Virus record (IMG/VR): IMGVR_UViG_3300010334_004672
Span: 1-39,676 of that record
Strand: one strand, 5' to 3'
From: a virus
DNA: 39,676 nt
The notes under the pieces were generated by a model that worked only from the letters and a program-made list of their open reading frames with translations, did not search any database and had not been told where the DNA came from. Positions 1-39,676 of the stretch are shown here, piece by piece. A program made the position numbers and the translations under genes. The first letter of the stretch is position 1; each line of letters begins with the position of its first letter.

Positions 1-41
1 AGTATCACAGGTATCGTAACTAGAAACTAGGAGTTTGGATT

Positions 42-938
42 ATGGCTGTTCCGTTTATGTTTGTGGATGGTAATTTGACGCTGGTTCTTAATAATCAGAG
101 TTATCAGGTGTTGCCAGATCATATCAACTATAAGTTGATTCTGGAAAGACTTCCTACTGCTACGGCAGATGAACTACTGGAAGTTGTTGATGTTCAGAAA
201 GCTGTTGCTACTTTTAGCGATGGTCTTGTGGAGATCAAGAATGGACAAGTTCTCTACGAGGGTGAGGAAGTTCATGGTAGTATTAGTAAGCGTATTCTAG
301 AGTTTATGAGCAAGGGATTGCCTTTTCAGCCCCTTGTTAATTTCCTGAATAATATCATGGAAAATCCAAGTATGCAGAGTCAGAAGGAACTGTATGATTT
401 CTTGGAGCATGAGCATCTTCCCATTACTGAGGATGGTTTCTTTCTCGCTTATAAGGCTGTTCGTTCAGACTTTAAGGATAAGTATAGAGGAGTTTTTGAC
501 AACCGCGTTGGTCAGGTTTGCGAAATGCAAAGAGCAAAGGTTGACGATGATCGTGGTCGTGGTTGTTCTAATGGGCTTCATGCTGGAGCATTGAATTATG
601 TTGCTAACTATGGTAGTCTGGAAGCTGGAGACCGTATCGTGATCGTTAAGATCAATCCCAAGGATGTAGTCAGTGTTCCAAGCGATTCTAATTGTGAAAA
701 GCTTCGCACTTGTCGTTATGAGGTAGTTGGACAGTATGAGGGCGAATTGCTCAAGCCTCTTTACAAGGCCAATTTCAGTGAAGATGATTACGAAGATGAT
801 GAGGATGATTATCTGAATGATTATGATGAGAACTATTGGGATCAGTTTGACGATGAAGATGAAGATGAGGACGATCTTGATAGTGACGAAGAAGATGAGA
901 TGGATGATGAAGATGGGAGCAACGGTTTCTATAAGTAA
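42..938 (+). CDS. rIIB: rIIB-like protein
   Basis: The 298-residue product matches the general pattern of phage rIIB-like proteins. An N-terminal beta-rich part (about residues 8-90) is followed by a conserved segment with FLEHEHLPITEDGFFLAYKA near residues 121-140, then a CSNGLHAG motif near 175 and NPKDVVSVPSDSNCEKLR near 206-223. T4 rIIB is of similar length and acts with rIIA in lysis timing and exclusion by a lambda prophage; its biochemistry is still unclear. The last 50 or so residues are almost entirely Asp/Glu, which is unusual and suggests a DNA-mimic-like or charge-buffering tail (inference). The start is supported by AGGAG at 29-33, eight bases before the ATG. No rIIA is visible in the window; it may lie upstream. 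Confidence 0.8.
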   Translation: MAVPFMFVDGNLTLVLNNQSYQVLPDHINYKLILERLPTATADELLEVVDVQKAVATFSDGLVEIKNGQVLYEGEEVHGSISKRILEFMSKGLPFQPLVNFLNNIMENPSMQSQKELYDFLEHEHLPITEDGFFLAYKAVRSDFKDKYRGVFDNRVGQVCEMQRAKVDDDRGRGCSNGLHAGALNYVANYGSLEAGDRIVIVKINPKDVVSVPSDSNCEKLRTCRYEVVGQYEGELLKPLYKANFSEDDYEDDEDDYLNDYDENYWDQFDDEDEDEDDLDSDEEDEMDDEDGSNGFYK

Positions 939-945
939 AAAGCCA

Positions 946-1026
946 AGGTGGTGTTTGGAACTTGTAAGATAGTACCTATATAGTTTCTACTATAATACAA
1001 TAACGGTTCGATTCCGTTACCATCTT
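946..1026 (+). ncRNA. tRNA-like cloverleaf, non-canonical
   Basis: The 3' half is a convincing tRNA half. A T-arm has a 5-bp stem (1002-1006 with 1014-1018) around the classical 7-nt loop TTCGATT. It is followed by a 7-nt strand (1019-1025) that pairs fully, with one G-U, with 946-952 as an acceptor stem. The middle is odd. A possible anticodon stem of 5 perfect pairs (979-983 with 989-993) closes a 6-nt loop TTTCTA, one base short, which would read UCU (Arg) if functional. The D-arm (957-961 with 972-976) has an A-A mismatch. No CCA is encoded, and a T-run follows. It could be a degenerate tRNA, a tRNA mimic, or simply a terminator hairpin for the rIIB-like gene. Confidence 0.35.
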
Positions 1027-1031
1027 TTTTA

Positions 1032-1074
1032 GATATTGCTTTTGATGGTAGTGTTTACTGTCCCAATATCAAAA
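1032..1074 (+). promoter_or_regulatory. Leader with two mutually exclusive short stems
   Basis: In the leader of the primase gene, GATATTG (1032-1038) is the exact inverse of CAATATC (1064-1070), and TTTTGAT (1040-1046) is the exact inverse of ATCAAAA (1068-1074). The two pairings overlap at 1068-1070 and so compete. This could be a switch in the mRNA leader or chance in AT-rich DNA. Confidence 0.2.
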
Positions 1075-1108
1075 ATTGTAGATAGGAAGTTGGAAAAAAG
1101 GAAAACAA

Positions 1109-2245
1109 ATGTTTAGCGATACTTTGGCTTTTAATCCGTTCGATAAGACTCATAGTGCTATTGGAACAAGAGATCAGATTACTTTACGAAATAAGTTTTT
1201 TGAGTCTTTGGGTAGTCAGCAGATTTTTTGCTATAATGGTGATCCTCGTAAGAAGATCAGTAGTATGAATCATACGGACAATCTTACTACTGTTGCTATT
1301 GCAAACGATAGTCAAGGTGCTGATGCTTACTTCTATGTTAATGGTGGACGCAAACAATATGCTATTAGCAGGATTCGTGCTTGTTTCGTTGATATGGATG
1401 CTGGACGAGATGCTAACGGTAGTTACTTTAAGCCTAGCATTGTTATGACAAAGAAGAAAGAGTTTTTAGCTAAGATCAATAGTTTTCCCGTAAAGCCAAG
1501 CTGGGTTATTGATACTCGTAATGGTTATCAGTGCTATTGGATTCTGGATCATAATACAAATAGTCCTCATAAGACTTATTGGAATGGTATTCAAAAGAAA
1601 TTGGTAAACTATTTTGAGGGTGATGCCCGAGCTATCAAGATTAATCAGATTTATCGTATCCCATATACTTGGTGGAGAAAAGGCTGGGAAGGAAAGCAGT
1701 CTTACTTTACAAGTATTCTGTCGGGATCAACTGGCAATCCTGTAAATATTGAGCATCTTAAACAAGCTCTTGATGGTGTTTCTGCTGTTGTTAATCTTGT
1801 TGCTAATAAGACTAGTGATGAATGGTTTAAGGAATATTCCAAGGCTTATAAGAGGTCTGATGTTAGTGGAGTTCCAGTATCAGTTAATGTTGCTGCAACG
1901 ATTGCAAATCAGATGAGAGCATCAAATCCTAAAGACTATAATAGTTCAGATTATTGTAAGCCTGTTTATGTTCATACTAAGAGTACAGTTTTTCAAAAAG
2001 CTTATGGTGATCCCGTGCCAGTATCTCCTGTTAGTGAGGACGATACAGACTCTCTTGATTCGCTTCCTGTTGACGCTGGAGGCGAGGATTTAGATCTTGA
2101 CGGTTCCCAGACCAAGCTTTTAAAAACGGTCGTGGAGTTCCTTAATCAAGTCTCAACGCCTCTCTACTTTAGCAACAACAGATTCTTGTCTAATGCTGCC
2201 AAAGAACTAGCGTCTAAGATCAGTGATAAATTTTGTATAGGATAA
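1109..2245 (+). CDS. AEP-superfamily (RepB/PrimPol-like) DNA primase
   Basis: The 378-residue protein carries the three archaeo-eukaryotic primase motifs in order. These are an acidic metal-binding motif CFVDMDAG (Asp95 and Asp97), a second motif DTRNGYQCYW (135-144) where many relatives have a His at the position held here by Gln141, and a third motif GDARAIKINQIYRIPYTW (171-188) that contacts nucleotide in the family. It would prime DNA synthesis in the phage replisome. The C-terminal third (from about residue 270) is acidic and unmatched to anything I know. There is no helicase fusion. AAGGAAA lies seven or so bases before the ATG. The following gene starts 3 bases after the stop, so they are cotranscribed. 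An alternative is a plasmid-type replication initiator. Confidence 0.7.
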   Translation: MFSDTLAFNPFDKTHSAIGTRDQITLRNKFFESLGSQQIFCYNGDPRKKISSMNHTDNLTTVAIANDSQGADAYFYVNGGRKQYAISRIRACFVDMDAGRDANGSYFKPSIVMTKKKEFLAKINSFPVKPSWVIDTRNGYQCYWILDHNTNSPHKTYWNGIQKKLVNYFEGDARAIKINQIYRIPYTWWRKGWEGKQSYFTSILSGSTGNPVNIEHLKQALDGVSAVVNLVANKTSDEWFKEYSKAYKRSDVSGVPVSVNVAATIANQMRASNPKDYNSSDYCKPVYVHTKSTVFQKAYGDPVPVSPVSEDDTDSLDSLPVDAGGEDLDLDGSQTKLLKTVVEFLNQVSTPLYFSNNRFLSNAAKELASKISDKFCIG

Positions 2246-2248
2246 ATC

Positions 2249-2668
2249 ATGCCACAAGAAGATGAAAATTATAACTATGATGATGATGACTACGATGATA
2301 GTAGTCAGGACAATTTAGAGAGTCAGTATAAAAAATACTTCAAGTTTGATCCCGATGCCTGGGATGCTTGGGGAAAAATGTTATACGAAACTTTAAATGA
2401 CATAGTTGAATATCCTTCAAATGTATGGTATATTAACTCTAGCTTTCCTAAAGGTTCGTTACCTGTGAATGATTACTTCTCCAAATCAGGGAACTTCAAA
2501 AACTCTCTGTATTTGGGGAACAATCATTATAAAGAGCCTATCTATAAAACAAAATATTTTATTCATAATAAGCTGGATATTGAGTATAGAAATCACTTAG
2601 TAGCAAATGCTGTTCACTTTTTACAACAACCAAGTTACTATGAGGGACTGTTCGATATTCTAAACTAG
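2249..2668 (+). CDS. Hypothetical protein with acidic N-terminus
   Basis: A 139-residue protein I do not recognise. The first 25 residues are an Asp/Tyr/Asn-rich acidic patch, followed by a region rich in aromatic residues (DPDAWDAWGKMLYETLND near 36-53) and a C-terminal part predicted to be mostly helical. No Cys/His metal site, membrane segment or signal peptide is visible. It begins 3 bases after the primase stop and is followed by another small unknown 9 bases later, so it belongs to the early replication operon. A role as a primase accessory factor is only a guess from position. Confidence 0.6.
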   Translation: MPQEDENYNYDDDDYDDSSQDNLESQYKKYFKFDPDAWDAWGKMLYETLNDIVEYPSNVWYINSSFPKGSLPVNDYFSKSGNFKNSLYLGNNHYKEPIYKTKYFIHNKLDIEYRNHLVANAVHFLQQPSYYEGLFDILN

Positions 2669-2677
2669 AGGACAAGG

Positions 2678-2932
2678 ATGTTACCAGCAACACTTTTATA
2701 TTTAGCGATGTTTTTTAGTTCATTTACTGAAACTCCATATATAGCTTATGATTTAGCTACTCATATGAGCAAAGCACAAAGAATAGAATGGACAAAAATG
2801 AATGATGATTCTGGAAATGTAAGATTTACTATTACTTTTTATAAAATGCCAATAATGGCAGAACTTGGTTTCGAGAGAACTTTTGTAGACGAGCACAACA
2901 ACTGCCAAACAGAGCTTAATAAGAAAAAATGA
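2678..2932 (+). CDS. Small hypothetical protein, hydrophobic N-terminus
   Basis: An 84-residue product whose first 17 residues (LPATLLYLAMFFSSF) are hydrophobic, resembling a short signal or anchor without positive charges in front. The remainder is mixed and polar. AGAGGA upstream of the ATG supports the start. An internal Met at residue 30 would remove the hydrophobic part. It overlaps the next gene by 4 bases. The function is unknown. Confidence 0.5.
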   Translation: MLPATLLYLAMFFSSFTETPYIAYDLATHMSKAQRIEWTKMNDDSGNVRFTITFYKMPIMAELGFERTFVDEHNNCQTELNKKK

Positions 2933-3168
2933 CTACATACTTTGATATAAAGTTTAATAGACCAGAATACAATATGAGATGCTCTGGTATGGCTGAAGCT
3001 ATTTCATACATAGAAAAAGCTCTGAATGAAGATAGGATTATAGCCGAAAAGATAATCGAAATAGATAATAAAACCGGTAGGACAGTAACCATTTACAAGC
3101 CCAATTTTTCTGTTAAACTCAAGTGGACAGAAATTCCTAAATATGAAGGAGAAACATTAGTGTCATGA
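2929..3168 (+). CDS. Small hypothetical protein
   Basis: A 79-residue protein of unknown function. Its pattern of alternating hydrophobic residues around a central helix (AISYIEKALNEDRIIAEKII, residues 23-42) suggests a compact alpha/beta fold. It overlaps its neighbours on both sides by 4 bases (ATGA-type junctions), which indicates translational coupling within the replication/recombination operon. No motif points to a function. Confidence 0.55.
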   Translation: MTTYFDIKFNRPEYNMRCSGMAEAISYIEKALNEDRIIAEKIIEIDNKTGRTVTIYKPNFSVKLKWTEIPKYEGETLVS

Positions 3169-3608
3169 ATCAGGACAATGAACAGTGGTTTCTTATAAAA
3201 GATTTTGATGATTTTGTTGATCATGCTAGGTCTTTAGTCTTTAAGTTTTTTGGAGTAAGTAATGAGATGGCTAATGATCCATTATCTTCTTCATTGGCGA
3301 TGCTAACAAAGGAAGAACTCTCAGAGATGGATGATACATTAACCCGTGATGAATCAGCGGTAATCATAAAAAATCATGCAAGAAAACAAATAAATAAGAA
3401 AACGAAAGAAACAAGATATTGTTTAAATGACAATGTTCTTCAAATAATTATAGAAGATCTTAATAGTAGAATGGTTAGTAATATTCTGAATGCTTTAGTT
3501 AATAAAGGAATATTGGATAGTGCATTTGATACTGATCAAAATGATTTTATCTTTTGGGTGAAAGAAGAAGATGATAGCAAACAAAATCAAAAACCTGAGA
3601 CCAATTGA
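3165..3608 (+). CDS. Hypothetical protein, mostly helical
   Basis: This 147-residue protein is not recognised. It has an acidic, mostly helical composition. A C-terminal region (NVLQIIIEDLNSRMVSNILNALVNKGIL) has the look of a small winged-helix or coil that predicts a phenotype of protein or DNA binding, but no family signature is visible. Its 3' end overlaps the following zinc-ribbon/RuvA-III-like gene by 38 bases, and it sits two genes upstream of RuvB. A role in the same recombination module is possible from position only. Confidence 0.55.
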   Translation: MNQDNEQWFLIKDFDDFVDHARSLVFKFFGVSNEMANDPLSSSLAMLTKEELSEMDDTLTRDESAVIIKNHARKQINKKTKETRYCLNDNVLQIIIEDLNSRMVSNILNALVNKGILDSAFDTDQNDFIFWVKEEDDSKQNQKPETN

Positions 3609-3981
3609 CTTAGACCTGACGCTGGGGTATACTTGTCCTACCTGTTCTACTACTCATTGGGTTAGACTCAATCAAGCACAGTATGATAAATTTATCATAG
3701 TCTGTGACTGTAATACTATTTTAAAACCAAAGGTAGTAGAGGATGTAAAAATTCTTTACAAGAAGAAAAAAAATACCACTAATATCAAGTCAAACAGTAA
3801 TAAAGATCAGGAAATTGATCCAAAAATACTAGAAACTTGTTGTAAGGCATTATTTTCTTATGGTTTTTCTAAGCAAGAAGCACAGGATTTGATTAAAAAA
3901 GCCTATATTACTTGTAAAAGCTTGGATTGTTCTACTCTAATAAAATTTTCGTTATCTAACTTTGGAGAAAAAAATGGCTAA
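3571..3981 (+). CDS. Zinc-ribbon protein with RuvA domain III-like C-terminus
   Basis: The 136-residue protein has two readable parts. An N-terminal CPTC (Cys22, Cys25) and CDC (Cys45, Cys47) give four ligands of a zinc ribbon. A Lys/Asn-rich linker (about 64-80) follows. Residues 83-131 resemble RuvA domain III, the flexible domain that contacts RuvB: compare LFSYGFSKQEAQDLIKKA here with the family pattern of a short helix, a Gly-aromatic turn, then an EA-containing helix. The very next gene is RuvB, and the stop codon overlaps its start by 8 bases. I infer a RuvB adaptor in which the DNA-binding domains of RuvA are replaced by a zinc ribbon. The start overlaps the upstream gene by 38 bases and lacks a strong ribosome site, so coupling is likely. 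Confidence 0.6.
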   Translation: MIANKIKNLRPIDLDLTLGYTCPTCSTTHWVRLNQAQYDKFIIVCDCNTILKPKVVEDVKILYKKKKNTTNIKSNSNKDQEIDPKILETCCKALFSYGFSKQEAQDLIKKAYITCKSLDCSTLIKFSLSNFGEKNG

Positions 3982-4891
3982 TACAATTAGACCTACTCGT
4001 TTTAGTGAAATTACTGGTCAGTCGGAAGTTATAACAAGACTAGGCATCATTGTGGCCGGTTGTAAAAACTCTGCTGGCGTGATGCCTCATGTTTTAATAG
4101 ACGGCCCACCGGGGCTAGGAAAGACCACCATTGCTAGTGCTATAGCAACAGAGATGGGTGTGAATCTATATACTATCAACGGAGCAGGAGTCCGTAGTAT
4201 CAAAAATATTCTACCATATATTATGGGTATCGAACCAAGGTCAGTATTGTTTATTGACGAAATTCATAGGCTTCCAAAAATTGTAGAAGAATTTCTCTAT
4301 CCTGTGATGGAAGATTTTGTTCTGAATATCACAATCAAAGATGATGATGATAAAGAAAAACCAGAAACTATCGAACTTCCTATGTTCACAATTGTAGGAG
4401 CAACAACTAGTGGCGGTTCTTTAAGTCAACCATTTTATGATAGATTTCAAATTAAAGAGCATCTGTCGTTCTATAATGAGATTGAACTAGCTAAACTTGC
4501 AAGGTTGAATGCTGAAAAGCTTGGACTAATGATAAGCGATGAGGATTTATTAGAAATTGCCAAAAGGAGCAAGGGAACACCTAGAATTTTAAATGGTAGA
4601 CTACAATGGTATAAGAACTGTGTTGCTTATTATACAGATAGGAAGCTCAGTGTTGATGATATTTTTGTTAATCAGGGGATTGATAAAGACGGGCTAGACG
4701 TGTATGATAAGATGTATTTAACAGTTCTATTAAAGAACAAAGGTTCTGCATTAGGTCTTAAAAGTATTTCATCATTGACTGGTATTGCTATAGAGACCAT
4801 TGAAAATAGTATAGAGCCTTATCTTGTTAGAAAGGGTTTTGTTGTAAGAACTCAAAAGGGAAGGGTTATAGGCTCATATAAAAATGAATGA
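3974..4891 (+). CDS. ruvB: RuvB-like Holliday junction branch migration ATPase
   Basis: A 305-residue AAA+ ATPase that matches RuvB along its whole length. It has Walker A GPPGLGKT (44-51), Walker B VLFIDEIHRL (91-100), sensor 1 in VGATTSGG (141-148), the DRF segment (156-158), sensor 2 Arg in KGTPRI (200-205), the linker GLDVYDKMYL (240-249), and a C-terminal winged helix with EPYLVRKGF and RTQKGRVIG. RuvB hexamers drive branch migration of four-way junctions. It is slightly shorter than the usual 330-350 residues, mainly at the N-terminus. GGAG at 3964-3967 sets the ATG at 3974; an upstream TTG at 3962 is less likely. No RuvC is nearby; another resolvase such as endonuclease VII would be needed. 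Confidence 0.9.
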   Translation: MANTIRPTRFSEITGQSEVITRLGIIVAGCKNSAGVMPHVLIDGPPGLGKTTIASAIATEMGVNLYTINGAGVRSIKNILPYIMGIEPRSVLFIDEIHRLPKIVEEFLYPVMEDFVLNITIKDDDDKEKPETIELPMFTIVGATTSGGSLSQPFYDRFQIKEHLSFYNEIELAKLARLNAEKLGLMISDEDLLEIAKRSKGTPRILNGRLQWYKNCVAYYTDRKLSVDDIFVNQGIDKDGLDVYDKMYLTVLLKNKGSALGLKSISSLTGIAIETIENSIEPYLVRKGFVVRTQKGRVIGSYKNE

Positions 4892-5216
4892 AATATCACT
4901 AATAATAAATACTCCAACAATAATTCTCTTCTCAATCACACTCCTAGCAATAGGGGTGTGTTTGTTTTTTATCGGCTATTTTATTGGAAAACAAGCAAGC
5001 TGCGGTGTATCTAATACTAATGGTTTAAGTAAACCGACTAATTTTTTTGATAATAATAAGGAAGAAAAGACAAAAATAGTAATTAATGATACTAAATTTG
5101 TCACAGAAATAAAGACTGATAATCTCGAAAAAAAATATGAGAACTTAGGAGAAATTAAACAGTCAACTGAGGATATTAGTGATTCAATCAATAAACTTAA
5201 GAATATGAAGAGGTGA
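4884..5216 (+). CDS. Single-pass membrane protein with polar cytoplasmic tail
   Basis: The 110-residue protein has one N-terminal membrane helix (about residues 12-35, IILFSITLLAIGVCLFFIGY), then a charged, Lys/Glu-rich tail predicted to be helical or coiled near residues 78-108. It overlaps RuvB by 8 bases and ends 3 bases before the actin-fold ATPase gene. The family is unknown. Its position directly before an actin-like protein allows the idea that it anchors filaments to the membrane, but it could equally be an unrelated host-takeover or envelope protein. Confidence 0.6.
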   Translation: MNEISLIINTPTIILFSITLLAIGVCLFFIGYFIGKQASCGVSNTNGLSKPTNFFDNNKEEKTKIVINDTKFVTEIKTDNLEKKYENLGEIKQSTEDISDSINKLKNMKR

Positions 5217-5219
5217 CTT

Positions 5220-6221
5220 ATGGGTTGTGGTCTTGATGTTGGTACAAGTTATATTGTCTTATCTAGAGATTCTGGTAAAAATATAGTCTATAAAGATTTT
5301 AGAGACGCATTTTATATCATTAAACCAACAACTCCAGTAGCCACAAAAATGATTGAAAAAGGATTAGCTGGAAAAGTTTTTATTAAAGATAGTGATGGAG
5401 CATTTATCCTCTTAGGGAAGGATGCAATAGAGAAAGCAATCGAAAGAAATGACACAGCAAAAAGACCGATGTATAAAGGCGTTGTTTCTGCTAAAGAAAA
5501 AGATGCTAAACGTATTTTAGCCTTTATCTTAAAAGAAGTAGTAGGACAAGCCACAGAAGAAAATGAGAAATTAGTATTCTGTATTCCAGCACAACCTGTT
5601 GATCAAGAAGATGAAGATTTTGATGTTGGTTATCATGAAGATATAGTCAAGACTATTTTGGGCGAATGTGGATATTCTGCTAGAGCAATAAATGAAGCAG
5701 AGGCTTTGTGCTATGCTGAGTTAGAGGACACTGATTATACTGGAATAGCTGTAAGCTGTGGTGCTGGTATGACTAATGTTTGTGTAATGCTGAATGGTGA
5801 ACCGACTGTAGTATTTAGTACAACAAAGAGTGGTGACTGGATTGATAGAATGAGTTCTGTAGCTACTGGAGAACCAGACAGTGTTGTTCAAGCCGAAAAA
5901 GAGAATGGAGGATTTACTATTGGTCAACCAAATGATAATCCTATTCTTGGCGCTGTCTCAGCATATTATGAAAGATTGATAGATTATACTACAAAGCAAC
6001 TAAGTGCTGCTCTTACAAATCATAAATCATTACCAAAATTTAAAGATCCCATAACAGTAGTAGTTGCTGGAGGGACTTCACAAGCTAATGGATATATCGA
6101 ATTATTTGCATCAAAACTTCAAGAGAACGGATTTCCATTAACTATTAAGACTGTCAAGCACGCGGCAGACCCTTTACATGCGGTAGCAAAAGGATGCTTA
6201 ATTGCAGCAAAGGTGTTATGA
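5220..6221 (+). CDS. Actin/Hsp70-fold ATPase (ParM/Alp-like)
   Basis: A 333-residue protein with the actin-superfamily nucleotide-binding motifs. Phosphate 1 is GLDVGTS (4-10), connect 1 is INEAEALCYAEL (157-168), phosphate 2 is SCGAGMTNVCVM (179-190), and the adenosine motif is VVVAGGTSQANG (280-291). The length fits bacterial and phage filament-forming actins (ParM, Alp families) better than Hsp70, since there is no substrate-binding domain. Known phage relatives segregate or position phage DNA; that role is inferred here. AGAGGTGA just before the ATG is a strong ribosome site. The upstream gene is a membrane protein, which may be a partner. An Hsp70-like or MreB-like regulatory ATPase is the alternative. 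Confidence 0.75.
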   Translation: MGCGLDVGTSYIVLSRDSGKNIVYKDFRDAFYIIKPTTPVATKMIEKGLAGKVFIKDSDGAFILLGKDAIEKAIERNDTAKRPMYKGVVSAKEKDAKRILAFILKEVVGQATEENEKLVFCIPAQPVDQEDEDFDVGYHEDIVKTILGECGYSARAINEAEALCYAELEDTDYTGIAVSCGAGMTNVCVMLNGEPTVVFSTTKSGDWIDRMSSVATGEPDSVVQAEKENGGFTIGQPNDNPILGAVSAYYERLIDYTTKQLSAALTNHKSLPKFKDPITVVVAGGTSQANGYIELFASKLQENGFPLTIKTVKHAADPLHAVAKGCLIAAKVL

Positions 6222-6527
6222 GTGTTTAACTTTCTGAATAAACTCAGATATGCTGTTAGATCACCAAAATGGCAAACAGTAAGAAAAAATCATCTTAAAA
6301 ATAATCCATGTTGTATTGCTTGTGGTAGAGATACAAAATTAGAAGTACATCATAAGATCCCAGTTCATATTAGTCCTGAACTAGAATTAGATCCATCAAA
6401 TCTTGTTACTTTATGCTCTACTCCATGTCATCTTTTATTTGGTCATTTAATGAATTTTAAAAGCTATAATAAAATGGTTATAGAAGATTGTGCGGTGTAT
6501 TTAAATAGGGTTAAAAATAGACCCTAA
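6222..6527 (+). CDS. HNH endonuclease
   Basis: A 101-residue HNH nuclease. It has CIACG and later CSTPCH as the zinc-binding Cys pairs, LEVHHKIPV carrying the catalytic His pair, and DPSNLVTLC with the Asn of the HNH motif. Free-standing HNH proteins in phages are often homing endonucleases, and some act in DNA packaging. This small size and full zinc site fit a nicking or homing enzyme. The GTG start at 6222 follows the stop of the actin-fold gene directly; an ATG four bases earlier is out of frame and runs into a stop within four codons. The gene does not interrupt its neighbours. Confidence 0.8.
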   Translation: MFNFLNKLRYAVRSPKWQTVRKNHLKNNPCCIACGRDTKLEVHHKIPVHISPELELDPSNLVTLCSTPCHLLFGHLMNFKSYNKMVIEDCAVYLNRVKNRP

Positions 6528-6563
6528 TACCAATCTCTTCTCTCTGCCCAAAAGGAGTTATTA

Positions 6564-7322
6564 ATGAAAATACTCACTTTAATTATGGGCATCTTTCTCT
6601 TTGTTTCTTTATCTTTTGCTGGTACGATTGATCCAAATACTCCAGATTCTAAATATTTAGAATATGGAGAAAAATTTGAGCATACCGTGAAGCTCTGTTG
6701 TTTTGATGGCGTAGGATTATCTTGTGGATCAGCCGTTATTATTGATTCTCATTGGATTATAACTGCTGCACATGTTGTCGATAATTGTCAAACATGGACA
6801 GTCACAATCAAAGAAGAAACATATGAGTTATCTAAAGTATTTTTAAATCCAAATTATAAAACAGATGTATTTGGATATTATGATATTGCTTTAGGGTATA
6901 GTGAAAAAGCATTTGCATTTGATAAGTATCCTGAATTGTATGAATCTAGTGATGAGATTGGTAAGATATGCTGTATGGCAGGATGGGGTAATACTGGGGA
7001 TTTTAATACTGGTGCAAATACGAGTGATAAAAAACGTAGGGGTGGTTCAAATTATATCGATTCAATACAACGTAATGTACTCGTTTGCTCTCCATCTAGA
7101 AGGCAAGAGAAGTTCACAGAGCTTGAGTTTTTAATTGCTAGTGGTGACAGTGGGGGTGGTCTTTTTATAGATGGAAAGCTCGCCGGTATCCATTCTTCTG
7201 TGATGGCTAAAGATGGAAAACCTAATGGAACATATACAGATCAAAGTTGTCATAGTAGAGTTAGTACATATATAAAATGGATAAGAGAAACAATGGAGAG
7301 TTGTAATGAAGAGAAGGAATAA
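6564..7322 (+). CDS. Secreted chymotrypsin-fold (S1) serine protease
   Basis: The 252-residue protein starts with a signal peptide (Lys2, hydrophobic core to about residue 19, likely cleavage after SFA). It then shows the S1 triad: His70 in TAAHVV, Asp107 in YDIALG, and Ser196 in SGDSGGG. Several Cys residues (for example LCCF and LSCGS, CCMAG) could form disulfides after export. The residue six before the Ser is hydrophobic rather than Asp, so trypsin-like Arg/Lys specificity is unlikely. AAAAGGAG precedes the ATG. It overlaps the subtilisin gene by 17 bases. An exported protease is unusual for a phage; it might act on host envelope proteins, or be a virion or lysis factor. Confidence 0.85.
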   Translation: MKILTLIMGIFLFVSLSFAGTIDPNTPDSKYLEYGEKFEHTVKLCCFDGVGLSCGSAVIIDSHWIITAAHVVDNCQTWTVTIKEETYELSKVFLNPNYKTDVFGYYDIALGYSEKAFAFDKYPELYESSDEIGKICCMAGWGNTGDFNTGANTSDKKRRGGSNYIDSIQRNVLVCSPSRRQEKFTELEFLIASGDSGGGLFIDGKLAGIHSSVMAKDGKPNGTYTDQSCHSRVSTYIKWIRETMESCNEEKE

Positions 7323-8229
7323 AAATGAATGTAGTCTGTTGCCATATATTAGAGAAGATGTGTTTGGGCTATCTCCCAAAGATCCTCAAGTATTAGGATG
7401 GGAAATTAAAAAATTTAATATACAATCTCAATGGAAATGTTCTAATGGAGAAGGCGTAAGGATTGCGGTAATAGATACTGGATGTGATTTGGACCATCCA
7501 GATATTAAAGATAATCTTTTACAAGGTATAAATTTTGTGGAGCCAGGAAAAGACCCTGTTGATCGTTCCGGTCACGGCACGCACACTGCTGGAACCATAG
7601 CAGCAACGAATAATGGTTTAGGAATGGTTGGAGTGGCACCAAAAGCAAAAATTATACCAATTAAATCACTAAACGATAAGGGGAATGGAAATTTAAATGA
7701 CGTAGTGAAGGGTATAGTGTGGGCAGCAGATAATCGTGCAGATTTTATTTCTATGTCTTTAGGATCACCACAAAACTCAAAAGCAATCGAAGAAGCAGTC
7801 AGATATGCTTCTTCTAAAGGAGTAATAATCTTCTGTGCTGCTGGAAATTCTGGTCCAGATTCAGAGATCATGTACCCAGCTAGATATGAAGAAACAATAA
7901 GCACAGCAGCAATAGACGAAAATTTAAATCGTACAAATTTTAGTTGTAGTGGAGAAAGCTTGGATTTTCTTGCTCCGGGACATAATATACTGAGTTGTGT
8001 TCCCAATGACTCTTATGCTATAATGTCTGGTACAAGTATGAGTAGTCCATTCGTTGTTGGGTGTGCTGCTCTTCTTTTGTCTTTCAATAGACAAACAAAA
8101 AAATACACACTAAATAATAAAGATGACTATCTTAAAGTATTAGGGTCTATGTGCAATAATATTGCAAATCCTAGTTTCAGATCAAAAAGATATCAAGGAT
8201 ATGGGATTCTAAATTTTAGAATCTGTTAG
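7306..8229 (+). CDS. Subtilisin-family (S8) serine protease, intracellular type
   Basis: A 307-residue subtilase with Asp57 in AVIDTGCD, His90 in GHGTHTAG, the oxyanion Asn in AAGNSGP, and Ser244 in GTSMSSP. No signal peptide or long prodomain is present. Instead the short N-terminus has LLPY at residues 11-14, resembling the LIPY/F motif in the inhibitory extension of intracellular subtilisins of Bacillus. The extension there blocks the active site until it is clipped. The start codon lies inside the end of the exported protease gene, so the two are translationally coupled, and the exported-internal pairing may be functional. Roles could include virion protein maturation or host protein turnover. 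Its 3' end overlaps a convergent gene by 14 bases. Confidence 0.9.
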   Translation: MKRRNKNECSLLPYIREDVFGLSPKDPQVLGWEIKKFNIQSQWKCSNGEGVRIAVIDTGCDLDHPDIKDNLLQGINFVEPGKDPVDRSGHGTHTAGTIAATNNGLGMVGVAPKAKIIPIKSLNDKGNGNLNDVVKGIVWAADNRADFISMSLGSPQNSKAIEEAVRYASSKGVIIFCAAGNSGPDSEIMYPARYEETISTAAIDENLNRTNFSCSGESLDFLAPGHNILSCVPNDSYAIMSGTSMSSPFVVGCAALLLSFNRQTKKYTLNNKDDYLKVLGSMCNNIANPSFRSKRYQGYGILNFRIC

Positions 8230-8512
8230 ATATGCGCTTATGCTGATTTAGTTTTTGTTCACGCTGTCTTAACTGCATCATTTGCCAGTCATGCAACTCA
8301 AATAGTCCAGGATACATTTTTCTATTACGAGGAGTATCTGGAATAGGATCAAAATCATTTGGTAAAGCGAATCCAGGATAGTAGTATCTGGTGTCAAAAG
8401 GATTGAAATCTGAAAAAGGATTACCATACTCAGGTTTCGATATTGTATGCTGTTGAGAATAAGCTGTTGTCATAGTCAAGAACATTAATAGAGTCAGCAA
8501 AATTTTATACAT
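8216..8512 (-). CDS. Small exported protein, unknown function
   Basis: A 98-residue protein starting MYKILLTLLMFL, with a typical signal peptide ending near TAYSQ (about residue 20). The mature part is rich in Pro, Phe, Tyr and Asn (NPFSDFNPFDTRYYYPGF) and ends in a charged Gln/Arg-rich stretch. AAAGGAA seven bases upstream favours this start over one 33 bases further up. On the minus strand a consensus TATAAT lies at 8556-8551, a plausible -10 box with a weak -35. It points away from the galactopyranose mutase gene and converges with the subtilisin gene. The mature protein has no Cys pairs and no recognised domain. Confidence 0.6.
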   Translation of the reverse strand: MYKILLTLLMFLTMTTAYSQQHTISKPEYGNPFSDFNPFDTRYYYPGFALPNDFDPIPDTPRNRKMYPGLFELHDWQMMQLRQREQKLNQHKRISNRF

Positions 8513-8593
8513 ATCCAAGTTCCTTTGTAGAATTTGATGGGACACAAACTATTATATCTTGAGACCACATGGAGAGAACAGAATTATTTTTTG

Positions 8594-8622
8594 TTGTCTA
8601 CATTGATTAATTACACTATAGG
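8594..8622 (+). promoter_or_regulatory. Possible sigma70-like promoter for glf
   Basis: TTGTCT, a 17-base spacer and TATAGG lie 18-46 bases before the glf start. It is a moderate match only. A second hexamer TATAAG is at 8629-8634, too close to the start codon to leave a leader. Confidence 0.3.
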
Positions 8623-8639
8623 ACAACGTATAAGATATT

Positions 8640-9728
8640 ATGATAGATTATTTAATAGTAGGATCAGGATTATTCGGATGTTGTTTTGCTGAACAGGCCA
8701 AAAAGAATAAAAAATCTTGTATGATTATTGAGAAAAGAAAACATCCATTTGGAAATTGTTATACAGAAAGAGTGGGTGGGATAGACGTGCATAAATATGG
8801 ACCCCATATATTTCATACTTCTAGTGAGATGGTATGGCAATACATAAATCAGTTTACGGAATTTAATAGCTATATTAATAGACCAAAAGTAAATTATGAT
8901 GGAAAAATTTATTCATTTCCAGTCAATTTATTCACGCTATATCAATTATGGGGTGTTACAACACCAAGTGAAGCAAAAGATAGGCTTGAAAAAGAAAAAA
9001 TAAAAATCAATAATCCAATAAATCTTGAAGAATGGATATTGAGTCAGGTAGGGGAGGAGATATATCATAAATTCATATATGGATATACAAAGAAACAATG
9101 GAATACAGACCCTAAAAATCTACCAACATTTATTATCAAAAGACTCCCAATACGATTGAATTTTGACGATAATTATTTTAATGATAAATATCAAGGAATC
9201 CCATTGAACGGATACTCTGATATGATGCACAATATGACTGATGGGATAGAGATATTATTAGAGAACGATTACCTAAAAAATAGAGAATATTGGAATAGTC
9301 TAGCTAAGACAATAGTTTATACTGGGGCGATTGATGAGTTCTATGATTATGAATTTGGAATATTAGACTATCGTAGTTTGAGATTTGAAACAACATCAAT
9401 AGCAAATTGTGACTTTCAGGGAAATGCTATAGTCAACTACACAGATGAGAAGGTTCCATTTACAAGGATAGTAGAGCACAAGCATTTTTCAAATAGATCT
9501 AATGATAATACTATTATTACAAAAGAATATAGTCAGGACTGGTCTGTGACCCTTGATAGATTCTATCCAATAAATAATTCTAAAAATAATGAGTTATATG
9601 AAAAATACAAGAAGATAAATCATGGTTCAAAATTTATATTTGGTGGAAGATTAGCAGAGTATAAATACTATGATATGCACCAGATAATAGGATCATCATT
9701 ACATAAATATAAAGAGTATAATAATTAA
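8640..9728 (+). CDS. glf: UDP-galactopyranose mutase
   Basis: The 362-residue flavoenzyme matches UDP-galactopyranose mutase in length (E. coli Glf is about 367). The FAD-binding VGSGLFGCCFAE is at 7-18, followed by HKYGPHIFHT (near 52-61), YTKKQWNTDP (near 149-158), and near the C-terminus FGGRLAEYKYYDMHQ, all family hallmarks with conserved Arg and Tyr contacts to UDP. It converts UDP-Galp to UDP-Galf using reduced flavin without net redox. It heads the glycan island but is transcribed towards the minus-strand glycosyltransferase operon; the stop codons are 2 bases apart. Galactofuranose is found in O-antigens, galactans and T. cruzi mucins, so the product is likely a donor for one of the linked transferases. 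Confidence 0.93.
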   Translation: MIDYLIVGSGLFGCCFAEQAKKNKKSCMIIEKRKHPFGNCYTERVGGIDVHKYGPHIFHTSSEMVWQYINQFTEFNSYINRPKVNYDGKIYSFPVNLFTLYQLWGVTTPSEAKDRLEKEKIKINNPINLEEWILSQVGEEIYHKFIYGYTKKQWNTDPKNLPTFIIKRLPIRLNFDDNYFNDKYQGIPLNGYSDMMHNMTDGIEILLENDYLKNREYWNSLAKTIVYTGAIDEFYDYEFGILDYRSLRFETTSIANCDFQGNAIVNYTDEKVPFTRIVEHKHFSNRSNDNTIITKEYSQDWSVTLDRFYPINNSKNNELYEKYKKINHGSKFIFGGRLAEYKYYDMHQIIGSSLHKYKEYNN

Positions 9729-9730
9729 CA

Positions 9731-10579
9731 TTAGTCAGCTAATTCTATAAAACCATTATTCCATTTGGTTGGAATTTGGATCCATTCATCTAGATAAATA
9801 TCTCTTTCATAATGACCTCTACTATGAACTCCTGGGCCAAACCATGTGCTGGGAGCTACTGTAATGCTTCCCTCTTTTTGTCCTAAAAATGCACCCCACC
9901 AAGAGAATGTGGAGTTTGAAATAATAAAATTTTTACACAAACTAAGAAGCCATAAAGCACGAAGTTCTGTGTATTCTACAAATTTTACATTATCTATATG
10001 AAGAAATTCTTTACACCAAGGAAGATTATCGCTTATGATATATACATATTCTTTATTTGGAATATATTCTAATGCTTTATAGATAAATTCTTCTGTAACA
10101 ACTGGATGATTTTCTGGTTGAGATAAGTAGTCTTCTCCTCTTCTGACATTGATAGCGGTAACATTATTTGATTGTAGTTCTGGATAATCTATTAAGCATT
10201 TATCTATAAATTCTTGAGTAGGAGAAAAAAGTTTTTTAATTTGTTGTTTATTTTTTTGAAAATATTTTTCACTCTGATAGTATCCAGAAAAAATAGTAAC
10301 TTTATTATCTGCTGGATAAATAGGAGTATAATGAAAAGTAGACTCAACAGATACTGTATCATATTTTTTTCTTAAATCATCTATAGTGCCATTAAAAAAA
10401 TTAATATTTCTAAATACACTATCTTTGAACTGAATAACGTCGGTTCCAATAAGAGGATATAAATAGTCTCTTTGATGAGTAATGGCTTGAGAATATCCAT
10501 GAGCTATTTGAAACATTAAATTTCCAAGTCTTCCTACTAAAGAGCTTGTTATAAAATTTTTAGATAAATTATTTTCCAT
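9731..10579 (-). CDS. GT11 family glycosyltransferase (alpha-1,2-fucosyltransferase-like)
   Basis: Read from ATG 10579 the protein is 282 residues. It has the GT11 signature regions: SSLVGRLGNLMFQIAHG at the N-terminus, INVRRGEDYL (equivalent of the HxRRxDY donor-binding motif I), a segment with YIISDNLPWCKEF, and ISNSTFSWWGAFLG near the C-terminus. GT11 enzymes usually transfer fucose from GDP-Fuc to galactose in alpha-1,2 linkage. A more upstream ATG at 10633 exists but would overlap the previous gene by 65 bases; from 10579 the overlap is 11. It is the last gene of the minus-strand operon. The acceptor is unknown. Confidence 0.8.
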   Translation of the reverse strand: MENNLSKNFITSSLVGRLGNLMFQIAHGYSQAITHQRDYLYPLIGTDVIQFKDSVFRNINFFNGTIDDLRKKYDTVSVESTFHYTPIYPADNKVTIFSGYYQSEKYFQKNKQQIKKLFSPTQEFIDKCLIDYPELQSNNVTAINVRRGEDYLSQPENHPVVTEEFIYKALEYIPNKEYVYIISDNLPWCKEFLHIDNVKFVEYTELRALWLLSLCKNFIISNSTFSWWGAFLGQKEGSITVAPSTWFGPGVHSRGHYERDIYLDEWIQIPTKWNNGFIELAD

Positions 10580-11285
10580 ATAGTATGCTATTGCAGTATT
10601 CTCTAAAAAGTTCTTGTGGACTAATATTGTCAAATAGTTTTTCTGAAATTCTTATTTGGAAGTTATGATATGTATCACTATCATATTCTGTTCCCCAACC
10701 CCAGCCAAATTTGGGATAGCCAAAACTACCATCGTAATTCCAAATTGTTGGTTTATTCCACCCTGATTTATTTATTTTTGTAGGATAAGAGTATATTACA
10801 TTTACTCCTCTTTTTTCATTTTCTCTAGTAAAAACTTCTCCTACATCAGCTTCTAAAATATGTCCATCCGGATTAGGATAAACATTATAGCCAAAAGATT
10901 TATGCCTAGCTTCTTCATAAACCTTGCGACTAAAATTACAAAACATAGGACCGACATATGGAGGAGATTTAATAGTATTTTCTTCTAAGCTATGAGTACA
11001 TTGAACATTTCCATAGAGAGTATTACCATTTTCTATTTTTTTTAGAGCATTCGCAATAACATTGCGATTTAATGGAATACAGTCAACATCGAAAATAGAT
11101 ACAAAGTCCCATGTCTTATCTATAATATTTGTTAAATAATTATCTATTGCAGTGTCGTGTTGAACACCTACAGGAAATTTATATTGCTCAAACTCTATAT
11201 CAAAATGATTAAAAATTTTTCTCTGCAATTCTGCTATATCTGGAGGCAATACGTCATTATAAAATGATACGATTATATGTTTCAT
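10569..11285 (-). CDS. Putative GT-A glycosyltransferase, unassigned family
   Basis: The 238-residue protein looks like a glycosyltransferase of the GT-A type. It has an N-terminal Rossmann-like start (KHIIVSFYNDV), a D-x-D-like motif FDVDCIPLNR (near residues 65-74), and an aromatic, Trp/Gly-rich region (FGWGWGTEYDSDTYH) late in the protein. The family is not clear to me. Members with this layout are common among phage and bacterial glycan clusters. It sits between a GT11 and two GT25 genes in the same operon, overlapping the downstream gene. The sugar donor and acceptor cannot be read from the sequence. Confidence 0.55.
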   Translation of the reverse strand: MKHIIVSFYNDVLPPDIAELQRKIFNHFDIEFEQYKFPVGVQHDTAIDNYLTNIIDKTWDFVSIFDVDCIPLNRNVIANALKKIENGNTLYGNVQCTHSLEENTIKSPPYVGPMFCNFSRKVYEEARHKSFGYNVYPNPDGHILEADVGEVFTRENEKRGVNVIYSYPTKINKSGWNKPTIWNYDGSFGYPKFGWGWGTEYDSDTYHNFQIRISEKLFDNISPQELFREYCNSILYGK

Positions 11286-11301
11286 AAATTTATACTTTAT
11301 A

Positions 11302-11982
11302 TTAATATAGCTTATTAATTGGTTTATTTATATAGCCCCTAGTATAGTCTTCCAAACCAGCAGATACTCCACCGTTTAGATCGCTAGGTCTATGCTCATA
11401 TTGAACTACAGCTAGTGGATAGGTGACGTATTTGGTAAAATAAGGAATGCCATAATGTACTTCTCCAGCAAACCAACCGTCAATTGCTGCTCCTCCACCT
11501 TCGTTCCATCTCCATCCCTCTATAACTTTTTTCATACCTTCTCTACTGTATCCTATAGCATGAGTAGTTAATAGATTATTTTGTTTTAATAGATTCTTAC
11601 CAACTAAATTAAGTTCATGATCTAGTAACATTCCACCTAAATAAATCATATGCCAATCATTGATATTAGAAAGTGTATCTAGTGAACTTTCAACATATTC
11701 CAATGTATCATCTAAAAAATAAGCATCATCTTCAAATACTAGAACATTGTTGTATCCTAAATCATATGCTTTTTTAATAACTGTAACTAAACTTCTTCCA
11801 CAAGCCTGATGTGTAGTTAAATAATTAAAATCAGACTTATCTCCATGATAGAAAGCCGGAAATCTTTCAAAAAATGATTCGAGACCGACTTTTGACATAT
11901 CATTAAGAAAGCATTCTTTTCTTTCTGGTCTTTTGTCAAGATTGACATAATATCCTTTTTCAAAAAAATCACTAATTTTCAT
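11302..11982 (-). CDS. GT25 family glycosyltransferase
   Basis: A 226-residue protein of the GT25 family (LPS galactosyl/glucosyltransferase type). The N-terminal YYVNLDKRPERK motif (11-22) and VFEDDAYFLDD (near 82-92) are the family markers; the acidic pair binds the metal-sugar nucleotide. Further down, GYSREGMKKVIEG and the GGGAAIDGW pattern fit the acceptor region. GT25 members act on lipooligosaccharide, and eukaryotic relatives act on hydroxylysine in collagen. It overlaps the preceding GT25 gene by 11 bases, and the two probably arose by duplication and diverged. The acceptor is unknown. Confidence 0.85.
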   Translation of the reverse strand: MKISDFFEKGYYVNLDKRPERKECFLNDMSKVGLESFFERFPAFYHGDKSDFNYLTTHQACGRSLVTVIKKAYDLGYNNVLVFEDDAYFLDDTLEYVESSLDTLSNINDWHMIYLGGMLLDHELNLVGKNLLKQNNLLTTHAIGYSREGMKKVIEGWRWNEGGGAAIDGWFAGEVHYGIPYFTKYVTYPLAVVQYEHRPSDLNGGVSAGLEDYTRGYINKPINKLY

Positions 11983-12682
11983 ATAGTGTCCTTATTTCTT
12001 TTTTGTATCTATCTAACCAGAAATCATCACACATACCAGTATATTTAATATCTCCAATATCATTTTCTAAACCACATCTTTGACTTACACATAATGGATA
12101 CACCATATATTTTTCTGTAAAGGCACTAGAAAAATGAGAATCAAGGTGATTGAAATCTTTTTCTTTAGCTTTTTCTAGAATAGAATCAAAAATAGTATGA
12201 TTTAGCAATACGGCGTGATTAGCTATAGACTCATTTATTTTAACTAAATTGGGGGCTACCATATTTAAATAGGTATCTCTATCTCCAGGATTTGTTCCTA
12301 AATATAGAATTTGCCAATCTGGTATATTTTTTAATCCTTGTATAGCCGTATTAATAATGTGTAATGGATCATATCCTCCATCCGTATAAAATTTGGCATC
12401 ATCTTCAAAGTATAGAATATTATTCAGTTTTTTTTGTTTAGCGTATTCTATAATAGCAATTTGTGCATATGTGCATCCTCTGGCGTATGCTTCATGAGGA
12501 TAGGTGTTTGTCTCTTCTCTTAACTGATAACCTAACTCGTGTGGATAAATTCCTCTTGATCTTTTGACAAATCTATTTATTCCTATTTCAGTAAAATGAT
12601 CTATTAGTATCTTATTTTTATCTGTCCTATGATCTAGATTAATATAGAATGCTTCATCTACAAAATCAAATAGTTTTTCCAT
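11972..12682 (-). CDS. GT25 family glycosyltransferase, second copy
   Basis: A 236-residue GT25-type transferase with FYINLDHRTDKNK (12-24), a YFEDDAKFY motif with the acidic pair (near residue 89-97), and a C-terminal LDSHFSSAF segment in the place of the D-x-D-W block of other members. It shares the overall plan with the next gene downstream (YxNLD plus EDD) but with low identity, indicating an old duplication or separate recruitment. It begins 7 bases after the GT4 gene stop and overlaps the next gene by 11 bases. The donor and acceptor are unknown. Confidence 0.8.
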   Translation of the reverse strand: MEKLFDFVDEAFYINLDHRTDKNKILIDHFTEIGINRFVKRSRGIYPHELGYQLREETNTYPHEAYARGCTYAQIAIIEYAKQKKLNNILYFEDDAKFYTDGGYDPLHIINTAIQGLKNIPDWQILYLGTNPGDRDTYLNMVAPNLVKINESIANHAVLLNHTIFDSILEKAKEKDFNHLDSHFSSAFTEKYMVYPLCVSQRCGLENDIGDIKYTGMCDDFWLDRYKKEIRTLYEN

Positions 12683-12689
12683 AATAGTA

Positions 12690-13871
12690 TTAATTACTTA
12701 ATTCAAAGAAAAAATTACTCCACATTTGTCCAACTTTATTTACACTGAAAGAATCCATAACGAAGTCTTTACTTTTCAGACGAAGGCTATTTTTAATATC
12801 TGGATTAGATTCTAAGAATAATATTTTATTAACAATATTATCTATATTATCTCTAAAAGAACCTTCTAGATCTTTTGAGAGTGATTCTTTTTGCATCGTC
12901 TCTGCATTTTTGTCCTTTGGAAAATCTATCCATGCACAATACTCTCCAAAAATATCAGGTAAGGCACCTAGAGGATATGTTATTGGAATAACACCCAAGG
13001 CCAATGCTTCAGCAACAACACAGGAAAACGTATCTTTATGAACATCTTGGTAAGGAGTATATAAAGGATAAACAAAATACTCACTTTCGGCTAAGTGTTT
13101 GAAGAGAGTATACTTATCAACCCCATTATGCATATGAAAGAACATATCTTTATGATCATGAATAACCATTAAATAATCAAAAGCATGAAATTCTTTATCT
13201 TGAAAATCTAATCTTCTGACAGCTTCAAGCGCTACATTTCCTCCTCTTGGCCAAGAGGCATGGAAGATAAATTTGTGTGGTTTTTTCTCTATATTTTCAT
13301 TCAATACTTGTGTTATAATATCATCAGCAATAGGATTAGGAATTAGTGTCCTATATGTCTTATTATATATCGCAGATGCGTGTTTTATAGTTCCGTCATT
13401 CATTTGACTTTCCCAATTTGATATATTAACAAATCCAAGATTTAGATTATTAGTTTTACAATATTCTATTGCTTCTCCTATGCCATATATCCATTGCATG
13501 TGACACCAGTATACAATAGCTTTTGTTATTTTAATTGGAAGACTTTTATAGTCTTGAAACCATAAGCTATTTACAAGGATATCAAATTCTTTATTTTCGA
13601 TATAGTTAAATTCTATATCAGTATATTGTACTCCTCTTATTTTATCTCCTTTAGGAAAAAACTTACCTTCATATGCATATTTTTGTTCTAATGCAGGCTC
13701 TAGTTTGTCTGTGGCTATTACCACATCGTGTCCTTGTGACGCAAGATACTCTGCTACTAAAATAGTACTAGTGTCAGTCCCCGAGCCGCCTCCTCCTCCA
13801 TATCTTAGAGTATCTCCATTGAGATAATTACTTCTTCTGCTATTACCTATTAAAACAAATGCGATTCTCAT
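12690..13871 (-). CDS. GT4-like (GT-B fold) glycosyltransferase
   Basis: The 393-residue protein starts MRIAFVLIGNS and has the Gly-rich loop GGGGGSGTDTST (26-37) of GT-B enzymes. It then has a typical C-terminal donor domain with HASWPRGG (start of the second Rossmann unit) and the acidic motif VVAEALALGVIPITYPLGALPDI in which two Glu/Asp positions flank the donor site. That pattern fits GT4-like retaining transferases. The sugar is not predictable. It lies between the GT60 gene, 15 bases upstream, and the GT25 pair, in one operon. Confidence 0.75.
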   Translation of the reverse strand: MRIAFVLIGNSRRSNYLNGDTLRYGGGGGSGTDTSTILVAEYLASQGHDVVIATDKLEPALEQKYAYEGKFFPKGDKIRGVQYTDIEFNYIENKEFDILVNSLWFQDYKSLPIKITKAIVYWCHMQWIYGIGEAIEYCKTNNLNLGFVNISNWESQMNDGTIKHASAIYNKTYRTLIPNPIADDIITQVLNENIEKKPHKFIFHASWPRGGNVALEAVRRLDFQDKEFHAFDYLMVIHDHKDMFFHMHNGVDKYTLFKHLAESEYFVYPLYTPYQDVHKDTFSCVVAEALALGVIPITYPLGALPDIFGEYCAWIDFPKDKNAETMQKESLSKDLEGSFRDNIDNIVNKILFLESNPDIKNSLRLKSKDFVMDSFSVNKVGQMWSNFFFELSN

Positions 13872-13886
13872 ATTATAAACCTATTG

Positions 13887-15131
13887 TTAGATTTGTTTCT
13901 CGTATCTTTCGCTCCATTGCTTATCTTTATCAAAAAGATACATAACAATTTTGTCTGGTTTATCTTGAGAATAAAAACTAGCTAGATATCTATTATTGAT
14001 TAATTTAACATACTCTGGGGAATCTGAGATATTAAAGTCTTTTCTAAAAAGTTCTTTGCCAGAATTATTATGCAGTGAGAATGTTAGGAAGTCGGGGTTT
14101 TGAGCATTAAACTTCTTAAAAAACTCAGTGTCCCACTCGCAATTTATATCATATTTATGTGAGATAAAACCATTTTCCCAATCACTAGGATTAGGGGGCT
14201 CATTAACCTGTAATGTATAATCTTGTATTCTGCATTTTTTGAAGTCAAATCCTCCAAAAACTTCATAATCATGTAGGGTTCTCTTATTTCCTAATCCATA
14301 AATACCCATATCTATGCCATGATCTTCTTGTCCAAATAATTGACGAGTTTTTTTACGAGCATAAATATCTCTTTCTCCACTAGTTTTTTTAGTTTGTGAT
14401 ACAGTTCCGTGATCTTCCCAGTGTTTTGGTCTATTATTTCTAGTATATTCATGCCAAATATATTGTCTATAAGGACTATAGAAATCATATCCGTGAGTAA
14501 AAGCACGAACACTTAATGTTGTTTCTTCAGTATATCCTCCAAAATAAATATCTGGATCATAAGGAACATCACTAATAAATTCGCTTTCAGCTAGTAAAAA
14601 GTGACCACTTATAGTTCTGCCTCTTATTACTTTTGATCTTTGTTTATAGTCTCCAATATAATATGGTCTACTCATTAAAAGACTATCATAACTAAACTCA
14701 TATTGACTCATTAAGCATGGGGCTAGATCGTATTTCTCTTGTTCTGGTTGAAATGGAGTTAAATATGTTGTCAAAATAGGTTTTTCGCATAAAGATTTTG
14801 CTTGATTAAAATCCTCCAACATCATTTGATCCCAGTTATAATCGAATCTATGGTGACTATCTAACTGTAATACAAGAGCCTCACCATCATAAAGCGTATT
14901 TGTAATCGCTCTTGCCCACCCAAGCCCCTGACTTTCATTATAATGATGTTTGCTTACCCTGAATCTAGAATCATTATCATATCTATTTATGTCTTCTGTC
15001 TCGTCATGTTGCCAGCATATGCCGAAAGTGAATTGTTCAGGATCCTTAGCTTTCTTTAACATATCATCAATGGTGATAGTCAATTGTGGATCTCTATACG
15101 AAGCTAACTCAACGAATATTTTATTGGACAT
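13887..15131 (-). CDS. GT60 family polypeptide GlcNAc-transferase-like protein
   Basis: The first 300 residues match the GT60 (GlcNAc) family. IFVELASYRDPQL is at the N-terminus, FGICWQHD follows, then GLGWARA, the metal-binding LQLDSHHRF motif (near residues 88-96), KPILTTY, SGHFLLAESEFISDVPYDP and FTHGYDFYSP. Known members transfer GlcNAc from UDP-GlcNAc to protein acceptors: hydroxyproline of Skp1 and Thr of mucins in Dictyostelium and Trypanosoma cruzi. The last 110 residues are an extra domain I do not recognise. It is the first gene of the minus-strand operon, and the divergent region upstream carries its control signals. Its best candidate substrates in this window are the Thr/Pro linkers of the tail proteins (inference). 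Confidence 0.85.
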   Translation of the reverse strand: MSNKIFVELASYRDPQLTITIDDMLKKAKDPEQFTFGICWQHDETEDINRYDNDSRFRVSKHHYNESQGLGWARAITNTLYDGEALVLQLDSHHRFDYNWDQMMLEDFNQAKSLCEKPILTTYLTPFQPEQEKYDLAPCLMSQYEFSYDSLLMSRPYYIGDYKQRSKVIRGRTISGHFLLAESEFISDVPYDPDIYFGGYTEETTLSVRAFTHGYDFYSPYRQYIWHEYTRNNRPKHWEDHGTVSQTKKTSGERDIYARKKTRQLFGQEDHGIDMGIYGLGNKRTLHDYEVFGGFDFKKCRIQDYTLQVNEPPNPSDWENGFISHKYDINCEWDTEFFKKFNAQNPDFLTFSLHNNSGKELFRKDFNISDSPEYVKLINNRYLASFYSQDKPDKIVMYLFDKDKQWSERYEKQI

Positions 15132-15193
15132 TGTGTGTATATAACCCTAGAAGGTATAAGATAATCTGCACCGGCTGCATAATATTAACTAGG

Positions 15194-15234
15194 TTACTTC
15201 AGGCTTGCAATGAGGTAAATTTTTATTTTTTTTC
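15194..15234 (+). terminator. Rho-independent terminator-like hairpin in divergent region
   Basis: TTACTTCA (15194-15201) pairs with TGAGGTAA (15211-15218) through 8 bp including one G-U, with loop GGCTTGCAA. It is followed by a T-rich tract to 15234. It stands before the +-strand genes and after a possible promoter (TTGTGT at 15131, TATAAG at 15155), so it could attenuate a leader, make a short RNA of about 65 bases, or stop antisense transcripts entering from glf. Confidence 0.5.
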
Positions 15235-15262
15235 TTGACTTTGTGATCGCTAGAGATATCAT
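15235..15262 (+). promoter_or_regulatory. sigma70-like promoter, possibly leaderless transcript
   Basis: TTGACT, a 16-base spacer, and TATCAT (15257-15262). Each hexamer is one base off consensus. A start about seven bases downstream would be at 15269, only 3 bases before the ATG at 15272, so the first gene may be translated from a leaderless mRNA or from an internal ATG at 15296. Confidence 0.45.
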
Positions 15263-15271
15263 AAGTTAGAC

Positions 15272-15484
15272 ATGACACAAAACACTCAAAATAATATGAA
15301 AGACGACTCAGGAAACCGAAAAGATTTTCGCAGAGAGAATCTAAATAAAAAGAAATTCTTGGATAAAAAGCAACAAGAAGAAGAAAGAGTTGCTGAATCA
15401 AAAAGAAAACAAGAATTTAGACAAAAAAAACAAGAAATTGACGAAGAAGAGTGGGAAAATTGGGAGAGATTTTATAATAGATAA
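15272..15484 (+). CDS. Small charged coiled-coil protein
   Basis: A 70-residue protein made almost entirely of Lys, Arg, Glu, Gln and Asn, predicted as one long helix (about residues 20-68). No known domain. It is the first gene after the divergent control region and ends 2 bases before the next. Such small basic/acidic helical proteins in early phage operons often bind host proteins or nucleic acids; nothing specific can be said here. An internal Met at residue 9 is an alternative start. Confidence 0.5.
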   Translation: MTQNTQNNMKDDSGNRKDFRRENLNKKKFLDKKQQEEERVAESKRKQEFRQKKQEIDEEEWENWERFYNR

Positions 15485-15486
15485 TT

Positions 15487-15741
15487 ATGCCAAACTATAT
15501 TGAAGAATTAGATAATGGTGAATCATTTATATTAGACAATAGTAAGTTAGTAGTAACTTGCGATCATAAGTCTAATGGTAATAGATTATGTATAGATTTA
15601 AAAACAGGATCATCCAGATGGCTATCAGGGAATACTATAATAGATAAAGTTCAACTTTTTACTTTAGACAAAGATAATAACCTTATAGCCATAAAAGAAA
15701 CAATTAAAGATGATCTTTCTAAGAATTCAAATATTCCTTAA
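15487..15741 (+). CDS. Small hypothetical protein, beta-rich
   Basis: An 84-residue protein with alternating hydrophobic residues that suggest a small beta barrel or sandwich (YIEELDNGESFILDN and LVVTCDHKSNGN). The family is unknown, with no Cys pairs or membrane segment. It starts 2 bases after the previous stop and overlaps the next gene by 32 bases. It may be an adaptor or an inhibitor of a host enzyme, but that is only speculation from its place in the early operon. Confidence 0.5.
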   Translation: MPNYIEELDNGESFILDNSKLVVTCDHKSNGNRLCIDLKTGSSRWLSGNTIIDKVQLFTLDKDNNLIAIKETIKDDLSKNSNIP

Positions 15742-15982
15742 ATCTTTGTTTTTCCACGTATGGGCTGGGTTTCCAAAAAGCACCCAATCTGAAATTTTAC
15801 AAAGATTCTCTATTTGCCAACAGTGTGAGGAATTCAATTCGATCAAAAAAGAATGTTCTATTTGCGGATGTAATATAAACACAAAAAAAAGATTCCTAAA
15901 CAAATTAGCATGGGCCGATCAAGAATGTCCAATAGGGAAATGGGGCAAAATAGGAGCAAATAATGATAACCAAAACAAATAA
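15710..15982 (+). CDS. Small zinc-ribbon phage protein
   Basis: A 90-residue protein with a four-Cys pattern CQQC ... CSICGC and a C-terminal CPIGKWGKI. This layout (paired Cys, then a Cys-Pro-x-Gly-Lys-Trp ending) is seen in a small family of phage proteins of unknown function that probably bind zinc. The N-terminal 25 residues are hydrophobic and aromatic. It overlaps the previous gene by 32 bases and the macro-domain gene by 20. Its job is not known; it may be structural. Confidence 0.6.
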   Translation: MIFLRIQIFLKSLFFHVWAGFPKSTQSEILQRFSICQQCEEFNSIKKECSICGCNINTKKRFLNKLAWADQECPIGKWGKIGANNDNQNK

Positions 15983-16514
15983 AAATAGCTATATTCTAAC
16001 CAATAATGACTTATTCGAATCTATTGAGAAGAGAATATCTGCAGGTCACATGGGATCAACAATTTTTGTCCCACACGTATGCAATAATATTGATTTGTTT
16101 GGTGCAGGTTTTGCATCACAGACTGCCGATCACTATCCAGACGTAAAGACTAATTATCATTTATTGGGAAAAACCTTTCTTAAAAATAATCTTGGTCATT
16201 CTCAGATCTTAAAAGTTAAAGAAGATTCAAAATATAGACATAAACTATATTTTGTTAATATGATTTCTCAGAATGGCATCAGAAACAATTCTAATAATCG
16301 TCCATTAAACTACGCTGCATTAGTTAAGAGCATGATTACGCTATCTTCTTTTATACAGAATAACACTGGCTTCGCTAACAAATCAGAAAATATTGAAATT
16401 CATGCTCCTAAATTTGGTAGTGGACTAGCTGGTGGAAACTGGAATTTTATCAGCGATTTAATAGATGATATCTGGGGAAGATATACTGTCTTTATCTATA
16501 ATTACAAGAAGTAA
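15963..16514 (+). CDS. Macro-domain protein (ADP-ribose binding)
   Basis: A 183-residue single macro domain. The core shows FVPHVCNNIDLFGAGFASQ (35-53), where the Asn and Gly-rich loop bind ADP-ribose, a middle strand with LYFVNMISQNGI, and HAPKFGSGLAGGNWNFI near the C-terminus, as in Poa1p-like phosphatases of ADP-ribose-1''-phosphate. It would hydrolyse or sequester ADP-ribose derivatives. In phages this could counter host defences that use NAD or ADP-ribosylation (inference), or recycle nucleotides. It lies in an operon of small early proteins. The start overlaps the previous gene by 20 bases. Confidence 0.75.
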   Translation: MITKTNKNSYILTNNDLFESIEKRISAGHMGSTIFVPHVCNNIDLFGAGFASQTADHYPDVKTNYHLLGKTFLKNNLGHSQILKVKEDSKYRHKLYFVNMISQNGIRNNSNNRPLNYAALVKSMITLSSFIQNNTGFANKSENIEIHAPKFGSGLAGGNWNFISDLIDDIWGRYTVFIYNYKK

Positions 16515-16553
16515 TTCAAAAAAACTAAATATCTAAAAACAAACTAAAAGATA

Positions 16554-17513
16554 ATGAATACTCTAGTTAAATCAGCAATAGATAAAGAATTACAAAACTT
16601 TAAGACGTTTGAGGATAATGAATTAAACTCACTAGACAACGAATGCGTCTTTCTGTTAAAAGAGTCTGGTGGTATTAGGGTAATAACCAAACCAGGATTA
16701 TCCCAAGGAACACTACAAAGACTACAGTTGATAATGCCATATATCGGTCCATCTATGGATAAATATGTTCCAATAGATAACGGAATTCTTTTATGCTTAA
16801 ATGATTTATTATCTGTATCTTATAACAAAAAATTCCCAGTCCTATGTCTATGCAAAACTAAAGATGCTAATGGAGTATTAATTCCAAATATTGATTTTTT
16901 TAGTAGAATATTATTTCATAATCTTAATTTAGCAAAAAAAGATATTGAATTTCAAAAGAAAAATGATAGTTCAATTTTTATAGGAGCTTCGACTGGAAGT
17001 CTAGAAAATAATACAAGAGTAAAGTATAGCATATCATGCATTGATAATATTAAACATAAAGGATATATCTGTCCATTATTACAGCATACTCATTCCGAAT
17101 GGATAGAGCGATATCCTCTAATTGAGTCTACTCTACACGATCCAATAACTGTTAATAGTCAACTAGAAAATAAAATTCTAGTAAATATAGACGGCAATAC
17201 TTTATGCTGGAGTAGGCTGTATTGGCAAATGATGTCAAATTCTATACCTGTATACATAAATCCATCAGAAAATCATTTCCAATTGTTTGACCACATACCA
17301 GCAGATAACTGCTATATGAAAAGTTCACTAGATGATTGTTTTTCTATTCATGAATATATCTTGGATCCAAAAAATCTTGATCATGTATCTGAGATAGTAA
17401 ATAATGGGAAAAATTATTGTGAGTCTATATTTTCTGACTTTTTGATAAATCCAGAAGAGTTTTTACGCTCTATAATTGATAAAATCATTTCGGGTTTATT
17501 TATAAAATCCTAA
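16554..17513 (+). CDS. GT90-like glycosyltransferase
   Basis: The 319-residue protein resembles GT90 (CAP10/POGLUT-type) transferases. The visible markers are GASTGSLENNTR near residues 142-153, a motif with KILVNIDGNTLCWSRLYWQMMSNSIPVYI (about 207-235; Arg and Asn contact the donor in the family), and a C-terminal helix region. GT90 enzymes add xylose or glucose to polysaccharides or to Ser of EGF repeats. There is no signal peptide or membrane segment, so it acts in the cytoplasm. No good ribosome site precedes it; A-rich sequence lies before the ATG. The acceptor is not known. Confidence 0.65.
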   Translation: MNTLVKSAIDKELQNFKTFEDNELNSLDNECVFLLKESGGIRVITKPGLSQGTLQRLQLIMPYIGPSMDKYVPIDNGILLCLNDLLSVSYNKKFPVLCLCKTKDANGVLIPNIDFFSRILFHNLNLAKKDIEFQKKNDSSIFIGASTGSLENNTRVKYSISCIDNIKHKGYICPLLQHTHSEWIERYPLIESTLHDPITVNSQLENKILVNIDGNTLCWSRLYWQMMSNSIPVYINPSENHFQLFDHIPADNCYMKSSLDDCFSIHEYILDPKNLDHVSEIVNNGKNYCESIFSDFLINPEEFLRSIIDKIISGLFIKS

Positions 17514-17549
17514 TTATAGTAGTTCTTTTCAGTAATTTATTGTCCCGCC

Positions 17550-17578
17550 TTGACTTCCTCATTCATTCATTGTAAAAT
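17550..17578 (+). promoter_or_regulatory. sigma70-like promoter before FkbM gene
   Basis: TTGACT, 17-base spacer, TAAAAT (17573-17578), an excellent match to a housekeeping promoter. The start would be near 17585, and GAGG at 17585-17588 is the ribosome site for the GTG at 17595, so the leader is very short. Confidence 0.6.
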
Positions 17579-17594
17579 ACTACCGAGGTAACCA

Positions 17595-18434
17595 GTGATA
17601 GATTCGATCAAAATAAATAACCAGAATATCTTTTTTATAGATAGTGAGGATCCAGTTATTTCCTATCTAAAATCTGGACATCTTTTTGGATACAATAACT
17701 GGTTGCTTCTAAACGAATTTATATTAGAGAATGACGATGAGTCATATGTTGTTGATTGTGGCGCTCACATAGGAACATTCTCTTTTGTTCCATCTATGTT
17801 CTATAATCAAAAAATGATTCTAATAGATGGAGCGCCAGATAATGTCTCATGCTTACAGAAAACTTTCGAAAATAAACAGAATGTAGAAATACACAATAAG
17901 ATCCTGTTAGATAGTAATAAAAAATGTAATTTTAGTTCCCAGTACGGACCATTTGGTTCTGCGTTACAAGATGATACTGGATCAGACGAATCTACTACCT
18001 TAGACTCTTTAGTTGGAGACAGAAAAGTTTCCGCCATAAAATATGATATTGAAGGAAATGAGCCAGAAGCACTAATTGGTTCAATAAAAACACTAGAAGC
18101 AAATAAGCCCCCATTACTTATCGAAGTAAATGGGCACTGCTTAAGACTTCATAAAAAATTACCAAAAGATCTATTCGATGTACTTGACAACTTAAACTAT
18201 CTTTACTTTATCAAGAATAATAATAGTTTGATTAGTATAGATAAAAATGAGATTTTCCCATTCTGTGTATTTGATGTAGTTTGTATTCATAAAGACAACG
18301 AAAAATTTTACACACACTTATTCGATATGGCTTCTCCAATGAATATAGAAAATCTTATTCATATAGCAAAACAGAATTATATAGCCAGTAACGAAGATTG
18401 TAAAAGGTATTTTGACACCCTAAATTTGGAGTAA
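17595..18434 (+). CDS. FkbM family methyltransferase
   Basis: The 279-residue protein has the class I SAM-binding motif VVDCGAHIGTFS (residues 53-64), then LIDGAPDNVSCL (post-motif acidic residue near 78), and FkbM-type KYDIEGNEPEALIGS (near 152-166). FkbM members methylate hydroxyls of sugars and small molecules, and they are common in phage and surface glycan clusters. It could cap a glycan made by the transferases around it. The GTG start follows GAGG by 6 bases. A sigma70-like promoter lies directly upstream, so this is probably the first gene of a transcript running to GMP reductase and beyond. Confidence 0.8.
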   Translation: MIDSIKINNQNIFFIDSEDPVISYLKSGHLFGYNNWLLLNEFILENDDESYVVDCGAHIGTFSFVPSMFYNQKMILIDGAPDNVSCLQKTFENKQNVEIHNKILLDSNKKCNFSSQYGPFGSALQDDTGSDESTTLDSLVGDRKVSAIKYDIEGNEPEALIGSIKTLEANKPPLLIEVNGHCLRLHKKLPKDLFDVLDNLNYLYFIKNNNSLISIDKNEIFPFCVFDVVCIHKDNEKFYTHLFDMASPMNIENLIHIAKQNYIASNEDCKRYFDTLNLE

Positions 18435-18436
18435 TT

Positions 18437-18583
18437 ATGGAAATCATTTTACTATTTTTTTTAATGCTTTCAATAGGTTTGGGAATAATGCATGGATTAA
18501 GATCTGTTAAACAAGCCAAAAGTAATCCATTATTTGCAGTTAAACCATCTAATAGCTTATTTACTTTCTTATTCTTAGACTAA
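18437..18583 (+). CDS. Small membrane protein (48 residues)
   Basis: A short reading frame of 48 codons fills the gap between the FkbM and GT25-methyltransferase genes. It begins 2 bases after the FkbM stop and ends 5 before the next start. The product is MEIILLFFLMLSIGLGIMHG at its N-terminus, one membrane helix, then a polar middle (residues 22-40) and a hydrophobic end. It could tether glycosyltransferases to the membrane, or be a small regulator. The tight fit is the main evidence that it is real. Confidence 0.5.
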   Translation: MEIILLFFLMLSIGLGIMHGLRSVKQAKSNPLFAVKPSNSLFTFLFLD

Positions 18584-18588
18584 ATTTT

Positions 18589-19752
18589 ATGAAACAATTA
18601 AATATCGAATACTTTATATTATCATTAATGACAGAAGAAAGAATGTCTATTATTAATCAAAATATTCAAAAATTTCCTTATATCAAAATATTCAAATCTA
18701 TCAATGGATATAATAAAGAAGAAACAATTCAAGAATATAGAGATTCAGGACTCCAATATAGAAGTCTAGATCATGATTTTGAAACATATGGAACATTAGC
18801 AAATTTTTTAACTAAGTACAATATATTACAATATCAAGTTGAAAAAAATATTCCCTATCTATGTTTTTTAGAAGATGACCTAGTACTAGGTACTAATTTT
18901 ATTACATACACAGAGCAACTAACACAATTATTTCATAATGATTATATTAAAATCCTAAGACTAGGAGAATGGGGAGAAGGATATATAACAAATCTTAATG
19001 GGGCTAAATTTATTGTAGAAAATATTAAGAATAATGGAATAATACGCAATATAGACAACCAATTAAGATACCATTCTGGCACAGAACTATATTGTTATGA
19101 TACTCCATGGGAATTAGTTATACCAACAAACGAGGGAGATTGTTTAAAAACAGAGAAGATAGTCTCATCTGATCTTAACTCTATAAAACATATCTATCAT
19201 CAACCACAATTTGGTGAAGATTGGTTTGATTACAAAAATGTATATGACTATTTTACCAGAATAATTAGAGATGGTGGTCATATAGTAGAAGTTGGAAGCT
19301 GGAAAGGTAAAAGTTCTTCTTATCTAGCTGTTAATATTATGAATACTAATAAAAAAATTAAATTCGACTGTATTGATACATGGAAAGGCTCAAATGAGAG
19401 TCAGCATATTAATGACCAATATGTTAAGAGCGATACATTGTATGATTTATTTTTAGATAACATAAAACCAGTAGGTAGTGTCATTAATCCCATTCGCATG
19501 ACCTCAATAGAGGCATCACAACTATATAAAGATAATTCTATTGATATTGTATTTTTAGATGCTTGTCACGAATACGAATGTCTTATCCAAGATATCAAAG
19601 CATGGTTGCCAAAGATTAAAAAAGGAGGAATTATTGGTGGACATGATTATACTCCAAGTTGGCCAGGAGTAATGAGAGCAGTAGATGAATCTTTCGAAAA
19701 TAAAAAAATAGTCAAAATACCAGAATGTTCTTCATGGATATACTATAACTAA
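18589..19752 (+). CDS. GT25-like transferase fused to class I methyltransferase
   Basis: A 387-residue protein with two domains. Residues 1-185 follow the GT25 plan: YFILSLMTEERMS at the start, and an acidic motif YLCFLEDDLVLG near 90-101. Residues 205-387 form a SAM-dependent methyltransferase with VEVGSWKGKSSSYLA (near residues 233-247), a CIDTWKGS acidic post-motif, and DIVFLDACHEYE (near 320-331), followed by GGHDYTPSWPGV. This half resembles the Methyltransf_24 group that acts on sugars. A fusion would add a sugar and cap it by methylation, setting chain length. The gene lacks a clear ribosome site. Confidence 0.7.
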   Translation: MKQLNIEYFILSLMTEERMSIINQNIQKFPYIKIFKSINGYNKEETIQEYRDSGLQYRSLDHDFETYGTLANFLTKYNILQYQVEKNIPYLCFLEDDLVLGTNFITYTEQLTQLFHNDYIKILRLGEWGEGYITNLNGAKFIVENIKNNGIIRNIDNQLRYHSGTELYCYDTPWELVIPTNEGDCLKTEKIVSSDLNSIKHIYHQPQFGEDWFDYKNVYDYFTRIIRDGGHIVEVGSWKGKSSSYLAVNIMNTNKKIKFDCIDTWKGSNESQHINDQYVKSDTLYDLFLDNIKPVGSVINPIRMTSIEASQLYKDNSIDIVFLDACHEYECLIQDIKAWLPKIKKGGIIGGHDYTPSWPGVMRAVDESFENKKIVKIPECSSWIYYN

Positions 19753-19761
19753 TAAATTACT

Positions 19762-20292
19762 ATGAATAGACTTAAAAATCAACGAGTATACTTAGCCGGT
19801 GCTATGGACAGAGTTGCAGATAGGGGTGCCACATGGAGAGATAATATAACTCCGTTTCTTACAAATCTAGGAATAGAAGTTTTTAATCCCATAAGTAAAC
19901 CATCTAATATAGGATTAGAAGATTATGATGTTCATGCTATTAAAACCAAACTCAAAGCAAAAGAAAATTACGATGAACTCTCTTCCATGATGAAGACCAT
20001 ACGAGCAGTAGATTTAAGATTAGTAGATATCAGTGACTTTATGATAGTTAATCTTGATCTTGACGTACATCCTTGCGGAACTCTAGAAGAAATTTTTTGG
20101 GCAAACAGACAGAAAAAACCTATTATAGTGCATATGGTACAAGGTAAAAAACAAACTCCGGATTGGCTATTTGGAACAATTCCTCATCAAATGATTTTTT
20201 CTACATGGGAAGAAATTAAGTCATATTTAGATCATATTAATTGTTCAGAAAATATAGACTCCTATAAAAGATGGTATTTCTTTTCGGTATAA
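19762..20292 (+). CDS. Nucleoside 2-deoxyribosyltransferase-like protein
   Basis: A 176-residue protein with the nucleoside 2-deoxyribosyltransferase fold pattern: RVYLAGAMD at the start, VDISDFMIVNLD (near residues 86-97), and GTLEEIFWANRQKKPI (near 104-119), where the Glu is the expected nucleophile. Such enzymes move deoxyribose between bases. Related proteins act as hydrolases on nucleotides. With GMP reductase close by, a role in adjusting the nucleotide pool or in base modification is possible (inference). The start has a weak ribosome site. It overlaps no neighbour and ends 2 bases before the next small gene. Confidence 0.65.
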   Translation: MNRLKNQRVYLAGAMDRVADRGATWRDNITPFLTNLGIEVFNPISKPSNIGLEDYDVHAIKTKLKAKENYDELSSMMKTIRAVDLRLVDISDFMIVNLDLDVHPCGTLEEIFWANRQKKPIIVHMVQGKKQTPDWLFGTIPHQMIFSTWEEIKSYLDHINCSENIDSYKRWYFFSV

Positions 20293-20294
20293 TA

Positions 20295-20498
20295 ATGCCA
20301 AAATACTATGTTAAGTCCGGAAATTTAAAATTTATCATAGACTGCGGCGATCATAATGCTGCGATAGTCTCGGCTATAAAAAGATACAAAGGTAGGGGAC
20401 TGATGCTCGGTCCAAAAATATGCGTAAGCGAACAAGGATTTGAAGACTTCAGAAGTTGGACCTGCTATGACTCAGATACTTATCTTAACAAAGAATAA
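20295..20498 (+). CDS. Small hypothetical protein
   Basis: A 67-residue protein from ATG 20295, starting MPKYYVKSGNLKFIIDCGDH. An upstream ATG in frame at 20271 lies within the previous gene and is less likely. The sequence suggests a compact alpha/beta fold (strand-strand-helix-strand). No motif is recognised with confidence. It sits between a deoxyribosyltransferase-like gene and a glycosyltransferase, and similar short YYVKSG proteins seem to recur in phages, but I cannot give a role. Confidence 0.55.
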   Translation: MPKYYVKSGNLKFIIDCGDHNAAIVSAIKRYKGRGLMLGPKICVSEQGFEDFRSWTCYDSDTYLNKE

Positions 20499-20540
20499 TT
20501 CACATATAACCATACGGTAGTATACAAAGGATTTAATTTT

Positions 20541-21389
20541 ATGAAGATTTCTATAATTGGACTATGGAGAGACTCCGAGAAATACATATCACAGTCTCTT
20601 GAGAACATAGAATCACTAGCGTCTATACCTGATACTAGTTTTGATTTTTATTTTTATGAGAACGACTCAAAGGATAATACGAGAAATATTCTCAAAAATT
20701 GGTTATCAGATAAGGATGGAGAACTATGTAGTGAAAATTTGAATTCTCCAAAATTTGGATCAGTAGCAAATATAGAGAGACTGGTACTTCTTTCTCATTA
20801 TAGAAATAAGCTCTTGCCACTAATTCAAAAAACTAATTCAGAATTTACTCTGATGATAGACACAGACGTTTTCTTTAATAAGAATGATTTTCTTGAACTA
20901 CTAAGTAATATCAAATCTCTTGATAAGTGTGTGATGACGGTTTCTAATATTAGGCAGTCCGAAATATCCGATCTAATGTTTAAGGAAACTTCTGATGCTT
21001 TTTATGATGTTTTTGCATTTAGAGATAAGTATAATAATAATGGACTATATTTTACCAACTGTCCTTTAATATTGAATGAGGATAGAGAAAAATGGTATAA
21101 TCAAGAACCAGTACGTATCATGTCTGGCTTTAGTGGTTTTTCACTAATCAAAACAAATGTTCTTAAAAACTGTAAATGGTCAACATCACAACATTCAGAA
21201 CATGTTAATTTTTGTCTTGATGTAAATAGGTATGGAGACATATACTTTGTACCAAAGTCTAGACCAACCACACATTGCGACATTTCTTCTATTTCCATAG
21301 AAAGATGCAGTCACTTCGCCCAACAACAAATAAAAATGATGGAGGATATTAACAATATTTATCAGACATCAATGTCCTTGAATAAATAA
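20541..21389 (+). CDS. GT69/CAP59-like glycosyltransferase
   Basis: The 282-residue protein has the GT-A layout with YFYENDSKDNTRNIL (near residues 37-51), HYRNKLLP (near 86-93), and LMIDTDVFFNKND (near 105-117, the D-x-D motif). The combination of YENDSxDNT, an RN segment and DxDVxF resembles the CAP59/CMT1 family of alpha-1,3-mannosyltransferases (GT69) in fungi and bacterial relatives. The C-terminal part holds CNFCLDV-like HVNFCLDVNRYGD and a His-rich end. Mannose from GDP-Man is the likely donor, but this is inferred. AAAGGAT is 10 or so bases upstream. It precedes the GMP reductase gene by 8 bases. Confidence 0.6.
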   Translation: MKISIIGLWRDSEKYISQSLENIESLASIPDTSFDFYFYENDSKDNTRNILKNWLSDKDGELCSENLNSPKFGSVANIERLVLLSHYRNKLLPLIQKTNSEFTLMIDTDVFFNKNDFLELLSNIKSLDKCVMTVSNIRQSEISDLMFKETSDAFYDVFAFRDKYNNNGLYFTNCPLILNEDREKWYNQEPVRIMSGFSGFSLIKTNVLKNCKWSTSQHSEHVNFCLDVNRYGDIYFVPKSRPTTHCDISSISIERCSHFAQQQIKMMEDINNIYQTSMSLNK

Positions 21390-21397
21390 GATACACT

Positions 21398-22525
21398 ATG
21401 CAAAAAATAATTAATGAAATTAAATTGGATTTTGATGATGTATTAATTAGACCTAAACGATCAACATTATCCAGCAGATCTGAAGTTTGTCTAGTAAGAG
21501 ACTTCCATTTCAAAAACTCACCCAGAAAATTTTCGTCCATACCCATTATAGTAGCAAATATGGATACTACTGGTACATTTAGTATGGCAAATGTTGTTTG
21601 TGAAAATCAAGCAATGGTAGCTCTTCATAAACATTATAAACCAGATGAATTAATACAATATTATTGTAATACTACTAATGATCATAAAGAATTGACATTC
21701 TATTCGACAGGAACATCATCTTCAGATATTGAAAAACTTACATACGTCTTCAATGCTATAAAAAATAGAGGATGTTCACTACCAAATATTTGTGTTGATG
21801 TTGCTAATGGATATAGTGAAAAATTTGTCAAAACTGTAGCACATATAAGAAAATTATATGAAGAAATAGTTATAATGGCTGGTAATGTAGTTACTCCAGA
21901 AATGGTAGAAGAACTTATTCTTCATGGCAGGGTTGATATTGTAAAGGTCGGTATAGGTCCAGGGTCTGTTTGTACTACAAGATTAAAAACCGGCGTAGGA
22001 TACGCACAGGTATCGGCCTGCTTGGAATGTTCTGATGCTGCTCATGGACTTGGTGGACACATTTGCGGTGACGGTGGTTGTAAACACGTTGGAGATATAT
22101 GCAAGGTATTTGGTAGTAACGCTGATTTTGCAATGTGCGGAAATTTCTTTGCAGGATGTGAAGAATGTGAAGGAGAATGGGAATATGAATTTAAATGTAA
22201 AAGAGCTGGGTTAACATCTGAATTTTGGCAATCATTCAACCCAGGCTATGAAACAGAAAAAAGAAAAACTAAACTTAAATTCTATGGCATGAGTAGTAAA
22301 GAAGCTATGGAAAAACATAACAATGGAGTTGCAAACTATAGAACTAGTGAAGGAAGATGTGTTAGTGTTCTATATAAAGGTCCAGTTCAAGATATTCTAT
22401 TAGATATTTTTGGAGGACTAAGAAGTGCTTGTACATATATTGGAGCTTCAAAAATAAAAGACTTTGGTAAGAAAACAACTTTTATAATGGTAAACAATAC
22501 TCACACAAAAACATATGACAAATGA
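21398..22525 (+). CDS. guaC: GMP reductase
   Basis: A 375-residue (beta/alpha)8 enzyme matching GMP reductase more than IMP dehydrogenase. It has LDFDDVLIRPKRS at the N-terminus, VANMDTTGTF, CVDVANGYS, AGNVVTPEMVEELI, then the catalytic loop GIGPGSVCTTR with Cys192, AHGLGGHICGDGGC, and the flap/C-terminal FYGMSSKEAMEKH, GVANYRTSEGR and GGLRSACTYIGA. No CBS domains interrupt the barrel. It is about 25 residues longer than E. coli GuaC because of an insertion near 250-285. It reduces GMP to IMP with NADPH, releasing ammonia. For an AT-rich phage that would shift guanine nucleotides to adenine precursors (inference). Confidence 0.92.
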   Translation: MQKIINEIKLDFDDVLIRPKRSTLSSRSEVCLVRDFHFKNSPRKFSSIPIIVANMDTTGTFSMANVVCENQAMVALHKHYKPDELIQYYCNTTNDHKELTFYSTGTSSSDIEKLTYVFNAIKNRGCSLPNICVDVANGYSEKFVKTVAHIRKLYEEIVIMAGNVVTPEMVEELILHGRVDIVKVGIGPGSVCTTRLKTGVGYAQVSACLECSDAAHGLGGHICGDGGCKHVGDICKVFGSNADFAMCGNFFAGCEECEGEWEYEFKCKRAGLTSEFWQSFNPGYETEKRKTKLKFYGMSSKEAMEKHNNGVANYRTSEGRCVSVLYKGPVQDILLDIFGGLRSACTYIGASKIKDFGKKTTFIMVNNTHTKTYDK

Positions 22526-23574
22526 ATATAAATATATCTTCTCCAATCAATAATACCGGCTATGGTGTCGCCTCATTCAATATTCTTAAAGAAATCTCTA
22601 AAAAAAGTAAGGTATCTTATTTTCCAATATCTAATCCTGGCGTCAGTAGTCAGCAGGAATATGATTTTATAATGTCGTTGGTTGATAACTCAAAACAATT
22701 CGATGTAGATGCTCCATTTTTAAAAATTTGGCATCAGTTTGATTTACTTAGTCATATTGGTAAAGGTAAATATTATGGTTTCCCATTTTTTGAACTAGAT
22801 ACTTTCAATGATTTTGAACGAAGAAATATGGAAGTACCAGATGTTTTGTTCGTTTCCAGTAAATGGGCAAAAGATGTTGTTATCAAAAATGGTATAAAAA
22901 CACATGTTGAGGTTATCCCACTAGGAGTAGATAGATCAATTTTTGATTCATCTTTGTATAGTGATAATTCATCGGATGAATATGTATTTTTAAATATTGG
23001 TAAATGGGAAATAAGAAAAGGTCATGATATATTAGCTGCATTATTTAAACAGGCATTTCCAACAGAAAAAGATGTCAGATTAAAACTTTTGGCATCTACA
23101 ACCACCAATAGCTATTCATCCAAGGAAGAAGTAAAACAATGGAAAAAGCTTTATGGAGCAGATAATATCACTATCATTGATGGTCTCCCATCGCACCGTG
23201 ATGTTGCTCAATTAATGGCTCAAAGTAATTGTGGAATTTTTCCATCCAGAGCAGAGGGATGGAATCTTGAACTATTGGAAATGATGTCTCTGAACAAGCC
23301 TGTGATAGCTACTAATTATTCTTCTCATACTGAATTTTGTAATAAAGATAATTCCTATTTAGTAGAACTAAATGAAATAGAACAAGCATATGACGGTAAG
23401 GCATTTCATGGACAGGGAAATTGGGGCAAAATATCTCAGGACCAAAAAGATCAAATTATTGAGCATATGAGGTATGTTTATAAAAATAGAATCAACTCCA
23501 ATATTGATGGTGTAAATACGGCTAAAAAATTCTCTTGGGAAAATACGGCCTCTATGATATTGGGGTGTATGTAA
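22522..23574 (+). CDS. GT4-like glycosyltransferase
   Basis: The 350-residue protein is a GT-B enzyme. It has a short N-terminal domain (NISSPINNTGYGVASFN at the start), then a donor-binding domain with LNIGKWEIRKGHDIL (near residues 157-171) and the EX7E motif in PSRAEGWNLELLEMMSLNKPVIATNYS. That pattern is typical of retaining GT4 enzymes. The donor is not clear. It overlaps the GMP reductase gene by 4 bases, giving translational coupling. It is the last transferase of the plus-strand part of the island and is followed by structural-type genes with good ribosome sites. Confidence 0.75.
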   Translation: MNINISSPINNTGYGVASFNILKEISKKSKVSYFPISNPGVSSQQEYDFIMSLVDNSKQFDVDAPFLKIWHQFDLLSHIGKGKYYGFPFFELDTFNDFERRNMEVPDVLFVSSKWAKDVVIKNGIKTHVEVIPLGVDRSIFDSSLYSDNSSDEYVFLNIGKWEIRKGHDILAALFKQAFPTEKDVRLKLLASTTTNSYSSKEEVKQWKKLYGADNITIIDGLPSHRDVAQLMAQSNCGIFPSRAEGWNLELLEMMSLNKPVIATNYSSHTEFCNKDNSYLVELNEIEQAYDGKAFHGQGNWGKISQDQKDQIIEHMRYVYKNRINSNIDGVNTAKKFSWENTASMILGCM

Positions 23575-23591
23575 TAATTAAGGAGAAATCT

Positions 23592-24149
23592 ATGCCAATA
23601 CCATCCAGACACCAAAAAGAAGATAAGCAAAAATTTGTCTCTAGATGCATGGGAGACAAAGTAATGAAAAAGGACTATCCTGATACCAATCAGAGAGTAG
23701 CTATTTGTCTATCTCAAACCAAAAAGAAAAAAAGTAAATCATCCTTGATGGACGAAATAGATAATAATTTTTTAACTAATCAATTATTAGCTAGTAATTG
23801 TTCTTGGAATGATGACTGGGATGAATTTATTTGGGAAATTGAAGCATCAGAAATCTTTGATGAAAATGAAAAATTAATAGCTACTGAAAAACCAGTTAAA
23901 GTAAAACTCAATAAACCACACAGAACACCAGATGGACCTAAGAAATTTAGTGTTTATGTGAAAAATGATAAGGGTAATGTGGTCAAAGTCAATTTTGGTG
24001 ATCCAAATATGGAAATCAAAAGAGACGACCCAGCCCGAAGAAAATCATACAGAGCTAGACATCACTGTGAAGATCCAGGTCCAAGATGGAAGGCAAACTA
24101 CTGGTCTTGCAAAATGTGGTCGAACCCTAACGTATCAGATTTAACATAG
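23592..24149 (+). CDS. Phage structural/head-assembly-like protein
   Basis: Read from ATG 23592 (185 residues; AAGGAGAA just before), the product begins MPIPSRHQKEDKQKFVSRCM, an N-terminal pattern that recurs in phage head-region proteins (short basic start, then a Cys-Met and DYPDTNQRVAIC). The C-terminal half contains KKFSVYVKNDKGNVVKVNFG, a Gly-Asp loop, and ARRKSYRARHHCEDP followed by YWSCKMW. This second pattern also recurs in tailed-phage structural proteins. Conserved Cys/His/Trp could bind metal. The function is not known to me; prohead core or scaffold is possible. It starts a block of structural-type genes that runs to the sigma factor. Confidence 0.55.
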   Translation: MPIPSRHQKEDKQKFVSRCMGDKVMKKDYPDTNQRVAICLSQTKKKKSKSSLMDEIDNNFLTNQLLASNCSWNDDWDEFIWEIEASEIFDENEKLIATEKPVKVKLNKPHRTPDGPKKFSVYVKNDKGNVVKVNFGDPNMEIKRDDPARRKSYRARHHCEDPGPRWKANYWSCKMWSNPNVSDLT

Positions 24150-24158
24150 GAGACTATA

Positions 24159-24698
24159 ATGTCAGAAAATAAAACTATTGATCAGCTACTAACAGAACAA
24201 AATCAAAAATCTATTGCACAGCAAGTCCAAGGATACTCATCCGACACTGTTGTAGCACTAATAAAACAGTCTTTAAATATTCACTGGCAACAAACAACAG
24301 TTCTAACAGCACAAGCAGAACATCTTGAAAGATGGGGATACAAGAAACTAGCAGCTATTTTTAAAGAAGATGCTATTCAAGAACAAACACATGCCGCAAT
24401 TAATATCAAGAGATTAGAATTTTTTGATGAAGACTATCAGCCATTAGTAGTAAGTCCTCCTACTTGGAAAAGACACGACATGGTTTCGATGATTAAGTAT
24501 AATCTTGACTCAGTAAGAGAAGCCTCTAAGGCTGAAAGAGCAACAATAGTAGCTGCAAGATCTGTTGGCGATGAAATTACTGCTCATATGTTTATTGAAT
24601 TATTACAAGGTAGTGAAGATGGAATTGAACTATATGAGGGTTTTTTAAAACTCATTGAAGAAATGGGTATTGATAACTTCTTGACTCTACAGGTCTAA
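24159..24698 (+). CDS. Bacterioferritin-like protein with degenerate metal site
   Basis: A 179-residue four-helix protein aligned by eye with bacterioferritin. The matching stretches are HLERWGYKKLAAIFKEDAI with QEQTHA (near residues 55-79), RSVGDEITAH, and the C-terminal LIEEMGIDNFL. Of the six ferroxidase ligands of E. coli Bfr, only Glu51 and His54 seem kept (Glu75, His78 here). Glu18, Glu94, Glu127 and His130 correspond to Ser, Val, Ser and Gly in my alignment, and the haem Met52 to Gln76. So iron oxidation is unlikely, and the protein may be structural or a cage. It is preceded by a good ribosome site and lies between two structural-type genes. Confidence 0.7.
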   Translation: MSENKTIDQLLTEQNQKSIAQQVQGYSSDTVVALIKQSLNIHWQQTTVLTAQAEHLERWGYKKLAAIFKEDAIQEQTHAAINIKRLEFFDEDYQPLVVSPPTWKRHDMVSMIKYNLDSVREASKAERATIVAARSVGDEITAHMFIELLQGSEDGIELYEGFLKLIEEMGIDNFLTLQV

Positions 24699-24699
24699 G

Positions 24700-25140
24700 A
24701 TGATAAGTAGAGCAAACCAATTACTCAATATAGTCCAAGCTGCCATAGAGTGTCCACCAGCTACTCAAGACATATCTATTAATTTAGCTAATAGAAAAAT
24801 TTGTGTAGATAAAGCAAATTATGGTCCAGCAAATCCAAATTTATTAAATCCAGAATTTTGGCAAGCTAAAGCAGATTTATTCAAAACATCTGTTGAGGAA
24901 GCCAAAACTATGAGATGTGGAAATTGCGCAGCTTTCATTATTAAACAAAAGATGAGAGACTGTATTGAGAAAGGAATTGCTTCTACATCTATAGACGAAG
25001 AAGATATTGTTCATGATATTATTTCACAAGCAGATCTTGGATATTGTGAATTATTCGATTTTAAATGCGCAGGTAGTCGCACATGCGATGCCTGGATAAC
25101 AAATGGTCCACTAACTGATAAAGGGGTTAATAATGGATAG
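24700..25140 (+). CDS. Cysteine-rich phage protein (possible Fe-S or zinc site)
   Basis: A 146-residue protein whose C-terminal half has a regular Cys pattern: CGNCAAFI, MRDCIEKG, GYCELFDFKCAG, RTCDAW. The spacing and the ending CDAWITNGP recall the HiPIP-like small proteins of tailed phages, which may hold a 4Fe-4S cluster or zinc. It starts 1 base after the ferritin-like gene stop, so the two are cotranslated. A link between the ferritin-like cage and an iron cluster is attractive but unproven. It overlaps the following gene by 8 bases. Confidence 0.55.
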   Translation: MISRANQLLNIVQAAIECPPATQDISINLANRKICVDKANYGPANPNLLNPEFWQAKADLFKTSVEEAKTMRCGNCAAFIIKQKMRDCIEKGIASTSIDEEDIVHDIISQADLGYCELFDFKCAGSRTCDAWITNGPLTDKGVNNG

Positions 25141-26431
25141 AATTCATAATTTGCTAAATGATGTTCAAGAGTCGCTCTCTGCCCAAAAAACATATGATGG
25201 TAAAAAAAGAAGTGAATTAAAAGATAGTGATTTTCTATTTCCAGAAACTCGTTCTTTCCCAATAGTTAGCCCCACAGATGTTCAGGATGCTATAAATAAC
25301 TATGGAAGAATGAGTGGAGACATGAGTTATGATGTCTTTCTTCGTAAACTATATGATTTATGTAAGAGAAAAGGCCCAGAGTTTGTGGCCGCTTTGCCAA
25401 AAGCAAGCAAGGAAAAACTAGGAATCAAATCAACAAAGTCTTGTATGCAGAATCAAGATAGATTTGCTGTAGGAGATAGTGTTGAAAATATAAATACTTC
25501 TTGTATTCATTATGGAAGCAAAGGTATAGTAGAAGATTTAGAAAACTTACCTCATAATATGGGTCATGTAATAGTATACAAAACTACAAATATGGGGCCA
25601 ACATGGAATAAAGATCAAATATTAAAGAAAACTCCATCTCAATTAGTAAAAGCCAGTATTCAGATGCAGCAGCATAGAGAACCATCAATGACCATAGATG
25701 ATCAGACTAATACTAATGATATTACTTCTGAAAATATCGATGAGCCAACAGTAATTAATCAGCCAACTAATATCAATGAACCTATGGATAATGCCGACTT
25801 ACAGACAAATCCTGATGATACTGCTCTTGACCAATATAAAGATGAATTTTTAGAAATGGTAATTTCTGCTTTAAAAGCAGTAACAATACAAGCATCATCT
25901 ATACTAGAACAAATTAATGATCCGTCTGTATCCGAAAACTTGACAGAACCTTGGCTACAGAGTAAAATCACACTCATCAGAGATTATATGAGTACGGTCC
26001 ACGATTTTGTCATGTTCTATGACTCAGAAGACGATAGTGAAGAGACAGAAGCAGCACGAAAGGAAATAGATCGTCATCGCAAGCATCATCATAAAGAAAA
26101 ACCAACAACTAAAATCTCATATAGAGTATTACCTGCTCTTATTACACATATTAATCCATCTCATGATGAACATCATACTGAAGAGCCACACGAAGAACCC
26201 AATGAAAATCAACAACCAACAAACAATACCGATGATGCCCCAAGCGACCCCCCATCAGCACCATCTAGCCCAGCAGCACCATCTAGCCCAGCAGCACCAG
26301 CTTCGGAAAAACCAGGATTATGGGAAAATATTAGAAAGAAAAAACAAAGAGAGGGAAAAAAATATAAACCAGCTAAACGTGGAGATCCAGATAGACCATC
26401 TCCGGAACAGTGGAAAAAGTTGACCAAGTGA
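25133..26431 (+). CDS. Large head-assembly-like protein, disordered C-terminus
   Basis: The 432-residue protein has an N-terminal region with LKDSDFLFPETRSFPIVSPTDVQDAINNYG (about 24-53). That pattern recurs in phage prohead-region proteins, where DSDFxxPxxRxFPI is followed by a helix. A second module (near residues 104-150, FAVGDSVENINTS to GPTWNKDQIL) is a small beta domain. The rest is low-complexity: acidic, His-rich (RHRKHHHKE), Pro/Ala/Ser-rich (two copies of an 18-base unit, APSSPA), and a basic end with KRGDPDRPSPEQWKKL. This looks like a scaffold or core protein, though other structural roles are possible. A candidate promoter for the next gene lies inside its 3' end. Confidence 0.55.
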   Translation: MDRIHNLLNDVQESLSAQKTYDGKKRSELKDSDFLFPETRSFPIVSPTDVQDAINNYGRMSGDMSYDVFLRKLYDLCKRKGPEFVAALPKASKEKLGIKSTKSCMQNQDRFAVGDSVENINTSCIHYGSKGIVEDLENLPHNMGHVIVYKTTNMGPTWNKDQILKKTPSQLVKASIQMQQHREPSMTIDDQTNTNDITSENIDEPTVINQPTNINEPMDNADLQTNPDDTALDQYKDEFLEMVISALKAVTIQASSILEQINDPSVSENLTEPWLQSKITLIRDYMSTVHDFVMFYDSEDDSEETEAARKEIDRHRKHHHKEKPTTKISYRVLPALITHINPSHDEHHTEEPHEEPNENQQPTNNTDDAPSDPPSAPSSPAAPSSPAAPASEKPGLWENIRKKKQREGKKYKPAKRGDPDRPSPEQWKKLTK

Positions 26432-26449
26432 TAATGTCGATTGTATAAG
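26420..26449 (+). promoter_or_regulatory. sigma70-like promoter for the sigma factor gene
   Basis: TTGACC (26420-26425), an 18-base spacer and TATAAG (26444-26449). The -35 box overlaps the end of the previous coding region. A start near 26456 gives a leader of about 29 bases with AAAGGAAA before the ATG at 26485. Confidence 0.45.
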
Positions 26450-26484
26450 TAACTAAGGATTAGGAATTAACTCAAAGGAAAACA

Positions 26485-27078
26485 ATGATAAAAGAATATG
26501 ATAGTCTAGACACGTATCTTAATTTAGCAAAAAAAACTATTTCTAAATTTGGATCAAAATTTTATTCTGGTCTCTCAAAAGAAATGTTACAAAATAGCGA
26601 TGCTGTATCAGATGTTGCTACTGCTATTATGTATGCAGACTGGAGATATGATCCAGATAGGCCAGGTAAAAGCGGAGAAAAAAAGACTCTCTACTCTTAT
26701 AGGAATCAGTGTGCTCTTTGGGCAATCAAAACATATATCAGCAAGAAATATAAGAAATCTAAAAATATGAGTTTAGATTTTGACTATAATGAAGATTCAG
26801 AATCATTAAATTCTCATATTGCAGATACTCGTGTTCAGACTCCAATAGACTGTTTGATTGAAAAAGAGTCACAAGAAAATTTATTTAAGGACATCTTTGA
26901 TCTGCTAGATAATAAAGTTTTATCTGATAAACAGAAAGAACAAATTAGGCTTTACTATATTCAGAATGAAACTCTCTCTTTTATTGGTAAAAAATACGGG
27001 GTGTCTAGAGAAGCAGTAAGACAGAACATTAAACGCGGTCTGGAGATCATTAGACAACATGATAAATGCGAAGCTTAA
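26485..27078 (+). CDS. Sigma-70-family factor, T4 gp55-like
   Basis: The 197-residue protein is a small sigma factor. Region 2-like sequence lies at about 35-95 (DWRYDPDRPG near 56-65, YRNQCALWAIKTYI near 76-89). A C-terminal helix-turn-helix of region 4 type follows: LSDKQKEQIRLYYI, FIGKKYGVSREAVRQNIKRGLE. T4 gp55 (about 185 residues) directs late transcription from TATAAATA promoters, helped by the sliding clamp. A similar late-switch role is likely here, though gp55 itself lacks a full region 4, so this one may read a -35 box too. It is preceded by a probable housekeeping promoter and the AAAGGAAA ribosome site. Confidence 0.75.
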   Translation: MIKEYDSLDTYLNLAKKTISKFGSKFYSGLSKEMLQNSDAVSDVATAIMYADWRYDPDRPGKSGEKKTLYSYRNQCALWAIKTYISKKYKKSKNMSLDFDYNEDSESLNSHIADTRVQTPIDCLIEKESQENLFKDIFDLLDNKVLSDKQKEQIRLYYIQNETLSFIGKKYGVSREAVRQNIKRGLEIIRQHDKCEA

Positions 27079-27415
27079 TCTAGTACTATTGTTATTAAAT
27101 GAAGAGACATTCAAATATCACATAGTCTCTTCATCTGAAATATCTGTGGTTCTTCCTTCTATAGATATAGGAGAATTTCAAGATATAGATGCAAGTATTA
27201 GATTACTACTAACTAATCATTTAAATATTACTGAAGAAGAGTCTATGAATTTTGAGTATAAGCTTATGGATATTAGTATACAAGATACTTTGGGTATTTA
27301 CTATTTCACAGTTGTATCTCATGATATAGACACTATTAATTCCTACAAGTTACCACTGAAACAACATGAATTTAATTTACCAAATCTTTCGAAGATTTTA
27401 CAGCGTCTTCAATAA
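27059..27415 (+). CDS. Hypothetical protein
   Basis: A 118-residue protein of unknown family. Its alternating pattern (strands LNLVLLLLNEE, KYHIVSSS; helix DASIRLLLTNHL; strands YKLMDISIQD, IYYFTVVSHD) suggests a small alpha/beta fold with some resemblance to Nudix proteins, but no Nudix box is visible. It overlaps the sigma factor gene by 20 bases and the next gene by 50. The function cannot be told. Confidence 0.5.
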   Translation: MINAKLNLVLLLLNEETFKYHIVSSSEISVVLPSIDIGEFQDIDASIRLLLTNHLNITEEESMNFEYKLMDISIQDTLGIYYFTVVSHDIDTINSYKLPLKQHEFNLPNLSKILQRLQ

Positions 27416-27791
27416 GAAACCAAAACCAGCTCAGAATGATATTTTAGATAATACTAAATATGTTTCTGGGATTGTATTTAAAATTACAGAAAATCTAGAA
27501 TTAGACATAGGATGTGTTCTCCCGGATTTACACAATTATTCAACAGACGAAATTTCTGATTTAGCTGAAAAATATGCTGAGTTATTAATTATGATCAATA
27601 ATGGTATTTTTAAAAATCAGATTTTTGATATGTTAAATACCAAAACAGAGTCAATAGACTGTAAAGATAAAGATAGACTATTTATCAATAACGTATTATC
27701 TTTTGATAAAATATTAAATCAAGAACTAAGTAAAGTAATTAAAAATAATAGGCCTTTAATTAGACCAACATCAGTGTTTAAAAATTTATAA
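27366..27791 (+). CDS. Hypothetical protein
   Basis: A 141-residue protein I do not recognise. It begins with a basic, aromatic N-terminus (MNLIYQIFRRFYSVFNKKPK) and continues as a mostly helical protein with a DLAEKYAELLIMINNG helix near residues 65-80. The sequence overlaps the previous gene by 50 bases. It sits just upstream of a strong promoter and the ClpP-like/head block, so it may be a structural or regulatory protein, but nothing more specific is supported. Confidence 0.5.
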   Translation: MNLIYQIFRRFYSVFNKKPKPAQNDILDNTKYVSGIVFKITENLELDIGCVLPDLHNYSTDEISDLAEKYAELLIMINNGIFKNQIFDMLNTKTESIDCKDKDRLFINNVLSFDKILNQELSKVIKNNRPLIRPTSVFKNL

Positions 27792-27820
27792 TTGTGATAA
27801 TTATCGCTTTCGCCTATAAT
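27792..27820 (+). promoter_or_regulatory. sigma70-like promoter
   Basis: TTGTGA (27792-27797), a 17-base spacer, TATAAT (27815-27820), a perfect -10 box. It also overlaps two short palindromes, GATAATTATC and CCTAT-AAT-ATAGG, that could be operator sites. AAAGGAA at 27847-27853 precedes the ATG at 27859. Confidence 0.55.
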
Positions 27821-27858
27821 ATAGGGGTGTATTCTTATTGTATATAAAGGAATTTCTG

Positions 27859-28299
27859 ATGTATGATTCAAACACTATAGTATGGGAAAAATGGATAGAT
27901 CCATTTAGCATAGATGACCAGATTGAAAATACTATAGAAAACGCAGAGCCAGAATTCTTGGAAGATGACCATATCGAAGAAGAGAAAAGTAATACTACAC
28001 AAGAAAGTCCTCATCATACATTTAAGCACTTTAAAGCAGTTGCTACTCCAATGGGAATAATACCAATAAATGAAGAAGCAACTAGTGGTAAAGTATTTAA
28101 TTTTTGGGTGGGTCATGCTAATTTTAATATAACTAAGCCTATAGCAGAAGTAATAGAAAATACTGATGGTGTTGAGACATTAGATATTTTTACTCGTTAT
28201 AGATTTAGAATATCTGTAGGTAAAGCATTTGATGATTCCACTGTAATGAGGAGTATCAACAGTAAAGTCTATACAGAGCTAAACAATGCAAAATATTAA
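27859..28299 (+). CDS. Hypothetical protein in head block
   Basis: A 146-residue protein from ATG 27859, set by AAAGGAA. An in-frame ATG seven codons upstream is less likely. The N-terminal half is acidic and the C-terminal half is beta-rich with FNFWVGHANFNITKP and TRYRFRISVGKAF. The family is unknown. It overlaps the ClpP-like gene by 14 bases, so they are coupled, and it could be a protease partner or small structural protein. Confidence 0.55.
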   Translation: MYDSNTIVWEKWIDPFSIDDQIENTIENAEPEFLEDDHIEEEKSNTTQESPHHTFKHFKAVATPMGIIPINEEATSGKVFNFWVGHANFNITKPIAEVIENTDGVETLDIFTRYRFRISVGKAFDDSTVMRSINSKVYTELNNAKY

Positions 28300-28954
28300 C
28301 AGTATAGATTCTGAATTACAAACACTGCATTCTTATAATGTGGACGTTAAAAATAGAGAAGTCTATCTACACTCATATCTATCTGATTCTGATGTTGAGC
28401 CGGGAGTTGACTATCGTGTTGCTGTTAATTTTGAAAAAAATCTTCGATATTTAAATCTTCTATCGAATGATCCTATTTTAGTACATATGCATTTACCAGG
28501 AGGAGACTGGGAAGATTGTATGGCTATTTATGATACTATACAAAAGTCTAAATCAAAAATAGTTATGCTCGCATATGGAAAAGTTCAGTCTGCTAGTAGC
28601 GTAATATTGCAGGCTCCTAATCTTAGAATAATAATGCCAAATGCAAATATACTAATTCATTATGGTTCTATTAGTTTAGATAGCGAACATAGTAAAGCAG
28701 CTGCTAGCAGTTTAAGATGGAATGAAAAAGAGTGCGATAAGATGATTGATATATTTGTGGATCGGTGTATGCAAAGTACATTGGCTCAAGAAAAAAATTG
28801 GAAAAGAATGATGGCAAAAAAACATATTCAATCACAATTAGCTAGTCAATGTGACTGGATATTGACTGCTCAAGAAGCTTTGCATTATGGTTTTGTTGAT
28901 GCTATTATTGGAGATAAAAGATATCCAAATATTGATTCTCTCAAAAAAAAATAA
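28286..28954 (+). CDS. ClpP-like (S14) serine protease
   Basis: A 222-residue ClpP/crotonase-fold protease. LVHMHLPGGDWEDCMAIYD (65-83) matches the family's Gly-Gly substrate-binding turn. Ser102 is in GKVQSASSVIL, His125 in ANILIHYG, and Asp190 in CDWILTAQEALHYGFVDAI. This gives the usual Ser-His-Asp spacing. Host ClpP needs ClpX; phage relatives often act as prohead maturation proteases without an ATPase. Its neighbourhood of structural genes supports that role (inference). It overlaps the previous gene by 14 bases. Confidence 0.85.
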   Translation: MQNINSIDSELQTLHSYNVDVKNREVYLHSYLSDSDVEPGVDYRVAVNFEKNLRYLNLLSNDPILVHMHLPGGDWEDCMAIYDTIQKSKSKIVMLAYGKVQSASSVILQAPNLRIIMPNANILIHYGSISLDSEHSKAAASSLRWNEKECDKMIDIFVDRCMQSTLAQEKNWKRMMAKKHIQSQLASQCDWILTAQEALHYGFVDAIIGDKRYPNIDSLKKK

Positions 28955-28960
28955 ACAACT

Positions 28961-29620
28961 ATGATTATTGAATATTCTTTCTATGATATAGCATCAAATG
29001 ATACAGAAACTAAGACCAACATTAGTGAAGCGGCCACATTTAAATTAGATTCAATATCAGTTCTTCCCTTCAATCTAAAATTAGCAAAAAATATACTTGG
29101 TACCAACTCAGAGACAGCACTCTCCTGCCCAATAGATTATCCACTGGGTATAATGGATTCAAAATCTAGAAGTGACAGCATATCATTTGCCATAAAAAAT
29201 GGTGCTAAAATTATAGATATGGTATGTCCTGTTTATCTATTATGCAATCGCAAGTATGATAAATTCAAGGAAGATATAAAAATTAGCCAAAATATGTGCT
29301 TAGATAGTGGAGTCTTATTAAGATATATTCTAGAGTACAGAGTATATTCCTACGAACTACTATATAAAGTTGCTCAAATTTTACTTGAGCACCAAATTGG
29401 AACAATCTACCCCTCAACAGGTTATCTTATAGATAATATAAGCGATAATATTTTAGCGTGTGCTTTGATTAATAAGAAAATCCCAGAAATCAATATTATT
29501 TCCAATGCTAATTTCTGGAATGACAGCCATGCAGAATTATCTCTAAAAGCCAATTTATTTGGTTTAAGGGTTAATTCTATTAATGCTTTGAATATATTAT
29601 ACAAAAATATGCCAAAATAA
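28961..29620 (+). CDS. DeoC-like TIM-barrel protein lacking catalytic lysines
   Basis: A 219-residue protein with the plan of deoxyribose-phosphate aldolase: CPIDYPLGIMDSKSRSDSIS near 56-75, KNGAKIIDMVCP (79-90), LLRYILEYR (119-127), and a segment IGTIYPSTGY (146-155) in place of KTSTG. Asp86 of DMV is kept. The Schiff-base Lys (E. coli 167) is Tyr150, Lys137 is Arg121, and the Lys201 region is IISNAN. So it is probably not an aldolase. It may keep the fold for binding or another reaction. It starts 6 bases after the ClpP-like gene. Confidence 0.6.
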   Translation: MIIEYSFYDIASNDTETKTNISEAATFKLDSISVLPFNLKLAKNILGTNSETALSCPIDYPLGIMDSKSRSDSISFAIKNGAKIIDMVCPVYLLCNRKYDKFKEDIKISQNMCLDSGVLLRYILEYRVYSYELLYKVAQILLEHQIGTIYPSTGYLIDNISDNILACALINKKIPEINIISNANFWNDSHAELSLKANLFGLRVNSINALNILYKNMPK

Positions 29621-29674
29621 GCACTCTAGGTGTAAATAACACTATTCCGTAAACCCTTTAATGGAGAGAAAATA

Positions 29675-30226
29675 ATGGCTACAGCAAAATCAACAGGTGT
29701 CGCATACACTGTTCCACCAAATACTAAGAGTAGTGGAGCACTTAATAATCATGGTTCTGCCGCTAGAGTCGGCTCTACTTCGTCTGTTCTATCAAATGTT
29801 GTTGTCAGCAGAGATCAAACTGTTGTATTTGGCTCAACAGTAATTGATGATGCTTATTCAAATAAGGCCGTTAGTGCTGGAACATTTAGATATAATGATC
29901 AGCGTCCAGTTGGTATGAGAGTATCAAGCACACTAGCCGGTGTCAGCAACACCTCATTACGCAGTGGCGCTGGTGTTCCTGCCCAAACTCGCAGTATCAA
30001 TAAGAGAGAAAGTTTCAGAGTAGTAAAAACAGCAAGTGGTATCAGAGCTAATAAGTATAATAGATATACTAATACTTGGGCAGAAGGATATCCACAAACT
30101 GGAACAGAAACTCCAGGAACAGATACAGCAGCAACTCCGACAAGAAGTGCTCCTGGTCAGCTCACTTATAAGCTTGGTCAGCCAGTTCCAGTATCAAATA
30201 ACGACTATAAGGCCAAGACTGGCTGA
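29675..30226 (+). CDS. Small structural-like protein rich in Ser/Thr/Gly
   Basis: The 183-residue protein has a Thr/Ser/Gly/Ala-rich, repetitive composition with few charged residues at the start (MATAKSTGVAYTVPPNTKSS), a basic middle (SINKRESFRVVKTASGIRANK), and a Pro/Thr-rich part (GTETPGTDTAATPTRSAP). No known domain. Such proteins near head genes are often capsid decoration or head fibre proteins. GGAGAG precedes the ATG well, and the gene is followed by a hairpin, so it is the end of a transcript and may be well expressed. Confidence 0.5.
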   Translation: MATAKSTGVAYTVPPNTKSSGALNNHGSAARVGSTSSVLSNVVVSRDQTVVFGSTVIDDAYSNKAVSAGTFRYNDQRPVGMRVSSTLAGVSNTSLRSGAGVPAQTRSINKRESFRVVKTASGIRANKYNRYTNTWAEGYPQTGTETPGTDTAATPTRSAPGQLTYKLGQPVPVSNNDYKAKTG

Positions 30227-30255
30227 TAATTTATTAATTTAATGTTAACGACATG

Positions 30256-30290
30256 ATAAGCCAATGATACGCTGAGTGTCGTTGGCTTAT
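30256..30290 (+). terminator. 15-bp hairpin after structural gene
   Basis: Bases 30256-30270 pair with 30276-30290 over 15 bp (two G-U pairs) around a GCTGA loop. There is no long T-run (TGTCTTATTA follows), so it may be a processing site or weak terminator rather than a classical one. It separates the structural gene from the next gene. Confidence 0.5.
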
Positions 30291-30313
30291 TGTCTTATTA
30301 TGGAGATATTAAA

Positions 30314-30640
30314 ATGAGTGAATCTAATATTAGTCACGTATGGCAAATTCTTGCTACCACTAGTATGGGCATTATAGTTACACTAATAACATTCTGGGCT
30401 ATGGTTATTAGGAACATGGTTAATAAATCAGAAATTGAAAATTTAATACAGACACACTCCCCATATTTGCAAGATAGACAGTTTATAATGGAGAGACTAG
30501 CAAGTAATAAGGAAACACAAATAGCATTTGCTAGTGCTCTCCAAAAAAATAGTGAAGTAATGAATGAACTAAAAATACAATTGGTTCTTCTTAGTAAAAC
30601 ATTGGAAGCGCTAGAAGAGAGAATAGAAAAATCTAATTAG
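30314..30640 (+). CDS. Membrane-anchored coiled-coil protein
   Basis: Read from ATG 30314 (108 residues; TATGGAG just before), it has one membrane helix (about residues 8-33, [20 protein letters not shown]) and then a long charged helix with heptad-like hydrophobics ([23 protein letters not shown]). An ATG at 30290 is further up but lies in the hairpin. The plan of one membrane helix and a coiled coil resembles XhlA-type lysis accessory proteins, so a holin-like or spanin-like role is possible. It stands just before the tail/adhesin genes. No holin or lysozyme is otherwise visible in the window. Confidence 0.55.
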
Positions 30641-30648
30641 GACTATTT

Positions 30649-32736
30649 ATGGTACCAAATGGAATTTCTATTCCTATAAAACTAGAAAATCTAAAAATAT
30701 GTAATGACTATTCTATTAATATTAATGGAATATATAACTATACAGATATTCTAATATCTCCATCCACCATCTCTTTCAAAGCTTCATCGGATTCTCAAAC
30801 AATAACTCCAATAGTTTTTCTTTGTCCAGGAAATTATTGTTTTGACCAAAATGATCAAATTATTCTAACTATCACTGCTAATAATATTACAGATAAATTA
30901 GTTTCGTCTGAAAATCTTATCTTAAGATGTAATAATTATCAACCTTGTTTGGCTGGAACTGTTCCAATTCCAAGTTTAACTCCAACAGCTACTCCAACAG
31001 CTACTCCAACAGCTACTCCAACAGCTACTCCAACAGCTACTCCAACAGCTACTCCAACAGCTACTCCAACAGCTACTCCAACAGCTACTCCAACAGTTGC
31101 TCTTACGAATACCCCAACGGTTACGCCTACTCCAACAATAACTCCAACACCGGGCGGTCCAACAAATACTCCAACGCCAACTCAGACAAGAACATCTACT
31201 CCGACCCCTACTCCGACACCAACAAGAACTGCCACTCCAACTCCGACACCAACAAGAACTGCCACTCCAACTCCGACACCAACAAGAACCGCTACTCCAA
31301 CTCCGACATCTACTCCTACACGAACACCAACGCCAACGCCAACAAGTACTCCTACTCCAACACCAACAATTACTCCTCTTCCTCCTGCGGGTACTCCGAC
31401 GCCTACTCCAACACCAACAATAACTCCGACTCCAGGAGGCCCAACAAATACTCCAACTCCAACTCCAACAATATCTCCTACTAGAACTCCTACTCCAACA
31501 CCAACAATCACTCCAACACCAGGCGCTCCAACAAGTACTCCAACACCAACGCCAACAATTACTCCTCGCCCTCCTGCTAATACCCCAACTCCAACTCCAA
31601 CATCCACACCAACAGGTTTTAAGAGTATAACATTTGCTTCATATGGATGGTATTCCGCTTATCGAATAAATCCTCCTTTAAATAATTCAATAACATATGG
31701 AATATTAAATGCGGGCACTGCAGGAGAACCAAGTTTTTATGGAACATACGACCAAGATGGAAATACTTTTGAATATATTGAAGATATAATAAACTTTACA
31801 ACCTCCCCAGTTTCTAGTAGTTTAGGTAAAACCAGGATGGCTATTGGTGGAAATATATTAGGTTTTCCTTTCACTCGAAATGGTTCAAAAGCTTATTATT
31901 TTAATCAATCTATTCAGATATCAAGAGCATTAAATGTTTCTAGTACTCTATCTCTAAAAGATCAGTTTAATACTACTTCTCCTTTATTTATTTTTGACTC
32001 TTTAACTTCTTTTAGAATAATCAGAACATCTGCTCCTCCAACCTCAGAAGCAAATCAATGGGCCTATGTGTCAGATATTAATAATTCTTCTGATATCGAA
32101 GATAAATATCCTACATTCTCAGATAATAGTATAAGTCATCCAAGACTAGGATCTGTAGGATATGAATACTGGATTAAAAAAATACCTGTTACGCAAGGAG
32201 AATTTGTAAACTATTTAAATATTGTTGATCCTCTCGGATCTAATTTCCTAAATATGAAATATCATAGAACAGGTCAAGAGATGAGCTCTACAAATGTACT
32301 ATATTCAGGTAACTGGTATTATGGAAATTATATAGAATGCAATGTTAGTAGAGCAGCAGGATCAAGATATTATATAGCAAGAAATAACAGTATAAATAAA
32401 CCGGTTTGTGGATTAAACTGGACACATGCAGCAAGATACTGTAATTGGATAACTAATGGAGCAAATGTTTCTGCTAGTACTGAATCTGGAGCTTATACAA
32501 TAAAAGACGAATTTGCCTCATTCAAAATGACTAGAACAAACTCATTGGTATGCGCTATACCAACTTTTAATGAATGGTATAAGGCGGCTTATTACAATCC
32601 TATCTATAATAGATATTTTAAATTTGCAACGCAAAGCGATAGACTGCCTCAGCCTTGTGGAGTTGATCTGAATACTGAAGATGGAATAGCATCAATAACA
32701 ACAAAACATCTATATGTTCATTTTCCAGGAGTTTAA
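30649..32736 (+). CDS. Tail/adhesin protein: Thr-Pro linker and rearranged SUMF1/FGE domain
   Basis: The 695-residue protein has three parts. Residues 1-107 are a small Cys-containing beta domain. Residues about 108-321 are a Thr/Pro linker with several repeat types. Residues 322-695 are a SUMF1/FGE-type (C-type lectin-like) region. There the blocks appear in altered order: [17 protein letters not shown] and FRIIRTS (normally C-terminal) come first. [35 protein letters not shown] and [15 protein letters not shown] (normally N-terminal) come after them. The usual ending is missing at the C-terminus. It is most likely a receptor-binding or carbohydrate-binding tail protein. Formylglycine-generating activity is not expected. 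AGGACT is upstream. Confidence 0.75.
30985..31092 (+). repeat. 12-base tandem repeat, nine copies
   Basis: Nine identical copies of ACAGCTACTCCA encode (Thr-Ala-Thr-Pro)9. Because the unit is a multiple of 3, copy number can change by slippage without breaking the frame. Beyond it, 30-base and other Thr-Pro units continue to about 31611. Confidence 0.95.
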
Positions 32737-32745
32737 TAAAGAATA

Positions 32746-34611
32746 ATGGAAGAAGAATTAGAATTACATAATATCATACATAATATGTATAGAGAAAATG
32801 AAAATATACATTCCATAGGTTATGGACTAAAGACTATTGGGGGAGTAGAAACATCTGACTATGGATTAATATTTCATGTCTTTGAAAAAAAAACAATAGC
32901 AGAATTAAGTCCTAATCAAATAATACCTCCAAGAGTCGAAATTAATCAACAAAATTTTATAACAGATGTTGTAGAGGAACGAGAACTCCCAATATTCATA
33001 GGTTGTTACGACTGGAATCCAGGACAAAAAGTTATAGATGGATGTCCTTCAGGTTATACTTGTTATAATAGCGGATATTTAGCGTCAGCAGAACAAAATT
33101 TACACAGAGTCGAATCTAGACCTATAATGGGCGGTATCTCCATAACAGAATATAGTAAAAGCCCTGGATCGCTCGGGACTATGGGGCTTTTGGTAAGGGA
33201 TAATGAAGACAATTCTATTGTAGCTTTAACTAATACTCATGTCGTTACTAGTTGCAGACTAGACCCTCTTCAAAATACAAGATTTTATACAGAAAATCAT
33301 CTTGATTCTCCTGTAGTTCAACCAGCATATTACGAAACATGGGATGGTACTCCTGGATCTTTGCCTTCCATTCCTCTTTCAAAAAGAATAGGTCAAGTTA
33401 AAAGATGTAGTTTCTATAATTATGGGGTATTGTATTTTGCTGGAGGAGCTACCCTATTTATAGATGCTGCTTTAGTTCACATAGATGCTGGAGTTATAGA
33501 TTCATCATCGGCTAATATTAAAGGCTTCGAAAGTTTTGGTCCTCTCTCTTTTGCTACAAAATCAGAGATAGATGGATTACTTACTAATAATATTTCTTTA
33601 TATATTAGCGGAAGAACAACAGGAGCTAAAGGAGGTAGCTCTTGTAGAATTTCTGTCAAAGAAAATATGTTTGTACAGGCTTTATTTCAACAAAAATGCG
33701 GTATAGATACTTTGTCTTCTTTTTCTATCAACTTTTATGATGTCTTAAGAATTAGATACGATTCGGGAGATCAGGGGGTGGTTGTTCCTGGCGATTCTGG
33801 ATCTGTTGTTGTTGGTGATTTTTCTGGAATAAAAAAAATAGTTGGTTTAATTTTTGCCGCAGGAGGTACTAATTATACAGATGGAATTTTTTGTAGAATA
33901 GACAGAGTTGCATCTGAAATGAATATATCTGCTTGGGATGGAACTAATATAATTAATTCTGATACTAGTAAATGGCAGTATCTTGATAGAGATTTAATAA
34001 TACCAGATCCTGAAGTTTTTAATTTTAACGAAGACTATCTTCCTCGTTATACTATTATAGATAATGGGAAAAAATATTGGAGAATAGGTTCTATTTCTTC
34101 TTCGAGTACTATTCCTCCCACACAGACTCCAACACCAACCCCAACAGCAACAGCAGTACCTCCAACAGCTACTCCAACCCCAACGCCAACAGCAACAGCA
34201 GTACCTCCAACAGCTACTCCAACACCAACCCCAACAATAACTCCAACACCAATCCCAACATCCGGACCTTGGGGAACTGCTAATACCAATTGGAATAATG
34301 TTGGATTCAATGGAAGTGGAGTGTTTTCTTCTCCATTTACCTCGACTACAATAACGACACTTCCAACAACAAGAGTTGTCAATTCAGCAGGATATATACA
34401 TTATAGTTGGGATTCTATAGCTACTAGTGATTGTCAATATGATAATTTTGAAATTTTAGTTTCAGGATTAGCAGGAACCAATTCAAGTCAATGGTCATGT
34501 GAAGGAGCAGTAAACGAAAGTAAGGTCGTGGCTTCTGGAAATACTTTATATTTAAATCCAGACTCAACAACAACATTTAGTAATCTCAAAATTTGGTGGT
34601 CTCAAACCTAA
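32746..34611 (+). CDS. Nal1-like chymotrypsin-fold protease with Thr-Pro linker
   Basis: The 621-residue protein begins with IHSIGYGLKTIGG, a DVVEER region and a PIMGGIS segment, the layout of the Nal1-like serine protease group. The triad is His165 in LTNTHVVTS, Asp240 in FIDAALVHI and Ser351 in VPGDSGSVVVG. A family-like SGRTTGAKGG precedes the Ser, and VGLIFAAGG follows it. About residues 458-507 are a Thr/Pro linker with two near-identical 45-base units. The end (508-621) is a small beta domain with WGTANTNWNNVG. So a protease is attached to a likely adhesin. It could cleave host surface proteins, or itself, during adsorption or assembly. The ATG follows the previous stop by 10 bases. Confidence 0.8.
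   Translation: MEEELELHNIIHNMYRENENIHSIGYGLKTIGGVETSDYGLIFHVFEKKTIAELSPNQIIPPRVEINQQNFITDVVEERELPIFIGCYDWNPGQKVIDGCPSGYTCYNSGYLASAEQNLHRVESRPIMGGISITEYSKSPGSLGTMGLLVRDNEDNSIVALTNTHVVTSCRLDPLQNTRFYTENHLDSPVVQPAYYETWDGTPGSLPSIPLSKRIGQVKRCSFYNYGVLYFAGGATLFIDAALVHIDAGVIDSSSANIKGFESFGPLSFATKSEIDGLLTNNISLYISGRTTGAKGGSSCRISVKENMFVQALFQQKCGIDTLSSFSINFYDVLRIRYDSGDQGVVVPGDSGSVVVGDFSGIKKIVGLIFAAGGTNYTDGIFCRIDRVASEMNISAWDGTNIINSDTSKWQYLDRDLIIPDPEVFNFNEDYLPRYTIIDNGKKYWRIGSISSSSTIPPTQTPTPTPTATAVPPTATPTPTPTATAVPPTATPTPTPTITPTPIPTSGPWGTANTNWNNVGFNGSGVFSSPFTSTTITTLPTTRVVNSAGYIHYSWDSIATSDCQYDNFEILVSGLAGTNSSQWSCEGAVNESKVVASGNTLYLNPDSTTTFSNLKIWWSQT
34126..34215 (+). repeat. 45-base tandem repeat, two copies (Thr-Pro linker)
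   Basis: Two nearly identical 45-base units, 34126-34170 and 34171-34215, each encoding TPTPTPTATAVPPTA, followed by a partial third unit. They lie in the Thr/Pro linker of the Nal1-like protein. Confidence 0.85.
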
Positions 34612-34693
34612 TAACTAATCAAATTAATAAAAATGGGTCTTTTTTTTGGTGTATGATTATAAGACACAAACTCTCTAATTTCAGGAGAAATTT

Positions 34694-34915
34694 ATGGCAA
34701 GACCATTTACAGATATTGCACGAATTAATGATAATTTACCAATTAAAAATGGTACATTAATTGTTTCGTCTACAAAAACAGGTTCATATAGTACATACGA
34801 TAGATATGTGCTTAATACTCCGGTTATCGAAGATATTGCTTCAAAATATGGTAATAGATTCTATAATGGCATTTTTGTTACATTAACTGGCGACCAAACA
34901 ATAGTAGGTGGATAA
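34694..34915 (+). CDS. Small structural-like protein
   Basis: A 73-residue protein, preceded by AGGAGAAA and overlapping the next gene by one base (TAATG). It begins MARPFTDIARINDNLPIKNG and ends GIFVTLTGDQTIVGG, a pattern of short beta strands. The family is unknown. Its place between two large tail genes suggests a baseplate or tail fibre accessory protein. No more can be said from the sequence. Confidence 0.55.
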   Translation: MARPFTDIARINDNLPIKNGTLIVSSTKTGSYSTYDRYVLNTPVIEDIASKYGNRFYNGIFVTLTGDQTIVGG

Positions 34916-35874
34916 TGAGTATTAAAAGAATAAACGAATTTCCAGAAGGTAGTGGATCATTAAGTGGTGATGATATATTTTTATTCATGGATAGTCCATC
35001 AGCTAGCGGAGTTACTAAAAAAATATCCCTATCTGAACTAAGTTCTTTTGGGGCAGTCGTTGATAGATTGGTCAAGGACGACAACTCTGTTATTCTTGGA
35101 ACAAATGGTAGTTTAACATTACCTAGCGGTAGCATACTAAGTGAAACAAATAATACACTATCCATAATGCCCCCCACAGCATTGGCTGGGCAGAGTTTGG
35201 TGATTCGTGGAACCAGCCCCACTGGAATTACTTCCGATCATCCTGACGGGTTTGCTGCAGGGGATACTATAACAATAACTGTAACTCCTAATAATGGTAA
35301 TGTGGTAACCGGAACAGTAGATTATACATTCACCGGTGATTTTGGAATTGGAGAATTAGGTAATGCAACAACTGGCACGTTGACGTTTACCTCACAAGCT
35401 GACCAGACAGTAACTTGGACAGTGCCTGCAGAAAGTAGCATGACTACATTTACATTTACACTTAGCAATGCGTCAGGGTTTGGGCTCGGTGGTTTAACAT
35501 CGCTTACATTGACAGGAACTGGCAGTAGTGAAGATAGTCATGTTCACCTAATATCAGGAGATCCTTCAACAGTTGATATTTATTTGGGTGATGATGATCA
35601 ATATGTTAAAATAGAAAAAAATGGTGGAGATGTTATTGTTGGCACCAATTTAAACACTCATCTCTGGACTTTTGGTACAGACGGAGAACTAACATTGCCA
35701 GCTAGTGGTAGTATCACATTCCCAGATAATACAACTCAAACTTCTGCTGGTATACCTAGTAATACTGGATTAGTTACAAATTCAACCAGTATTAGTAATA
35801 TAGTTAGTATATCTCAAGCTAATTATGACGCTTTAGGGACAAAAGATCCTAGTACATTATATGTAATTCAATAA
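34915..35874 (+). CDS. Tail fibre-like protein
   Basis: The 319-residue protein starts with SIKRINEFPEGSGSLSGDDIFLFMD, an N-terminal block that recurs in phage tail fibre-like proteins, followed by TKKISLSEL. A beta-rich middle (about 80-210) has Gly/Thr-rich strands. The next part contains a repeated TDGELTLPASGSITFPDNTTQT pattern, typical of intramolecular beta-roll fibre shafts. The end is ISQANYDALGTKDPSTLYVI, also seen at the ends of fibre proteins. It is probably a fibre or an adaptor for the large protein downstream. The start overlaps the preceding stop. Confidence 0.7.
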   Translation: MSIKRINEFPEGSGSLSGDDIFLFMDSPSASGVTKKISLSELSSFGAVVDRLVKDDNSVILGTNGSLTLPSGSILSETNNTLSIMPPTALAGQSLVIRGTSPTGITSDHPDGFAAGDTITITVTPNNGNVVTGTVDYTFTGDFGIGELGNATTGTLTFTSQADQTVTWTVPAESSMTTFTFTLSNASGFGLGGLTSLTLTGTGSSEDSHVHLISGDPSTVDIYLGDDDQYVKIEKNGGDVIVGTNLNTHLWTFGTDGELTLPASGSITFPDNTTQTSAGIPSNTGLVTNSTSISNIVSISQANYDALGTKDPSTLYVIQ

Positions 35875-35887
35875 TTAAGGATCTCTC

Positions 35888-38800
35888 ATGGCAGATTTTA
35901 CAATAGAGTTCTGGACAAAAATCTCTGGTAGTCAACAGACAAATTTTTTCAACATAGGATCAGATACCTCTTTCTCATATTCTGCTCCTATATTTACTCT
36001 AAAGCTTGCTGGTAGCACCAAATCTTCATTCAGCTATAGTATGCCTCTTAATACTTGGACCCATGTTGCTATTGTTAGATATGGCACAACAGTCAGAGTA
36101 TATATTGGAGGAACATCAAGGAAAACATATCTTAATACTTCAGATAATATTCTTGATGGGTCTGGTATTTTAACAATTGGAAATGCTAATATCCCAGACT
36201 TACAAAAAAATGTTAGAGGATATATTTCTAATTTCCATGTAGTTAATGGACAGGCACTATATACAGGAAATGGTTATACTCCATCAACAGCTATCCCAAC
36301 ACCAATTTCTGGACAGTCTGTATTGTTAATGGATTTCTATGATAATAATACAAGATTTTTAGAAGATATTAGTACTAATCCAATTACTAAAAGCATATCC
36401 AGTGCTGGATCTTCATTTAATTCTGATAATCCTGCAGGATCAGGCAATCCTGGAAGTTCTGATTTTGGGTCTTCTGGGTCTTTTAATAGAATCACAGTAT
36501 CTAACGATGGAAACTTTGCTTTTGGTGCGGCAGGAATAAATCCAACACCAACACCAACACCTACATTAACACCTAGTCCTCCTACAGCTACTCCTACGCC
36601 AACACCAAGTTCAACACCAACAGTAACGCCACTTCCTCCCGCCAATACTCCAACGCCAACTCCAACTGTTGGTCCAACAAGTACACCAACAACAACTCCA
36701 ACAAATACTCCTAGTCCAACACCAACAGTCACTCCACTACCCCCAGCTAATACCCCCACGCCTACGCCGACACCAACTGAGGGTCCGACAAGTACGCCAA
36801 CCCCTACCCTAACAGCAACGCCTAGTCCAACCCCAACTATCACGCCACTTCCTCCTGCAAATACTCCAACGCCAACGCCAACACCAACCGAGGGTCCGAC
36901 AAGTACTCCAACTCCTACTTTAACGGCAACACCAAGTCCAACGCCAACTATTACTCCGCTACCTCCAGCTAATACGCCAACTCCAAGTCCAACACCAAGC
37001 CCAACACCAACAATAACTCCGCTACCCCCAGCCAATACTCCTACTCCAACACCAACCGTTGGCCCAACAAGCACTCCAACCCCCACACCCTCTGCTTCAT
37101 ATTCATATACAATAAAATATAGAGAAGCAGATGGTTCAAATAATAAGTATGGTTGGGCTGATAATGAAACTGCATGTACTTTACAATCAAATGGGTGGGG
37201 AGAAATAACCATATACTCTCCAAGTCCAACATTTACTAATGGTATGAGTTTTTATTTGGATTCTTCAGGATCACAAATTGTTAATGTAGTTGCAAATCAA
37301 TATTACTATTATTCAAATGAAAATAAATCATTCATGTGGGTTGCCGGAAATACTATTTCAAATATAACGGCTTGTAATAGTTGTGACTCAATTACTCTAG
37401 TTGGTCTTAATGCTAACACAACATCAAATTCTGCAATTAGCACCCACGGAGGAGGATGGACAGCATCAGCATATTCTACAGAAACTTATAGTAATCCAGT
37501 TTCAGTAACATTTAAAACATCAGCAAGCGATAATTATTTAATGGGTGGATTTTCTTATAGTCCAACCTCAAATGCAGAAACCTATATCAATACAACCTAT
37601 GGTCTCTATATACAACCAGGATTTTTAGAGATATATGAATATGGTGGTCAGGTTAATGTTCCAGGATCTATTACTAGATCAGTAAATGACATATGGAAGG
37701 TTGATTATGATGGAACAAATGTTAAATATTACCAAAATAATACTTTAATTTATACCTCATCAAATACAGTAAATCAACCATTATATGTATTTTTCCCACT
37801 TTTAACAGGCGGTGAAGGAGTTACTGATATTTGTGTTAAAGAAATAATTCCAACGCCTACTCCAACACCTACTCCAACACCTACTCCAACGCCGACACCA
37901 GGTAATCCAAATGATCTAATATTTGATTCAAATTACTTGGGAGATTTTATCTTATTAAGTAATTATGATTGTACAGCTTCGTTTACCTCTGATAATAATG
38001 AAAACGAAACGTCTATTTTAACAAACTACCGAATAAGTGATGGACAAAAAGTAGTTTTCAGCATGGTGTCTAAATATGGAAATCGAGATGATTATACTGG
38101 GGTTGGAATATCAAATCATGATTTTGACGTAAATGACTATATAGGAGTTGATACTAATTCTATAGGATTTTATGATAATGGAGATGTTTGGTATGATGAT
38201 AATAATATAATAAATTTAGATTTAGAATTTAAAGAAGATAATAATATTATAGACGTTGCTGTGGATAGGCTTAATAATCTGATGTGGATTAGGGTAGACG
38301 GAGGATATTGGAATGGTGATGAAACACAAGACCCAGAGACAGCATCGGGAGGAATAGATATTTCTGGTATCTCTGGAGATGTTTATCCTGGTGCTAGCCC
38401 ATATGCTCATGATAATGTCTTCGGTCAAATTTCTATTAATAATGTAATATCTAATCCTCCATCAGGATTTACTGTATTAAAAAGTTCACATACTCCTACT
38501 ATCAATAGAAGATTTTCTTGTAGGTTTGATCCCAATAAGCTTGGAGAATTTGTAACTTTAAGCAATAATAATAATACTGTAAATTCAACTATAGAAATTG
38601 ATAATCAAGATTATGGTGGAAATGCTGTTGTAAATTATGATATTCAAATTGGTAGAAAAGCATTATTTAGCATAGTAGTAGATCGGGCTGCTCTGTATTC
38701 GGAAATAGGTATTGTTAATAATGTTTTCCATCCGAGATTTACAGGAGAAGACCCATATGCACCATATCTTTCAAATACTATCAACGGAGGAGCACTAGTA

Positions 38801-39676
38801 AATAGTGGTGGTCAACTTCAAGAGATGAAAGTCATAATACCTTCTTCATCTACAGATATTGATACCGGACTACCCTATCTAAATGATGGAGACATTGTTG
38901 ATGTTGCTGTTGACAGAGAAAATAATTTAATCTGGTTCAGAGTAAATGATTCAGACTGGAATAATGATCCAACCCAAAATCCAATAACAGCTTCTGGTGG
39001 ATTTGATATTTCTGGCATATCAGGAACAATCTATCCTGCAGTATTTGCTTATTGGGATAGTGTAATGAGCATTAATCTTACTCCATATTCTTTACCAGGA
39101 TTTGATACAATATATGGGGTTAATAGCATAATCCCTGCTGATAGTCAAATATATTTAAGTGATTCTAATATAACTTCTATTAAATTGGGAAATGATGACG
39201 TTTCTAAAATATTTTTAGGAGATGTTTTAGTATTCGGAGGTGGCTCTGGCATCTGTCTTAATTCAACTTCTAATGTTAAAATGACAGGATGGGTTTCTGG
39301 TGATAGAATTCTTGCCCCTATTGGATATGCTCCTTGGGGACGTGAAACTTATACCTACGGAAATGAAACCGTTCGTTATGAAACTGGTTTATGGTTGTAT
39401 ACAAATACGACAAACGGAGAACTTGCTAGAGCATATAGTTACGCAAACTGGCCTTGGCTAGTAGATTGGCCGACCCCGTATGCTGCTGAAAAAATCTGTG
39501 CTTCTCCAACCCCAACTCCAACCCCAACTCCGACACCAACTCCAACGGAGACACCTACTCCAACGGAGACACCTACTCCAACGGAGACACCTACTCCAAC
39601 GGAGACACCTACTCCAACGGAGACACCTACTCCAACGGAGACACCTACTCCAACGGAGACACCTACTCCAACCCCA
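35888..39676 (+). CDS. Giant modular adhesin (LamG, SPRY-like domains, Thr-Pro linkers), partial
   Basis: Open for 1263 codons from ATG 35888 (AAGGA upstream) to the window end, with no stop; the 3' end lies outside. The domains, by residue, are as follows. About 1-150 is a LamG/concanavalin-like domain ([20 protein letters not shown]). About 218-403 is the first Thr/Pro linker. About 404-650 holds further beta domains, including a lectin-like fold with [13 protein letters not shown]. About 655-672 is a short Thr/Pro linker. About 675-860 and 880-1060 are two SPRY-like modules sharing DVAVDRxNNLxW and GGxDISGISG. Residues 1075-1207 contain a fibre-like [10 protein letters not shown] and an aromatic domain. 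From 1207 a Thr/Pro/Glu repeat runs to the edge. This is most likely a host-recognition tail protein with several lectin-like domains. Confidence 0.85.
36541..37095 (+). repeat. Thr-Pro linker with long near-identical units
   Basis: About 185 codons of Thr/Pro-rich repeats. The core is a roughly 36-residue unit ([20 protein letters not shown], then a [16 protein letters not shown] part) present in two near-identical copies and several variants. The same [15 protein letters not shown] element occurs in the upstream SUMF1-like protein near 31558-31605, so the genes share repeat blocks. Confidence 0.9.
39545..39670 (+). repeat. 18-base tandem repeat, seven copies at right edge
   Basis: Seven identical copies of ACGGAGACACCTACTCCA encode (Thr-Glu-Thr-Pro-Thr-Pro)7. 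The array reaches almost to the window end and may continue. Perfect identity points to recent expansion or ongoing homogenisation. Confidence 0.9.

Follow-up and report, generated by a model that had tools for sequence, protein, structure and literature searches.

Organization of the window

The DNA analysed here (the window) is a viral record of 39,676 bases, a fragment from a large, uncultured phage without close cultured relatives. It contains a glycosylation cassette with a GT60-family gene and, separated from that gene by 15 kb and read from the opposite strand, a group of tail genes (Table 1). An earlier note on this DNA had placed a GT60-type enzyme at 13887-15131, and the family assignment holds, but the gene lies on the minus strand, the plus-strand translation containing 24 stops. 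The mutase that it described as making UDP-Galf is confirmed by its GLF match. The count of about nine other glycosyltransferases proved too high by Pfam: five ORFs score above the cut-off and two below it, those at 10569 and 16554 match no glycosyltransferase family, and 17595 is an FkbM methyltransferase.

Table 1 Features of the window. Residue numbers refer to the encoded protein.
Feature	Position	Strand	Evidence
Subtilisin-like gene, left border of cassette site	7306..8229	plus	by eye; border homologs in 13 lineage records
UDP-galactopyranose mutase (GLF), cassette end	8640..9728	plus	PF03275, E 1e-74
GT11-family glycosyltransferase	9731..10633	minus	PF01531, E 3.3e-24
Cassette ORF, putative glycosyltransferase (DxD-like motif)	10569..11285	minus	by eye only; no Pfam GT family match
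GT25-like cassette ORF	11302..11982	minus	PF01755, E 2.7e-5, 24.6 bits (cut-off 24)
GT25-like cassette ORF	11972..12682	minus	PF01755, E 0.019, below cut-off
GT4-like ORF adjoining GT60	12690..13871	minus	Glycos_transf_1, E 7.4e-4, below cut-off
GT60-family glycosyltransferase, proposed initiating polypeptide O-glycosyltransferase	13887..15131	minus	PF11397; 414 aa
Macro-domain-like gene, right border of cassette site	15963..16514	plus	by eye; no Pfam match
ORF	16554		no Pfam GT family match
FkbM methyltransferase	17595		
GT25-like plus methyltransferase ORF	18589		above Pfam cut-off
CAP59/GT69-like ORF	20541		above Pfam cut-off
GT4 ORF	22522		above Pfam cut-off
Adhesin-like tail protein 1, Thr/Pro tract and short FGE-like domain	30649..32736	plus	PF03781, E 4.3e-8
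Alternating Thr/Pro tract, tail protein 1, residues 106-325	30964..31623	plus	
Tail-side protein 2: protease-like N-terminal part, Thr/Pro linker, C-terminal part	32746..34611	plus	phrog_20754 protease, E 1.7e-10; no Pfam match
Thr/Pro tract, protein 2, residues 453-508	34102..34269	plus	
Phage_tail_C tail protein	34915..35874	plus	PF24243, E 7.6e-10; no alternating tract found by classifier
Tail protein 3, concanavalin A-like domain and several Thr/Pro tracts	35888..39676	plus	PF13385, E 5.7e-12; runs off record
Thr/Pro tract, tail protein 3, residues 215-404	36530..37099	plus	
Thr/Pro tract, tail protein 3, residues 651-675	37838..37912	plus	
Thr/Pro tract, tail protein 3, residues 1203-1263	39494..39676	plus	open at record end

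The cassette occupies a fixed site. In 13 records of the phage lineage, homologs of the two border genes flank either a cassette or an empty site: in six GT60-positive records the site contains GT60 and spans 8.4-20.9 kb, and in seven GT60-negative records, all from one clade, it is empty (2.2-2.3 kb). The accessory genes around GT60 are variable. In many of 41 related loci GT60 is followed by ORFs of similar length, as it is by the GT4-like ORF in the window, and in one locus (L014) a mutase lies directly upstream of GT60.

Family and fold of the GT60 enzyme

The GT60 protein matches PF11397 with 202.9 bits against a curated cut-off of 21 (E 1.3e-59). The residues D91-S92-H93, invariant in 31/31 aligned phage GT60 sequences, form a conserved DxH-type motif. 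This motif is shared with GT27, the family responsible for mucin-type O-glycosylation in animals and Toxoplasma, which also provides the nearest solved fold to the AlphaFold model (pLDDT 94.2). The 29 top-ranked PDB entries in VIA-align are all mucin-type polypeptide GalNAc-transferases (Z 18.2-22.2, 258-324 aligned residues), followed by the next entry at Z 17.1, and the best 21 rows in Foldseek are likewise polypeptide GalNAc-transferases. The predicted structure thus resembles the GT27 catalytic domain by VIA-align, a similarity of fold that is not proof of function. By sequence the protein does not belong to GT27: PF11397 is the sole Pfam family matched, and no PDB chain was matched by sequence or profile. 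Residues beyond about 360 in the C-terminal part are barely covered by the structural matches, and a Pfam search at E 0.1 gave no ricin-type lectin domain. Fold similarity alone does not prove which acceptor the enzyme uses.

Passages in PMC3769586 and PMC8724618 describe GT60 members of T. cruzi and Dictyostelium as polypeptide alpha-GlcNAc transferases; these belong to the same family by profile, and their known reaction is the GlcNAc-Thr start of mucin-type glycans. Unlike them, the enzyme in the window is encoded by a phage, would act without a Golgi, and has the Thr-Pro linkers of tail adhesins as its proposed acceptors. A GT60 enzyme acting on hydroxyproline (Skp1 Gnt1 type) is expected to come with a partner prolyl hydroxylase. 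The corresponding family PF13640 (2OG-Fe(II) oxygenase) was found in 5/50 GT60 records and is absent from the window, many of the records being fragments and a host enzyme being possible.

Thr/Pro tracts of the tail proteins

The tracts that the earlier note had described in three tail proteins are real, at the residues given in Table 1. They contain 95/133 of the Thr residues in tail protein 1, 21/62 in protein 2 and 104/188 in tail protein 3, whose reading frame continues past the end of the record. The DNA encoding them is tandemly repeated; one array, for instance, consists of a 12-mer in 9.8 perfect copies, and the terminal tract of tail protein 3 comprises 7.8 copies of an 18-mer. Tail protein 1 shares 28-32% identity with domains of tract proteins from related phages, and a stretch of 477 aa in tail protein 3 has 85% identity to an ORF from lineage record G188. 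Because proteins 1 and 3 carry FGE-like and concanavalin A-like domains, and homologs with tracts of the same kind occur in related phages, the tracts are more than a product of chance.

Co-variation of GT60 and linker dialect

Seventeen records from a single phage lineage were read whole; they were picked by size with GT60 status already known, and were sorted into tract classes (alternating T-P, poly-Thr) set after the tracts had been seen. Alternating tracts occur in 9/9 GT60-positive and 0/8 GT60-negative records (Fisher p 4e-5), in line with the co-occurrence that the earlier note proposed to check. Poly-Thr (PTTTTT) tracts are present in 5/8 GT60-negative records, partly on homologous proteins: for 7/14 poly-Thr ORFs a homolog exists among the alternating-tract ORFs of GT60-positive phages, in three of the seven cases only a weak one. 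At the DNA level, the TPTx pattern was matched in 12/21 GT60-positive versus 1/18 GT60-negative lineage records, and in 9/10 versus 0/8 of those of at least 100 kb. The nine GT60-positive records without a match measure 26-93 kb, apart from G224 of 126 kb. Exceptions are G217, which is GT60-negative with one TPTx match, and G215, which is GT60-positive with two P(T)6 matches.

Among 12 glycosylation genes of the window, GT60 alone tracks the dialect (8/8 versus 0/8). The mutase does not track GT60 state (2/8 versus 2/8), so the T. cruzi-like Galf-GlcNAc-Thr chemistry suggested earlier is unsupported. With its counterparts in lineage relatives, the window GT60 shares only 33-39% identity, compared with 72-95% for a RuvB-like gene; the linker dialect is nevertheless unchanged. 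In most cases tens of kb separate GT60 from the tract ORFs in the large records read; close linkage therefore does not explain the match between enzyme and tract. A 59-gene lineage tree contains two changes of GT60 state, giving only two independent contrasts (sign test p 0.5), while a single-gene tree has four, weakly supported, and the mutase-bearing set described below adds three further contrasts. The match is a correlation, in which the proposed acceptor co-varies with the enzyme over only two independent lineage contrasts.

GT60 and tracts outside the lineage

Among 50 mutase-bearing records, a TP tract is present in 6/8 with GT60 versus 2/42 without. GT60 was detected in 8/50 TP-tract records versus 0/50 collagen-type records; the other 42 of the 50 TP-tract records show that Thr/Pro tracts do not in general have GT60 as their partner. 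Half of the GT60 records (21/42), many of them fragments, contain no strict (TP)5 match. In 7/41 loci the GT60 match starts 54-84 bases behind a tract ORF, and 26/41, many of them fragments, have no tract inside the stored flanks; in L008, L012 and L026 GT60 comes after a helicase gene instead of a tail gene. Glycosyltransferases other than GT60 show no clear enrichment beside TP ORFs compared with collagen ORFs.

In addition, alternating tracts lie near GT60 homologs of XacN1, RAS14 and a bacterial MAG contig. The cultured Xanthomonas phage XacN1 encodes a GT60 homolog, ORF334 (32%), and a Thr/Pro tract in ORF350. Its virion proteomics gave 'at least two glycoproteins' (PMC5852040); the main-text sections consulted name no glycosylated proteins and draw no link between ORF334 and Thr/Pro tracts.

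Proposed function and alternative explanations

We consider it likely that the phage O-glycosylates the linkers of its own adhesins, with GT60 starting the process and the variable neighbours extending the sugar. In the infected cell, GT60 would act as an initiating polypeptide O-glycosyltransferase on Thr of the alternating Thr-Pro linkers, which would join lectin-like domains of tail adhesins. Neighbouring glycosyltransferases and methyltransferases, varying from phage to phage, may elongate the sugar and cap it; the cassette forms an island at a fixed site. Relatives that lack this island carry poly-Thr linkers, for which another GalNAc-transferase-like enzyme is the probable partner, or show neither linker type in their records. 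Family precedent suggests UDP-GlcNAc as the donor, and the benefit may consist in extended, protected or variable stalks. The idea that the phage decorates its own linkers, put forward in the earlier note, gains from the lineage comparison, the fold and the XacN1 glycoproteins, and is weakened by the GT60 records without a strict TP match and the TP records without GT60.

The GT25, GT11, GT4 and UDP-galactopyranose mutase genes of the window are of types typical of surface polysaccharide loci. The cassette, GT60 included, might accordingly remodel the host glycan, for example against superinfecting phages, with the Thr/Pro linkers as unmodified spacers; the many TP-tract phages without detected GT60 and the loci with a helicase gene ahead of GT60 would fit. 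We regard this as unlikely, since GT60 alone of the glycosylation genes follows the dialect, the modelled fold is nearest protein O-glycosyltransferases, and glycoproteins are reported in XacN1 particles (PMC5852040). Linker style and GT60 could instead have been inherited or acquired together through shared ancestry or host, neither acting on the other, while the linkers drift by repeat slippage. The two changes of GT60 state and the tandem arrays agree with this reading, but the constancy of the dialect across divergent GT60 sequences, the similar coupling in mutase-bearing phages and the tracts near other GT60 homologs make it rather improbable.

Mycobacteriophage virions are glycosylated at the C-termini of capsid and tail tube, as cited in a passage of PMC12619734, and GT60 might similarly act on another virion or host protein, the co-variation of linkers being secondary. 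That tract type tracks the enzyme, and that GT60 directly follows a tract ORF in several loci, leave this very improbable; here the proposed targets are adhesin linkers, with GT60 as initiator and a linker dialect. Mycobacteriophage glycosyltransferases reportedly modify virion proteins (Freeman et al. 2023). Hypermodification of phage DNA, for which DNA-acting phage glycosyltransferases cited in the text and reference list of PMC12619734 offer a precedent, is scarcely credible given the protein-glycosyltransferase-like fold of the GT60 model; moreover, no base-modification gene was recognised by eye or among the part of the ORFs scanned in this fragmentary window.

The proposed GT60-initiated linker glycosylation has a parallel in bacteria. 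Gram-positive serine-rich-repeat adhesins have dedicated Gtf enzymes, and likewise combine dedicated glycosylation of low-complexity stalks with variable accessory glycosyltransferases; they differ in enzyme families, in their bacterial surface location and in their Ser-rich repeats. If our reading is true, mucin-type protein O-glycosylation would not be confined to cells, and phages would make glycosylated stalks for receptor-binding proteins inside bacteria. It would also explain the low-complexity Thr/Pro tracts of some phage adhesins, give orphan phage glycosyltransferases a testable role, and provide simple bacterial enzymes for defined mucin-like peptides. Glycosylation bears on encounters with antibodies and proteases in mycobacteriophages, and it could do so here.

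Linker types and their possible initiators

A second enzyme is common to the poly-Thr records of the lineage, a glycosyltransferase of 292 aa with a DCH motif and a GalNAc-transferase-like model. In the 17 records, GT60 accompanies alternating tracts (9/9), the 292-aa enzyme accompanies poly-Thr (5/5), and neither enzyme goes with neither tract (3/3, records of 112-131 kb that may be partial). Outside the 17, the 52-kb record G206 has the 292-aa enzyme but lacks a P(T)6 match, and the 20 kb of it that were read contain no tract; outside the lineage this family is near poly-Thr in only 3/80 loci. We tentatively suggest, at somewhat less than even odds, a phage mucin-type O-glycosylation with a linker code, in which each linker type would be matched to its own GalNAc-transferase-like initiator (T-P to GT60, PTTTTT to the 292-aa DCH enzyme), and a constant initiator would combine with exchangeable extenders, so that stalks may be re-coated by cassette swap. 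Acceptor preferences would then be readable from sequence. Between G202 and G225, the linker is swapped ahead of a shared domain.

GT60 status and linker type within the lineage

The window makes up a viral record of 39,676 b, and its RuvB-like gene retrieves 80 relatives, 38 of them in records of at least 25 kb. Among cultured phages the window phage has no near kin: all 81 records that its RuvB-like protein matched fall below 60% identity. Its uncultured relatives reach up to 238 kb. The GT60 model PF11397 matches 20 of the 38 longer records. Sixteen of the 38, picked by size with their GT60 status already known, were read nearly whole and form a 17-record set with the window; G206, read over its first 20 kb, is excluded from this count, and the GT60-bearing G211 and G224 (>100 kb) are not among the records read whole.

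Within this set the type of Thr-rich linker follows the presence of GT60, in line with the earlier note, which had inferred that the phage decorates its own linkers and had named co-occurrence of GT60 and Thr/Pro tail proteins across phages as a check. All 9 GT60-bearing records hold ORFs with alternating Thr/Pro tracts (TPTx), from 1 to 13 of them per record, and none of the 8 records lacking GT60 does; poly-Thr tract ORFs (PTTTTT) occur in 0/9 and 5/8, respectively, the two classes having been set after the tracts had been seen. The TPT:TTTT ratio, taken from raw counts in 13 records, is 9.6 to 295 with GT60 versus 0.06 to 0.56 without it; G+C content fails to separate the groups (0.327-0.368 versus 0.332-0.388). 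Across 39 records (the 38 plus the window), the DNA pattern for TPTxTPTxTPT is present in 12 of 21 with GT60 and in 1 of 18 without. The exceptions are G217, which lacks GT60 and has one match, and nine GT60-bearing records in which the pattern is missing, namely G224 (126 kb) and eight shorter ones (26-93 kb). Two stricter patterns were discarded: (TP)5, found in 2/38 records, is too narrow as a lineage test, and P(T)6 missed G192, whose ORFs contain poly-Thr tracts. The tracts were found by the looser TPTx pattern together with ORF analysis.

Two features of the lineage bear on how this match is read. The 59-gene tree contains just two changes of GT60 state, so the Fisher values (p 4.1e-5 for alternating tracts in the 17 records, p 6.8e-4 for the pattern in the 39) overstate independence; a weakly supported single-gene tree needs four changes. 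In large records most tract ORFs lie tens of kb from the glycosylation cassette, and close linkage is therefore no explanation for the match. Decoration by GT60 of the Thr/Pro linkers of the phage's own adhesins is, in our judgment, the best explanation and a fairly probable one. The functional benefits of such glycosylated linkers are guesses.

Homologous adhesins with different linkers

With tracts masked, 7 of the 14 poly-Thr ORFs are homologous to alternating-tract ORFs of GT60-bearing phages, three of them weakly (E 4e-7 to 9e-11), and several also match tract-less ORFs. G202, lacking GT60, and G225, carrying it, encode homologous proteins with a common C-terminal domain; the linker in front of it is of the PTTTTT type in G202 and of the TPTPTET type in G225. 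Five of six scanned tract ORFs from GT60-bearing records match concanavalin-like, FGE-like, RCC1, PA-IL or DUF642 models, which gives these proteins the look of multi-lectin adhesins. A short FGE-sulfatase-like domain, of C-type-lectin fold, recurs in adhesins of the window and of a fetched locus (Table).

A different glycosyltransferase in poly-Thr records

All five poly-Thr records encode a PF00535 glycosyltransferase about 292 aa long, which is present in 6 of 18 lineage records without GT60 and in none of the 21 with it. In G195 and G196 it adjoins a poly-Thr ORF. Its family carries a DCH motif, and 321 stretches in IMG/VR encode relatives. The predicted model (pLDDT 91.4) is nearest to polypeptide GalNAc-transferases, which fill ranks 1-29 (Z 20.2-23.9; next entry 18.7). 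As a general partner of poly-Thr tracts the enzyme was rejected: a poly-Thr ORF lies in the fetched flanks of only 3/80 loci. G206 has the enzyme and no P(T)6 match. G193, G197 and G201, all lacking GT60, contain neither tract type and neither enzyme; these records of 112-131 kb may be partial, so this agreement is weak.

GT60 and Thr/Pro tracts outside the lineage

PF11397 occurs in 8/50 (TP)6-picked records versus 0/50 records chosen with a collagen-like pattern, each set drawn from 120 loci of its kind (Fisher p 0.0029). On the other side, no GT60 was detected in 42/50 TP records, and the strict (TP)5 DNA pattern is present in 21/42 GT60 records, leaving half without it. Among the 50 longest of 80 mutase-bearing records, GT60 is found in 8, TP in 8 and both in 6 (p 4.6e-5), the mutase tree offering only three independent contrasts, on average 2.4 of them concordant and almost none opposing.

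The GT60 scan of IMG/VR yields 41 loci, 15 with alternating tract ORFs, none with poly-Thr ORFs and 26 with no tract. In seven (L011, L021, L023, L029, L030, L031, L032) the GT60 match starts 54-84 b behind a tract ORF; L029 and L031 appear to be copies. GT60 follows a helicase gene in L008, L012 and L026 and a mutase in L014, so adjacency to a tract ORF is not universal. A rule that TP tracts stand beside glycosyltransferases is unsupported: in the best 25 of 41 and of 42 neighbour families, Glycos_transf_2 is found in 3 TP and 3 collagen neighbours (130 each). Among the matches listed, PF11397 is found in 2 TP-neighbour and 0 collagen-neighbour ORFs, and a few further GT2-type models have 1-2 members on either side. 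Neighbour set A2 comprises all 130 listed ORFs and set A3 130 of 146. 2OG-Fe(II) oxygenases make up 3/130 neighbours of TP ORFs (TP-tract loci L043-L160) and 2/130 of collagen ORFs.

The GT60 enzyme and its relatives

The AlphaFold model of GT60 has a mean pLDDT of 94.2. Against the PDB, the top 21 Foldseek rows are all polypeptide GalNAc-transferases; in VIA-align these fill ranks 1-29 (Z 18.2-22.2; next entry 17.1), this gap in Z being the sole measure that makes them specifically the nearest. PDB sequence searches with GT60 give zero matches, so the likeness is one of fold. D91-S92-H93 is unchanged across all 31 aligned GT60 sequences.

In T. cruzi and Dictyostelium, GT60 enzymes are reported to initiate mucin-type O-glycans by placing GlcNAc on Thr (PMC8724618, PMC3769586); the phage protein belongs to the same family. 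The hydroxyproline route of the Skp1 type may be less likely: 2OG oxygenases are present in just 5/50 GT60 records and not characteristic of them, although these records include fragments and the host could supply such an enzyme.

GT60 homologs occur in 3/50,697 isolated-phage records (XacN1, CM1 and RAS14), each about 32% identical. A scan of genome contigs for GT60 yields a single bacterial relative, L397 (39% identity, an unplaced MAG contig), with an alternating Thr/Pro ORF nearby; the contig is possibly a prophage. In XacN1 the homolog is ORF334, and ORF350 contains an alternating tract. Its authors used proteomics and report at least two glycoproteins, for which they suggest the phage's own glycosyltransferases (PMC5852040). 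XacN1 offers the nearest experimental support for the proposed glycosylation by GT60. A full-text literature search found no mention of GT60 together with phage, and PF11397 in full text only for a brown alga; in titles and abstract starts on phage glycosylation, tails and threonine, with subscription journals mostly outside, the pairing of GT60 with linker type is not described.

GT60 as a proposed constant initiator in a variable cassette

GT60 is flanked by subtilisin-like and macro-domain-like genes, both named by eye. These span just 2.2-2.3 kb in seven records without GT60, which form one clade in the 59-gene tree, versus 8.4-20.9 kb in six with GT60 between them; in G207, G225 and G202 the site has moved, is missing or is split. 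Among 12 glycosylation genes of the window, GT60 alone is present in 8/8 GT60-bearing relatives and 0/8 of the others. The mutase occurs in 2/8 and 2/8, which leaves the Galf detail of the earlier note, and Galf as part of a linker code, unsupported. Window GT60 is 33-39% identical to lineage GT60s, compared with 72-95% for the RuvB-like gene; different alleles of GT60 go with one linker style.

Directly upstream of GT60, 8/8 GT60-bearing lineage records of the 13 compared carry a gene for a protein of about 550 aa, truncated at a chunk end in one case; it is absent from the 5 GT60-lacking records; in the window no such ORF adjoins GT60. Downstream, transferases and methyltransferases differ between records, and 4/10 scanned ORFs have no match. 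We infer that GT60 would act as a constant initiator, and the exchangeable enzymes behind it as extenders. In the window, a GT25/methyltransferase fusion, a GT69-like gene and a GT4 gene follow on the plus strand to the right of the cassette. No RNA family reaches the gathering score in the window.

Table. Features of the window and of fetched loci (L-numbers)
Feature	Position	Strand	Remark
RIIB-like protein, acidic C-terminal tail	42-938	+	phrog_609, E 9.8e-71
RuvB-like gene	3962-4891		
Trypsin-like and subtilisin-like genes (by eye)	6564-8229	+	adjoin cassette; relatives in 16/16 and 15/16 lineage records
UDP-galactopyranose mutase	8640-9728	+	
GT11	9731	-	GT60-headed run
ORF without GT match	10569	-	GT60-headed run
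GT25-like ORFs	11972 and 11302	-	GT60-headed run
GT4-like ORF	12690	-	GT60-headed run
GT60-family ORF	13887-15131	-	PF11397, 202.9 bits, E 1.3e-59
IMP dehydrogenase/GMP reductase-like gene (by eye)	21398-22525	+	relatives in 15/16 lineage records
ClpP-like protease	28286-28954	+	PF00574, E 1.2e-20
Tail-side protein, long Thr/Pro tract	30649-32736		short FGE-like domain
Tail-side protein, long Thr/Pro tract	32746-34611		protease-like part
Tail-side protein, long Thr/Pro tract	35888 to record end		concanavalin A-like domain
Tract-coding tandem arrays	30979-31096 and 39532-39672		near-perfect, 12-bp and 18-bp
ORF with FGE-like domains	L549:4277-11593		4 stretches in one ORF
About 550-aa gene, example	L553:17282-18928	+	HtrL_YibB match, the single one scanned
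292-aa enzyme family	L589:13161-14036	+	also L627-L706

Slippage at the tandem arrays in tract-coding DNA may change linker length.
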